Assembly: GCA_017883045.1 (NCBI GenBank)
Contig: JADGOJ010000008.1
Coordinates: 1 to 43,533, forward strand
Reading direction: 5' to 3'
Source: Acidimicrobiales bacterium
Lineage (GTDB): Bacteria > Actinomycetota > Acidimicrobiia > Acidimicrobiales > RAAP-2
DNA: 43,533 nucleotides
Positions 1 through 43,533 of this stretch are shown here, piece by piece. The notes beneath the pieces are model-generated. The model was not told the DNA's origin, made no database searches, and worked only from the letters and a program-made list of their open reading frames with translations. The stretch's first letter is position 1. Every line of letters starts with the position of its first letter. The translations under genes and the position numbers were made by a program.

Positions 1-1
1 C

Positions 2-1528
2 ATCGACACGGCACTCGCCGAACTCGCCACGCGTGGCGGCATCGATCAGAACCAGACCCTCGCCTACGACCTGGCCCACGCGGCCAGCGCGGTCGCCACG
101 GCGCGCGCGTGTCTCGACTACGCGGCCACGGGCGAGGTCGAGGCGCGGCTGGTCGCCGCGTTCCTCGCCCTCGCGCTGAGCGATCTCGCCACGCGCGTCC
201 TCGGCCGAGAGGCACTCTGGGGCGTGGGCCACGACTGGTTCGAGCCGTTCGCGGGCTTCGTCGCGATCTACCGCGACCCGAAGTTCGTCTCGACGCTCGC
301 CGAGACCCCCGGGGAGAGGCACCTCGGCCAGGACTTCGAAATGGTCGCGGAACTGTTCCACCGCTTCGCCCTCGAACAGGTGCGCCCCCACGCCGAACAC
401 GTGCACCGGACCAACGGGGACATCCCCGAGTCCATCATCACCGGACTTGGCGAGCTCGGCGGGTTCGGCCTGTCGGTGCCCGAGGCCTTCGGCGGCTTCG
501 CGACGGGTGGCGTGTCCGAGTACCTCGGCATGGTCGTCGCGACCGAGGAGCTGTCGTGGGGAGGACTCGGCATCGGCGGGTCCTTGATCACGCGGCCCGA
601 GATCATGACGCGCGCCCTGTTGAACGGCGGCACGCAGGAACAGAAGGAGCGCTGGCTGCCGCGCGTGGCCTCGGGCGAGGTCCTGGCCGCGATCGCGGTG
701 ACCGAACCGGACTTCGGCAGCGACGTCGCCGGATTGAACACGGTGGCCACCAAGACCGCCGGCGGCTGGCTCATCAGCGGGACCAAGACCTGGTGCACCT
801 TCGCCGCACGCGCCGAGGTCCTGGTGCTGCTCGCGCGCACGAACCCCGACCGTTCGGCCGCCCACCGCGGGCTCTCGCTGTTCCTCGTGGAGAAGCCGCG
901 GGGCGAGAGCCACGGCTTCCTCTTCAGCCAGAAGAGAGGCGGTCGACTCGAGGGCCGGCCCATCGACACGCTGGGCTACCGCGGCATGCACTCCTACGAG
1001 CTGAGCCTCGACGACTGGTTCGTGCCCGACGAGGACCTGGTCGGTGGCGAGGCCGGGCTCGGCCGGGGCTTCTACTTCCAGATGGCCGGGTTCGAGAACG
1101 GGCGCATCCAGACCGCCGCACGCGCGGTCGGCGTGATGCAGGCGGCCTACGAGGCGGCCCTCAACTACGCGCGCGACCGCGTGGTGTTCGGCGAAGCGAT
1201 CATCGACTACGAGCTCACCAGGGTGAAACTCGGCACCATGGCGGCGATCATCCAGTGTTCGCGCCAGTTCGCGCTCGAGGTGGGCCGCCTGATGGGCCGC
1301 GGCGGCGGGGCGATGGAGGCGTCGATGGCCAAGGCCTACGTCTGCCGGGCGGCGGAGTGGGTCACCCGCGAGGCGATGCAGATCCACGGCGGCATGGGCT
1401 ACGCCGAGGAGTACCCCGTCAGTCGCTACTTCGTCGACGCGAGGGTGCTGTCGATCTTCGAGGGCGCCGACGAGACGCTGTGTCTGAAGGTCGTCGCCCG
1501 CAGGCTCCTCGACGACGTCGCCAAGTAG
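2..1528 (+). CDS. Acyl-CoA dehydrogenase, 5'-truncated by window edge
   Basis: Flavoprotein that oxidises an acyl-CoA to the 2-enoyl-CoA and passes electrons to ETF. The frame is open from base 2, so 508 codons are visible and the real start lies outside the window. The first 100 or so residues are a helical segment ahead of the usual N-terminal domain. The canonical fold follows: LFHRFALEQVRPHAEHV, the FAD/substrate segment AIAVTEPDFGSDVAG, and the C-terminal helices with MQIHGGMGYAEEYPVSRYF and FEGADETLCLKV. The EGADE stretch replaces the more common YEGTNQ. The extra N-terminal segment makes it longer than the roughly 380-400 aa of typical short-chain enzymes. Its stop abuts the convergent nickel permease gene. 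Substrate chain length cannot be told. Confidence 0.9.
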   Translation: MDTALAELATRGGIDQNQTLAYDLAHAASAVATARACLDYAATGEVEARLVAAFLALALSDLATRVLGREALWGVGHDWFEPFAGFVAIYRDPKFVSTLAETPGERHLGQDFEMVAELFHRFALEQVRPHAEHVHRTNGDIPESIITGLGELGGFGLSVPEAFGGFATGGVSEYLGMVVATEELSWGGLGIGGSLITRPEIMTRALLNGGTQEQKERWLPRVASGEVLAAIAVTEPDFGSDVAGLNTVATKTAGGWLISGTKTWCTFAARAEVLVLLARTNPDRSAAHRGLSLFLVEKPRGESHGFLFSQKRGGRLEGRPIDTLGYRGMHSYELSLDDWFVPDEDLVGGEAGLGRGFYFQMAGFENGRIQTAARAVGVMQAAYEAALNYARDRVVFGEAIIDYELTRVKLGTMAAIIQCSRQFALEVGRLMGRGGGAMEASMAKAYVCRAAEWVTREAMQIHGGMGYAEEYPVSRYFVDARVLSIFEGADETLCLKVVARRLLDDVAK

Positions 1529-2728
1529 TCAGTCGCCGTCGATCGTGAAGGGGCGGTGGACCGCACCGAGGGTGATGCCGGCCGAGTGCAGGTCGAGCCG
1601 CTCGCCGCGGGTCCGTTGGGCCTTCAGCGCGGCTCGCTCCCAACGCTCCTCGACCTTGCCGTAGCGCCAGTAGAGCAGCGCGAACGCCCACACGCCGACG
1701 AAGAGGCCCACGATCGTGAAGCCGGCGGAGTTGATGTTGAAGTGCGCCGCGTAGCTCCAAAGCCCGCCCGTGAGCTTGAGCTGGTTCGCGAGCACCTGGA
1801 GCAGCTCGAGGGTGCCGATGTAGAAGGCGACGAAGACGCTCAGCCCGGTGATGGCGATGTTGTAATAGACCTTGCGCACGGGCTTGGAGAAGGCCCACCC
1901 GTAGGCGAAGTTCATGAACGACCCGTCGATGGTGTCGAGCAGGCTCATGCCGGCAGCGAACAGGATCGGCAGGCTGAGTATCGCCCAGAACGGCAGCCCG
2001 GCCGCGACCGCGGTGCCGGCGAGGACGAGGAATGCGACCTCGGTGAAGGTGTCGAAGCCCAGTCCGAACAGCACACCCAGGGGGTACATCTTCCACGACT
2101 CGTCGATGGAGCGCGCGACGGGGCCGAAGAAGCGCATCATGAAGCCGCGCGAGTTGAGGTGCTTCTCCAGCTCCGAGTCGTCGAACCGGCCCTGGCGCAT
2201 CTGCACGAAGAGCCGGACGATCCCCCACAGGATGATCAGGTTGAGCGTCGCGATCAGATAGAGGAATCCCCCCGAGACGATCGTGCCGACGAGCGTGCCG
2301 TAGTGGTGCAGCGGCGAGTTGGCGTTCTGCACCTGCGTGCCCAACGCCTTGGCGCCGAGTCCGAGCAAGACCGTGAGGGCGAAGACGACCGAGGAGTGAC
2401 CCAGTGAGAAGAAGAACCCGACCGACATCGGGCGCTTGCCCTCGGACATGAACTTGCGCGTGGTGTTGTCGATCGCCGCGATGTGATCGGCGTCGAACGC
2501 GTGACGCATGCCCAGCGTGTAGGCCAGCACCCCGGTGCCGACTCCCAGCATCTTGCCGGTGCCCGCTCCGTAGTGGCGACTCGACGCGACGAAGAGGATC
2601 GCGAAACCGACCACGTGCAGCAGGGCGATGAAGCCGAACATGCCGTTCAGCTTTCGCCACTCCCCCGGCGTGAACGAGGCGCGCACCCGGCTGCGTCGCG
2701 TTGATCGGTCGACGGTCGCAGTGGCCAT
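1529..2728 (-). CDS. Nickel/cobalt transporter, HoxN/HupN/NixA (NiCoT) family
   Basis: Membrane permease for Ni2+ or Co2+ uptake. The family signature is clear: RHAFDADHIAAIDNTTRK in the second membrane segment, which supplies metal-binding His and Asp residues, then FFFSLGHSSVVF, then a series of hydrophobic segments (about eight in all). The ATG at 2728 gives 399 aa; a GTG two codons upstream (2734) is an alternative, and no strong ribosome site decides between them. The gene stands alone, convergent with the acyl-CoA dehydrogenase and ending next to its stop. It is preceded by a 19-bp imperfect dyad (2740-2758), a candidate metal-responsive operator. Nickel or cobalt preference cannot be read from sequence alone. 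Confidence 0.92.
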   Translation of the reverse strand: MATATVDRSTRRSRVRASFTPGEWRKLNGMFGFIALLHVVGFAILFVASSRHYGAGTGKMLGVGTGVLAYTLGMRHAFDADHIAAIDNTTRKFMSEGKRPMSVGFFFSLGHSSVVFALTVLLGLGAKALGTQVQNANSPLHHYGTLVGTIVSGGFLYLIATLNLIILWGIVRLFVQMRQGRFDDSELEKHLNSRGFMMRFFGPVARSIDESWKMYPLGVLFGLGFDTFTEVAFLVLAGTAVAAGLPFWAILSLPILFAAGMSLLDTIDGSFMNFAYGWAFSKPVRKVYYNIAITGLSVFVAFYIGTLELLQVLANQLKLTGGLWSYAAHFNINSAGFTIVGLFVGVWAFALLYWRYGKVEERWERAALKAQRTRGERLDLHSAGITLGAVHRPFTIDGD

Positions 2729-2739
2729 GGTCACAACCT

Positions 2740-2758
2740 AATAGGAGCACATCCCATT
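2740..2758. promoter_or_regulatory. Imperfect dyad upstream of the nickel/cobalt permease
   Basis: AATAGGA and TCCCATT form 7-bp arms (6 of 7 pairs match) around GCACA, about 12 bp upstream of the permease start. Position and symmetry would suit a repressor site such as a metalloregulator, but no regulator gene is adjacent. Inference only. Confidence 0.3.
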
Positions 2759-2778
2759 AAGACGTGACGGCTTCGTGA

Positions 2779-3717
2779 CTACCTGTCGGTGCGCTTCATC
2801 CCTGACCGCTGGCCCCGGGCGACGAAGGAGTTCGCGATCTTCGCCGAGGCCTCGTCGATCATCTCGTCACCGAACATCACGGCCCCCGTGTGGTCCTTCT
2901 CGGTCGCCACCCGGTAGGCGTCGAGGATGTCGTAGGACTTGTCGAACATCTCCTGGCTCGGCGAGTAGACCTCGTTCAAGACCAGGGCCTGGTCCGGGGT
3001 CAGCGCCCACTTGCCGTCGAAGCCGTACGACGCCGAGATCGTGGCGGCGAAGCGCAGTGCGTCGAGGTCGCGCACCTTCAAGAACGGCCCGTCGATGACG
3101 TGCAGCCCGTTGGCACGTCCTGCCATGAGGATTTTTGCAAAGACGTAGCTGAAGGGATTCGACGGGGCGTCGTGGATCGTCTCGTCGATGGTCGTCACCG
3201 GCATCCCGATCGAGGCCGCGAAGTCCGCCGGCCCGAAGACGATCGATTCGAGGCGCGCGGACGCGGCGCAGATCTCCTCGACGTTGATGAGCCCCCGGGC
3301 GGTCTCGATCTGGGCCTCGATGCCGATGTGGCCGACCTCGAGTCCGGCGTTCTTCTCGACCTGGGTCAACAACAGGTCCATCGCCACCACGTCCGAGGCG
3401 CTCTCGACCTTGGGCATCATGATCTCGTCGAGGCGCGGGCCGGCGTTGCCGACGACGTCGATGACGTCACCGTAGGTCCACGGGGTGTCCCACGCGTTCA
3501 CGCGTACGCACAGCACCCGGTCGTCCCAGTCGAGCGTGCGAATGGCGTCGACCACCTTGGCGCGAGCGGCGACCTTCTCGTTGGGCGCCACCGAGTCCTC
3601 GAGGTCGAGGAACGAGAAGTCGGTCGTCGCCGTGGGCGCCTTGGCGAGGAACCGGCTGGACGACCCCGGCGTGGAGAGGCAGGAACGACGGGGAAGGTCT
3701 CGTGAGCGCTTGGACAT
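2779..3717 (-). CDS. HpcH/HpaI aldolase/citrate lyase family protein (CitE/malyl-CoA lyase-like)
   Basis: A 312-aa TIM-barrel lyase of the CitE/Mcl group, which makes or cleaves C-C bonds of CoA thioesters such as malyl-CoA or citramalyl-CoA using Mg2+. Visible signatures are RRSCLSTPGSSSRFLAKA near the N-terminus, FLDLEDSVAPNEK (acidic metal-site region), an Arg in VNAWDTPW, IEAQIETARGLINVEEI (metal-binding Glu) and IVFGPADFAASIG. I start at ATG 3717 because the family homology begins at once after it; a start at 3744 would add nine residues without homology. It is monocistronic between the nickel permease and the divergent NlpC/P60 gene. A mesaconyl/malyl-CoA lyase role in the ethylmalonyl-CoA pathway is possible, and a crotonyl-CoA carboxylase/reductase lies far away at 28.3 kb, but citramalyl-CoA or 3-hydroxy-3-methylglutaryl-type substrates are equally open. 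Confidence 0.85.
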   Translation of the reverse strand: MSKRSRDLPRRSCLSTPGSSSRFLAKAPTATTDFSFLDLEDSVAPNEKVAARAKVVDAIRTLDWDDRVLCVRVNAWDTPWTYGDVIDVVGNAGPRLDEIMMPKVESASDVVAMDLLLTQVEKNAGLEVGHIGIEAQIETARGLINVEEICAASARLESIVFGPADFAASIGMPVTTIDETIHDAPSNPFSYVFAKILMAGRANGLHVIDGPFLKVRDLDALRFAATISASYGFDGKWALTPDQALVLNEVYSPSQEMFDKSYDILDAYRVATEKDHTGAVMFGDEMIDEASAKIANSFVARGQRSGMKRTDR

Positions 3718-3868
3718 GCGCCCGAGCCTATTCTCGGACGCCACGGGCCACGAGCGACCGGATTCCTCAACGTAACGCAGAAGCTTTCACCCCTTGTGAC
3801 CAGGTACTTCAGAACTTCTTACTGACTCGGCCGGCCCTCGGGGCGGCCTTTGCCGGTAGGGTTGTCGC
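3718..3868. promoter_or_regulatory. Divergent intergenic region, promoters presumed
   Basis: This 151-bp gap lies between two divergent genes and must hold both start regions. A GC-rich stretch around 3829-3852 could form a hairpin. No consensus -35/-10 pair is convincing. Confidence 0.3.
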
Positions 3869-4975
3869 GTGACAAACGCCGTGCGCGAAGCGCCTCCGAC
3901 GCTACGGCCGGCAGGGGGACTTGAGCCGTTCCGATGGATCGCTTCCATGCTGGCTGTCGTCGCACTGTGTCTCAGCACGGTGGCTGTCTCACCACGTCCC
4001 TCGGCCGCGGCCGGTCTGTCGTCGGATCGCGCGCAGGCGACGACCCTGCTCAATCAGATCAACACGATCAACGGCCAGGTCGAGCGACTCAGCCAGAAGT
4101 TCGACCAAGCCACGATCAAGTTGAACAAGATCCGCAACGAGATCATCAACACCAAGGCCGTCGTGGCGGGCATCAAGGACAAGGTCGCCAAGGGCACTCT
4201 CCAACTGCGGTCCGACGCGGTCTTCGCCTACGTGACCAACGGCTCGGCGGCGAGCAACAATCCCCTCTTCACCCCTAACGCCTCCAAGGCGGGCGCCACC
4301 AACGTCTACAACCGGTTGGCCGAGGGCAACATCGCCACGACCCTCGCCGACCTGAAGAACTACCGGATCAAGTTGACCAAGGAACGCAGCCTGTTGGCCG
4401 CCGAGGACGCTCAGGCCGCCGCCGCAACGAGGGCCGCCGCCGGTTCGTTCCACTCGGCCAAGCTCCTCCAGGCGAAGCTCAAGAACGCGCTCGCGCAGGT
4501 GAAGGGCCAGATCGCCACCTTCATCGCCCAGGCCCAGGCTGCGGCGGCCGCCAAGGACGCCAGCACCCTGCAGGCCGCCTCGCCGAGCAGTTCGAGCTTC
4601 CCCGCCCCACCACCGAACTCCCGCGCGAACATCGCCGTCAACGCTGCGATGTCCTACATCGGCGTGTGGTACCAGTGGGGCGGGGCCAGCCGCTCCGGCG
4701 TCGACTGCTCGGGACTGACCATGCTGGCCTACGACGCGGCGGGCATCTCCCTGAGCCACTACTCCGGAGCGCAGTGGAACGAGACGATGCGCGTGCCGCT
4801 CTACGACATCCAGCCCGGCGACATCCTCTTCTACGGATACCACGGCGACGAACACGTGGCGATGTACGTCGGTCGCGGCCAGATGATCGAGGCGGAGATG
4901 ACCGGCACGCGCGTGCACATCGTGCCGGTGCGCCTCGGATACGGATTCGCTGGTCTCGGTCGCCCCCGGGCCTAG
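3869..4975 (+). CDS. Secreted NlpC/P60 peptidoglycan endopeptidase (RipA-like) with N-terminal coiled coil
   Basis: Predicted cell-wall hydrolase of 368 aa that cuts peptide stems of peptidoglycan. Domains in order: a short basic leader and hydrophobic signal segment (about residues 28-50, ending in RPSAAA); a long coiled coil (about 55-115, with LLNQINTINGQVERLSQK) continuing as Ala/Gln-rich helix to about 235; a Pro/Ser linker (SPSSSSFPAPPPNS); and a C-terminal NlpC/P60 domain. The catalytic Cys lies in GVDCSGLTMLAYDAAG and the catalytic His in EHVAMYVGRGQMIEA. The coiled coil plus NlpC/P60 layout is the RipA/CwlO pattern, where the coil keeps the enzyme autoinhibited until FtsEX-type activation. 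Start is GTG 3869. An Lgt-like gene begins two bases after its stop, so the two are probably cotranscribed. Confidence 0.9.
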   Translation: MTNAVREAPPTLRPAGGLEPFRWIASMLAVVALCLSTVAVSPRPSAAAGLSSDRAQATTLLNQINTINGQVERLSQKFDQATIKLNKIRNEIINTKAVVAGIKDKVAKGTLQLRSDAVFAYVTNGSAASNNPLFTPNASKAGATNVYNRLAEGNIATTLADLKNYRIKLTKERSLLAAEDAQAAAATRAAAGSFHSAKLLQAKLKNALAQVKGQIATFIAQAQAAAAAKDASTLQAASPSSSSFPAPPPNSRANIAVNAAMSYIGVWYQWGGASRSGVDCSGLTMLAYDAAGISLSHYSGAQWNETMRVPLYDIQPGDILFYGYHGDEHVAMYVGRGQMIEAEMTGTRVHIVPVRLGYGFAGLGRPRA

Positions 4976-4977
4976 GC

Positions 4978-5748
4978 GTGTCGGGCGTACCAACCTCGTT
5001 CCACCTCGGTCCCTTCGTCTTCCACCTCTACGGCCTCGGTCTGGCGATCGCGGCGTACGTCACCTACCTCTACGCGCGACGTCGCCTGACCCGCGCTGAG
5101 TTCGACGTCGAGCCGTTCGGCCGCCTCGCCGCCGTGTTGATCGTGGCGGGACTGATCGGCGCGCGCCTGGCCAACGTCGCCACGAACTGGCCCTACTACT
5201 CGGGCCATCCCGCGCGCTGGTTCGCCGTCTGGCAGGGCGGGCTCGCCAGCTTCGGCGGACTGGCCCTCGCCGTGCCGGTCGGCCTGTACCTCCAGCGCCG
5301 GTGGTGGCCGGACTCCTCCCTGGCCCGCTTCAGCGACGCGCTCGTGCCGGCGCTGGTCGCGGGCTGGGCCCTCGGGCGCGTGCTGGGGCCGCAGTTCATG
5401 GTGAACGGAGGCGGGCACCTCACCCATCAGTGGTTCGGACTGCACTACGCGGGTCAGGTCGGCAAGCGCGTCCCGGTGCCCCTCATACAGGGGACCGAGG
5501 ACGGACTGCTCTGGCTGGGCCTGCTGGGACTCGAGAGGCTGCGACCGGGCAGGCACCTCGGGGTCGTGACCGGCGTCGCGATGTTCGTCTGGGGAGTCGT
5601 GCGGTCGCTCGACGAGAGGCTCCTGCTCGGTCAGCAGTCCCACAGCGGATCGGTGGGCGTGCAGATCGCTGGGCTCGCGCTCGCGCTCGCGGGGCTGGTC
5701 CTCGTGGTTCGCCAGACTAGAGCAGCGCGTTCCACTCTGCATCGTTGA
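4978..5748 (+). CDS. Prolipoprotein diacylglyceryl transferase (Lgt) family, divergent
   Basis: Integral membrane protein of 256 aa related to Lgt, which moves diacylglycerol from phosphatidylglycerol onto the lipobox Cys of prolipoproteins. Recognisable parts are the N-terminal FHLGPFVFHLYGLGLAIAAY, GARLANVATNWPYY, WQGGLASFGGLALAVPVGL (the usual GGL-x-x-x-GG block) and ALGRVLGPQFMVNGGGH at the place of the GRxGNFxNGE signature. That signature is clearly altered, and the usual P-x-x-L-Y-E is replaced by VPVPLIQGTEDGLLW. About seven hydrophobic segments are visible. GTG 4978 is chosen because the homology begins directly after it and it lies two bases after the upstream stop. The divergence leaves open whether it is the housekeeping Lgt or a specialised paralogue. 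Its 3' end overlaps the convergent gene by 32 bp. Confidence 0.72.
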   Translation: MSGVPTSFHLGPFVFHLYGLGLAIAAYVTYLYARRRLTRAEFDVEPFGRLAAVLIVAGLIGARLANVATNWPYYSGHPARWFAVWQGGLASFGGLALAVPVGLYLQRRWWPDSSLARFSDALVPALVAGWALGRVLGPQFMVNGGGHLTHQWFGLHYAGQVGKRVPVPLIQGTEDGLLWLGLLGLERLRPGRHLGVVTGVAMFVWGVVRSLDERLLLGQQSHSGSVGVQIAGLALALAGLVLVVRQTRAARSTLHR

Positions 5749-6733
5749 GTTGCCCAAGGCGTTCGAGCGACCCCGACGAGACGCTCACCGGGGTCCGGGT
5801 GTCGTCGATGTAGCAGACGTGGTCGAGACCGAGCCGGCGCCACGCCTGGAACACGTGGCGAGCGGGCGCCGGGCCGGTGTAGATGGCGCGCGCCAGGATC
5901 GCGTCGTCGCTCGCCGCCACGACCAACGCCGGGCGCTCCTTCGACTTCTGCTCGGGCAGCAACGGATCGACGGCGTCGAAGGGGACCTCGGCCAGCACCA
6001 CCCAGCCGACCAGGGGGTGGTCGGGGCGGAACCGCTCGAGTTCCATCGGCGTGAAGGGGATCGCGCGCCGCGGCGTGGTTGAAGGGACGGCCGGTGCCGT
6101 GGGCCGCTCGGGAGCCGGCGCAGCCGGCTTCTCGCCGCGCTTGGCCTTCACCGGTCGTGCCGGGCGCACCGACGACGGACCCTTCTTGCGCTGCTTCTCC
6201 TGCTCGCGCCGGACGCGGCGCTGCTCGCGGACCTGGGGATCGACCTCCTTGGGAGCCAAGAGCGACGTGGTCACGACCGCCTCGGGAAGCTGGGGCAGCT
6301 CGAAGTCCTTGCGCTCGTCCAAGAGACGGCGGCAGTGCGGTCCCGCGGGGAACTCCTCGGCGATCGCGAAGGCCAAGAGTGCGACGATGTCGTCGTTCGT
6401 CGAACCGTCAGCGAGCAACTGGTCGACGGCCGTGCCGAGCTGGTCGTACGAGGGGTTGTCGGCGTGGTCGCCCAACGCGTCGACGACCTTCTCGAGTGGC
6501 GTCATCGCCAGCAGTTCGAGCAGTCCCCGCAACGCGGCGACGGGGGCGGTCGCGGCGAACGTCGTGACGTCACGACGCTGCTGCAGGTTGCGCAACGGAA
6601 TGCCCACCACGGCGCTGATCTTGCCGTGGCCACGAAGGTCGAGAGAGTCGACGGCGCCCAGCACCTTGGACTCGTCGATCTTCAAGAAGGCGCGCCGGAT
6701 GATCTCTGTCGGACTACTGGTACTCGGGGACAT
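5717..6733 (-). CDS. Conserved hypothetical protein, possible MazF/PemK-like C-terminal domain
   Basis: Unrecognised 338-aa protein. Residues 1 to about 155 look helical and soluble (IIRRAFLKIDESKVLGAVDSL, then LLELLAMTPLEKVVDALGD). Residues about 165-225 are a charged, Lys/Arg/Pro/Ala-rich low-complexity linker (REQRRVRREQEKQRKKG). The last 110 or so residues form a folded domain with WVVLAEVPFD, then KERPALVVAASDDAILARAIY and a C-terminal SSGSLERLGQLNDAEWNALL. The RPALVV strand after a basic loop, and the late LGxLxxxxW-like tail, recall the PemK/MazF barrel, but no toxin identity is proven and no antitoxin gene lies beside it. Coding across the whole frame is credible from composition. It is convergent with and overlaps the Lgt-like gene by 32 bp. 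Confidence 0.7.
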   Translation of the reverse strand: MSPSTSSPTEIIRRAFLKIDESKVLGAVDSLDLRGHGKISAVVGIPLRNLQQRRDVTTFAATAPVAALRGLLELLAMTPLEKVVDALGDHADNPSYDQLGTAVDQLLADGSTNDDIVALLAFAIAEEFPAGPHCRRLLDERKDFELPQLPEAVVTTSLLAPKEVDPQVREQRRVRREQEKQRKKGPSSVRPARPVKAKRGEKPAAPAPERPTAPAVPSTTPRRAIPFTPMELERFRPDHPLVGWVVLAEVPFDAVDPLLPEQKSKERPALVVAASDDAILARAIYTGPAPARHVFQAWRRLGLDHVCYIDDTRTPVSVSSGSLERLGQLNDAEWNALL

Positions 6734-7041
6734 GTCTTCCTAATTCACGAGGTGCTCGGGGTTGACCACCCATTGCGCCAGGTTCGCCCCCTCGTCGTGA
6801 GCGAAGTCACGACACCGGCACGAATCCCCGAGAGGAGGGCGCTTCTAGATGATCGGCCCCGCAACGAATGGTCATAAGCCACAATACTCGCGCCAATCGT
6901 CGCCACTCGTGAAGCAGCCGGTTCCAGCAACGCACCGACGGTGGATGCTCGACGCTCGCGTGGCGCGAGGTTCCCAGCGCACCGCCAATGCCCGTACCAT
7001 GGGAAGCGCACCGCCGCCCGACTTGCACCAAGGAGTTCCGC
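6734..7041. other. Intergenic region upstream of the DapA-family gene
   Basis: About 300 bases without a credible gene; small open frames here are unsupported by composition or homology. It must contain the divergent start regions of the flanking genes. A Shine-Dalgarno AAGGAG at 7030-7035 belongs to the next gene. I see nothing else convincing. Confidence 0.5.
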
Positions 7042-7956
7042 GTGTCGTCACACCGTGAGTTGTCCGGGGTCCTTCCGGTCATCCAAACGCCCTTCGACGA
7101 GGGTGGCGAGATCGACGGGCCCACGCTCGTCGACGAACTCCGGTGGGTGCTCGATCAAGGTGCGGCCGGGCTCGCGACGGGGATGGTCTCGGAGATCCTA
7201 CGTCTCTCAGACGCAGAGCGACACCAACTCAGCGAAGCCGTCGTCGGGGTCGCACTCGAGCGAGGTGCCCTGTCGGTGATCAGTTGCGGCGCCGAGAGCA
7301 CGAACTCGGCGCTCGCCCACGCCCGCCACGCCGAACGGGTCGGCGCCGACGCCATCATGGCGATCGCGCCGGTCTCGGTAGCGCTCGACGACGTGGGACT
7401 CTTCAGTTACTTCGCGCAGATCGCCGAAGCGACGTCAATCGCGCTGGTGGTCCAGGACGCCAGCGGCTACGTCGGGCGTCCGCTGAGCATCGATCTCCAG
7501 GTGAGACTGCTCGACGTCTACGGAGCGCGCCTCTACTTCAAGCCCGAGGCGCCGCCGATCGGCCAGCGGCTCTCGGCGCTGCGCGACGCCACCGGTGGCG
7601 AGGCGCGCATCTTCGAGGGGACCGGCGGAGCAGCCCTGGTCGACAGTTTCCGACGTGGCGTGGTGGGCACGATGCCGGGGGCGGAAGTCTGCTGGGCGAT
7701 CCAGAGGATGTGGGACTCGTTGCGAGCGGGTGATTGGGCGCTGGCCTACGACATCAACGAGCCCCTCGCGCTGCTCATCAACCTGCAGACGTCGGTCGAC
7801 TCATTCGTAGCGATCGAGAAGCACATCCTCGAGCGCCAGGGCGTCATCAGGTCGGCGAAGGCTCGCGGGCCCGTCAACTACGTCCTGGACGACGAGACGC
7901 GCGATGAGGTCGACCGTCTGGTCGAGCGGCTGCGTCTCGCGGCCCAACCGGGCTGA
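7042..7956 (+). CDS. DapA/KDG-aldolase superfamily protein (class I aldolase or hydro-lyase)
   Basis: TIM-barrel Schiff-base enzyme of 304 aa. GTG 7042 follows AAGGAG with a 6-base gap, which fixes the start. Seen: GVLPVIQTPFDEGGEID at the N-terminus, the Schiff-base Lys near residue 167 in ARLYFKPEAPP, and IFEGTGGAALVDSFRRGVVGTMPGAE in the C-terminal half. Two family features differ. The usual APxYY before the GL(x)xHF helix is APVSVALDDVGLFSYF here, so the catalytic Tyr of true dihydrodipicolinate synthase is absent at that place. The carboxylate-binding loop is VVQDASGYVG instead of the N-P-G type. It is therefore unlikely to be the lysine-pathway enzyme; aldolase or dehydratase activity on a sugar acid or an aromatic pyruvate is more likely. 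It stands alone. Confidence 0.85.
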   Translation: MSSHRELSGVLPVIQTPFDEGGEIDGPTLVDELRWVLDQGAAGLATGMVSEILRLSDAERHQLSEAVVGVALERGALSVISCGAESTNSALAHARHAERVGADAIMAIAPVSVALDDVGLFSYFAQIAEATSIALVVQDASGYVGRPLSIDLQVRLLDVYGARLYFKPEAPPIGQRLSALRDATGGEARIFEGTGGAALVDSFRRGVVGTMPGAEVCWAIQRMWDSLRAGDWALAYDINEPLALLINLQTSVDSFVAIEKHILERQGVIRSAKARGPVNYVLDDETRDEVDRLVERLRLAAQPG

Positions 7957-8412
7957 ACGGCGCCGCGTCGCCGCGCGACCTCGATGGAACTGCTTGGCGA
8001 GGTGCTCGGACTCGCGGGGGCCCGGAGGAAGCTGTCGATGCAGTCGGGCAGCTGCTCGTCCACGAGGTCGTTGCGCGAGATCTCAGGCTCACGTGGAGCG
8101 GGTGGCCCATACGATCGAGTCGGACGGCCTCGGTCACCGCTCGGTCGAGGATGGCGCGTCAACTGGGGCATCGACCCGGCGCGTTCGGCCAGTGGAATGA
8201 AGGTGTCCGGCTGCGGCACGCCGAGTACGCGATGGCGCCGGCGAGCGAGGGCCACCGCGAGCGGCGAACACCTCCGTGGCGTTGGCCGACCGAAACCTCA
8301 CTCATCTTGCCTTGGCGTGGGCTTGGACAAGGCCACCCAATTCGCGGTATGCGACACCGGCGATGCTGTCTGGCTCGTTCAGTCGATGCCAATCGACACG
8401 TAGGGTGACAAC
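7957..8412. other. Gene-free intergenic stretch
   Basis: About 455 bases. Several short frames cross it on both strands, but none has convincing codon bias, a ribosome site or recognisable homology. It may be decayed coding sequence. An AGGGTGA just upstream of 8413 is the likely ribosome site of the next gene. Confidence 0.4.
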
Positions 8413-9126
8413 ATGGCGTCCGGTCAGCCTCGACCTGAGAATGTCCTGAAGCACTTTGGGCGCAGGATCTTCATCGGCATGGTTGCCGCAGGCGCCGCGG
8501 GCATCGTCTTTGGGGCACGAGTGCAGAGTGTCGTGGGCAACACAATCGGATCGGGAGCGGGGGGACTGCTGCCCGGGGGCGATCGCTTTCGGATCTACAC
8601 GATCACCGGCCACCTTCCATCGATACCATCGTCGAACTACCGGCTCAAGGTCACCGGCCTGGTGGAGCGGCCTCTCGACCTCTCCCTGGAAGACCTCAAG
8701 GCCATGCCGAAGACGACGCTCGTCAAGGACTTCCAGTGCGTCACCGGTTGGCGTGTTCCCAAGGTCCACTGGGAGGGTGTCAGACTCTCGGACGTCCTCG
8801 CCGCCGCCGGTGTGAAGAGCAGTGCCGCGGCGCTCGCCTTCGACTCGTACGACGGCATGGACACCGAGAGCCTGACCCTGGACCAAGCCCAGCTTCCCGA
8901 CGTCATCGTCGCCTATCGGATGTTCGATGCTCCGATCACCGACGAGCACGGCGGACCGGTTCGGTTGTACGTGGCCCCGATGTACGGCTACAAGTCGATC
9001 AAGTGGCTCTCGGCGATTCACGTGGTGGAACGGGCCGAACCCGGCTACTGGGAACAGAACGGCTACCCCGTCGATGCATGGATTGACGGCTCCCACAAGA
9101 ACGCCGAGCGGTCAATTGACCAGTAG
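8413..9126 (+). CDS. Molybdopterin-dependent oxidoreductase, sulfite-oxidase fold (YedY/MsrP-like)
   Basis: Predicted exported or membrane-anchored molybdoenzyme of 237 aa with the oxidoreductase molybdopterin-binding domain. A hydrophobic segment at about residues 19-34 (IFIGMVAAGAAGIVFG) follows FGRR, so it may be a membrane anchor or an atypical Tat-like signal; a twin-arginine motif of full consensus is not evident. The domain runs from YRLKVTGLVERPLDLSLEDL onward. The Mo-ligand Cys is at about residue 109 in VKDFQCVTGW, followed by WEGVRLSDVLAAAG and VAPMYGYKSIKWLSAI. The next gene, a membrane cytochrome b, overlaps its 3' end, so the two likely form a catalytic plus electron-transfer pair as MsrP/MsrQ do. 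The substrate is unknown: methionine sulfoxide, sulfite and others are possible. Confidence 0.88.
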   Translation: MASGQPRPENVLKHFGRRIFIGMVAAGAAGIVFGARVQSVVGNTIGSGAGGLLPGGDRFRIYTITGHLPSIPSSNYRLKVTGLVERPLDLSLEDLKAMPKTTLVKDFQCVTGWRVPKVHWEGVRLSDVLAAAGVKSSAAALAFDSYDGMDTESLTLDQAQLPDVIVAYRMFDAPITDEHGGPVRLYVAPMYGYKSIKWLSAIHVVERAEPGYWEQNGYPVDAWIDGSHKNAERSIDQ

Positions 9127-9802
9127 CTCACCCGGCTCGCACGCTCGTGTCGAATCTGAAGCCACGTCTCCACGCATACTGCGCTTCGATCGAGCGGAGC
9201 GAGCCGCTCACTGGGCCACCGCCGGACTCTTCGCTGTCCTCATGGCGACGGCTCTCCCCCTCTACTTCGTCCAAGTGGAACGTTTCGTCGGGCGTCGGGC
9301 ATTGATCGCTGACATCCATACGTGGACCGGCGTGGTGTTGCCGGTACCACTGCTCGTCCTCATGGCCGGTCCGTGGGGGAAGCGACTTCGCCGTGACATT
9401 CGACGCTGCAACCTCTGGACGGCGGCCGAGATCCGCTGGCTGAGGTCGCTCGGGCGAGAGCCACTCGCCGAACCCGACAAGTTCAATCCCGGTCAGAAGC
9501 TGAACAGTCTCTTCACAGCGGGCACGATCGCCGTCATGCTCGCCACCGGATCCATCATGAAGTGGAATCGATTCTTCCCGCTCAGTTGGCGCACGGGAGC
9601 GACCTTCGACCATGACGTGCTCGCCACTGCGGTCTTCGTGGTGGTGATGGGCCACATCACGGTGGCCCTCACCCACCGTGATGCACTCCGATCGATCTTC
9701 AAGGGATGGGTGAGCGAGTCGTGGGCCCAGCGCCATGCCGGCGGATGGTTGAAGGAGGAATCAGCATCCAAGGGATCAGACCCGCCGTCGACGAATCAGT
9801 GA
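9116..9802 (+). CDS. Membrane cytochrome b subunit partnering the molybdoenzyme
   Basis: Predicted four-helix di-haem cytochrome b of about 228 aa, of the cytochrome b561/formate-dehydrogenase gamma kind. Four hydrophobic segments are visible: AAHWATAGLFAVLMATALPLY, IHTWTGVVLPVPLLVLMAG, LFTAGTIAVMLATGSIM and VLATAVFVVVMGHITVALTH. Candidate haem-ligand His residues are in AAHWAT, DIHTWTG, TFDHDV and MGHITVALTH. No ATG or GTG lies at a sensible place, so I take TTG 9116, which overlaps the upstream stop by 11 bases; starts further upstream would lie deep inside the preceding gene. It would carry electrons between the quinone pool and the preceding Mo enzyme. The C-terminus is a short polar tail. 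Confidence 0.8.
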   Translation: MTSSSPGSHARVESEATSPRILRFDRAERAAHWATAGLFAVLMATALPLYFVQVERFVGRRALIADIHTWTGVVLPVPLLVLMAGPWGKRLRRDIRRCNLWTAAEIRWLRSLGREPLAEPDKFNPGQKLNSLFTAGTIAVMLATGSIMKWNRFFPLSWRTGATFDHDVLATAVFVVVMGHITVALTHRDALRSIFKGWVSESWAQRHAGGWLKEESASKGSDPPSTNQ

Positions 9803-10028
9803 CACGGGGCCACTGGCGAAGGTGGCTTCGAGCCTGCCCACTTCCCGTGCCCGTTCCGAGCACGGCTCACGTCGGGTCACGTCGCGGTGACTGCAAGGCA
9901 GCAGGGTCCGCAAGCGCCCCACGGCCGAACTACGGACTCTGAAGTCCGAGGGACGGGCCCAGAATCGGCCCTTCGCCACTTGCGAGGATGAGCCGGAACG
10001 CTAGACCAGTGCCATTGTTGGGCCGTTG
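9803..10028. other. Intergenic region with two small hairpins
   Basis: No gene seen. CGGACT/AGTCCG (9934-9949, loop CTGA) is a perfect 6-bp stem, and CCGTGC with GCACGG forms another stem about 70 bp upstream of it. Neither is followed by a T tract, so they are at most weak or Rho-assisted termination points for the cytochrome b gene. Confidence 0.3.
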
Positions 10029-10095
10029 TTAGCGAAGCAGGTGCTTGGCGATGACGATGCGTTGGATCTGATTGGTCCCCTCGTAGATCTGGGTG
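10029..10095 (-). pseudogene. Acyl-CoA dehydrogenase 3'-end fragment, copy A
   Basis: Reads [21 protein letters not shown] then TAA, the conserved C-terminus of a short-chain acyl-CoA dehydrogenase, and nothing upstream of the TQ resembles the family. A 37-bp block (10059-10095) is identical to blocks in copies B and C, and homology ends at the same base in all three. Outside the block, codons for the same residues differ at wobble positions, so this is not a recent copy of C. Likely a remnant left by insertion at the gene's 3' end. Confidence 0.75.
10059..10095. repeat. 37-bp repeat, copy A (candidate attachment core)
   Basis: Identical at 10059-10095, 24737-24773 and 43332-43368. It begins GCGTTGGATC and ends GATCTGGGTG. 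All three copies have the same orientation and diverge abruptly after the final G. It could be an integration core or strongly conserved coding sequence exposed by repeated truncation. Confidence 0.6.
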
Positions 10096-10196
10096 GTGGA
10101 CCTGAAGGGGCTCGAAACCAAGGAGTCTTGGCCGTGTATGACTCGACCAGCACCAGGAATTTTCGCTATCACCCCACGAATCTACCCTGGGCGGAG

Positions 10197-10332
10197 TCAG
10201 TTGGTGAGCGCAACGAGTCCGGTGAACTTCTCTATTGGTGTCATGAAACCAACAGTCTCGCGCGGACGTCCGTTGAGGCTCCGCTGAAACTGCCGCAGAT
10301 CGCTGTTCTCTGCGGTCACCTTCACCGACGAC
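10197..10332 (-). pseudogene. IS30-family transposase, C-terminal remnant
   Basis: Minus-strand frame ending TGA at 10197 reads KVTAENSDLRQFQRSLNG then RPRETVGFMTPIEKF. The RSLNGRPRxTxGxMTPxE pattern is the hallmark of the IS30 transposase C-terminus. Upstream (higher coordinates) the DDE core and N-terminal HTH are missing, so only about 45 codons remain. It lies 100 bp inside copy A of the dehydrogenase fragment. Confidence 0.6.
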
Positions 10333-10397
10333 CACTTCCTCTCGTGGGATGGGTCTCAGTCATACGTTCGACGCGTAGATGATGCTGGGAAGGCTAT

Positions 10398-10427
10398 CGA
10401 CCGTTCATGGCAGAGCATGAACGGTCG
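10398..10427. repeat. Perfect 12-bp inverted repeat with 6-base loop
   Basis: CGACCGTTCATG and CATGAACGGTCG flank GCAGAG. There is no T run on either side, so it is not a normal intrinsic terminator. It lies in gene-free DNA next to the IS30 remnant and may be an IS-associated palindrome, an operator or a structured RNA. Confidence 0.5.
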
Positions 10428-10685
10428 CGAAATTGTCGGCACAAGCTTGTGCGAGGTCATCGTTCCATCTCCGCACGCCCCACGTAAGGCTCGAACCCCG
10501 AAGAAGGAGCATCGATGACAGCCGGAATCACTTGGCGAGTTGGCGCGGACGTTTACCGAGCCGATGGTGACAATCGATGAGGAGTCATCGAGACTGGCGG
10601 CCTCGACGGCTTCCGCGCCTGAGCCGGCGATCCACCCCTCTGGCGCTGTCCGGTCCCCCGTAGGCGCGGGGACCGCCCGGTCGCA
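10428..10685. other. Gene-free stretch downstream of the transketolase operon
   Basis: No gene or convincing terminator seen. A short frame overlaps here on the minus strand but is a shadow of the transketolase gene. Confidence 0.3.
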
Positions 10686-11720
10686 CTAACCCAGACTCGA
10701 CACGAACGTCAACACGACTTCGGTGATGCCCGGTGGGTCGAGCCGGTAGTGCGCGTAGAGCGCGGCAGGAGGTCCGATCTCGACGTACTGGTCGGGCACC
10801 CCGTGGCGCAGGAGGGCGGCCGACGAGCGCAGGTCGCAGAGCGTCTCGGCGACGGCGCCGCCCAGTCCCCCGATGACGCTGTGCTCTTCGACGGTGACGA
10901 CCACGCCGCAGGTCTGCGCGTCGCGGACCGCCTCGACGTCGAGCGGCTTGATCGTCGCCATGTCGATCACGCCCACCGAGAGGCCGCGCGTGGCCAGCAA
11001 CTCGGCCGCGGCGAGGCTGGGGTGGACCTCGGAGCCGGTGGTGACGATCGTGACGTCGCGCCCGTCGCGCAGGCGGGTCGCCGCGCCGAAGCGGAAGTCC
11101 TCGGGCACGCGCTCGTAGACCTCGGGGTCGCGCCCGCGGCCGAGGCGCAGGTAGAGCGCGCCGGGCAGGTCGATCGAGGCGCGCAGCATGGCGCGCAACT
11201 GGTTGGCGTCGCTGGCGCACGCGACCGTGAGGTCGGCCACCGCGCGCATGGCCGCGAGGTCCTCGAGGGCGTGGTGGCTCGATCCGTAGTAGCCGAGGGA
11301 CATCCCCGAGTGGTGCGCGAGCACGCGCACCGCCATCCCCGGGTAGGCGCAGTCGGTACGCACCTGCTCGTAGCCGAGCAGCGCGGCGAAGGACGCGAAC
11401 GTGCCCACGAAGGGCACGAGGCCGGTCGAGGCGAGGCCCGCCGCCACCGAGATCATGTTCTTCTCCGCGATGCCCATGTTGAAGAACCGCTCCGGGTGCC
11501 GGGCGGCGAAGTCGTTGAGCCGGTTCGCCGAGGCGAGGTCGGCCGTGAGGACCACGACGCGGCCGTCGTGGTCGGCGAGGTCGGCCAGCTCCTCGCCCGC
11601 GACGAAGGCCGGAATCGAACGCCGAGTCACCCCGGACTCGGACTCCTTCGCCCGCAGGTCGCCCCGGAAGACCTCGCTCTGGTCGAGGCCCGCCTCGCGC
11701 GAAGGACGCTCAGTGGCCAC
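10686..11720 (-). CDS. Transketolase, C-terminal subunit (pyrimidine-binding and C-terminal domains)
   Basis: The smaller half of a two-subunit transketolase, 344 aa, which transfers a C2 ketol unit with thiamine diphosphate. Seen: a pyrimidine-domain start (RRSIPAFVAGEELADLADHD), the activating Glu near residue 86 in RFFNMGIAEKNMISVAAGLA, YGSSHHALEDLAAMRAVADL, and the C-terminal domain with VTIVTTGSEVHPSLAAAELL and VTVEEHSVIGGLGGAVAE. Start GTG 11720 overlaps the N-terminal subunit's stop by 11 bases, so the two halves are coupled in translation. It is the last gene of the operon beginning at 21.9 kb. Split transketolases like this occur in dedicated sugar catabolic operons (for example apulose-4-phosphate transketolase) as well as in archaea; the donor sugar here is unknown. 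Confidence 0.9.
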   Translation of the reverse strand: MATERPSREAGLDQSEVFRGDLRAKESESGVTRRSIPAFVAGEELADLADHDGRVVVLTADLASANRLNDFAARHPERFFNMGIAEKNMISVAAGLASTGLVPFVGTFASFAALLGYEQVRTDCAYPGMAVRVLAHHSGMSLGYYGSSHHALEDLAAMRAVADLTVACASDANQLRAMLRASIDLPGALYLRLGRGRDPEVYERVPEDFRFGAATRLRDGRDVTIVTTGSEVHPSLAAAELLATRGLSVGVIDMATIKPLDVEAVRDAQTCGVVVTVEEHSVIGGLGGAVAETLCDLRSSAALLRHGVPDQYVEIGPPAALYAHYRLDPPGITEVVLTFVSSLG

Positions 11721-12558
11721 GACTCGCCCCCTCGATCAGCTCGCGACGCACGTCCTCGTAGTCCTCGGGACCGAGGTTGCCGACGTGCCAGTTGACGTCG
11801 TTCTCCATGCGCGCGACCCCGCGGCCCTTCACGGTATCTGCGACGATCAGTTGGGGCGGCGCGTAATCCGCGTCACCCAACGCTTCGAACGCCCCGAGGA
11901 CCGCGTCCACGTCGTGCCCGTCGATACGCTGGCACGACCAGCCGAACGCGGCGAAGCGGGCCTCGATCGGCTCGGCCGCCATCACGTCCTCGGTCGGCCC
12001 GTCGATGCCGAGCCGGTTGCGGTCCACCAGGCACACCAGGCGCCCCGCCCCGAAGTGGCCGGCCGCCATCGCCGCCTCCCAGACCTGTCCCTCGGCGAGC
12101 TCGCCGTCGCCCACCATGACGTAGACGCGGTAGTCGCGTCGCGAGACCCGTCCGGCGAGCGCCATGCCCAGCCCGATCGAGAGACCGTGCCCGAGCGACC
12201 CGGAGCTGAAGTCGATGCCGGGGATCTTGCGCATGTCGGGGTGGTCGCCGAAGGGGCTGCCCAGGCGCGTGTACGAGTCGAGCAGCGACGCGTCGAAGTA
12301 CCCGAGGTCGGCCAGGATCGGGTAGAGGCCGATCGCGGCGTGACCCTTGGAAAGGATGAAGCGGTCCCGCTCGGGCCAGCGCGGGTTCGCCGGGTCGAGG
12401 CGCAGCTGGCGGTAGTAGAGGGCGGCGAGCAGCTCGGCGGCCGAGAAGGTCCCGCTGTAGTGGCCCGCGCCGGCGATCCGCGACAGGCGCAGCGTCTCGA
12501 GGCGCACCATGAGGGCCTTTTGCGCGACGAGCTCGGCCGGCGTGGGGGCGCTCGTCAC
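11710..12558 (-). CDS. Transketolase, N-terminal (thiamine diphosphate-binding) subunit
   Basis: The 282-aa partner of the next gene, carrying the diphosphate-binding domain. The motif starts at about residue 150: VGDGELAEGQVWEAAMAAGH, ending with CLVDRNRLG, the usual GDG...N spacing. SKGHAAIGLYPILADLGY and SSGSLGHGLSIGLGMALAGR are also typical. GTG 12558 is the chosen start because it overlaps the stop of the upstream ABC ATPase gene as GTGA; longer frames upstream have no homology. Together with the C-terminal half it makes a complete transketolase of about 625 residues. Its position behind a transporter and kinase/aldolase genes suggests it processes a phosphorylated sugar-like intermediate from the imported compound. 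Confidence 0.9.
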   Translation of the reverse strand: MTSAPTPAELVAQKALMVRLETLRLSRIAGAGHYSGTFSAAELLAALYYRQLRLDPANPRWPERDRFILSKGHAAIGLYPILADLGYFDASLLDSYTRLGSPFGDHPDMRKIPGIDFSSGSLGHGLSIGLGMALAGRVSRRDYRVYVMVGDGELAEGQVWEAAMAAGHFGAGRLVCLVDRNRLGIDGPTEDVMAAEPIEARFAAFGWSCQRIDGHDVDAVLGAFEALGDADYAPPQLIVADTVKGRGVARMENDVNWHVGNLGPEDYEDVRRELIEGASRGH

Positions 12559-13390
12559 GTCGGCTCCGGGTCGGTCGCGTCGGCCAGCGCCATCGGGCGC
12601 GGGTGCGCGGCGAGCAGCGTGCGCGTGTAGGGCGCCTGGGGCGAGTGGAAGACCTCGGCGGTCGGGCCGATTTCGACAATCTCGCCGAGGTGCATGATCG
12701 CGACGCGGTCGCACACCTCGGCGATCACCGAGAGTTGGTGGGCGACGAAGAGCATCGCGAGGCCGAGCTCGTCGCGCAGGTCGAGGAAGAGGTTGAGCAG
12801 CTGGGTCTGGATCGAGACGTCCAGGGCACTCACCGCCTCGTCGGCGATTAGCACCTCGGGACCCACGGCGAGCGCGCGCGCGACCGCGACCCGCTGGCGC
12901 TGACCACCGGAGAGCTCGCGCGGGTGGCGCGCCGCCGCGGCGGCGGGCAGACGCACGAGGTCGAGCAGGCGCGCGACGAAGGGCCCGGCGTCCTCGCTAC
13001 CGGGCTGGTGATGGACGCGTCCGGCCTCGTGGATCGCCGCGCCGACCGACAGCCGCGGGTTGAGCGACGAGTAGGGGTCCTGGAAGACCATCTGCATCCG
13101 GCGCCGCACCTCGCGCAGGTCGTGTCCGCGAAGGGCGCGCACGTCGAGCCCGCCCAGGACGATTGAACCGTCGTCGGGCTCGACCAGTCGGATGAGCATT
13201 CGCGCGAGCGTCGTCTTGCCGCTGCCCGAACCCCCGGCGAGGCCCAGGATCTCCCCGCGCGCGAGGTCGAAGCTGACCGCGTTCACCGCCGCGTGGGTCT
13301 CGCCGGGCTGGCGTCGCACCCACTCGCCCACCGACCGGCGCAGCACGAAGCGCTTCGTGAGGTCGCGCACCTGGAGCATCGACTCGCCGG

Positions 13391-13394
<4 letters not shown>
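12555..13394 (-). CDS. Oligopeptide/dipeptide-type ABC transporter ATPase (OppF/DppF-like)
   Basis: Cytoplasmic ATPase of 279 aa. Walker A is at residues 54-62 (GGSGSGKTT), then the Q-loop in MQMVFQDPYSSLNPRLSVG, signature LSGGQRQRVAVARALAVG, and Walker B VLIADEAVSALDVS, with Ala where Pro is usual. The family's C-terminal extension ending in PQAPYTRTLLAAHPRP is present but no late Cys-rich segment. ATG 13394 overlaps the stop of the upstream ATPase (ATGA) and its own stop overlaps the transketolase start (GTGA), so the genes form one translationally coupled chain. It pairs with the OppD-like ATPase to drive import through the two permeases. This transporter family also imports non-peptide solutes, so the substrate is best judged from the enzymes around it. 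Confidence 0.93.
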
Positions 13395-14391
<997 letters not shown>

Positions 14392-14395
<4 letters not shown>

Positions 14396-15255
14396 AGGGC
14401 CTCCATCGCGAGGCCGCCGCGCGTCACGCCGTCGCCGATCAGGCTCACACCGAAGCCGAAGAGCACGAGCACCGCGCCGGGGATGGTCGTGATCCACCAG
14501 GCGCTCAGCAGGTAGCCCTGGCCGCTCGCGATGATCGAGCCGAGGTCCGCGCCGGGGGCCTGCTGGCCGAGGCCGAGGTAGGACATGCCCGCGAGCACGA
14601 GCATGTTCACCACGACGTCGACGGTCGAATAGACGAGGCTGGTGCGCACGAGGTTGGGCAGCGCGTGGCGAAAGATGGCGCGCAGGTGCGAGTAGCCCAG
14701 CGCCTTGGTGGCCATCATGAACGGCTGCTCGCGCAGCACCATCATCTCCGAGCGCGCCAGGCGCGCGTAGAGGGCCCACCCGGCAATGATGACCCCGATC
14801 GCCACGCCCTTCAGCCCCGGTCCGACGATCGCAATGACCGCGAGCACCAGCACGATGAACGGGAAGGCGATCACCGTGTCGGCGAGGCGCCCGATGATCG
14901 CGTCGAGCCATCCGCCGACGTAGCCCGCGACGGTCCCCACCACCACCCCGACGATGAGTCCCAGGTAGGTGATCACGGCCACCACCAGCATGTCGATGCG
15001 CAGTCCGTAGAGGACCCTCGACCAGACGTCGCGACCGACGAAGTCGGTGCCCATCCAGTGATGCCAGGACGGGGGCTGGAGGCTGTCGAGCACGCTGACC
15101 TGGTTGGGCTGGTATGGGGCGAGGTAGGGCGCGAGGAGCGCCGCGAGCAGCAAGAGCCCGACGATCGTGAGCCCGGCCGACAGCTCCCAGTTGTACAGGC
15201 GCCGCGGACGCAGGCGCCGCCCCACGATCCGCGCGCGGCTCTCCAGGTCAAGCAC
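14392..15255 (-). CDS. ABC transporter permease (OppC/DppC-like)
   Basis: Membrane permease of 287 aa. An N-terminal membrane segment follows a basic stretch (LYNWELSAGLTIVGLLLLAALL), then the OppC-type LGTDxxGRD-like block WMGTDFVGRDVWSRVLYGLR, further membrane helices, and the EAA-like loop for ATPase contact around YARLARSEMMVLREQPFMMA. The C-terminal LLSAWWITTIPGAVLVLF with FGVSLIGDGVTRGG is characteristic. Its start overlaps the stop of the upstream permease by 8 bases. Confidence 0.93.
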
Positions 15256-16195
15256 TGTGGACCCCCGGACGCACGCGCGGATCGACCACGAACTGCAAGA
15301 GGTCGGTCGCCAGGTTGAGGAAGACCACCACCGAACCCGCCAGGACCGCCAGCGTCTCGACGAGCGGGTAGTCGCGCTGCTCGACCGCGAGGAAGAGCAG
15401 CGTGCCCAGCCCCGGAATCTGGAAGACCTGCTCGAGTACCACGGTCCCGCCGATCAGGAAGCCCACGTTGACCGCGAGCACGGTCACCGTCGGCATGACG
15501 GCGTTGCGCATCACGTGGTGCGCCATGATCCGCCAGGTCGTGAAGCCGCGCGCCCGGGTCGCCTCGACGTACTCGAGGCTCAGCACGTGGCGGATGCTAG
15601 ATCGCAGGGTCCGCACGATGACCGCGAGCAGCGACAGTCCCAGCGCCACCGCCGGCAGGGTCAGGGACCGCACGATTCCCCAGAACCCCGCCCCGTACCC
15701 CGAGATCGGCAGCCAGTGGAGCTTGAGAGCGAAGACGACCGCCAGCACCAGTCCCGACCAGAAGGTCGGCATCGCGAAGCTCACCGTCGTGAAGATGCGG
15801 ATGGCGTGGTCGACCGGACGGTCGATGCGCAGCGCCGCGAGAATCGCCAGCGGTACGCCGATCACCATCGCGACGAGCGTCCCGTAGGCGATGAGCGCGA
15901 GACTGGGCACCAGCCGCTGGCCGATCAGCGACGAGATGGACTGGCTGAAGGTGAACGACTGGCCGAAGTGCCCCGTGACCAGGTGCTCGAGGAACAGCCA
16001 GAACTGGCTGGGCAGTGGTCGGTTCAACCCGAGGCTGTCGCTGATGAGCTTGATCTCGGCGGGCGTCGCGCGGGGGCCGAGCATCGTCGAGACCGGGTTG
16101 CCCGGCACGAAGTGAATGAGGGAGAAGGCGAGGAACGCGAGCAGCAGCAACTGGACGAGGCTGATCCCGACTCGACGCGCCACGTAGGCCAGCAC
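15248..16195 (-). CDS. ABC transporter permease (OppB/DppB-like)
   Basis: Membrane permease of 315 aa. It begins MLAYVARRVGISLVQLLLLA, the standard OppB N-terminus with its first membrane helix, followed by FSLIHFVPGNPVSTMLG. Later segments include GVPLAILAALRIDRPVDHAI, SFAMPTFWSGLVLAVVFAL and the ATPase-contact loop VEATRARGFTTWRIMAHHVM. The C-terminus holds TVVLEQVFQIPGLGTLLFLA. It lies 68 bp downstream of the solute-binding protein gene on the same strand. Confidence 0.93.
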   Translation of the reverse strand: MLAYVARRVGISLVQLLLLAFLAFSLIHFVPGNPVSTMLGPRATPAEIKLISDSLGLNRPLPSQFWLFLEHLVTGHFGQSFTFSQSISSLIGQRLVPSLALIAYGTLVAMVIGVPLAILAALRIDRPVDHAIRIFTTVSFAMPTFWSGLVLAVVFALKLHWLPISGYGAGFWGIVRSLTLPAVALGLSLLAVIVRTLRSSIRHVLSLEYVEATRARGFTTWRIMAHHVMRNAVMPTVTVLAVNVGFLIGGTVVLEQVFQIPGLGTLLFLAVEQRDYPLVETLAVLAGSVVVFLNLATDLLQFVVDPRVRPGVHSA

Positions 16196-16263
16196 CGGCT
16201 ACCCGTCCTCTCTCACGACGCGTCTAGTCCATCGGGTCGCCACCGCACGTCGGCAGGCGACGA

Positions 16264-17883
16264 CTACTTCGCGATCCAGGTGTACTGCAGCGAGTCCGCT
16301 CCCAGTGGGTTGAGGTAGGTGCCGCACACGTTGTTCCCGTGGGTGTTGAGGAACGGCAGGTCGATGATGTTGATGAACGGCGTCTGGTCCATCAGGGCCG
16401 CCTGGATCAGCGGCCACTGCGTGGCGCGGCTGGTCTCGCTCGCGGTGTGAGTGAACTTGGTCACCATCGCGGCGATCTTCGGGTTGTTCCACCACGAGAA
16501 GAAGCTATAGCCGCCCCCGCCGTAGGCCGTCACGAACGCGGCGTACTCGTCGGGCACCGTCACGTCACTGGTGAACTCGGCGTACGGGAAGGTCAGGTCG
16601 TACTTGCCCTTCATGTACAGCGCGGTCTGGGTCGCCTGGTCCTCGCTGATCAGCTTCACCTTGATGCCCAGGGCCGCCCACTCCGACTGCAGGATCAGCA
16701 CCAGGTTGGTGTAGGCGGCGTAGCCGCTCGGGTACTGCAGGCTGATCGAGAAGCCCTTGGGGAACGTCGACTTGGCCATGAACTGCTTGGCGAGCTTCAG
16801 GTCGTAGGAGTAGGGCTTCACGACGCTGTTGGGCGCGTCGTACTTCAACTGGGGCAGCACGCTGTTGGGAATGGTGCCCAGGCCCTGGTAGACCGACTTG
16901 TTGATGAGCGGGCGGTCGATCGCGTACTGCATGGCCTTGCGCACGTTGAGGTCGGCCAGGGGCTTGCGTTGGTGGTTCAGCCACAACCCGACCCAGTAGG
17001 GCACCTTCGCCGACTGGAGGGTCAGGCTCGAGCTCGCCTGGATGGTCTTGACCTGGGAGTAGGGGATGCCGTCGGCGATCTGGGCCTGGCCGTTCTGCAC
17101 GTCGAGCAGGCGCGTGTTGTCACTCGAGGCGTACTGGTAGGTCACCGAGTTGAGGTACGGCAGGCCCGGCTCCCAGTAGTAGGGGTTGCGCACGAAGGTG
17201 ATCGATGAGCCGCGGACCCACTTGCTCAGCATGAACGGACCCGTGCCGACCGGGTGGTTCCAGAAGCTGGTCCCCTGCTTGGTGACGAGGTTCTTCGGCA
17301 CGATCATCGCGTCGAAGATGCTCAGGTTGTAGAGGATTCCCGGCGTGGGCGCCGAGAGGGTCATCTTGACCGTAGACGCGTTGACGATGCTCGCGCTCTT
17401 GAAGCCGCCCGAGAGCACGGCGGTCTCGTCGAGCTTGGGGTTGGCGAAGTAGTCGAGCGAGAAGACGATGTCGGCCGCCGTCACCGCCTGGCCGTTGGAG
17501 AACTTGATGCCGGGGCGCAGGTGGAACAGGTACGTCTTGCCGTCCGCCGAAACCGACCAGCTGCTGGCGACGGCCGGCACGACGTTCTGGGTCGCGCCCT
17601 TGGGGTCGGGCATGACCAGCCCCTGGTAGAGGAGCGTGTCGGCGAAGATGTCGCCGTTGCCGTTCGTGGGGTAGAAGGGGTTGAGGGTCACGGGGCCGGC
17701 CTGGCGCGCGTAGACGAGTGAGCCGCCCTTGACCGGGGTGCCCTTGCACGCCGACGCCGTGTTGATGCCGGTCGAGGCCGAGGCCGACAACGGCACCACC
17801 ACGAGCGCCGCGACGCTCGCGGCCGCGATGAGGGCGACGGCCCTACGGTGAATCCGGCCACTGTGGTGGTTCATCTTGGACAC
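16264..17883 (-). CDS. ABC transporter solute-binding protein, family 5 (OppA/DppA-like)
   Basis: Secreted substrate-binding protein of about 539 aa. A basic leader (HHSGRIHRRA) precedes a hydrophobic signal segment (VALIAAASVAALVVVPLSAS); a Cys appears only at ASACKG and lacks a clear lipobox. The family 5 body follows: GGSLVYARQAGPVTLNPFYP, FHLRPGIKFSNGQAVTAADI with FSLDYF, VGTGPFMLSKWVRGSS and VRKAMQYAIDRPLINKSVY. GTG 17883 is preferred because GGGGGGA lies about five bases upstream; ATG 17874 is an alternative but would put that site 13-14 bases away. It sets the specificity of the importer, but the ligand cannot be read from sequence. A 133-bp gap separates it from the cyclase gene, so it may also have its own promoter. 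Confidence 0.9.
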   Translation of the reverse strand: MSKMNHHSGRIHRRAVALIAAASVAALVVVPLSASASTGINTASACKGTPVKGGSLVYARQAGPVTLNPFYPTNGNGDIFADTLLYQGLVMPDPKGATQNVVPAVASSWSVSADGKTYLFHLRPGIKFSNGQAVTAADIVFSLDYFANPKLDETAVLSGGFKSASIVNASTVKMTLSAPTPGILYNLSIFDAMIVPKNLVTKQGTSFWNHPVGTGPFMLSKWVRGSSITFVRNPYYWEPGLPYLNSVTYQYASSDNTRLLDVQNGQAQIADGIPYSQVKTIQASSSLTLQSAKVPYWVGLWLNHQRKPLADLNVRKAMQYAIDRPLINKSVYQGLGTIPNSVLPQLKYDAPNSVVKPYSYDLKLAKQFMAKSTFPKGFSISLQYPSGYAAYTNLVLILQSEWAALGIKVKLISEDQATQTALYMKGKYDLTFPYAEFTSDVTVPDEYAAFVTAYGGGGYSFFSWWNNPKIAAMVTKFTHTASETSRATQWPLIQAALMDQTPFINIIDLPFLNTHGNNVCGTYLNPLGADSLQYTWIAK

Positions 17884-18016
17884 AACATCCCCCCATGTCT
17901 CGGTCGGCTCGGGGACCTGGTCCTGAAGGACCCCCGGGTCCGACTGCACTCTTCGCGCGAGCCTACGTGGCGATGACCCCGTATGCAAGTCGGACGTTCA
18001 ACAAAAAACCTTCCCC
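17884..18016 (-). promoter_or_regulatory. Leader of the transporter genes with a small hairpin
   Basis: The gap between the cyclase and binding-protein genes contains GGTCC/GGACC arms around a four-base loop and further GC-rich inverted sequence shortly before the binding-protein start. It may hold a promoter or an mRNA structure that raises binding-protein expression relative to upstream genes. Suggestive only. Confidence 0.3.
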
Positions 18017-18027
18017 CTACTTAAGGG
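18003..18027 (-). terminator. Weak intrinsic terminator candidate after the cyclase gene
   Basis: On the minus strand GCCCTTAAGTAGGGGGAAGG overlaps the cyclase stop and runs straight into TTTTTT. The stem (CCCT/AGGG) is only about four pairs, so partial termination or attenuation is more likely than full stop. Confidence 0.3.
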
Positions 18028-18967
18028 CGAGGGCGTTAGCGGGAGATCCGATCCCGCCGCGCAGGTGCAGGGGCGCGCTCGCGAGGAGGAACTCGGCCAC
18101 CCCGTCTTCCGCGCAGTCCTCGGCCAGCGCCTCGAGGTCCCAAAGCTCGCCAATGGCGAAGCCCAGGCGTCCGATGAGCACCCGGTGCAGGAATCCGAAG
18201 GGCTCTGCGTCGATCGAGAAGTCCGGCGGCCACACCTCGGTCGCGAAGCTGTCCGAGACGATCGCGGCGGCCCCGCTGTCCCACAGGTAGCGCGCCATTG
18301 CCTCGGAGTGCTCGATCCCGGGGGCCTCGAGACGCTGGCTGAGCGCAACGCGCGTGGCGTGGTCCTGGCCTGCGTACCACGCGACGAAGCCGGTGCGCAC
18401 CACGATCGCGCAGCCCGGCGAGTAGGTCAGACCCGCCCGTTCGCGCGCCGCCTCGAGGTCGTCGACCGAGATCGCGACCGGACCGTGGTCCGCGTCACGG
18501 GGGTGCGAAGGCGCGCGCGCCACGTCGAGCAGGACGCCGCGGGTCACCACGCCGCGCGCGTTCCAGTGGTCGATCGTGTTGGCACCGCGCTCAATGTCCT
18601 CGAGGGAGCGCCCGTTGTAGAAGACGCCGGGCCGGGCCGCGATGTGCGCCAGCGAGTCCCACTGGCTCGAGATCTGGGGGAAGTAGTCGTCCAGCGCGTC
18701 GTCGAGGTCGGTGACGTCGGTCTCGCCGCCGCGCAGGACGCGGTGGCGCGCCGGCGCGCGGGTGTCGTCGAGCGGCGGGTCGAACGCGTCGAGCGCGGCG
18801 TCGAGTCCGAAGCTCACGCCGCGGCGCACGAGCGCCACCGCGGCGAGGACCGTCTCGGGCGTGATGAGATTGAGTCGGCCTATCGAGTCGTCTAGGCCGA
18901 AGAGCCCCCACGCGCTCGGGGCGCCGTCGGCGTCGAACGCGAGGTCGTCGTAGGCGGGCAGTTTCAC
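18017..18967 (-). CDS. Cyclase-family (kynurenine-formamidase superfamily) metal hydrolase
   Basis: A 316-aa member of the cyclase family (PF04199), metal-dependent hydrolases acting on cyclic or amide-like bonds. The family's metal-site region is SSQWDSLAHIAARPGVFYNG, and GVVTRGVLLDVARA, AIVVRTGFVAWY and PGIEHSEAMARYLWDSGAAAI with SDSFATE all fit the family. GTG 18967 overlaps the aminotransferase stop as GTGA. In this operon it probably opens a lactone, lactam or formamide formed from the imported compound. Kynurenine formamidase itself is about 210 aa, so this longer type is a different subgroup. Confidence 0.85.
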   Translation of the reverse strand: MKLPAYDDLAFDADGAPSAWGLFGLDDSIGRLNLITPETVLAAVALVRRGVSFGLDAALDAFDPPLDDTRAPARHRVLRGGETDVTDLDDALDDYFPQISSQWDSLAHIAARPGVFYNGRSLEDIERGANTIDHWNARGVVTRGVLLDVARAPSHPRDADHGPVAISVDDLEAARERAGLTYSPGCAIVVRTGFVAWYAGQDHATRVALSQRLEAPGIEHSEAMARYLWDSGAAAIVSDSFATEVWPPDFSIDAEPFGFLHRVLIGRLGFAIGELWDLEALAEDCAEDGVAEFLLASAPLHLRGGIGSPANALALK

Positions 18968-20229
18968 CGCGGCCGCGGCGCGGTGCGTCGCAGCTCGGCG
19001 AACGCCGCCTCCGTCGCGCCCAGCGCCTGGGCCAGGTCGTCGTCGGTCAGGGCCGGCGAGACGAACCAGTTGTGGCGCGCGTGAAGGTAGACGCCATGGC
19101 GAAGGGCGCTGGCCGCGAAGGCCGAGCCGACCGAGCGGTCTGCGTCACCGGCGAAGCTCAGGTAGGGCATCTGGACGGGTCCGCTCTGGTTGATCTCAAA
19201 GTCGAAACGCTCGGCCTGTTCGGCGATCCCCGCACGCAGGACCTGGCCGTTGCGCTGCATGCGACCGATCACGTCCTCCGAAGCCAGGACTTCGATCGTG
19301 GCCAGACTCGCCGCCATCGCCACCGACGCGAACCAGAACGATCCGGTGATGAAGAGGCTCTGGGCGGCGGTGCGATAGCGGTCGTTGCCCAGGACCGCGG
19401 CCAGCGGGTAGCCATTGGCGATGGCCTTGCTCCACGCCGACAGGTCCGGCTCGACACCGATCGACTCCCAGCTGCCCCCGAAGTTGAGCCGGAACCCGCA
19501 GCGCACCTCGTCGAGGATGAGCGCGGCACCCGAGGCGTCGCAGATCTCGCGCAGTCCGCGGGCGAACTCCGGGTCGACGAGCTCCTGGTCGAACCCGGCG
19601 TCGTGGCGAAAGGGCGAGACCATGATCGCTGCGACGTCGTCGGTCATGGCCGCCGCGACACTTCCAAGGTCGTTGTACGTGTAGCGGATGAGGTTGGCGC
19701 GGTCCTCTGGCGTGGTGCCCGACGTGACCGGTGTGCACCACGGCGCCGCGCCGTGGTAGGCGCCGGTCGCCACCAGGACCTTGTTCTTTCCCGTGGCCGC
19801 GCGCGCGATCGTGCAGCACAGGGTCGTGGCGTCGGTTCCGTTCTTCTCGAACATCGCCCAGTCGGCGTGCGAGACCACACCGGTCAGCCGTTCGGCGAGT
19901 TCGACCATGCGCGCCGACGGTCCGTTGAGGCAGTCACCGAGCGCCGCCTGGCGCGCCGCCGCGGCGTCGACCTCCGGGCGGTGGTGTCCCAGCAGCACCG
20001 GTCCCCAGCTGCACATGAGGTCCACGAACTCCCGCCCGTCGACATCGGTGGCCCGCGCGCCGCGCGCGCTCTGGAAGAACTGCGGGTAGTCGGCCGGCAT
20101 GGCGCCCATGTTGAGGTGTCCGTACATGCCCCCGGGGATCACGCGCTGGGCGCGCTCGCGCAGCTCGTGGTCGTGGGGCCGACTCTCGTCACCGTTCGCG
20201 TCGCGCACCTCGTTAGTCTGCAGGGTCAT
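18964..20229 (-). CDS. Class III aminotransferase (glutamate-1-semialdehyde aminomutase-like)
   Basis: PLP enzyme of 421 aa, fold type I, class III. Seen: VIPGGMYGHLNMGAMPADYP at the N-terminus, FEKNGTDATTLCCTIARAAT, the Asp that contacts the PLP ring nitrogen near residue 240 in ALILDEVRCGFRLNF, and the Schiff-base Lys near residue 268 in AWSKAIANGYPLAAVLGN. It resembles the GSA-aminomutase subgroup, but a role in haem synthesis is unlikely here: it lies between a PfkB kinase and a cyclase-family hydrolase, start 22 bp from the kinase stop. It likely removes or moves an amino group on the imported compound or its product. Confidence 0.88.
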   Translation of the reverse strand: MTLQTNEVRDANGDESRPHDHELRERAQRVIPGGMYGHLNMGAMPADYPQFFQSARGARATDVDGREFVDLMCSWGPVLLGHHRPEVDAAAARQAALGDCLNGPSARMVELAERLTGVVSHADWAMFEKNGTDATTLCCTIARAATGKNKVLVATGAYHGAAPWCTPVTSGTTPEDRANLIRYTYNDLGSVAAAMTDDVAAIMVSPFRHDAGFDQELVDPEFARGLREICDASGAALILDEVRCGFRLNFGGSWESIGVEPDLSAWSKAIANGYPLAAVLGNDRYRTAAQSLFITGSFWFASVAMAASLATIEVLASEDVIGRMQRNGQVLRAGIAEQAERFDFEINQSGPVQMPYLSFAGDADRSVGSAFAASALRHGVYLHARHNWFVSPALTDDDLAQALGATEAAFAELRRTAPRPR

Positions 20230-20251
20230 CGCCCGTCCCCCTTCTCTCTCA

Positions 20252-21256
20252 CTACATCACTGATCGAAGAGCGAGCGCCGCAACGGCCGCGTCGCTCTCG
20301 TCGAGGCCCTCGAGGATCCCCGCCACCTGGTCCAGTCCGGTGATCCCCGCGTCGGACCCGAGCCCCGTGGCGATGAGGCTGCCGCACACGGTGCCCACCC
20401 AGGCCGCCGCCACCGGATCCAGACCCGCGAGCAGGCCGGTGAGGAATCCGGCGTCGAATCCGTCGCCGCAGCCCGTCGTGTCCACGACCTCGATGTCGAG
20501 CGCGGGCAGCGACTCGTCGACACCCGCGGTGAACACCCGGCACCCGTGTTCGCCGCGCGTCACCGCCACGCCCAGCACCCCCATCGCGAGGACACGCTGG
20601 GCGGCCTCGCGTAGGTCGGAGGTTTCGGCGAGGCCGAGCAGCTGCTCCTCGTTGGGGCAGAACCAGTCGGTGTGGGCGAGCACCGGAGCGAGCGAGCGCA
20701 GCGAGACCGAATCGCCGTTGCGTAAGACGTCCATCGTGACGATCGCGCCGCGCGAACGGGCTTCCTTGGCCACCTCCGCCAGCGCCCCTGGGTCGAGAGC
20801 GGTCATGGCGTCAAGGCCCCCGAAGTGCACCCCGGCCGCCGTGACCACCGCGTCGAGCTGGGCGTCGGTGAGGTCGTCGGCGCTGAAGACGCCGTTGGCG
20901 CCGGGCACGTGCAGGGCCGGTCGCTCGCCGTTGGGCCGGATCGGGAGGATCGTCGCCGACGTGACCCGGCCCGCCATGCGGCTGATGAGGTCCGTCTCGA
21001 CGCCGTGGTCGTTCAGGAGCTTCACGACGATCTCGCCGATCATGTCGTCGCCGATCGCCCCCACGTTGCGAACGCGGTGGCCCAGCTTGGCGAGATCGAC
21101 GCTCGCGCCCGCGGCCGTTCCCGCCGCCGTGGCGCGGATCTCGTCGATGATCACCGAGTGCTGGCCCGGCGGAATCATCGTCACCGGCCGGCCGAGGATG
21201 TCGAGGATGTGCACGCCTACACAGACCACGTAGCGCCGCTCGGCGACGGTACTCAC
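20252..21256 (-). CDS. PfkB-family carbohydrate kinase
   Basis: Ribokinase-like kinase of 334 aa that phosphorylates a sugar or sugar-like hydroxyl. Signatures are AAGTAAGASVDLAKLGHRV with GAIGDDMIG in the first third, and the catalytic motif at about residues 259-270, DTTGCGDGFDAGFLTGLLAG, where the usual GAGD is GCGD and Asp265 is the catalytic base. GTG 21256 overlaps the aldolase stop (GTGA); the longer upstream frame is a shadow. With the class II aldolase upstream and split transketolase downstream it suggests a phosphorylated sugar intermediate that is cleaved or shortened by two carbons. Specificity is not readable. Confidence 0.9.
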   Translation of the reverse strand: MSTVAERRYVVCVGVHILDILGRPVTMIPPGQHSVIIDEIRATAAGTAAGASVDLAKLGHRVRNVGAIGDDMIGEIVVKLLNDHGVETDLISRMAGRVTSATILPIRPNGERPALHVPGANGVFSADDLTDAQLDAVVTAAGVHFGGLDAMTALDPGALAEVAKEARSRGAIVTMDVLRNGDSVSLRSLAPVLAHTDWFCPNEEQLLGLAETSDLREAAQRVLAMGVLGVAVTRGEHGCRVFTAGVDESLPALDIEVVDTTGCGDGFDAGFLTGLLAGLDPVAAAWVGTVCGSLIATGLGSDAGITGLDQVAGILEGLDESDAAVAALALRSVM

Positions 21257-21936
21257 GCGCCCCCCTTCCCCCCGGTGAGCCCCCCGTAGCGTCGCCGGCG
21301 GACCTCGTCCTCGACCTCGGCGAGCTCCTCGGCGCTCAGGATCCTCGGCGCCCCGTAGTCGAGCGACGTGCGGTACACCTGGGAGAGCCACTCGAGCAGG
21401 AGGGCCCGTTCGTAGGCCTGGGCGAGCGTCGCCGCGCGCGTCACCGCGCCATGGTTCTGTAGGATCACCGCTGTTCGGGTCTTCAGGGCGCCGACCGCTC
21501 CGCTGGCCAGGCCGTCGGAACCGAATCGCGTGTAGCCCACCACGGGCACGGGGCCACCGAGCCCCACGATGGCGTAGTGCACGGCCGGGAGTTCGTCGCG
21601 TGTGATCGATAGCGCCACGACCTCCGGGGAATGGGTGTGCACGACGGCCGCGGCGTCGGTGGCGGCGTAGATCCCCGAGTGCATAGGCCACTCCGACGAG
21701 ATCGCCGCGCGCCCGTCGAGCTGCTCGCCGCTGAACGCGACGACGCAGATGTCCTCGACGGTGAGCTGGCGGTAGGGCACACCGCTCGGGGTGATCGCGA
21801 CGACGTCGCCCACCCGCACGCTCAGGTTGCCCGCGGTCCCCACCGCAAGGCCGTCGGTGATCAGCCGGTTGCCGTAGTCGACGAGGTCGGCGCGCGCCGC
21901 GGCCACTGCCTCGCCGTCGTATGCGTCTCGTCCCAT
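21253..21936 (-). CDS. Class II aldolase/adducin family protein (L-fuculose-phosphate aldolase-like)
   Basis: Zn-dependent aldolase of 227 aa and first gene of the minus-strand operon. Zn and catalytic residues fit the FucA/AraD group: GNLSVRVGDVVAITPSGVPY for phosphate binding, Glu82 in ISSEWPMHSGIY, His100 and His102 in VVHTHSPEVV, and His162 in ILQNHGAV. ATG 21936 is chosen since AGGGGG sits about five bases upstream; a start at 21966 would lie closer to the operator and lacks this site. Its neighbour is a PfkB kinase that could make the phosphorylated aldol substrate. It could also act as an epimerase or decarboxylase, as some family members do. Confidence 0.9.
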   Translation of the reverse strand: MGRDAYDGEAVAAARADLVDYGNRLITDGLAVGTAGNLSVRVGDVVAITPSGVPYRQLTVEDICVVAFSGEQLDGRAAISSEWPMHSGIYAATDAAAVVHTHSPEVVALSITRDELPAVHYAIVGLGGPVPVVGYTRFGSDGLASGAVGALKTRTAVILQNHGAVTRAATLAQAYERALLLEWLSQVYRTSLDYGAPRILSAEELAEVEDEVRRRRYGGLTGGKGGA

Positions 21937-21972
21937 GGCGTCCCCCTGGTCGGTCCCGACCTGCACGGGATG

Positions 21973-21992
21973 TTATACGGATGACCGAATAA
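21973..21992. promoter_or_regulatory. Candidate TetR operator in the divergent promoter region
   Basis: TTATACGG and CCGAATAA are inverted arms (7 of 8 pairs) around ATGA. It lies 37 bp from the aldolase start and about 80 bp from the TetR start, in the only gap between them. This is where a local TetR repressor would control both directions. Confidence 0.55.
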
Positions 21993-22073
21993 AATCAATC
22001 TTGAGCGGGTATGGTGGCCGCACCAGACCGTCGAGTGTGGCTCGGCGGTTGGCGTCGAGCACGAGGAGGATCG

Positions 22074-22670
22074 TTGCCCAAGATCGTCGACTGGGAGGCC
22101 CGCAAGGACGAGATCCTCGAGGCCACGTGGCGCGTCATCGCGCGCGACGGCCTCGCCCAGACGACCGTGCGCGCAATCGCCAACGAGGCGAGCTGCTCCC
22201 AAGGTATCTTGTCGCACTACTTCGACGACAAGATGGACATCCTCGCCTCGGCGCTGCTGCTCTCGCACCGGCGCGTGCGCGAGCGCACCGAGAAGAAGGT
22301 GGTGGGTCGTACCGGGATCGAGGCGCTGCGCATCGCGATGCTCGAGGCCCTGCCCCTGGACGCCGAGCGCGAGATCGAGGCGCGCATCGAGGTGAGCTTC
22401 TGGGGTCGTCTCCTGTCCGACGAGCGTCTCTCCGAGCTCGGTGACCGCGAGGTCGACCTCCTGCGCACGCGACTGCGCGGCCACCTCGACGAGGCCCTCG
22501 CCGAGGGAGCCCTCATCGAGGGCCTCGACCTGGGAGTCGCGACCCAGGAACTGCTCGTGCTCATCGACGGCGCGAGCGTCGAGAGGGTCCACTTCCCGGC
22601 GTCGGTGCCGCCGGAGCGTCAACTCGAGTTGCTCGACCGGCTGCTGGCGAGATACGTTCGCGGCGCCTGA
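22074..22670 (+). CDS. TetR/AcrR-family transcriptional regulator
   Basis: Repressor-type regulator of 198 aa. An N-terminal HTH runs from about residue 7 to 55 (ILEATWRVIARDGLAQTTVR then ANEASCSQGILSHYFDDK), followed by a helical ligand-binding domain. The start is TTG 22074, supported by GAGGAGG four bases upstream; it begins LPKIVDWEARKDE, a typical N-terminus for the BetI-like subgroup. It is divergent from the 11-gene operon ending at 10.7 kb and the dyad at 21973-21992 is its likely site. It probably senses the imported compound or an intermediate and relieves repression. Confidence 0.9.
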   Translation: MPKIVDWEARKDEILEATWRVIARDGLAQTTVRAIANEASCSQGILSHYFDDKMDILASALLLSHRRVRERTEKKVVGRTGIEALRIAMLEALPLDAEREIEARIEVSFWGRLLSDERLSELGDREVDLLRTRLRGHLDEALAEGALIEGLDLGVATQELLVLIDGASVERVHFPASVPPERQLELLDRLLARYVRGA

Positions 22671-22709
22671 GCTCGGAGTTCGACGACCGTCGACGAGAAC
22701 GCGAAGGGC

Positions 22710-23645
22710 TCAGTCGACGAGCCGCGCGATGACGTCGGCGAACTCGTGCGCCACGGGCTGGAGGATCGTGAAGTACGAGTACCCCCAGCGCTCCCGCCGC
22801 TCGTAGAGTCGCTCGACGATCTCGCCCACGTCACCGACAAGCACTATCGGTGACGATCGCACGTCCTCGACGTCAGCGTCGAAGAGCCCGCTCAGCTCGG
22901 CGACCAGCGACATCGCGTCGGGAGTGACGTGCGCGAAGCGCACCCAGGCGTGAAGCTCGATGTCGCCGAACCGCTCGCCCGCGGCGTCGCGTATCCACGA
23001 GAGCTTCTCGTCAATCCTCGAGGGGATGCCGTCGCGGGTCGCCTCGGCCCTCGCGTCGCTCGTCGGCAGTGACACGTTCACCCCGATGATGTCGGCGTGG
23101 GTCGCCGCGAAGGTCAGCATGCGCCGTCCGCCGCCAGCGACGAGGATCGGTGGGCCGCCATCGGTGTAGGGGGCCGGGACCCCTTCGAGAGCGTCGATGG
23201 TGTAGTGATGACCTCGATAGGAGAAGGGTCCCGAGCCCCACAGTCCGCGCAGAACGTCGACGTACTCCCTCAACCGGTCGACGCGCACTCCCGGCGGGTC
23301 CATGGGGATCCCCGCCGCTGCATAGTCCGAAACCATGTAGCCCGCGCCCAGCCCGACCTCGAGTCGACCGCGCGAGATCAGGTCTATCGACGCCATCTCC
23401 TTGGCCAACACCGCCGGATGGCGGAAGTCCGGGTCGAAGACGGCACTCGCGACTCGTAGCGAGTCGGTGGCCGCCACTGCGGCGGCCATTGCGGTGATCG
23501 GCCCATAGCCCTCTTCGAAGTGGTCCGGGACGAACAACGTCGAGTAGCCGAGGTCCTCGAGCCTGCGGGCCGACTCGGCCCAGGTCGTGGCGTCGAACGG
23601 TTTCATCATTTCCACGCCGAACCTGAACCGCCGGGGGTGCGTCAC
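22710..23645 (-). CDS. LLM-class F420-dependent oxidoreductase
   Basis: Luciferase-like TIM-barrel oxidoreductase of 311 aa, of the actinobacterial type expected to use coenzyme F420. Seen: FRFGVEMMKPFDATTWAESA near the N-terminus, YSTLFVPDHFEEGYGPITAM, RLEVGLGAGYMVSDYAAAGI, and GGPPILVAGGGRRMLTFAA. The GTG at 23645 is preferred: GGATGGAG is seven bases upstream and the family starts with a short strand leading to FRFG. The gene is convergent with the TetR gene (39 bp apart) and not part of that operon. Substrate is unknown; some relatives are FMN-dependent. Confidence 0.88.
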   Translation of the reverse strand: MTHPRRFRFGVEMMKPFDATTWAESARRLEDLGYSTLFVPDHFEEGYGPITAMAAAVAATDSLRVASAVFDPDFRHPAVLAKEMASIDLISRGRLEVGLGAGYMVSDYAAAGIPMDPPGVRVDRLREYVDVLRGLWGSGPFSYRGHHYTIDALEGVPAPYTDGGPPILVAGGGRRMLTFAATHADIIGVNVSLPTSDARAEATRDGIPSRIDEKLSWIRDAAGERFGDIELHAWVRFAHVTPDAMSLVAELSGLFDADVEDVRSSPIVLVGDVGEIVERLYERRERWGYSYFTILQPVAHEFADVIARLVD

Positions 23646-24433
23646 CGCTCGACTCCATCCGTGAAGGGCTAGTCCCACCGCCACTGTACGGCGAGGTGAT
23701 GGTCGACTTCTTGGTCGGAGCGACCGCGATGTGGAGGACCCGGCCCCGGATCATCGCTACCTCCTGGGAAGAACGACCCCCGGGTGAGCGGCAGATGGAG
23801 GTTCACGGCGAAGAGAGTGAGGCACCCGCCCGAGCGAGCCGAGGGCCCACCACGCCCGTACCTCGAGCGGTGGGAGCGGCCCTCTGCTAGTCCTGACGAC
23901 GTGGTACACGATCGCGCACCCGTACCGACAGTTCCTGAAGCCCTGGAATCACCGTGGCCCCAGACGCGTCACGACCGTCGGAACACCGACGCCACGACCC
24001 ATCGAGCGCAGTACCCGGGTGACCGGCCGTGGTCGTTCGTAAGCGCGCGCGGGATCTTCACGACCCCCGTGCTCGACGCGCACGGCACCGCGTACATCGG
24101 GTCGACGGACGGGAACTTCTACGCACTGGGACCTGACGGCGAGCTGCGATGGGCCTTCGCCACTGGCGGCATCGTCGATAGGCATTGGTGCCGCCCCGGT
24201 CGTATCTGCGTCCGAACTCGAAGAAGGCATCCGACTCGCCCAGCTCGACTACTACCGGTTCCGCAAGCAATCACCGGGCCGGCGCCGCCAACGTCGCGTC
24301 ACGCCCTCGCGCTATCCTCCACCCATGACCAACCACGCCCCTAACCGGGTGCGGGTCAGTCGAGAAGTGGTCGAGGGGTCCGAAAGGACCTCCGGGGGAC
24401 CTCAAGTCCCCCCTCGCCCACCACCCCCGGCCT
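23646..24433. other. Decayed region with few recognisable remains
   Basis: Nearly 800 bases with no intact gene. It holds a frameshifted beta-propeller fragment (separate entry) and otherwise short frames without support. Together with neighbouring transposase remnants it looks like an erosion zone at an island edge. Confidence 0.5.
23901..24176 (+). pseudogene. PQQ-like beta-propeller protein fragment, interrupted
   Basis: Translation gives SPWPQTRHDRRNTDATTH, then FTTPVLDAHGTAYIGSTDGN and FYALGPDGELRWAFATGGIVD. This is a clear PQQ/YWTD-type propeller blade (xxxGTxYxGSxDGxxYAL...G.xxW.F.TGG). After about 24176 the frame gives unrelated sequence, and no further blades follow in any frame within the window, so only one or two blades remain. 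It is probably a truncated pseudogene; no signal peptide is seen. Confidence 0.55.
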
Positions 24434-24560
24434 TCAAGCGTGGTCGATGAGCGTCTTCTTCGCGTGGCCCATGCGCATCGCGAGGCTCACCAGCGGCACC
24501 CTTCGCCGCGAGGTGCGCAGCATGGGCGGGATGTAGGCTGTACGGCGACCGGTGGGCCTC
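24434..24560 (-). pseudogene. Possible 3' end of an unidentified gene
   Basis: The minus-strand frame ending TGA at 24434 reads AYIPPMLRTSRRRVPLVSLA then MRMGHAKKTLIDHA. Composition looks protein-like with a basic C-terminus, but I do not recognise a family and the upstream part loses meaning near the dehydrogenase fragment. Kept as a weak candidate only. Confidence 0.25.
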
Positions 24561-24706
24561 GCCGGCCCTCCCACGCGCCCACCCGGTCAAGCCCGTCACC
24601 ACGAATGTCACCACGAATCGCGGTGGCCGGCGTGACCGGGTCAGCCGACCCGACGGCTGCTCCCTCGCCCATGGCTCCGGATCGCCTGGTATTCTATGGT
24701 TTGAAC

Positions 24707-24773
24707 CTACTTCAACAGGTGCTTTGCCACAACGACGCGTTGGATCTGATTGGTCCCCTCGTAGATCTGGGTG
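24707..24773 (-). pseudogene. Acyl-CoA dehydrogenase 3'-end fragment, copy B
   Basis: Reads [21 protein letters not shown] then TAG. Upstream of TQ the frame stays open but has no dehydrogenase homology (SVATTYSNNYTQ). The break is at exactly the base where copy A breaks. It is separated from the genuine gene by 18.6 kb of island-like DNA. Confidence 0.8.
24737..24773. repeat. 37-bp repeat, copy B
   Basis: Identical to 10059-10095 and 43332-43368; the match with copy C extends two more bases to the left. Confidence 0.6.
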
Positions 24774-24923
24774 TAGTTGTTGGAGTACGTGGTAGCGACC
24801 GAGAACGAGGGCAGGTTCGGGCACGAGCACAGCTTCCACATCGGGTACGAGGTTGTCGTCACGCACGCGCCGACGAAGTGGTCGGTCACGACGTGCAGGT
24901 TGTTGTAGCCCAGGTCCCTAGGG

Positions 24924-25391
24924 GGTGGTGCCGCTCCACGACACCGGGCGAAGCGTCTTCTCATCATGGCCGCCGAGCGCCTCGATGAGAAGAGCCAGGA
25001 GAAGTTAATGGGTATGTTGCATGCCGGCGACTCACGGGGCGAAGTGACCGCCTGCTACAACGCCAAGGAGGTCGTCCGCGAGCCCTGCGCGGTCGAGGAC
25101 TACGAACTCGCCGGCCGAATCATCGACGAGCTGATCCGTGACATGGACGATCCCTCGTGGCCGGCCGAGGTTCGATCACTGGGACGAACCCTGACGCGCT
25201 GGCGCGACCAGATCATCGCCTTGCACCGAGCACACTTCACCAATGGACCGACCGAGACGGCCAACAACTTGATCAAATGAGTGAAGCGAGTCGCCTTCGG
25301 CTTTCGTCGGTTTCGCAACTACCGAGTCCGTGCCCTGGTCTACGCCGGCAAGCACAACTGGGATCTACTCGCCACCATCACACCCCACTGA
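24924..25391 (+). pseudogene. ISL3-family-like transposase, C-terminal remnant with internal stop
   Basis: The frame reads RHRAKRLLIMAAERLDEKSQ onward to HRAHFTNGPTETANNLIK, TGA, then VKRVAFGFRRFRNYRVRALV and NWDLLATITPH, TGA. The NGPTExANNLIKRVKRxAFG block is the C-terminus of the ISL3-type DDE transposase. The internal TGA (25278-25280) stands where the family has Arg, so CGA to TGA is the likely lesion. The N-terminal zinc-finger and most of the DDE domain are missing. Confidence 0.7.
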
Positions 25392-25396
25392 TTTCC

Positions 25397-25585
25397 GATG
25401 CGCCGTTCAACTCACTGCTGAAGAGCAACGTGCTCGACACTTGACGTTGGGAGACGAGAGAGGACCTGCAACTCGCCATCGTGACCTGGATCAAAAGGAC
25501 CTACCGCCGACGCCGTCGTCAGCGAGCACTCATCAAGATGACCCTTGTTGAATTCGAGGCGCTTGACCTAGCGCTGAAAGCCGCC
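25397..25585 (+). pseudogene. IS3-family OrfB, C-terminal remnant with internal stop
   Basis: Reads DAPFNSLLKSNVLDT, TGA (25442-25444), then RWETREDLQLAIVTWIKRTY and QRALIKMTLVEFEAL. This is the end of the IS3 OrfB integrase domain (TREELxLAIVxWIExTYHRRRRQ...LTPVEFE). The TGA again occurs at a position where Arg is expected. It follows the ISL3 remnant within six bases, so two different insertion sequences were fused by deletion. Confidence 0.7.
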
Positions 25586-25689
25586 TTAACATATAGACCT
25601 AACCTGAGTCCCATAGTGTCAGCAGCCCTTACTTGATGACGGTATAGGCCCAACGGTTGTGGGCGTCATGATCGCGCTGGATTGCCTCC

Positions 25690-26484
25690 CTACATGTGGC
25701 TACTCGCAGTCCCGGACCGGTAGTAGCCAGCCGTAGAACCGCCGTCAACGTTGTAGACGAGACCGTTTGTGTAACTTGCCTCAGCGCTGAGCAAGTGTGC
25801 AATGACCTGTGCTACTTCGCGTGCCTGAGCGAATCGACCTAGAGGCACTATGGCCTGATAGAAGTCGTAGTCCTCGCTGGAGCTGGCGGCGAAGATCCGA
25901 TCGGCCATGGGGGTTTCGACGAATGAGGGGCAAACCACGTTTGAACGGACACCCCGTGGCCCGAAGTCCAGTGCCATACAGCGAATCAGGCCCACGACAG
26001 CATGTTTGGACGCGACGTAGGCGGAATAGCCTTGAGCGCCGAACACCCCGGCATCAGATGCGACGGCGACGAATGCTCCCCCTCCGTCGAGCAGGTAGGG
26101 CATGGTGTGCTTGGCGGTATTGAACACGCCGGTGGCATTGACATCGAGTGCCCGTTTCCACTCAGTTTCCTCTAATGTGAGGACGTCGCCCAGCACCTCA
26201 ATACCCGCGCACGCGGCAACAGCGTCCAAACGGTCGTACTGATCGGTAAAGGCCTTGAGGACGGTGGCTACCCGTGCGACGTCGGTGACGTCGCACGGGA
26301 TCGGTTCCACCTGGCCTCCCGCTGCGGTGATCACTGTCTCGGTCTCGGCGATGCCGCGTTCATCACGATCAAGCAGTGCCACCATGTAACCGCGTCCGGC
26401 CAACTCGATCGCGGTCGCTCGGCCAATTCCCGACCCGGCTCCCGTCACCAAAGCCACCGGCACGGAGTGTCTTGCCCCGGTCAT
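25690..26484 (-). CDS. Short-chain dehydrogenase/reductase (SDR)
   Basis: NAD(P)-dependent oxidoreductase of 264 aa, classical SDR. The cofactor motif TGAGSGIG is at residues 14-21, Asp39 in VALLDRDERG favours NAD, and the NNAG-like ACAG is at 91-94. The catalytic set is Ser143, Tyr156 and Lys160 (YSAYVASK), and CPSFVETPMAD and NVDGGS close the fold. It is the last gene of the minus-strand catabolic run, 94 bp after the permease. It could oxidise a secondary alcohol to a ketone, which would feed the methyl-ketone carboxylase proposed for this island; that role is inferred from context. Confidence 0.9.
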   Translation of the reverse strand: MTGARHSVPVALVTGAGSGIGRATAIELAGRGYMVALLDRDERGIAETETVITAAGGQVEPIPCDVTDVARVATVLKAFTDQYDRLDAVAACAGIEVLGDVLTLEETEWKRALDVNATGVFNTAKHTMPYLLDGGGAFVAVASDAGVFGAQGYSAYVASKHAVVGLIRCMALDFGPRGVRSNVVCPSFVETPMADRIFAASSSEDYDFYQAIVPLGRFAQAREVAQVIAHLLSAEASYTNGLVYNVDGGSTAGYYRSGTASSHM

Positions 26485-26578
26485 GCGCCAGCCATATCGA
26501 CTTCAGGTGGGCCGCAATCCGTTCGATATACCTTCGGCTCAGCGACTGGGCAACCAACTAATCTGACTGGTCTCTTTG

Positions 26579-28090
26579 TCAAATCTTCGCCTCGTTCTCC
26601 ACCGCAATTGGACTTCCGCCGGCCATCAGGGACCCTACGCGTTCGATCGCATCCGGCCGCTTGCTCTTCAAATAGCTGAGGAATACCACGCCGACAACTA
26701 TCCAACCGATCAAATACAGAGGAAGCGTCCTGTACACGCCCGTTGGCAGCGGAACAACTGTTCGGTATAGCGGATAGAACATGAAGCCCGCCGTCAATAT
26801 TGGAACTACAACGTGACTAATCGGATTTACCTTTGGAAAAGCCTTCTTGTCTCGAAGTGCCGTCGAAATAAGGCCCAATGCAATAACCCCATAGAGCACC
26901 AGGAAGGCGATTCCAACTAGGAATCCAATGTAGTACCACACATAGAAGGCACCTACTGCCAATACGAGCGGTACCGCAAGGACCATGCAGAGAAGTGCCA
27001 TTGCAAAGATTGCTACATATGGTGTCTCGTGCTTAGCGTGGGTCCGCCCCAGTGCATGAGGCAAGACACCTTCACGTCCAAGGGAATACATGACCCTCGT
27101 GCCAGCGTTGAACGCCATCTGTGAGAACGCGATCATGCTCGCTAGCGCTGCCAAGACTACGAATGAAGTCCAAGTCTTGCCGTGTTGCGTCGCGAGCGAA
27201 AGCAGCGGCGCCGGATCCTTGCTGAATTTCGAGTTGTTGGCATACCCAATGAGGTAGGCATAGGCGGTGATAATGAAGAACACCTGAGTAATCAGGCCCG
27301 CCCCAACCATCGAGCGTCCTACTGTTCGCCGTGTGTTTGTTGCTTCCTCTCCCAAGGTAGATGCAGTTTCAAAACCCACCGAAGATAGAACAGAGTAGGT
27401 CATGGCAAGTCCAACGACGGACCATCCTCCCAACGCTGAGGACGGTAGGAATGGCTTCAGTGTAAATCGCGTTACTGCGTGACTGGGATGGATAAATACA
27501 AACGCGGCGAATGCCAAGGCAACGATAATCTCGATGGCCAAGAGTACAAACGAGGCATTTGCACTTCGCCTAATCCCAAAATACGCAAAGAAGACCGTGT
27601 AGGCGAGCCCCAGGCCGCTGAAGACCCACCACGGGATCCCAACTCCGAAGAGTGATTGAATATATTCATTCGACCATCCACCTAACACGGCGAAGCCGGC
27701 TGCGGCAAATACAAAATAGGAGCCGACGAAAAGCCAGCCGTAGACGAATCCTGCAGACTTGCCAAATGCCTGCACGCTCCATGCGTAGAGCCCACCGGAG
27801 CTCGGGTAGTGCCGCGCGAACTGCTGAAAACAAAGGCTAAGCAAGAATACGCCGACGAGACTGAATACAAATGAAAGTATGAACGTCTCGCCTGCAAACG
27901 AAGCCATTGGGCCAAGGTTGAGGGCGATACCAGCCATCGGGCCGGTCGCAGCAATTGCGACGATGAGCATCTGTGGTCCCGAAAGTGCAGAGCGCTTCAG
28001 CTCCCCCGAACCAGCCACACGTCCTGGCTCAACGTTGGTAGGTGATGTAGTTGATCCAAGAGGATCATTGGCTTTAGAGTTTCTCAACAT
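26579..28090 (-). CDS. APC-superfamily amino acid/amine permease
   Basis: Membrane permease of 503 aa with about 12 hydrophobic segments. It opens with the APC-type LKRSALSGPQMLIVAIAATG then PMAGIALNLG, and contains the familiar FQQFARHYPSSGGLYAWSVQ and GFETASTLGEEATNTRRTVG. Start ATG 28090 has AGGA about nine bases upstream; the long N-terminal extension of the open frame has no homology. Base composition is visibly lower in GC than the rest of the window (the line at 27241 is 50% GC), so the gene has likely been imported. Nearby gamma-glutamyl ligase and PuuD-like genes fit uptake of an amine, as in the Puu pathway; the actual substrate is unknown. Confidence 0.9.
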   Translation of the reverse strand: MLRNSKANDPLGSTTSPTNVEPGRVAGSGELKRSALSGPQMLIVAIAATGPMAGIALNLGPMASFAGETFILSFVFSLVGVFLLSLCFQQFARHYPSSGGLYAWSVQAFGKSAGFVYGWLFVGSYFVFAAAGFAVLGGWSNEYIQSLFGVGIPWWVFSGLGLAYTVFFAYFGIRRSANASFVLLAIEIIVALAFAAFVFIHPSHAVTRFTLKPFLPSSALGGWSVVGLAMTYSVLSSVGFETASTLGEEATNTRRTVGRSMVGAGLITQVFFIITAYAYLIGYANNSKFSKDPAPLLSLATQHGKTWTSFVVLAALASMIAFSQMAFNAGTRVMYSLGREGVLPHALGRTHAKHETPYVAIFAMALLCMVLAVPLVLAVGAFYVWYYIGFLVGIAFLVLYGVIALGLISTALRDKKAFPKVNPISHVVVPILTAGFMFYPLYRTVVPLPTGVYRTLPLYLIGWIVVGVVFLSYLKSKRPDAIERVGSLMAGGSPIAVENEAKI

Positions 28091-28314
28091 GGGCTTGGTC
28101 CTGCACAGAAAGATGTGCTGGCAACAATGCCAAAAGACATAACAGGTTGAAACATGAGTGCCCCCCAAAATAGTTGTTAGTGGCTGTCCGTAAGCCGGAG
28201 TAGCCCAAAATCCCTTATCTTCTGCTCTTACTAAATACGGTTGTTCGCTACCACTTCCCCCTCTCTTCTGGATCCATGCCAAGCATGGTCGCGATCACGA
28301 CCACGGGAGGCATT
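28091..28314. promoter_or_regulatory. Intergenic region before the permease gene
   Basis: 224 bp between crotonyl-CoA carboxylase/reductase and the permease, relatively AT-rich, so a separate promoter for the permease is likely. I cannot pick a reliable -35/-10 pair. Confidence 0.3.
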
Positions 28315-29562
28315 TCATCCCGTCGCCAGCCCAGCCTCAACTGCACCGACAAGCACAACGCGATTACCAAAGACCTCGATGCCTTCGGCCATGTCATGAT
28401 GCGCGCGAGCAAGATCCTCGAAGGGGAGAACCTGTCCCGCGCATGGATCGATCGCCCCTTCGTGGAGCAACCGGTTGTAGGCCCACGCTTGGTCGTCGTT
28501 GGTCCCGTGAGACCCTTGGAGTCGCTTCTGAAGCACCCACAAGTAACGTAAGTCGACCATGGCCGAATAGCCGGTGGTGCCCGCGCATATCACCACCATG
28601 CCCCCCCCATCGCAGACGAACATGCTCGTGGGGATGGTCGCCTCGCCAGGATGCTCGATCACCATCTTCGGGTTGCGACGCTCTCCAACAATCTCCCAGA
28701 TCTTCTTGCCGAAAGCGCGGGCTCCGGCCGACCACTCACTCTGACCCTTGGCATCATCCCAATGCGGCGGAATTCCCCAGTGGTCGAAGTCCCGTCGGTT
28801 GATGTAACCGATAGCTCCCAACTTCTTGCAGTATTCACCGCGGGCGTCGTCCGACACGACGGCTACAGGGATACCACCGGCGTACTTCACCAACTGAATG
28901 GCTTGGGACCCGATGCCCCCCGAGCCGCCCCAAACCAGCACGATGTCGCCGGGAGACACTGTGTTCGGCGGCCAGCCGAACAGCATCCGATACGCAGTGC
29001 TACCGACCAGGTTTGGCGCCGCCGCCTCCGCCCACGTCAATTGGGGAGGTTTGGGCAAGATCTGATGCTCCTGCGCCAGGGCGAATTGCGCAAACGAACC
29101 GAAGTTTGCCGCGTCGTATCCCCAGATTCTCGCCGACGGAGCGAGCATGGGATCGCGTCCGGAGCGGACCCAGGGGTCCTCAGCGTCCCACCAGCCGGGA
29201 TGGACAACAACTTCGTCTCCGATCTTCACCTTCGTCACCGCGTCACCGACCCCGTAGACGATCCCCGACGCGTCGCTGCCTCCGATGTGAAAGTCCCAGG
29301 GCGCACCGGCGCGCTGACGTACGGCGATGACATCGATCGGCACGCCACGGGCGGCCCAGACGTTGTTGTAGTTCACGCCGGCGGCCATCACCGCAATGAT
29401 GACCTCGTAGGGCCCGGGAGTAGGCACGGGCACCTCCTCGACGCGGAAGGCAGTAAGGGGGTCGCCGAACCGATCTTGGCGCACAACTTGAGCGAGCATT
29501 CGTTCGGGGAGCGTTCCGAGCGGCGGCAGCTCGCCGATACCGACGATGTCGAGTTTACTCAT
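28315..29562 (-). CDS. ccr: Crotonyl-CoA carboxylase/reductase
   Basis: Enoyl-thioester reductase (MDR superfamily) of 415 aa that carboxylates crotonyl-CoA to ethylmalonyl-CoA with NADPH and CO2, the key step of the ethylmalonyl-CoA pathway. Close family signatures are AAGVNYNNVWAARGVPIDVI, WGYDAANFGSFAQFALAQEH, DIVLVWGGSGGIGSQAIQLV, IEHPGEATIPTSMFVCDGGG and LQKRLQGSHGTNDDQAWAYN. The Asn in NYNNVW, Phe in NFGSF and His in QGSH are positions known for holding CO2; all are kept, but the usual Phe after GSH is Gly here. ATG 29562 has a GGGTGGG ribosome site; a GTG at 29571 is an alternative. It would use the crotonyl-CoA that the Kal-like neighbour should release. Confidence 0.9.
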   Translation of the reverse strand: MSKLDIVGIGELPPLGTLPERMLAQVVRQDRFGDPLTAFRVEEVPVPTPGPYEVIIAVMAAGVNYNNVWAARGVPIDVIAVRQRAGAPWDFHIGGSDASGIVYGVGDAVTKVKIGDEVVVHPGWWDAEDPWVRSGRDPMLAPSARIWGYDAANFGSFAQFALAQEHQILPKPPQLTWAEAAAPNLVGSTAYRMLFGWPPNTVSPGDIVLVWGGSGGIGSQAIQLVKYAGGIPVAVVSDDARGEYCKKLGAIGYINRRDFDHWGIPPHWDDAKGQSEWSAGARAFGKKIWEIVGERRNPKMVIEHPGEATIPTSMFVCDGGGMVVICAGTTGYSAMVDLRYLWVLQKRLQGSHGTNDDQAWAYNRLLHEGAIDPCAGQVLPFEDLARAHHDMAEGIEVFGNRVVLVGAVEAGLATG

Positions 29563-29786
29563 GACACCCACCCGATCTCGGGGGAGCGAGGCTCGTCGGC
29601 GAGGATTCCGTCTAGCGTCACCACCTCAACAAGCTGAAGAGATGAACAAGCGTTCCTTTTCAGCCACCCCTCTTGCTGAAGCGATACGAATTTACCGAGA
29701 CTATTCAAGGTCTCCATTTGTCCTCTCCCTCCCTACGCGGATCAAGGCTCATCATCCCCCAGCGCGAGTAGGCGACCGCATAACCA
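29563..29786. other. Intergenic gap before ccr
   Basis: 224 bp without a gene, between the ammonia-lyase-like gene and ccr. Likely holds a ccr leader or promoter; nothing else identified. Confidence 0.3.
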
Positions 29787-30239
29787 TTACGCAACGACCT
29801 GCCCGGCACGGACGCGCTGAAGGTGCTTCATGACGACGGTTGTTGCAATTGCCTTACACACCAACAGAGGTTCATCCAACACCTCTGCCGCCGACTCTCC
29901 AAGGTCAGGCTTCGCCGCAATCACCTTGTATGCTTCCAACTCACACCTCCGCGAGCTGTTGCCCACTGCCACCAGCCGTCCCCGGGCCTCGATGTAGTCG
30001 CCGCTACGCACCGGGGCGAAGATTTCCACGTTTTCGTAAGCTCGGAGCAACCCCTCGTCGCCGTCGTGACGGACCGTAATCTCGGTCACTAAGTCACCGA
30101 ACAACTCGAGAATCCTCGCTCCAGCCACAAGACCTCCCCCGTAGTGCGCGTCAGTCGCGGCGATCCTTACGCGGAGAAATGCCTCTTCTCGTGCCATTTG
30201 TTCCTCTTCTCGTGCCATCAATTCCTCTTCTCGTGCCAT
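29787..30239 (-). CDS. kal: 3-aminobutyryl-CoA ammonia-lyase-like hotdog protein (Kal-like)
   Basis: Small single-hotdog protein resembling Kal of lysine fermentation, which eliminates ammonia from L-3-aminobutyryl-CoA to give crotonyl-CoA. Family blocks: RVRIAATDAHYGGGLVAGAR, ILELFGDLVTEITVRHDGDE, LLRAYENVEIFAPVRSGDYI, VGNSSRRCELEAYKVIAAKP, and ESAAEVLDEPLLVCKAIAT. Known Kal proteins are about 125-140 aa, so ATG 30197 (136 codons) matches best, while the open frame reaches ATG 30239 (150 codons). The cause is a threefold 21-bp tandem repeat holding ribosome site and start (separate entry). Its neighbours BKACE/Kce and Ccr are the enzymes that would supply and consume its substrate and product. 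Confidence 0.8.
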   Translation of the reverse strand: MAREEELMAREEEQMAREEAFLRVRIAATDAHYGGGLVAGARILELFGDLVTEITVRHDGDEGLLRAYENVEIFAPVRSGDYIEARGRLVAVGNSSRRCELEAYKVIAAKPDLGESAAEVLDEPLLVCKAIATTVVMKHLQRVRAGQVVA

Positions 30240-30244
30240 TTGTT
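30182..30244. repeat. 3 x 21-bp tandem repeat duplicating a translation start
   Basis: Three head-to-tail units (30182-30202, 30203-30223, 30224-30244); units 1 and 3 are identical and unit 2 differs in three bases. On the coding (minus) strand each unit reads AGGAA, a short spacer, ATG GCACGAGAAG, so ribosome site and in-frame ATG recur three times (ATGs ending at 30239, 30218 and 30197). It adds MAREEEL and MAREEEQ to the protein. Confidence 0.85.
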
Positions 30245-30318
30245 CCTATTCCCTTCCACAGTCACTCGCAGCAGCGGAGCCCTGTCTCATCTTGTTGTAC
30301 GACCCTTTGGATTAGGCC

Positions 30319-31731
30319 TCACGCCATCTCCCCATACCGACGAACCTCCCAATCCGAAACTTGTAGGCGATACTTTTCGACCTCGAACCGCTTCATAATC
30401 ACGTAGTACCGAATGAAGTCCTCGCCGAACATCTCGTGAGCAGCCCCGCTTCTTTCGAGAAGGTCAAGGGCTTCGTCCAACGACTGTGGAACAGACTCGA
30501 ACTGATCCGTGGCGTACGCATCGCCCCCGTAAGCCTCAGGCGGCTCCAACTTGTGCTCTATGCCGTACAACCCACCGGCCAGGCACGCAGCAATCGCGAC
30601 GTACGGGTTTGTGTCCGCTCCCGGAAGCCGATGCTCTACTCTTGTACCCGTAGCGTTCTCCGAAATCGCTCGGATGCCGGTAGAGCGGTTGTCGTGACCC
30701 CAACTTACGCTGGTCCCCGCCCACGAGTATGGGACGAAGCGCTTGTACGAGTTGGGAGTCGGCGCAAACAAGGCCGTAAACTCACGCATGGTAGCAAGGA
30801 GACCGCCGATGTAGTGCCGTCCGGTTTCTGAGAGACCGTGTCCGAGAGCATGGTCAAAGAGCACGTTCTTGCCCTCTTCAACGTCCCAGAGCGATTGATG
30901 GATGTGACAGGATGATCCGGCCCACTTGCCGCTCGGCTTGGCCATGAAACAAGCCATCAGTCCGTGCTGGGCGACGATCTCCTTTATCCCGTTCTTGTAG
31001 ATGATGCCGTCGTCAGCGGCCTTGAGGGCCTCCGCGTAGTGCAGGTTGAGTTCGTACTGGCCGGGGCCAGTCTCGGGGTTACTAGCTTCGATCGTCACAT
31101 CGGCATCCGCCATATGACGGCGGATCTGGCCGATGAGCTCCTCGTCCAGACCTCCGCGGTAGACACTGTACGTGTAGGGCCGAGCGTAGAGGGGCTCGAG
31201 GCGCCACCCGGACTCGGCGAGAGCATCAACGTCGCCTCGGAAGATGAAGAACTCGTACTCGAGACCCACGTTGAGCTCGAAGCCCAGGGAGCGAGCCCGC
31301 TCGATCTGCTTTCGCAAGACGTTTCTCGACCCAATCGGAATTACATCACCCGATGCCTTATGGAAGTCCCCCATGACGCCGACCGTCCCCTCGTGCCAGG
31401 ACAAACGCCGCGCTGAGGAGAGGTCGGGTACGACGAAGATGTCGGGAAAGCCCTGTTCTTTACGAGGGAAATAAAACGGATACGTTTCCCCACCGGGCGG
31501 CTCGACCAACTCCTGCCCGTCGTCGGCATCCTCGGCGTGCGTTACCACCAAGAGCACGTCGCTAAAGGCGAAACCGTGATCGAGACGGGCCAAGAACTCC
31601 TCGATGGGAAACCGCTTCCCCCTCCAAATCCCATGAAGGTCAGCCGTTCCGGCGACAACGGTGCGAATGCCTTCAGCCTCGCACCATCGGGCAAACGCCT
31701 CGGGGTCTTTTGTCGCGACAGGAAGTTTCAT
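30319..31731 (-). CDS. Glutamine-synthetase-like gamma-glutamyl-amine ligase (PuuA/IpuC/GlnA3 type)
   Basis: Type I GS-fold ligase of 470 aa that would join the gamma-carboxyl of glutamate to an amine with ATP. Seen: metal-binding Glu residues in FELNVGLEYEFFIF and NPETGPGQYELNLHYAE, ATP/metal His in GKWAGSSCHIHQSLWD, KRFVPYSWAGTSVSWGHDNR and ENATGTRVEHRLPGADTNPY. The N-terminal HGIWRGKRFP replaces the DF.G region of true GS and resembles polyamine- and alkylamine-glutamylating enzymes. Its ATG overlaps the stop of the acetone-carboxylase-type gamma subunit gene (ATGA), so it is made with the carboxylase. With the PuuD-like hydrolase in the same operon it likely attaches and later loses a glutamyl mask on an amine substrate. 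Confidence 0.87.
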   Translation of the reverse strand: MKLPVATKDPEAFARWCEAEGIRTVVAGTADLHGIWRGKRFPIEEFLARLDHGFAFSDVLLVVTHAEDADDGQELVEPPGGETYPFYFPRKEQGFPDIFVVPDLSSARRLSWHEGTVGVMGDFHKASGDVIPIGSRNVLRKQIERARSLGFELNVGLEYEFFIFRGDVDALAESGWRLEPLYARPYTYSVYRGGLDEELIGQIRRHMADADVTIEASNPETGPGQYELNLHYAEALKAADDGIIYKNGIKEIVAQHGLMACFMAKPSGKWAGSSCHIHQSLWDVEEGKNVLFDHALGHGLSETGRHYIGGLLATMREFTALFAPTPNSYKRFVPYSWAGTSVSWGHDNRSTGIRAISENATGTRVEHRLPGADTNPYVAIAACLAGGLYGIEHKLEPPEAYGGDAYATDQFESVPQSLDEALDLLERSGAAHEMFGEDFIRYYVIMKRFEVEKYRLQVSDWEVRRYGEMA

Positions 31732-32204
31732 TGTCTCCTCAATTCGACTGCTCCTAGGTCGAGCTCAACGTTGAAGATGAACGGATAGCCTCGAGGCACA
31801 ACCTCTACGTCGAGTTGGGTCGCACACCCCGGGCAGTAGAACTCCCTCAGAATGCTCCAGTCCGGATCAGCGACCCTCGGGCCACGATAGATAGCATCGG
31901 CATCTGCGCCTGCTCGCTCGAAGACGAGCGCTGACTCCTTCCAGTTCCTCTGGTAGTCCCCGAACTCCTGACCACAATCACAGCGGACCACTTTCGAACC
32001 ATCGTCCTTTTCCACGACGTACAAATGCGCCTGCAAGCACAGCAGAATCCGCTCCGGCCATTCGAGGCGTTCTTGCTCCAGTCGAAGGACCTGCTCGAAG
32101 CGGTCTTCATCCTTGTCCTGGCGCTGTAGCCCCTCGAGTTCCTCGCTGGACAGTCCATCGCGAAGGAGGTCCCTGATCAGTTCGTCCGGGTACTCGGGCA
32201 TCAC
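31728..32204 (-). CDS. acxC: Acetone carboxylase gamma-subunit-like protein
   Basis: Small Zn-binding subunit of 158 aa. Seen: VVRCDCGQEFGDYQRNWKES, then DPDWSILREFYCPGCATQLD and VVPRGYPFIFNVELDLG. The CxC...CxxC cysteines and the surrounding WK, IREYYCPGC and YP residues match acetone carboxylase gamma (PF08882), whose usual length is about 165 aa. This subunit is what separates carboxylases of this family from plain hydantoinases/oxoprolinases and argues strongly that the next two genes also encode a carboxylase. The start overlaps the alpha subunit's stop by four bases. Confidence 0.85.
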   Translation of the reverse strand: MMPEYPDELIRDLLRDGLSSEELEGLQRQDKDEDRFEQVLRLEQERLEWPERILLCLQAHLYVVEKDDGSKVVRCDCGQEFGDYQRNWKESALVFERAGADADAIYRGPRVADPDWSILREFYCPGCATQLDVEVVPRGYPFIFNVELDLGAVELRRQ

Positions 32205-34354
32205 TCCACCTCCTCATCATCGCGATCCGGGTCGGTCATCTCCCAGCTCTCTGGCAGTCCCCAGAACTCGAGGAATGCTCGGCGGAACGCCTCGGAGGAA
32301 CCGAGCACCGCGTGGAACATCCGAGCGGTCGGCTTGGCGAGGTCGCCGCGCAGGATTGTTTCCCGCTCGCGAGCCTTGTACTGCTGCGCCGGCATACCTA
32401 CGCTTCGGCGTTCTTCGCGCTGTTTCCGTCGCAACTGTTCGGTCGCCGCGACGTCGACCTCCATTGTCTCCGGATCAATCGCCACGCAGTACACATGCCG
32501 TGCCGTCCAGTGCGTCGTCACCTGGTTCTCTAGATCGCGCAGAATCAGTTCGGGATCCCGCTCGATCGGGTCGCCGAAACCGCCACCATCCCCGGTCATC
32601 GCCGTGAACAGATCGCCCTCTCGGGCCGGCTGGGCCGACCGGTTGGCGCCGGGAATCAACTCCCACCGGGCCTCGACCATTTCTACGAAGTCCGGGTGGG
32701 CAGGGTCCTCACCCTCCCCAGACGGAATGGGGCGCCCCTCGGCGATCAACCGGTGCATGTTCGTCCGGCTCCCGACCCACATGTACAGTGCACCCGCCGG
32801 GTAGCCGCCCATCAAGCCGGGCGCGGAGTAGATTGGAGCGGCGCCGAACGCTCCGATGTCGATGTCCTTTGTTCCAGACACTAGGTACAGCGACATGACG
32901 CCGTTCCCGCCGCGGTACTTTCCGTAACCGCCGCCGTCCACGTGAATCTCCCGCGAAAGATACACGGGTGGCAACATCTGCTCCCAGATCTCGGCGTCGC
33001 CCATTTCGCCCTCCGGGTTGAATTCCACGCCAGCGGTGTCCAGGCCATCCATCACTGCCGTGGCAAATAGTCCGGCCGCCGCGAACTCGAAGTTATGGGC
33101 TCCGAATGGCCGGCCGTACTGGTCTAGGCCCCCAGCCGTGTAGGCCGACGACAGCGCGCTCGTCGCGTGAACCTCCTCGCGGTACCCCTTCGCGTAGTAA
33201 GCACGACTGATGGCCTGGCCCGACGCCAGGCCAGCTCCGTACGTAATGCCCCACAACGCAGTGGGGTAGAAGATCGAGGACGGATTCCCCGCACTCCCCT
33301 TGGGGACGTTCAGACCGATGTTGAGCAGCACGCCCTCGTTGTGCTTGAGGTCGTAGAAGAGATTCTGAATGACGACGTTCATCACGAGACCCTCGATCGT
33401 GGGCAGCGTGCCCTGGAACGGGTGCCGGCCAGCTGGTGACATCCCCTCGTAGTCGAAGTTCAGCCGTCCCTCTCGGGTCACCGTCATCGCCACCGGGCCG
33501 TGCAATAAGGTCTCGTCACCCGGCATCATGCTGCCTCGCCAACTGACCTCACGGTAGGTTCCCGGGGGCAGGACCTTACGGATGCGCTGCTCCGCCGCGA
33601 GGCGTGTGTCCTCGATGTACTCTCGGCAGGCCTTGGCAAAATAGTCCACGCCGAACTGTCCAATGAGGCCCTTCACGTCCTCGCGGATGATCTGGCTCCC
33701 GGTGATCTTTGCCCGGTTGTCCGTGAGCCAGTAGATCGGACTGCGGATCCCGCGCTCCACGAGCACCTCGAGATCACGTTTGATCTTGTCATTCTCCGCC
33801 ACCTTCACGCACGGCAAGAACAGCCCCTCGTCGAAGCGCGACCGGGCGAACGGGATGAACCCGCCAGGCTCGGAGCCTCCGGTCTCCGGCGTGTGCGTGA
33901 GACCTCCGGCCCACCCGACCAGTTCACCTTCCCACCAAATGGGGGTGACAATCATCTGGTCCGGGCAGTGCGCCCCGCCGATGTAGGGGTCGTTGTTGAA
34001 GTAGTGGTCGCCCTCGGCGAAGCCCGGATCGTCTTCGTAACCGTTCTCGATCATCCACTTAATCATCCGGCTCATCGTCTTGACGTGGATGAGGAGCCCA
34101 CGCGACAGCGCGACAGCATCCCCCTCGGGCGTGTACAAGCCGAAGATGATCTCTCCCAACTCGCGGCTCATGGGTGAAGCCGACACCCGACGTGCCACCT
34201 CGTGCGCGCTGGTCACCGATTCGACCATCTTCGAGTACAGCAGTTCGAAGCGAATCGGATCGCGCTCCTTCAACTCGAGCTTTTCCTCGTACCGGCCCAA
34301 TTCGGCCATCCGTCGGTCTCGTTCGAGAAGCCGATCTTTGAGTGACATCATCAT
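32201..34354 (-). CDS. acxB: Acetone carboxylase alpha-subunit-like (hydantoinase B family)
   Basis: Large subunit of about 717 aa in the HyuB/AcxB family, where CO2/phospho-intermediates are joined at a metal site. His129, Asp132 and His154, counted from this start, lie in IGGAHCPDQMI and GGLTHTPETGG. Their spacing (3 then 22 residues) is, from memory, the same as the Mn ligands His150-Asp153-His175 of the Xanthobacter acetone carboxylase alpha subunit. Further typical blocks are DPGFAEGDHYFNNDPYIGGA and GYGKYRGGNGVMSLYLVSG. ATG 34354 has GGAGG four bases upstream and overlaps the beta subunit stop (ATGA); ATGs at 34351 and 34348 follow at once. It differs from acetone carboxylase alpha (about 770 aa) by being shorter, so a substrate other than acetone is possible. 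Confidence 0.85.
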   Translation of the reverse strand: MMMSLKDRLLERDRRMAELGRYEEKLELKERDPIRFELLYSKMVESVTSAHEVARRVSASPMSRELGEIIFGLYTPEGDAVALSRGLLIHVKTMSRMIKWMIENGYEDDPGFAEGDHYFNNDPYIGGAHCPDQMIVTPIWWEGELVGWAGGLTHTPETGGSEPGGFIPFARSRFDEGLFLPCVKVAENDKIKRDLEVLVERGIRSPIYWLTDNRAKITGSQIIREDVKGLIGQFGVDYFAKACREYIEDTRLAAEQRIRKVLPPGTYREVSWRGSMMPGDETLLHGPVAMTVTREGRLNFDYEGMSPAGRHPFQGTLPTIEGLVMNVVIQNLFYDLKHNEGVLLNIGLNVPKGSAGNPSSIFYPTALWGITYGAGLASGQAISRAYYAKGYREEVHATSALSSAYTAGGLDQYGRPFGAHNFEFAAAGLFATAVMDGLDTAGVEFNPEGEMGDAEIWEQMLPPVYLSREIHVDGGGYGKYRGGNGVMSLYLVSGTKDIDIGAFGAAPIYSAPGLMGGYPAGALYMWVGSRTNMHRLIAEGRPIPSGEGEDPAHPDFVEMVEARWELIPGANRSAQPAREGDLFTAMTGDGGGFGDPIERDPELILRDLENQVTTHWTARHVYCVAIDPETMEVDVAATEQLRRKQREERRSVGMPAQQYKARERETILRGDLAKPTARMFHAVLGSSEAFRRAFLEFWGLPESWEMTDPDRDDEEVE

Positions 34355-36498
34355 GCTTCCTCCATCCACATTGTCCGGTACTCGTCTAGGCGAATCCGCC
34401 GCCCCGGTGGCACGACCAGCGTGGTCGTGGAATCCTCAATAATGACCGGGCCCGAGAGCTCGTTACCGGGGCGAAGCTGAGTCATCGCGAACACCCGCAC
34501 GTCGCGCCAGCCGCCGCCGAACCAGGCCTGCCGCGGGACCTTCAGAGAATCGTCCGGCGGCTTGGCGGAGCCCAACGCCTCCGCCCGGAGCTTCGGGCGA
34601 ATCTTCTCGGTGTAGGCCACCACACCGACTTCGAGTATCTCGTAGCCCGCCTGCGGATACTTCGCCGCGATTGCGTACATGCGTTCATACAGCTTCTCAA
34701 ATGTCTCGATGAGGCGGTCCCAGTCAGTGGAGGTTTCCAGCTGCTCGACTGGCGAGTCAACGATCAGGTCGTTCAACTGCCGCCCGTAGCGAATCATGGC
34801 CAGTGTACGAAACTGAACGACGGAGGGATCGAAACCCTCCCGCTGCATTTGTGCGAGACCTTGTTCGCGTAACTCTCTCCACACCCGAGTGATCTGAGAG
34901 CCCAATTCCACCTTCACCTCATCGGAGGCCTCCGGTGGAACGATCACGTTCATCGCCCGCGTGTAGTGGCGCTCGTAATCGGCGGCCGCCGCACCGAAAG
35001 CCGAGAATGCTGCGGAGAACGGGAACGCCATGATACCGGCGAGCTTCAGCCCCTCCGTGTACCCGGCCATGTGCGAAGGACCAGCTCCGCCGAAAGCGAG
35101 GAGATGATAGTCAGAAAGTTCGAAGCCCCGGGTGGCGATCAGCCCTGAAATCGCGTCGCGCATCTTCGCATCAGCAATGGTCTTTATGCCCTCCGCGGCC
35201 TCCTCCACGCTCATGCCCAGCGGCTCAGCAATGCGCTCTTTGATAGCCCGCCGAGCGGCCTCGAGATCGAGCTTGATGCGGCCCCCGATGAAGTAGGAAG
35301 GATCCAAGTAGCCCAGCGCAAGGTCAGCATCGGTAACAGTGGGTTCGGTCCCCCCGCGGCCATAACACACCGGTCCGGGATCCGAGCCGGCTGACTGCGG
35401 GCCAATCTCCAGACGGTGTGTTAGCGCCTCGATCCGGGCGATGGTGCCGCCGCCAGTCCCGATCGACAGGATCTCGACCATCGGAATGCCAAGAAGCATC
35501 CGGGCCACGCTCGATTCGCGGTTCACGTTCAGGACCCCGCCCGACACCACGCCCACGTCGAAACTGGTGCCACCGACGTCAGTGGTGATCATATTGTTGA
35601 ACCCGTAGATCTCTCCGATGTAACGCCCACCGATGACCCCGCCAGCCGGCCCCGACTGGACGGTATCGACCCCCCTCACGTGCACCGCTGGCGCGAGGCC
35701 GCCGGTCGACTGCATGATCTGCAGTTCCCCGCGAAACCCCCGCTCCTCCAGACGAGCCTGCATATCGCGGAATGCGCCGCGTGCAATGTCGCCCGTATAC
35801 GCCTCAAGAATCGCGGCGTTCATCCTGGGGAGTTCACGGATGACTGGTGAGACGTCCACGGAGGTCACGACGCGTACCTCGCACCCCCGCTTCTGCGCTA
35901 CCTCAGCAATGATCTCGGCGGTTCGCCGTTCGTGAGAGGGGTTGAGGAACGACCAGAGGAAGCACACGACTATCGCATCGACCCCACCATCTAGAAGCGC
36001 CTCAGTTCCCGATCTGACCTCGTCCTCGTAGAGCGGCACGACCTCGCGCCCCAGGCAATCAATCCGTCCGGTCACGCCGTGGACTAGCGACCGGGGCACG
36101 ATTGGTTTGTTGTGTCGGTGAGTCATCGGATGCAAACGGGCCGCACGGTCCAGATCGACCCAGGTCTGCTTTCCACGCTCCATCAACAGAATGCTCTCGA
36201 ACCCCTTCGTCGTGAGCAGGCCTGGAGTACGCCCAGACCTGGTGAGGATGGCGTTCAAAACAACCGTCGAGCCGTAGCCAAGCACCTGCAGGCTCGGCAA
36301 TACGTCGTTAACTTCCATCCCCCACTTTGCACAAGCAGTCTCGATTGCCGCCAAGAACCCGCTCGCCATGTCGCCGTGCGTCGAGGGGGACTTGCCAGTG
36401 ACGTAGTCGCCCTCGGCGTCCACGATGAACGCGTCGGTGAACGTCCCGCCGACATCGATGTAGCAGAGCGTGGGGGTGCGGCCCAGAGTATCGGTCAT
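34351..36498 (-). CDS. acxA: Acetone carboxylase beta-subunit-like (hydantoinase A/oxoprolinase family)
   Basis: ATP-using subunit of 715 aa, almost the length of the acetone carboxylase beta subunit (about 717). The phosphate-binding motif DVGGTFTD is at residues 15-22; a second is in TTDVGGTSFDVGVVSGG. Also seen: GYGSTVVLNAILTRSGRTPG, GPAGGVIGGRYIGEIYGFNN and FGGAGPSHMAGYTEGLKLAG. In these enzymes the subunit phosphorylates bicarbonate and the ketone (enol) at the cost of ATP. The start overlaps the PuuD-like stop (ATGA). HyuA alone would also fit N-methylhydantoinase or oxoprolinase; the gamma subunit and metal-site spacing in alpha favour a ketone carboxylase. Confidence 0.85.
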   Translation of the reverse strand: MTDTLGRTPTLCYIDVGGTFTDAFIVDAEGDYVTGKSPSTHGDMASGFLAAIETACAKWGMEVNDVLPSLQVLGYGSTVVLNAILTRSGRTPGLLTTKGFESILLMERGKQTWVDLDRAARLHPMTHRHNKPIVPRSLVHGVTGRIDCLGREVVPLYEDEVRSGTEALLDGGVDAIVVCFLWSFLNPSHERRTAEIIAEVAQKRGCEVRVVTSVDVSPVIRELPRMNAAILEAYTGDIARGAFRDMQARLEERGFRGELQIMQSTGGLAPAVHVRGVDTVQSGPAGGVIGGRYIGEIYGFNNMITTDVGGTSFDVGVVSGGVLNVNRESSVARMLLGIPMVEILSIGTGGGTIARIEALTHRLEIGPQSAGSDPGPVCYGRGGTEPTVTDADLALGYLDPSYFIGGRIKLDLEAARRAIKERIAEPLGMSVEEAAEGIKTIADAKMRDAISGLIATRGFELSDYHLLAFGGAGPSHMAGYTEGLKLAGIMAFPFSAAFSAFGAAAADYERHYTRAMNVIVPPEASDEVKVELGSQITRVWRELREQGLAQMQREGFDPSVVQFRTLAMIRYGRQLNDLIVDSPVEQLETSTDWDRLIETFEKLYERMYAIAAKYPQAGYEILEVGVVAYTEKIRPKLRAEALGSAKPPDDSLKVPRQAWFGGGWRDVRVFAMTQLRPGNELSGPVIIEDSTTTLVVPPGRRIRLDEYRTMWMEEA

Positions 36499-37217
36499 GT
36501 TCGAACCTTCCTTGCAGCATCAACGAAAAAACGAAATAACTTGAAACCAGAGTGCTCGAAACCCAGGCACTCAGGGTGCCACTGGATCCCAACGGCGAAG
36601 TGGAGGTCGGGAGCCTCCACGGCTTCCACCAATCCGTCGGGTGATCGACCCACCGCAACCAGTCCATCCCCCAATTCGTCGATCGCCTGATGATGCATCG
36701 AGTTGACATCGATCTCTTCGCCCAGCAGGCGTGCGAGGAGGCTTCCCGGCTCAAACCGGACAGGATGAACGACCCGGTCCCACCGTTCCAAGTCGTGGTG
36801 CCTCAAGGCCCCCGGAACCTCCGCATCGATGTCTTGGATCAACGAACCGCCGAGCGCGACATTCATCACTTGCACCCCGCGACAGATGGCGACCAACGGG
36901 AGATCGCGTGCCACGGCGGCGCGGGTGAGACTCAGCTCGAAGCGATCCCGCCGGGGATCGATCCCGTCCGTCAGAGGTGAACGCTCTCGCCGATACTCGG
37001 ACGGATCGATATCCCCACCCCCCGTGAGGACCACACCGTCCAGTCGCTCTACCAAGTCTGGATCGAACTCCTGGTGCACGGGCAGAACCACCGGCGTCGC
37101 CCCCGCCTCACGGATCAGATTGAGGTACATCTCTGGTACCGTCTCGTGCGGCAATACCTTGTCGAAGCCCGTACGGGCCTGCCGCGGGATTGAGGTCACA
37201 CCAATGAGCGCCTTCAT
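36495..37217 (-). CDS. Class I glutamine amidotransferase-like hydrolase (PuuD/gamma-glutamyl hydrolase type)
   Basis: Hydrolase of 240 aa related to PuuD, which cleaves gamma-glutamyl-GABA. The nucleophile Cys is near residue 112 in LVAICRGVQVMNVALGG, and the His/Glu pair is in FAVGIQWHPECL. GVVLTGGGDIDPSEYRRERS and DVNSMHHQAIDELGDGLVAV are typical of the PuuD group. ATG 37217 overlaps the enoyl-CoA hydratase stop and its stop overlaps the carboxylase beta start (both ATGA). With the GS-like ligase downstream it makes a glutamyl-on/glutamyl-off pair around a carboxylase, which is unusual. It may also act on other gamma-glutamyl amides. Confidence 0.87.
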   Translation of the reverse strand: MKALIGVTSIPRQARTGFDKVLPHETVPEMYLNLIREAGATPVVLPVHQEFDPDLVERLDGVVLTGGGDIDPSEYRRERSPLTDGIDPRRDRFELSLTRAAVARDLPLVAICRGVQVMNVALGGSLIQDIDAEVPGALRHHDLERWDRVVHPVRFEPGSLLARLLGEEIDVNSMHHQAIDELGDGLVAVGRSPDGLVEAVEAPDLHFAVGIQWHPECLGFEHSGFKLFRFFVDAARKVRT

Positions 37218-38017
37218 GAGCGCACTCCTTCGCCGGGCGCCTCGCGATAACTCGGCTCCCGCTTCTCGAGGAATGCTCCCAAGCCCTCCCGAGCCTGGCC
37301 CTCGGAAACGCAGGACAAGATGGCCTCCACCTCGTGATGGAGCGCAGTTTCGAGCGAACTCTCCTCGGCCGCGTCCAAAAGCGTGCGAGACAGTCGGAGA
37401 GCTAAGGGTTCGCTACCAGCAAGTCGGCATCCAAGCGCGACCGCCATCGCGACCACCTCCTCCGGCTCGCACACGCCGTCCACAAGGCCGATGCGGTACG
37501 CCTCGTCCGCTTCCACCGTTTCGCCAGTGAACAGCATCCGACGCGCCCACCCCCTGCCCACCAGCCGGGGCAGCAGCCAACTGGCGCCGCTCGTCACGGT
37601 CAGGCCGATCCGCGTCTCGGGGAAGCCGAGCACCGCGGTTCGCGACGCCAGGCGGATGTCGCAGGCGCAAGCGATCTCGCACCCGGCGCCGACGGCGACT
37701 CCGTTCACGGCGGCGATCACGGGAACCGAACTGGCCCGCACAACGCGGGTCAGTTCCTGGATGTCTTCGACGAAACGACGAAACTCCGACAATGACGCGT
37801 TCACCATCAGGCGAACGTCGGCACCCGCCATGAAGGCCCGTCCCGCGCCGGTTAGCACGATGGCTCGGACCGAAGGATCGGCACCAACAGTGCGGAGGAC
37901 CTCAATCAGGCGTGCCAGCAGGTCCCCGTTGAGCGCATTGAGAACCTCTGGGCGCCCGATGGTGAGCACCGCGACCGGGCCCTCCCACGCCACGTCGAGG
38001 AAACCGTTGTCACCCAC
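37214..38017 (-). CDS. Enoyl-CoA hydratase/isomerase family protein
   Basis: Crotonase-fold enzyme of 267 aa. Seen: VLTGAGRAFMAGADVRLMV (oxyanion loop), NGVAVGAGCEIACACDIRLA (with catalytic-region Glu) and GFPETRIGLTVTSGASWLLP (second Glu). The C-terminal FLEKREPSY is usual. GTG 38017 overlaps the BKACE stop by 8 bases. It probably hydrates an enoyl-CoA such as crotonyl-CoA to 3-hydroxyacyl-CoA, a branch parallel to the Ccr route; isomerase activity is also possible. Confidence 0.88.
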   Translation of the reverse strand: MGDNGFLDVAWEGPVAVLTIGRPEVLNALNGDLLARLIEVLRTVGADPSVRAIVLTGAGRAFMAGADVRLMVNASLSEFRRFVEDIQELTRVVRASSVPVIAAVNGVAVGAGCEIACACDIRLASRTAVLGFPETRIGLTVTSGASWLLPRLVGRGWARRMLFTGETVEADEAYRIGLVDGVCEPEEVVAMAVALGCRLAGSEPLALRLSRTLLDAAEESSLETALHHEVEAILSCVSEGQAREGLGAFLEKREPSYREAPGEGVRS

Positions 38018-38840
38018 GGGCCACCCCCAGGATTTCCCGTGCTTGGTCCGGAGTGGCTACAGGTCGTCCCAACTCTTCAGCGATTCGCCGGGCCCGCGCC
38101 ACCAGTTCGGCGTTGGACGTGGCCAACACTCCCTTGCGATAGTAGATGTTATCCTCGAAGCCCACCCGCATGTGTCCGCCCATCGCGCAGGCGAGCGTCA
38201 TGAGCGGAAGCTGGTGTCGCCCGATCCCAGTAACAGTCCACTGTCCGAGCCGAGGACGCTCGCGCAACATCGCGAGCAGGTTCTCGGGGCTGGCCGCCAC
38301 CCCACCTCGAACACCCATCACGAAGTTATACAGAGGCGGCTCGTCCAATAGCCCCAGGCCGATGAGCCGCCCGACCGTGGCCAGCATCCCGAGGTCGTAA
38401 GTCTCTAGCTCGGGTCGGATCCCCTCGACCTGCATCCGTTTGGCCAGGGCTTCGATTAGCGCTGGGGAATTATCGAAGATCTCGTTGTCGAAATTCATGC
38501 TGCCGCAGTTCAGGCTGGCAATTTCCGGCCGGGCGTCGAGTACCTTAATCCGCTCTTCCTGGCTCATCCCAACCTCGGCCCCGGTGGACATCCCAATCAC
38601 CACGTCGCATCGCTCTCGAACGAGATCGGCGATCCGTCGTAGAACATTAGGATCCGCGGTGGGTCGTCCGTCGTTAAGACGAGCATGGATGTGAACTACG
38701 GACGCGCCCTCGCTTGCCGATGAAGCCACCTCGTCTGCGATTTCCTCGGGAGTAATCGGCAGGTGTGGGTTCTGCTCCCGAGTCACCTCAGCCCCCGTAG
38801 GAGCCACGATGATGACAACGGGATCTGTCGACCAAGTCAT
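38010..38840 (-). CDS. BKACE/3-keto-5-aminohexanoate cleavage enzyme family protein (Kce-like)
   Basis: Zn-dependent TIM-barrel enzyme of 276 aa that converts a beta-keto acid plus acetyl-CoA to acetoacetate plus an acyl-CoA. Seen: IIVAPTGAEVTREQNPHLPI, Zn ligands His50 and His52 in GASVVHIHARLNDG, and ACAMGGHMRVGFEDNIYYRK, which carries the Zn-binding Glu. LNCGSMNFDNEIFDN and LYNFVMGVRGGVAASPENL are usual. A Glu (18) follows the first PTGA, where Kce has an acidic residue for the substrate amine, but similar residues occur in other BKACE subgroups. Kal-like and CoA-transferase genes nearby are its partners in lysine fermentation. Confidence 0.88.
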   Translation of the reverse strand: MTWSTDPVVIIVAPTGAEVTREQNPHLPITPEEIADEVASSASEGASVVHIHARLNDGRPTADPNVLRRIADLVRERCDVVIGMSTGAEVGMSQEERIKVLDARPEIASLNCGSMNFDNEIFDNSPALIEALAKRMQVEGIRPELETYDLGMLATVGRLIGLGLLDEPPLYNFVMGVRGGVAASPENLLAMLRERPRLGQWTVTGIGRHQLPLMTLACAMGGHMRVGFEDNIYYRKGVLATSNAELVARARRIAEELGRPVATPDQAREILGVARG

Positions 38841-39223
38841 ATCCCCATCTCCTCACGCTGGCTCATAGTGCAGTTAGAAACACGAGATACGACGTCTAGA
38901 CGCAAGGATGCGTTCCACCCAAGCACTTCGCTCTTTGAGCGCGACGTTGACTCCGGCGCAGACGACCTCGATTGAACGGGAAAAGGAGGAACTGCACCTG
39001 GCGAGCAACGTTGCTGTATCTCCCTCTGCTCGTCCGTAATCAGATCAAGCACGCCCAACCCAGGTTCAGCCTGCGGCAGCGAGATGTCTTGGAAGTTCGT
39101 CGCGCCGGCGATATCTAACGGAGTTTCCGACGTCCGGCTCGACCCATGCAACTTGCGAAAGTCCCCGAAAGAACCTCGGCAACTCACGTCGCCCCGGCCG
39201 TTGTTGGCGAAGCACCTGCTCAT
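38837..39223 (-). CDS. Unidentified ORF between TetR and BKACE genes
   Basis: A 128-aa frame that overlaps the TetR stop (ATGA at 39220-39223) and the BKACE start (ATGA at 38837-38840), which favours a real coupled gene. No family is recognised. The stretch GLGVLDLITDEQREIQQRC resembles the N-terminal helix of acyl-CoA dehydrogenases, but the rest is Ser/Arg-rich and shows no fold. It may be a decayed dehydrogenase fragment or a spacer frame. Confidence 0.35.
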   Translation of the reverse strand: MSRCFANNGRGDVSCRGSFGDFRKLHGSSRTSETPLDIAGATNFQDISLPQAEPGLGVLDLITDEQREIQQRCSPGAVPPFPVQSRSSAPESTSRSKSEVLGWNASLRLDVVSRVSNCTMSQREEMGI

Positions 39224-39993
39224 GCTCCGCTACTCCTTCGCGTCTCCACCCTACGAGTGGTGACACTCTTAGCCACTTTCGCTCCTTCGCGAATCGACTG
39301 GCCGTCTCGACCAACGCGAACGACCCGCTGCCCTGACTTCTTCGCCTCCGAACTCTGTGCCGCAGCGCCACTTGACGCTTTATCGCTCGTGGTCACGATG
39401 CCTTGGAAGAACAGATCCGTGTAACCGTCGGCGATATCTTCCAGCGAGAGCCGGCCTCCTGGGCGGTACCACACGGCCACCCCCGTGCACATTGCCATTA
39501 GGGCGAAGAGGGCCAACCTGGTATCCCCGAAGCGGAAGACACCTTGTTCGCTTCCCTCAGTGAGCAACTCGGTGAAGATCTGCTCGTACTGGTTCCGCAT
39601 CTTCATCACTGCCTTGCGTCCCGCAGGTTCAAGAGACCGCATCTCATTGTCCAGGATGAACGCCTCGTTCCTCCGACCAGCGTGGAACAGGATGTGGCCG
39701 CGAACCGCAGCCTTAAGCCGCTCCATTGGACCCTCATCACGGTGCCCGCTAATCGCTGTCTCGACCGTGGAGATCAGATCCCGCATTGAGCGGGTCATTA
39801 TCTCGACGAGGAGATCCTGCTTGCTCGGGAAGTGGTAATAGAGAGAGGACATCTGCAACCCGACGGCACCGGCTACCGCCCGGAGTGACGTGCCATGGAA
39901 ACCGCGCTCGGAGATCAGGTCGACTGCAGCCGCGTAGATCTCCCGCTCCGTTTCCCTTCCCTTGCCACTCTCATTCTTGCCGTCACCCAACAT
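39220..39993 (-). CDS. TetR/AcrR-family transcriptional regulator
   Basis: Regulator of about 257 aa. The HTH lies near residues 18-63 (REIYAAAVDLISERGFHGTS then GLQMSSLYYHFPSKQDLLVE). The ligand domain ends at DLFFQGIVTTSD, after which a 50-residue basic, low-complexity tail is unusual (RVGRDGQSIREGAKVAKSVT). This tail is absent from most TetR proteins and might be DNA-binding or a misread extension. ATG 39993 follows a GGGGGGTGAG ribosome site. A near-perfect 28-bp dyad starts 24 bp upstream. It heads the catabolic operon, so it is the likely repressor of these genes and itself. Confidence 0.88.
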   Translation of the reverse strand: MLGDGKNESGKGRETEREIYAAAVDLISERGFHGTSLRAVAGAVGLQMSSLYYHFPSKQDLLVEIMTRSMRDLISTVETAISGHRDEGPMERLKAAVRGHILFHAGRRNEAFILDNEMRSLEPAGRKAVMKMRNQYEQIFTELLTEGSEQGVFRFGDTRLALFALMAMCTGVAVWYRPGGRLSLEDIADGYTDLFFQGIVTTSDKASSGAAAQSSEAKKSGQRVVRVGRDGQSIREGAKVAKSVTTRRVETRRSSGA

Positions 39994-40017
39994 CACTCAC
40001 CCCCCAAAAGACTTCCC

Positions 40018-40045
40018 ATAATCAATCGATCGTTCGATTGTTTAT
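40018..40045. promoter_or_regulatory. 28-bp dyad, likely TetR operator
   Basis: ATAATCAATCGA and TCGATTGTTTAT are inverted arms (11 of 12 pairs) around TCGT; the inner CAATCGA/TCGATTG is perfect. It is 24 bp upstream of the TetR start. The size and symmetry match operators of TetR regulators of CoA-thioester catabolism. I found no second copy upstream of the CoA-transferase genes. Confidence 0.7.
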
Positions 40046-40139
40046 TTGATTTCAAAAAAGATTAGTCCGGGCACGTCACTGTGTCAAGTCTCTTAGCGGA
40101 ATTTAAGTTCGAGCCAGATAACGCACAGGAACTGGGTCA

Positions 40140-40990
40140 CAGTGCGTGGCGAACACGGCCATCGCGACGCGCCTTCAGGTGTCGCCGACCAGCGTGGTGG
40201 CCTGGGGGCACCACTTCTGCGAGAGGACTCGCCAAGTTCGGACTGGTGCGTTCCGGACAAGGTCACATACCCGAGATTCCCCCAGGGAGGATCGACGATA
40301 TCGTTCGCCTGACCCAGTAGACCACGCCCGACTGTCATACTCGCTAGAGTTGCCGGTCGATGGCCAAGATCGCAAGCGTGAGTGCGGCCACCGTGCAGCG
40401 AGTGTGGTCCGCACAGGACCCAGACCACACTTAGTCAAGTCGTCCAAGTTCTCGAAGGAAGCCCACTTCGATGAGAAGCTCGCTGACGTGGTCGGGCTCT
40501 ACCATCACCCACTCGACTGGGCCATGGCGCTGCGAATGGACCAAAAGAGTCAGATCCAGATGCTGGACCGATCACAACCATTATTGCCGAGGAAGAAGGA
40601 ACGCGCCGGCACGATGAACCACGACTATGAACGGAGCGGCGGCGCCACGCTCCTCGCCGCGCTGAACGTGCTCACCGAAGTAGTAGTCGGCGAGCGCCCG
40701 CCGCGAAGAGTATTTCGAGTGCCTGCGTCGAGTCGACCGCAGACTTCCGAGATCACTTCAAGTTCATCGCATTTTGGATGACCACGCCACTCACAAGCAC
40801 CCCCACGTCACTGCGTGGTTGGCCGAGCACCCTCGTTTCCACCTGCACTTCACTCCGACGTCGAGTCTGTGCCTCAATCTCCTCGGAGGGTGATTCCACG
40901 AGATCACCAAGATGGCAATCCAATGCGCCGCATTTCCTTCAGTGTCCGGCCTCGTCACCACGATCGAGATCAACTTGAATGCGAATATTG
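40140..40990 (+). pseudogene. IS630-family transposase, frameshifted
   Basis: Pieces of one IS630 transposase occur in order: NTAIATRLQVSPTSVVAWGH (N-terminal HTH), KFSKEAHFDEKLADVVGLYH, then RMDQKSQIQMLDRSQPLLPR, where VDEKSQIQ holds the first Asp of the DDE core (still Asp here), MNHDYERSGGATLLAALNVL, then in other frames DDHATHKHPHVTAWLAEHPR and FHLHFTPTSSLCLN. Several frame changes and lost segments mean it is inactive. It splits the CoA-transferase genes from the rest of the catabolic operon. Confidence 0.7.
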
Positions 40991-41070
40991 AAAATCCAAT
41001 ATCTTCGTCTGGGTCGCCACACCTAGGAGTATCCTCTAGAAATTGCGTATGTCACGGTGTCACGAGAGGT

Positions 41071-41712
41071 TTACTCCAACGCGACAAGAAGATCTGGTCC
41101 GGTCGCGGCTCTGACCTCGTCAAGTGTGACGCCGGGCGCCAGTTCGCGCAGCACGAGGCCTTGAGGCTCGACATCAATCACGGCGAGATCAGTGATGATC
41201 CGATGTACGCACGTTCTGCCAGTCAGCGGCAATGTGCACTCGTTCACGATCTTGGGATCGCCACCCTTGGCCGTGTGCTCCATCATGACGATCACTCGTT
41301 TCGCTCCGTGAACGAGGTCCATGGCTCCGCCCATGCCCTTGACCATCTTTCCGGGGATCATCCAATTGGCTAGGTCTCCATGGGCCGATACCTGCATGGC
41401 CCCAAGAACTGCAACGTCGACGTGACCGCCGCGAATCATGGCGAACGAAGTAGCCGAGTCGAAATACGACGCTCCGGGCAGGACCGTCACAGTCTCTTTG
41501 CCGGCATTGATGAGATCCGCGTCAATCGCCTCTTCCGCAGGATAAGGTCCCACGCCGAGAATGCCGTTCTCAGCGTGCAGCACCACCTGCAACCCGTCAG
41601 GCACGAAGTTTGGCACCAGCGTTGGCAACCCAATTCCAAGGTTGACGTACTGTCCGTCAGTCAACTCAGCGGCAACTCGCGCCGCCAGTTCATCTCGCGT
41701 AAAGCCGTTCAC
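41071..41712 (-). CDS. 3-oxoacid CoA-transferase, subunit B (AtoA/ScoB-like)
   Basis: Beta subunit of 213 aa of a family I CoA-transferase. The catalytic Glu is at about residue 48 in [16 protein letters not shown], followed by [20 protein letters not shown] and [23 protein letters not shown] 41712 overlaps the subunit A stop (GTGA). It would activate acetoacetate, product of BKACE or of acetone carboxylation, to acetoacetyl-CoA with succinyl-CoA or another acyl-CoA as donor. It is separated from the other genes by an IS630 pseudogene. Confidence 0.92.
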
Positions 41713-42455
41713 TGTGCCACCGTTCTCTTCTCAATCCGCTTTTCAACGTCAAGTGCAACGACCACACGATGCACGAAGATCCCCGGCGTGTGTACGTGCA
41801 TTGGGTCTAGATCACCGGGCTCGACCAGTTCTTCAACTTCGGCGATCGTTATTCGTCCTGCGGACGCGCACAGCGGGTTGAAGTTCTGAGCGCTCTTCTC
41901 ATAGATCAAGTTCCCGTGACGATCTCCGTAGCGTGCGTGCACCAGGGCAAAGTCGGTACGAATTCCTCGCTCGAGAACAAAACGCACTCCATCGAACTCT
42001 CGCACCTCCTTCGGCGGTGATGCGACGGCGATGCCACCGCTACCGTCATATCGCCATGGCAGTCCGCCTTCGGCGACCTGGGTACCCACTCCGGCTGGTG
42101 TGTAGAAAGCTGGGATGCCCGCGCCGCCCGCTCTCAACCGCTCGGCCAAGGTGCCCTGTGGAACTAACTCCACTTCCAACTCTCCCGAGAGAAACTGGCG
42201 CTCAAATTCCTTGTTCTCGCCAACGTAGGAGCCCGTTGTTCGCCGAATCCGTCTAGCCGACAGCAGCACCCCGAGGCCCCACCCATCAACCCCGCAGTTA
42301 TTACTGACCGTTACAAGGTCTGTGGAACCACTCGCCAGCAACGCCTCAATTAGCGCGGCCGGAATTCCGCACAATCCAAAACCGCCCACGGCAAGTGATG
42401 CACCACTGGGAATATCTTGCACTGCTTCGCCTGCAGTGCGAATGACTTTGTTCAT
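41709..42455 (-). CDS. 3-oxoacid CoA-transferase, subunit A (AtoD/ScoA-like)
   Basis: Alpha subunit of 248 aa. The CoA-binding motif of the family is in [20 protein letters not shown], then [40 protein letters not shown] and [20 protein letters not shown]. With subunit B it forms a heteromeric transferase. Succinyl-CoA:3-ketoacid and acetate/butyrate:acetoacetate transferases cannot be separated by eye. Confidence 0.92.
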
Positions 42456-42696
42456 CTGCCTACATCCCTAACAATCTGGCAATCGATATCCTTGCGCCCG
42501 ACAGGTAATTTGCTTTGACTGGAAACTATTTGTTTCACAGTAGCGTCGGACGCCGAGGCATGAATTCATCACCGCGTAGACCTGAGGATCTTTGAATCCC
42601 ATGGGTCACCGAATCCAAGAAGATGGCTCATGGGTCTGCTGACGATTTAGGTCTCATCTAACTTGTGAGGACTGCCCTCGAAGAAGGATGATGACA
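42456..42696. other. Upstream region of the CoA-transferase genes and IS3 left end
   Basis: No gene in about 240 bp. GAAAC/GTTTC arms around TATTT lie near 42520-42540 and may belong to the CoA-transferase promoter. The rest leads into the IS3 orfA; no clear inverted repeat was identified. Confidence 0.3.
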
Positions 42697-42981
42697 ATGG
42701 CCAAGGCCTGCCCACCCGAGTTCCGAGAGGACGTCGTGCGCGTCGCTCGAAAACACGAAGCCCCAATCAACCAGATTACGAAGGACTTCGGCATTTCCGA
42801 AGCCACCCTGCACAACTGGTTGACGAAGGCCGATATCGAGGAGGGCGCACAACCTGGTCTCAACGAGGTCGAGAGAGCCGAGTTGCGAGCGCTGAAGAAG
42901 CGGACCCGACTGCTCGAGCAAGAGAACGAGATCTTGCGAAGAGCCGCCATCTACTTCGCCAAAGATCTCGGCCCAAAATGA
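42697..42981 (+). mobile_element. IS3-family transposase OrfA
   Basis: HTH protein of 94 aa (ACPPEFREDVVRVARKHEAP then DFGISEATLHNWLTKADIEE) with the C-terminal leucine-zipper-like coil ELRALKKRTRLLEQENEILR RAAIYFA, diagnostic of IS3 OrfA. It is intact. OrfB should overlap its end but only a short N-terminal piece follows, so the element cannot transpose by itself. ATG 42697 has AAGGA at a suitable distance; ATGs at 42688 and 42691 precede it. Confidence 0.9.
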
Positions 42982-43009
42982 GTTCGGCAGCAAGGTGAGA
43001 TGATTGGTT

Positions 43010-43080
43010 GGTGAGTCGGGCCGCTCTGCACAGGGTGTGACACCGGCCGGCTACTTACGCGAGTCAAGCCCTGGAAAGTA
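43010..43080 (+). pseudogene. IS3 OrfB N-terminal remnant
   Basis: The frame around 43028-43080 reads AQGVTPAGYLRESSPGK then TAG, matching the early OrfB pattern CRVLGVxxxGYYxWRxR. Everything else of OrfB is missing here; a C-terminal OrfB piece lies 17 kb away at 25397-25585. Confidence 0.45.
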
Positions 43081-43188
43081 GTCGACTGCACCAGTTGGAC
43101 TGCGGAAGCGCTTACGCGCAGTGACAACGTATCCTGAATCGGTATGGGTTTACCGGAGTGACTGACCTGTACTGGGTTTCCTGGAGAC

Positions 43189-43368
43189 CGTCACCACGAA
43201 TGTCACCACGAATCGCGCTGGCCGGCCCGTCCGGGCCAACCCAGTCGACAGCTACGCCGTCGCCCTCGGCTCCCGATCCCCTGGTATCGTAGGGTTTAGA
43301 ACTACCTCAGCAGGTGCTTTGCGACGACTACGCGTTGGATCTGATTGGTCCCCTCGTAGATCTGGGTG
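43189..43368. repeat. 180-bp direct repeat, copy 2
   Basis: Gap-free partner of 24594-24773 (see there). Here the right part is the 3' end of the genuine dehydrogenase gene and its downstream flank, so this is probably the original location. Confidence 0.7.
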
Positions 43369-43533
43369 ATCTTGGCGTCGCGCATGAAGCGCTCGACCGG
43401 GAACTCCTTGGTGAAGCCGTAACCCCCGAGCAGCTGCACGGCGTCGGTCGTCACGCTCATGGCGGTGTCCGAAGCGAACGACTTCGCGGCCGCCCCGAGG
43501 TAGGACAGGGTGCCGTCGGGGTCGCCCGCGTCG
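43302..43533 (-). CDS. Acyl-CoA dehydrogenase, 3' part (gene continues beyond window), copy C
   Basis: About 76 codons of the C-terminal domain of a short/medium-chain acyl-CoA dehydrogenase: [40 protein letters not shown] and [20 protein letters not shown] with KHLLR, TAG. The Glu in YEGTNQ is the catalytic base in many family members. This copy is continuous across the point where copies A and B break, so it is the real gene. Its 3' end carries the 37-bp repeat (43332-43368) and the right edge of the 180-bp repeat, and island-like DNA lies immediately downstream. Confidence 0.93.
43332..43368. repeat. 37-bp repeat, copy C (within the intact gene)
   Basis: Identical to 10059-10095 and 24737-24773; it encodes the [12 protein letters not shown] region. 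Confidence 0.6.

Follow-up and report, generated by a model that had tools for sequence, protein, structure and literature searches.

A gene cluster of an Acidimicrobiales bacterium (RAAP-2) probably serves to import and degrade a primary amine, which either bears a methyl ketone or is oxidised to one, and whose ketone would be carboxylated while the amine is masked by a γ-glutamyl group and then cleaved by BKACE and a Kal-like ammonia lyase. The cluster lies on contig JADGOJ010000008.1 of assembly GCA_017883045.1 (positions 1-43,533), and the window referred to below is this whole stretch of 43,533 nt.

Gene content and operon structure

The original prediction named a three-subunit carboxylase, BKACE, a Kal-like lyase, crotonyl-CoA carboxylase/reductase (Ccr), an enoyl-CoA hydratase (ECH) and a CoA-transferase; all of them are borne out by profile matches and sit on the minus strand at the positions given for them (Table 1). 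This list was real but incomplete, since it overlooked a glutamine synthetase (GS)-like ligase and a PuuD-type γ-glutamyl hydrolase. Genes for a TetR-family regulator, a permease and a short-chain dehydrogenase (SDR) were likewise missing from it. Seven genes form an operon in the order Kce-ECH-PuuD-carboxylase β/α/γ-GS, in which neighbours overlap by 4 to 19 nt and which holds the ligase and hydrolase pair together with the carboxylase and BKACE. The grouping is not due to chance, as these seven genes overlap and other genomes contain most of the set as well. A scan of the genes from 25.7 to 42.5 kb found no amine oxidase or aldehyde dehydrogenase.

Table 1. Features of the cluster, with positions in the window and principal profile or structure matches
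Feature	Position	Strand	Match
SDR oxidoreductase; candidate ketone-forming dehydrogenase acting on an amino alcohol	25690..26484	-	PF13561 2e-58
APC amino-acid/amine permease; candidate substrate importer	26579..28282	-	PF13520 7e-28
Ccr (crotonyl-CoA carboxylase/reductase)	28315..29571	-	TIGR01751 513.1 bits (above cut-off 378.55)
Kal-like 3-aminobutyryl-CoA ammonia lyase	29787..30239	-	NF052388 157.8 bits (cut-off 160)
GS-like γ-glutamylamide synthetase; would cap the amine	30319..31731	-	PF00120 4e-104
Carboxylase γ subunit	31728..32204	-	PF08882 4e-29; 5svb_C 2e-23
Carboxylase α (HyuB-type) subunit	32201..34369	-	5svb_A 2e-133
Carboxylase β (HyuA-type, ATP-using) subunit	34351..36498	-	5svb_B 8e-158
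PuuD-type γ-glutamyl hydrolase; would remove the cap	36495..37217	-	PF07722 1.5e-63, 214.9 bits
ECH family; hydratase or BvaB-type β-aminoacyl-CoA ammonia lyase	37214..38017	-	PF00378 2e-59
BKACE/Kce; predicted β-keto acid + acetyl-CoA to acetoacetate + acyl-CoA	38010..38840	-	PF05853 7e-106
TetR-family regulator	39220..39996	-	PF00440 and PF17932
3-Oxoacid CoA-transferase subunit B; putative acetoacetate activation	41071..41712	-	TIGR02428 344.7 bits (cut-off 243.55)
3-Oxoacid CoA-transferase subunit A	41709..42455	-	TIGR02429 241.5 bits (cut-off 128.5)

Proposed carboxylation of a masked amine and cleavage of the product

The α, β and γ subunits occur together, which places the enzyme in the acetone carboxylase type, and the best solved-structure match of each is the corresponding acetone carboxylase chain of 5svb. 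In the alignment with 5svb_A, counted by eye, the α subunit keeps the metal ligands as E73, H134, D137 and H159, which in acetone carboxylase are Glu89, His150, Asp153 and His175 according to the accessible part of PMC8453981. The β-subunit translation contains DVGGTFTD, DVGGTSFD and GSDPGP, matching the two DxGGT motifs and the GxxPGP motif given for ATP binding by carboxylase β subunits in the excerpt consulted. These motifs are also common to hydrolases of the superfamily. The three-subunit enzyme is thus a candidate for ATP- and bicarbonate-dependent carboxylation of a ketone. That HyuA, HyuB and the γ subunit form an ATP-dependent hydrolase of lactams or cyclic amides in amine degradation instead is very unlikely: the superfamily does include hydrolases, and the top NCBIfam model of HyuA is caprolactamase α (465 bits, cut-off 1000), with an acetophenone carboxylase subunit at 459.8 bits (cut-off 1500); however, among solved structures the hydrolases match far more weakly than acetone carboxylase (7hk5, 2e-25, and 6yra, 2e-21, for HyuB; 6yra, 1e-106, for HyuA), the γ subunit matches carboxylase chains only (E < 0.001), and the enzymes encoded next to the carboxylase, BKACE or a CoA-transferase III plus thiolase, require a β-keto acid. 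The lactamase reading was set aside after this comparison of the three subunits.

In the GS-like protein, compared by eye, the flap Glu of the ammonium site of true GS is replaced by Trp, and the other Glu and metal positions are retained, as is characteristic of γ-glutamylamide synthetases; in the available part of PMC6529630, this position is Trp in the amine-specific PauA7 and Phe in GlnA4. The protein is therefore a predicted γ-glutamylamide synthetase with an amine as putative acceptor. Its presumed counterpart, the hydrolase, matches the PuuD structure 6vtv_A (4.5e-31), in an alignment that shows the motifs ICRG and WHPE, and it scores below the PuuD model PRK11366 of NCBIfam (113.2 bits, cut-off 266). 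The presence of both enzymes suggests that the amine is masked during carboxylation of the ketone.

With 354 bits on PF05853 (gathering cut-off 24.8), BKACE clearly belongs to its superfamily; its nearest solved relative is the Kce structure 2y7d (6e-73), and it stays below the NCBIfam equivalog cut-off for Kce (349.6 versus 382 bits), the proteins of two related loci scoring 357.0 (L048) and 293.8 (L049). His46, His48, Glu143, Arg226, Glu230, Asp231 and Glu14 are conserved in the alignment, with residue numbers and roles that we take to be those of Kce. Position 14 is Glu in the window and in L048, L049 and L060, and Val in L051; positions 106 and 108 vary across the set and are Gly and Glu in L049. 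Glu14, which presumably binds the amine, is the sole reason for placing the removal of glutamate before BKACE.

BKACE is 45% identical to Kce and the Kal-like protein 52-55% identical to the Kal-like proteins of Acetoanaerobium noterae and Fusobacterium vincentii, which we take to be lysine fermenters and in which kce and kal are adjacent. This resemblance makes a 5-amino-3-oxo acid plausible as the substrate of the pair. The Kal-like protein falls just under the equivalog cut-off of the 3-aminobutyryl-CoA lyase model, as does its relative in L050 (158.9 bits), and that of L049 exceeds it (162.4 bits); both relatives, 60% and 57% identical, respectively, adjoin GS. Closer relatives (62-65% identical) belong to clusters on Streptomyces plasmids that also contain ectoine-type genes, and because these clusters are of another kind, similarity of Kal leaves the substrate unfixed. 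The intermediate is most likely 5-amino-3-oxohexanoate, and the product crotonyl-CoA; the ketone would therefore be 4-aminopentan-2-one, a plausible substrate.

The same masking could serve another ketone, either 4-aminobutan-2-one, yielding β-alanyl-CoA and acryloyl-CoA, or diacetonamine, yielding β-valinyl-CoA and 3-methylcrotonyl-CoA. Among solved structures, the Kal-like protein has one relative, which is indeed a β-alanyl-CoA ammonia lyase (2.4e-19), and the β-valine route, as far as described in the accessible part of PMC4619459, relies on ammonia lyases of the ECH family and on a PaaK-like ligase; L048, a locus without Kal in its 22 kb, encodes a PaaK-like ligase and an ECH protein. On model NF052388 (3-aminobutyryl-CoA lyase), however, the Kal-like proteins of the window, L049 and L050 reach 157.8-162.4 bits, versus 118.3 bits for the β-alanyl-CoA lyase fragment (121 residues) of C. 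propionicum, and a different ketone is rather unlikely. It is extremely unlikely that the pair is a remnant of lysine fermentation, in which aminomutases encoded elsewhere supply 5-amino-3-oxohexanoate and the carboxylase either has no link to the pathway or serves to salvage a decarboxylated intermediate: Kal and Kce do resemble the pairs of lysine fermenters, but GS and PuuD would have no role there, and a search for lysine 2,3-aminomutase (kamA, TIGR00238) gave no match in the genome, which is 94% complete, whereas it was positive in nine of 14 control genomes.

For the masked carboxylation route, we infer the reactions, their order and the substrate, while gene identities, operon structure, conserved catalytic positions and recurring co-occurrence are features of the DNA itself. 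The amine would be taken up through the APC permease, and the GS-like ligase would join glutamate to its nitrogen at the expense of ATP, which may keep the amine from cyclising, eliminating or reacting with activated CO2. If the substrate is a secondary amino alcohol, the SDR could form the ketone. The carboxylase would then phosphorylate bicarbonate and the ketone enol and place CO2 onto the methyl group, and the PuuD-type hydrolase would strip off glutamate, leaving the 5-amino-3-oxo acid. Exchange with acetyl-CoA by BKACE would give acetoacetate, which could be activated by ScoAB, and a β-aminoacyl-CoA, from which Kal (in L048 perhaps ECH) would free ammonia; the resulting enoyl-CoA might be consumed via ECH or Ccr.

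Recurrence in other genomes

The pairing of carboxylase and BKACE noted in the original prediction recurs beyond this contig: both are found on the same stretch in four of six other loci (L048, L049, L051 and L060), and in genome G457, the fifth, BKACE is two genes away from the carboxylase γ gene, with α and β on another contig; the sixth, L058, has no BKACE. L050 and G457 share the same DNA and are counted as one, since L050 includes the whole HyuA-HyuB contig of G457 (identity at 3449 of 3449 bases) and adds Kal, GS and TetR; another G457 contig carries AcxG-PuuD-Kce-permease in the gene order of L049. L048 comprises TetR, permease, Kce, ECH, PuuD, carboxylase and GS, and L049 the same without ECH and with Kal and an SDR. 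A large part of the set thus recurs in three other lineages (L048, L049 and G457), and Kal is present in two of the six loci (L049, L050). Relatives of the regulator occur in L048, L049 and L050 (40-60% identical) and of the permease in L048 (66%), L049 (38%) and L072 (39%); the SDR of L049 also follows the permease (38% identical), and that of the window is below the cut-off of several SDR models, for example meso-2,3-butanediol dehydrogenase (205.9 bits, cut-off 270).

GS, carboxylase, PuuD, BKACE and permease thus reappear as a set in L048, L049 and G457, but the rest of the originally proposed linked set does not: Ccr, seen in the window cluster only, has no match at 1e-5 in L048-L052, L058, L060 and L072, ECH has a relative only in L048 among the six loci (76% identical), and the CoA-transferase genes are separated by 1074 nt from the TetR gene, on its far side. 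These three therefore look peripheral rather than conserved partners. With regard to an ethylmalonyl-CoA route through Ccr, the genome has three mutase-family sites, two of which were scanned and match general methylmalonyl-CoA mutase models, which cannot tell ethylmalonyl-CoA mutase apart; the third contains a stop.

L058, from the same genus, and a second locus of genome G257 (G257:C14) combine GS, carboxylase and PuuD with a CoA-transferase III and a thiolase and lack BKACE, which may represent a module swap, as this is the other usual way of splitting a β-keto acid. Since the carboxylase recurs either with BKACE or with these two enzymes, its product is most likely a β-keto acid. L051 (Chloroflexi) and L060 contain carboxylase and BKACE, with the amine genes absent from the stretch seen; on the 11.5 kb contig of L060, whose BKACE has Glu14, neither GS nor PuuD is present, and with an identity of only 37% its HyuB is as remote as those of ten distant loci (L038-L047; 33-37% by tblastn). 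As no BKACE was found in these ten loci (17-20 kb each), the pairing is a minority among the carboxylases examined; only L044 among them has PuuD, GS and CoA-transferase III. A benzoyl-CoA reductase considered beside the carboxylase and BKACE of L051 was rejected, its subunits scoring well below those cut-offs and belonging only to the dehydratase/reductase family. A family search around G140 gave no matches in two genomes, without a control, and among viral contigs five stretches fitted the BKACE pattern, with no relative among them.

Two neighbouring pathways could also explain the cluster, with GS and PuuD degrading isopropylamine or another amine as far as acetone, from which the carboxylase would form acetoacetate, and BKACE and Kal serving another purpose. 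ScoAB would suit acetoacetate, and on pTC1 of Paenarthrobacter aurescens a gene annotated as ipuC lies near genes for a Kal-like protein, an SDR and a PuuD-like protein. However, the overlapping operon starts with BKACE, which also adjoins the carboxylase in L051 and L060 without amine genes in the stretch seen, acetone would not need BKACE, and the genes scanned (25.7-42.5 kb) include no recognisable amine dehydrogenase or hydroxylase, all of which makes two separate pathways improbable. Returning to the masked route, the chances are evenly balanced that it reflects a general catabolic strategy of bacteria, so far not described, in which an amino methyl ketone is capped with glutamate, carboxylated, uncapped and split by either of two interchangeable modules (BKACE with a β-aminoacyl-CoA ammonia lyase, or a CoA-transferase III with a thiolase), with carboxylase and BKACE alone serving non-amine ketones elsewhere.

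Comparison with known systems

In the openly licensed literature, BKACE was not found combined with acetone carboxylase, nor was 3-keto-5-aminohexanoate; γ-glutamyl with acetone carboxylase returned by title only Helicobacter and caprolactamase topics, and wider searches, including compound and enzyme names, gave by title nothing on masked ketone carboxylation and background at most. If the proposed route is correct, γ-glutamylation of amines, ATP-dependent ketone carboxylation and BKACE cleavage, so far described apart, would form one pathway, and relatives of acetone carboxylase would gain a role beyond acetone and acetophenone. It could account for Kce- and Kal-like genes where no lysine 2,3-aminomutase is found and would provide substrate predictions for enzymes automatically annotated as hydantoinase or glutamine synthetase, with a swapped cleavage module indicating the expected chemistry.

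Lysine fermentation shares the adjacent Kce and Kal relatives; here, however, kamA was not found, and the β-keto acid presumably arises by carboxylation rather than through aminomutases. BvaA and BvaB of Pseudomonas SBV1 convert a β-aminoacyl-CoA to an enoyl-CoA with a PaaK-like ligase and an ECH protein, as encoded in L048, whereas the accessible part of PMC4619459 describes no carboxylation, γ-glutamylation or BKACE. Acetone carboxylase of Xanthobacter autotrophicus (5svb) has the same three subunits and metal ligands, but the enzyme of the window clusters with a γ-glutamyl ligase, a hydrolase and BKACE, and its ketone is presumably derived from an amine. In the acetophenone route, the steps after acetophenone carboxylase (Apc) of Aromatoleum aromaticum are carried out by a ligase and a thiolase, in place of which BKACE is found in the window and CoA-transferase III plus thiolase in L058 and G257:C14. 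Apc belongs to the same superfamily and likewise forms a β-keto acid from a ketone and CO2; it has two HyuA-type subunits in the excerpt consulted, whereas the window encodes one. The Puu, GlnA4 and Ipu pathways also place a permease, a GS-like ligase and a PuuD-type hydrolase around a middle part, which is oxidative there; in the cluster described here, the fate of the masked intermediate is presumably carboxylation and later cleavage, rather than oxidation via an aldehyde to an amino acid.

Gene set and origin

The window comprises the entire contig C49 (43,533 bases), part of a 2.28 Mb draft genome of 156 contigs that is 94% complete; it shares its phylum with G257, which includes a Solirubrobacteraceae record (L049), and is therefore actinobacterial. 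The gene set lies on the minus strand. The seven genes from Kce (BKACE) to the GS-like ligase overlap by 4 to 19 bases each. Downstream of the GS-like gene follow gaps of 79 bases to Kal, 215 to Ccr, 32 to the permease and 94 to the SDR; upstream of Kce, the TetR gene is 379 bases away and ScoB lies 1074 bases beyond it. The original prediction, which combined a carboxylase, BKACE, Kal, Ccr, ECH and a CoA-transferase into a methyl-ketone route, is confirmed in its observation of the gene set, and all genes it listed are correct; however, it omitted two genes of the overlapping operon, those for a GS-like ligase and a PuuD-type hydrolase. A 128-codon frame matched no family and is probably not a gene. 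A scan of the genes from 25.7 to 42.5 kb recognised neither an amine oxidase nor an aldehyde dehydrogenase.

The G+C content is 0.65-0.71 in the left 25 kb and 0.57-0.63 in the right part of the window (25001-43533), in which codon-position bias is also mostly lower. The flanks of L048, the locus nearest to that of the window and named Actinomycetota, encode a peptidase S58, a universal stress protein, a lactamase fold and LysE, which have no counterpart among the protein families identified in the window. The drop in G+C content, the weaker codon-position bias, a transposase fragment and these differing flanks suggest that the gene set was horizontally acquired; a chimeric contig is also possible.

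The high-GC left part encodes a HemL-like class III aminotransferase next to a PfkB kinase. The HemL-like Kat of another pathway uses 3-aminobutyryl-CoA (PMC3149608, excerpt), but the setting of the window protein looks unrelated.

Location and gene content of the features discussed
Feature	Location	Content
Window gene set	42,455 down to 25,690, minus strand	ScoA, ScoB, TetR, Kce/BKACE, ECH, PuuD-type hydrolase, HyuA, HyuB, carboxylase gamma, GS-like ligase, Kal-like lyase, Ccr, APC permease, SDR
Frame, probably not a gene	38837-39223	128 codons
HemL-like aminotransferase	18964-20229
Transposase fragment	42688-42981
G859 locus	L058	transporter, GntR, thiolase, two GS-like proteins (one just under the Pfam cut-off), HyuA, HyuB, gamma, PuuD, CoA-transferase III
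CoA-transferase III/thiolase-type amine-carboxylase cluster of G257:C14	L044:14499-19994 and L061:787-10228
G558:C427 locus	L060:329-6056	carboxylase beta, alpha, gamma, then BKACE directly
Chloroflexi locus	L051:2323-17065	carboxylase and BKACE amid three HGD-D proteins and two BadF-type ATPases
Kal-like Streptomyces plasmid clusters	L065:8467-16328, L066:8482-16443, L068:5236-10148	carrier protein, adenylating enzyme, ectoine-type genes
Paenarthrobacter aurescens pTC1 cluster	L069:2465-19123	annotated ipuC, permease, Kal-like gene, CoA ligase, two glutamine amidotransferases, SDR, P450
Sinorhizobium meliloti pSymB carboxylase	L034:9833-15500	beta, alpha, gamma and SDR, beside molybdenum oxidoreductase genes

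Carboxylase and proposed amine capping

As judged from sequence, HyuA, HyuB and gamma form a three-subunit carboxylase with a putative ketone substrate. Among solved structures, acetone carboxylase 5svb is the closest, its alpha, beta and gamma chains being the best match of HyuB, HyuA and gamma, respectively (E-values of 2e-133, 8e-158 and 2e-23), followed by acetophenone carboxylase chains (2e-63, 5e-127 and 7e-11). Hydrolases are more distant: N-methylhydantoinase 7hk5 (2e-25 for HyuB, 2e-86 for HyuA) and 6yra (2e-21 and 1e-106), a caprolactamase that is listed as hydantoinase and 5-oxoprolinase. In the alignment to 5svb, the four metal ligands named for the Xanthobacter alpha subunit (PMC8453981, excerpt) align with E73, H134, D137 and H159 of HyuB. 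Elsewhere in the genome, a single weaker HyuB-type place was found (contig C28, 28% identity).

The GS-like protein aligns with true GS across the catalytic domain, and glutamate and metal positions, judged by eye, are retained; the flap Glu of true GS (VPGYEAP) is replaced by Trp (VPYSWAG). This Glu is also lost in the amine-specific enzymes PauA7 (Trp) and GlnA4 (Phe), and loss of ammonium-site residues has been tied to amine use; the GlnA4 cluster includes genes for a short-chain dehydrogenase, a transporter and a glutamine amidotransferase (PMC6529630, excerpt). The hydrolase is a member of PF07722, matches PuuD 6vtv (4.5e-31) and retains ICRG and WHPE, with a score under the PuuD equivalog cut-off (113 vs 266 bits). 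In the most likely model, an amine would be gamma-glutamylated, its methyl ketone carboxylated and the cap removed, before BKACE splits the beta-keto acid and Kal deaminates the product.

The ipuC cluster on plasmid pTC1 is read here as a further pathway of gamma-glutamylated amines that includes a relative of Kal.

BKACE, Kal and proposed subsequent steps

Eight BKACE/Kce proteins were aligned (window, L048, L049, L051, L060, A. noterae, F. vincentii and 2y7d), the F. vincentii row having two stop symbols, both within added flanks. In Kce residue numbering, His46, His48, Glu143, Arg226, Glu230 and Asp231 are identical in all eight, Ser82 is retained in seven (Thr in L060), and positions 106 and 108 are variable (Gly and Glu in L049). 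Glu14, presumably involved in amine binding, is present in all proteins except that of L051, which has Val and scores best against the 3,5-dioxohexanoate cleavage family (378.8, under the cut-off of 430). The window Kce also scores under its NCBIfam cut-off (349.6 vs 382), and L049 Kce scores lower (293.8).

Kal of the window lies just under the NCBIfam cut-off (157.8 vs 160 bits) and that of L049 above it (162.4); a beta-alanyl-CoA lyase fragment scores 118.3. Adjacent kal-kce pairs of the lysine fermenters A. noterae and F. vincentii lie in records without annotation there and encode proteins 52-55% and 45-46% identical to window Kal and Kce, respectively. The gene kamA was not found in the 94% complete genome. 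A chain from 3-keto-5-aminohexanoate via 3-aminobutyryl-CoA to crotonyl-CoA has been described (PMC3149608, excerpt), and the original prediction named 4-aminopentan-2-one as a possible substrate. It is quite possible that a different amino ketone is used. Kal similarity leaves the substrate unfixed: relatives on Streptomyces plasmids, 62-65% identical, adjoin ectoine-type and carrier-protein genes.

In the proposed route, Ccr would take crotonyl-CoA and the CoA-transferase would take acetoacetate; both genes look like local additions. The degradation of beta-valine via its CoA ester involves a PaaK-like ligase together with ammonia lyases of the ECH family (PMC4619459, excerpt). Because of this precedent, and because L048 encodes a PaaK-like ligase and ECH with no Kal within 22 kb, ECH of the window and of L048 may act as an ammonia lyase.

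Recurrence and comparison with known systems

A non-exhaustive scan of species genomes, using a profile made from two HyuB sequences via two short peptide patterns, yielded four loci (L048-L051). Genome searches, whose counts include the window's genome and G257 wherever sampled, matched the carboxylase in 19 of 396 genomes of the window's phylum at 1e-60 and, at 1e-150, in 3 of 232 genomes from the order of G257, 2 of 399 from its class and 2 of 395 from the class of the window. The last search matched the same-genus genome G859; a separate same-genus search matched none of 24 genomes at 0.001.

Six other loci were compared: L048, L049 (a Solirubrobacteraceae record identical over 16,241 bases to G257 contig C57), L050 with G457 (one genome, as a G457 contig of 3449 bases matches the end of L050 at 100% identity), L051, L058 (G859) and L060 (G558). 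The comparison covered 17-22 kb each of L048, L049, L051 and L058 (part of the contig in L048 and L051), the entire 11.5 kb L060 contig and, for L050/G457, short contigs. Within these, BKACE and the carboxylase share one stretch in L048, L049, L051 (4 kb apart) and L060; G457 carries BKACE on another contig, arranged gamma-PuuD-BKACE-permease as in L049. GS is present in L048, L049, L050 and L058, PuuD in L048, L049, G457 and L058, Kal was seen in L049 and L050, ECH in L048 and Ccr in none of the six. That two unrelated pathways merely lie side by side does not explain why BKACE heads the operon and adjoins carboxylases that lack amine genes in the stretches covered. L060 retains the Glu14 position and has neither GS nor PuuD on its contig. 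The Chloroflexi locus L051, with no amine genes in its stretch, may encode an anaerobic route for a ketone.

BKACE was found neither in L058 nor in the G859 genome at 1e-20, and L058 encodes a CoA-transferase and a thiolase. Beta-keto acids are otherwise usually cut by a CoA-transferase together with a thiolase, so this swap independently indicates a beta-keto acid product. A second G257 locus, on contig C14, has the same kinds of genes plus two SDRs, a GlmL-family accessory protein and, beside it, a 590-residue protein in which the C-terminal B12-binding domain alone was recognised, possibly an unknown B12-dependent mutase. This locus (L044) is one of ten distant carboxylase loci (L038-L047; HyuB 33-37% by tblastn) from the 1e-60 phylum search, a set without the 8 of the 19 matching genomes whose matches were weaker or partial. 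As a caution on this reading, none of the ten has BKACE; PuuD, GS and CoA-transferase III occur together in L044 only, for which alone extra flanking DNA was examined, and a thiolase (30-33%) in three others. L060 HyuB (37%) is no closer than these and entered via the 1e-150 limit. The carboxylase of S. meliloti, a culturable host, has neither GS nor BKACE nearby.

Taken together, the original interpretation is supported in part, and is extended by the capping and uncapping steps. The combination of an acetone carboxylase with BKACE or gamma-glutamylation was not found in the openly licensed papers searched; with every function predicted from sequence, the gene set is a putative new form of amine catabolism assembled from known kinds of enzymes.
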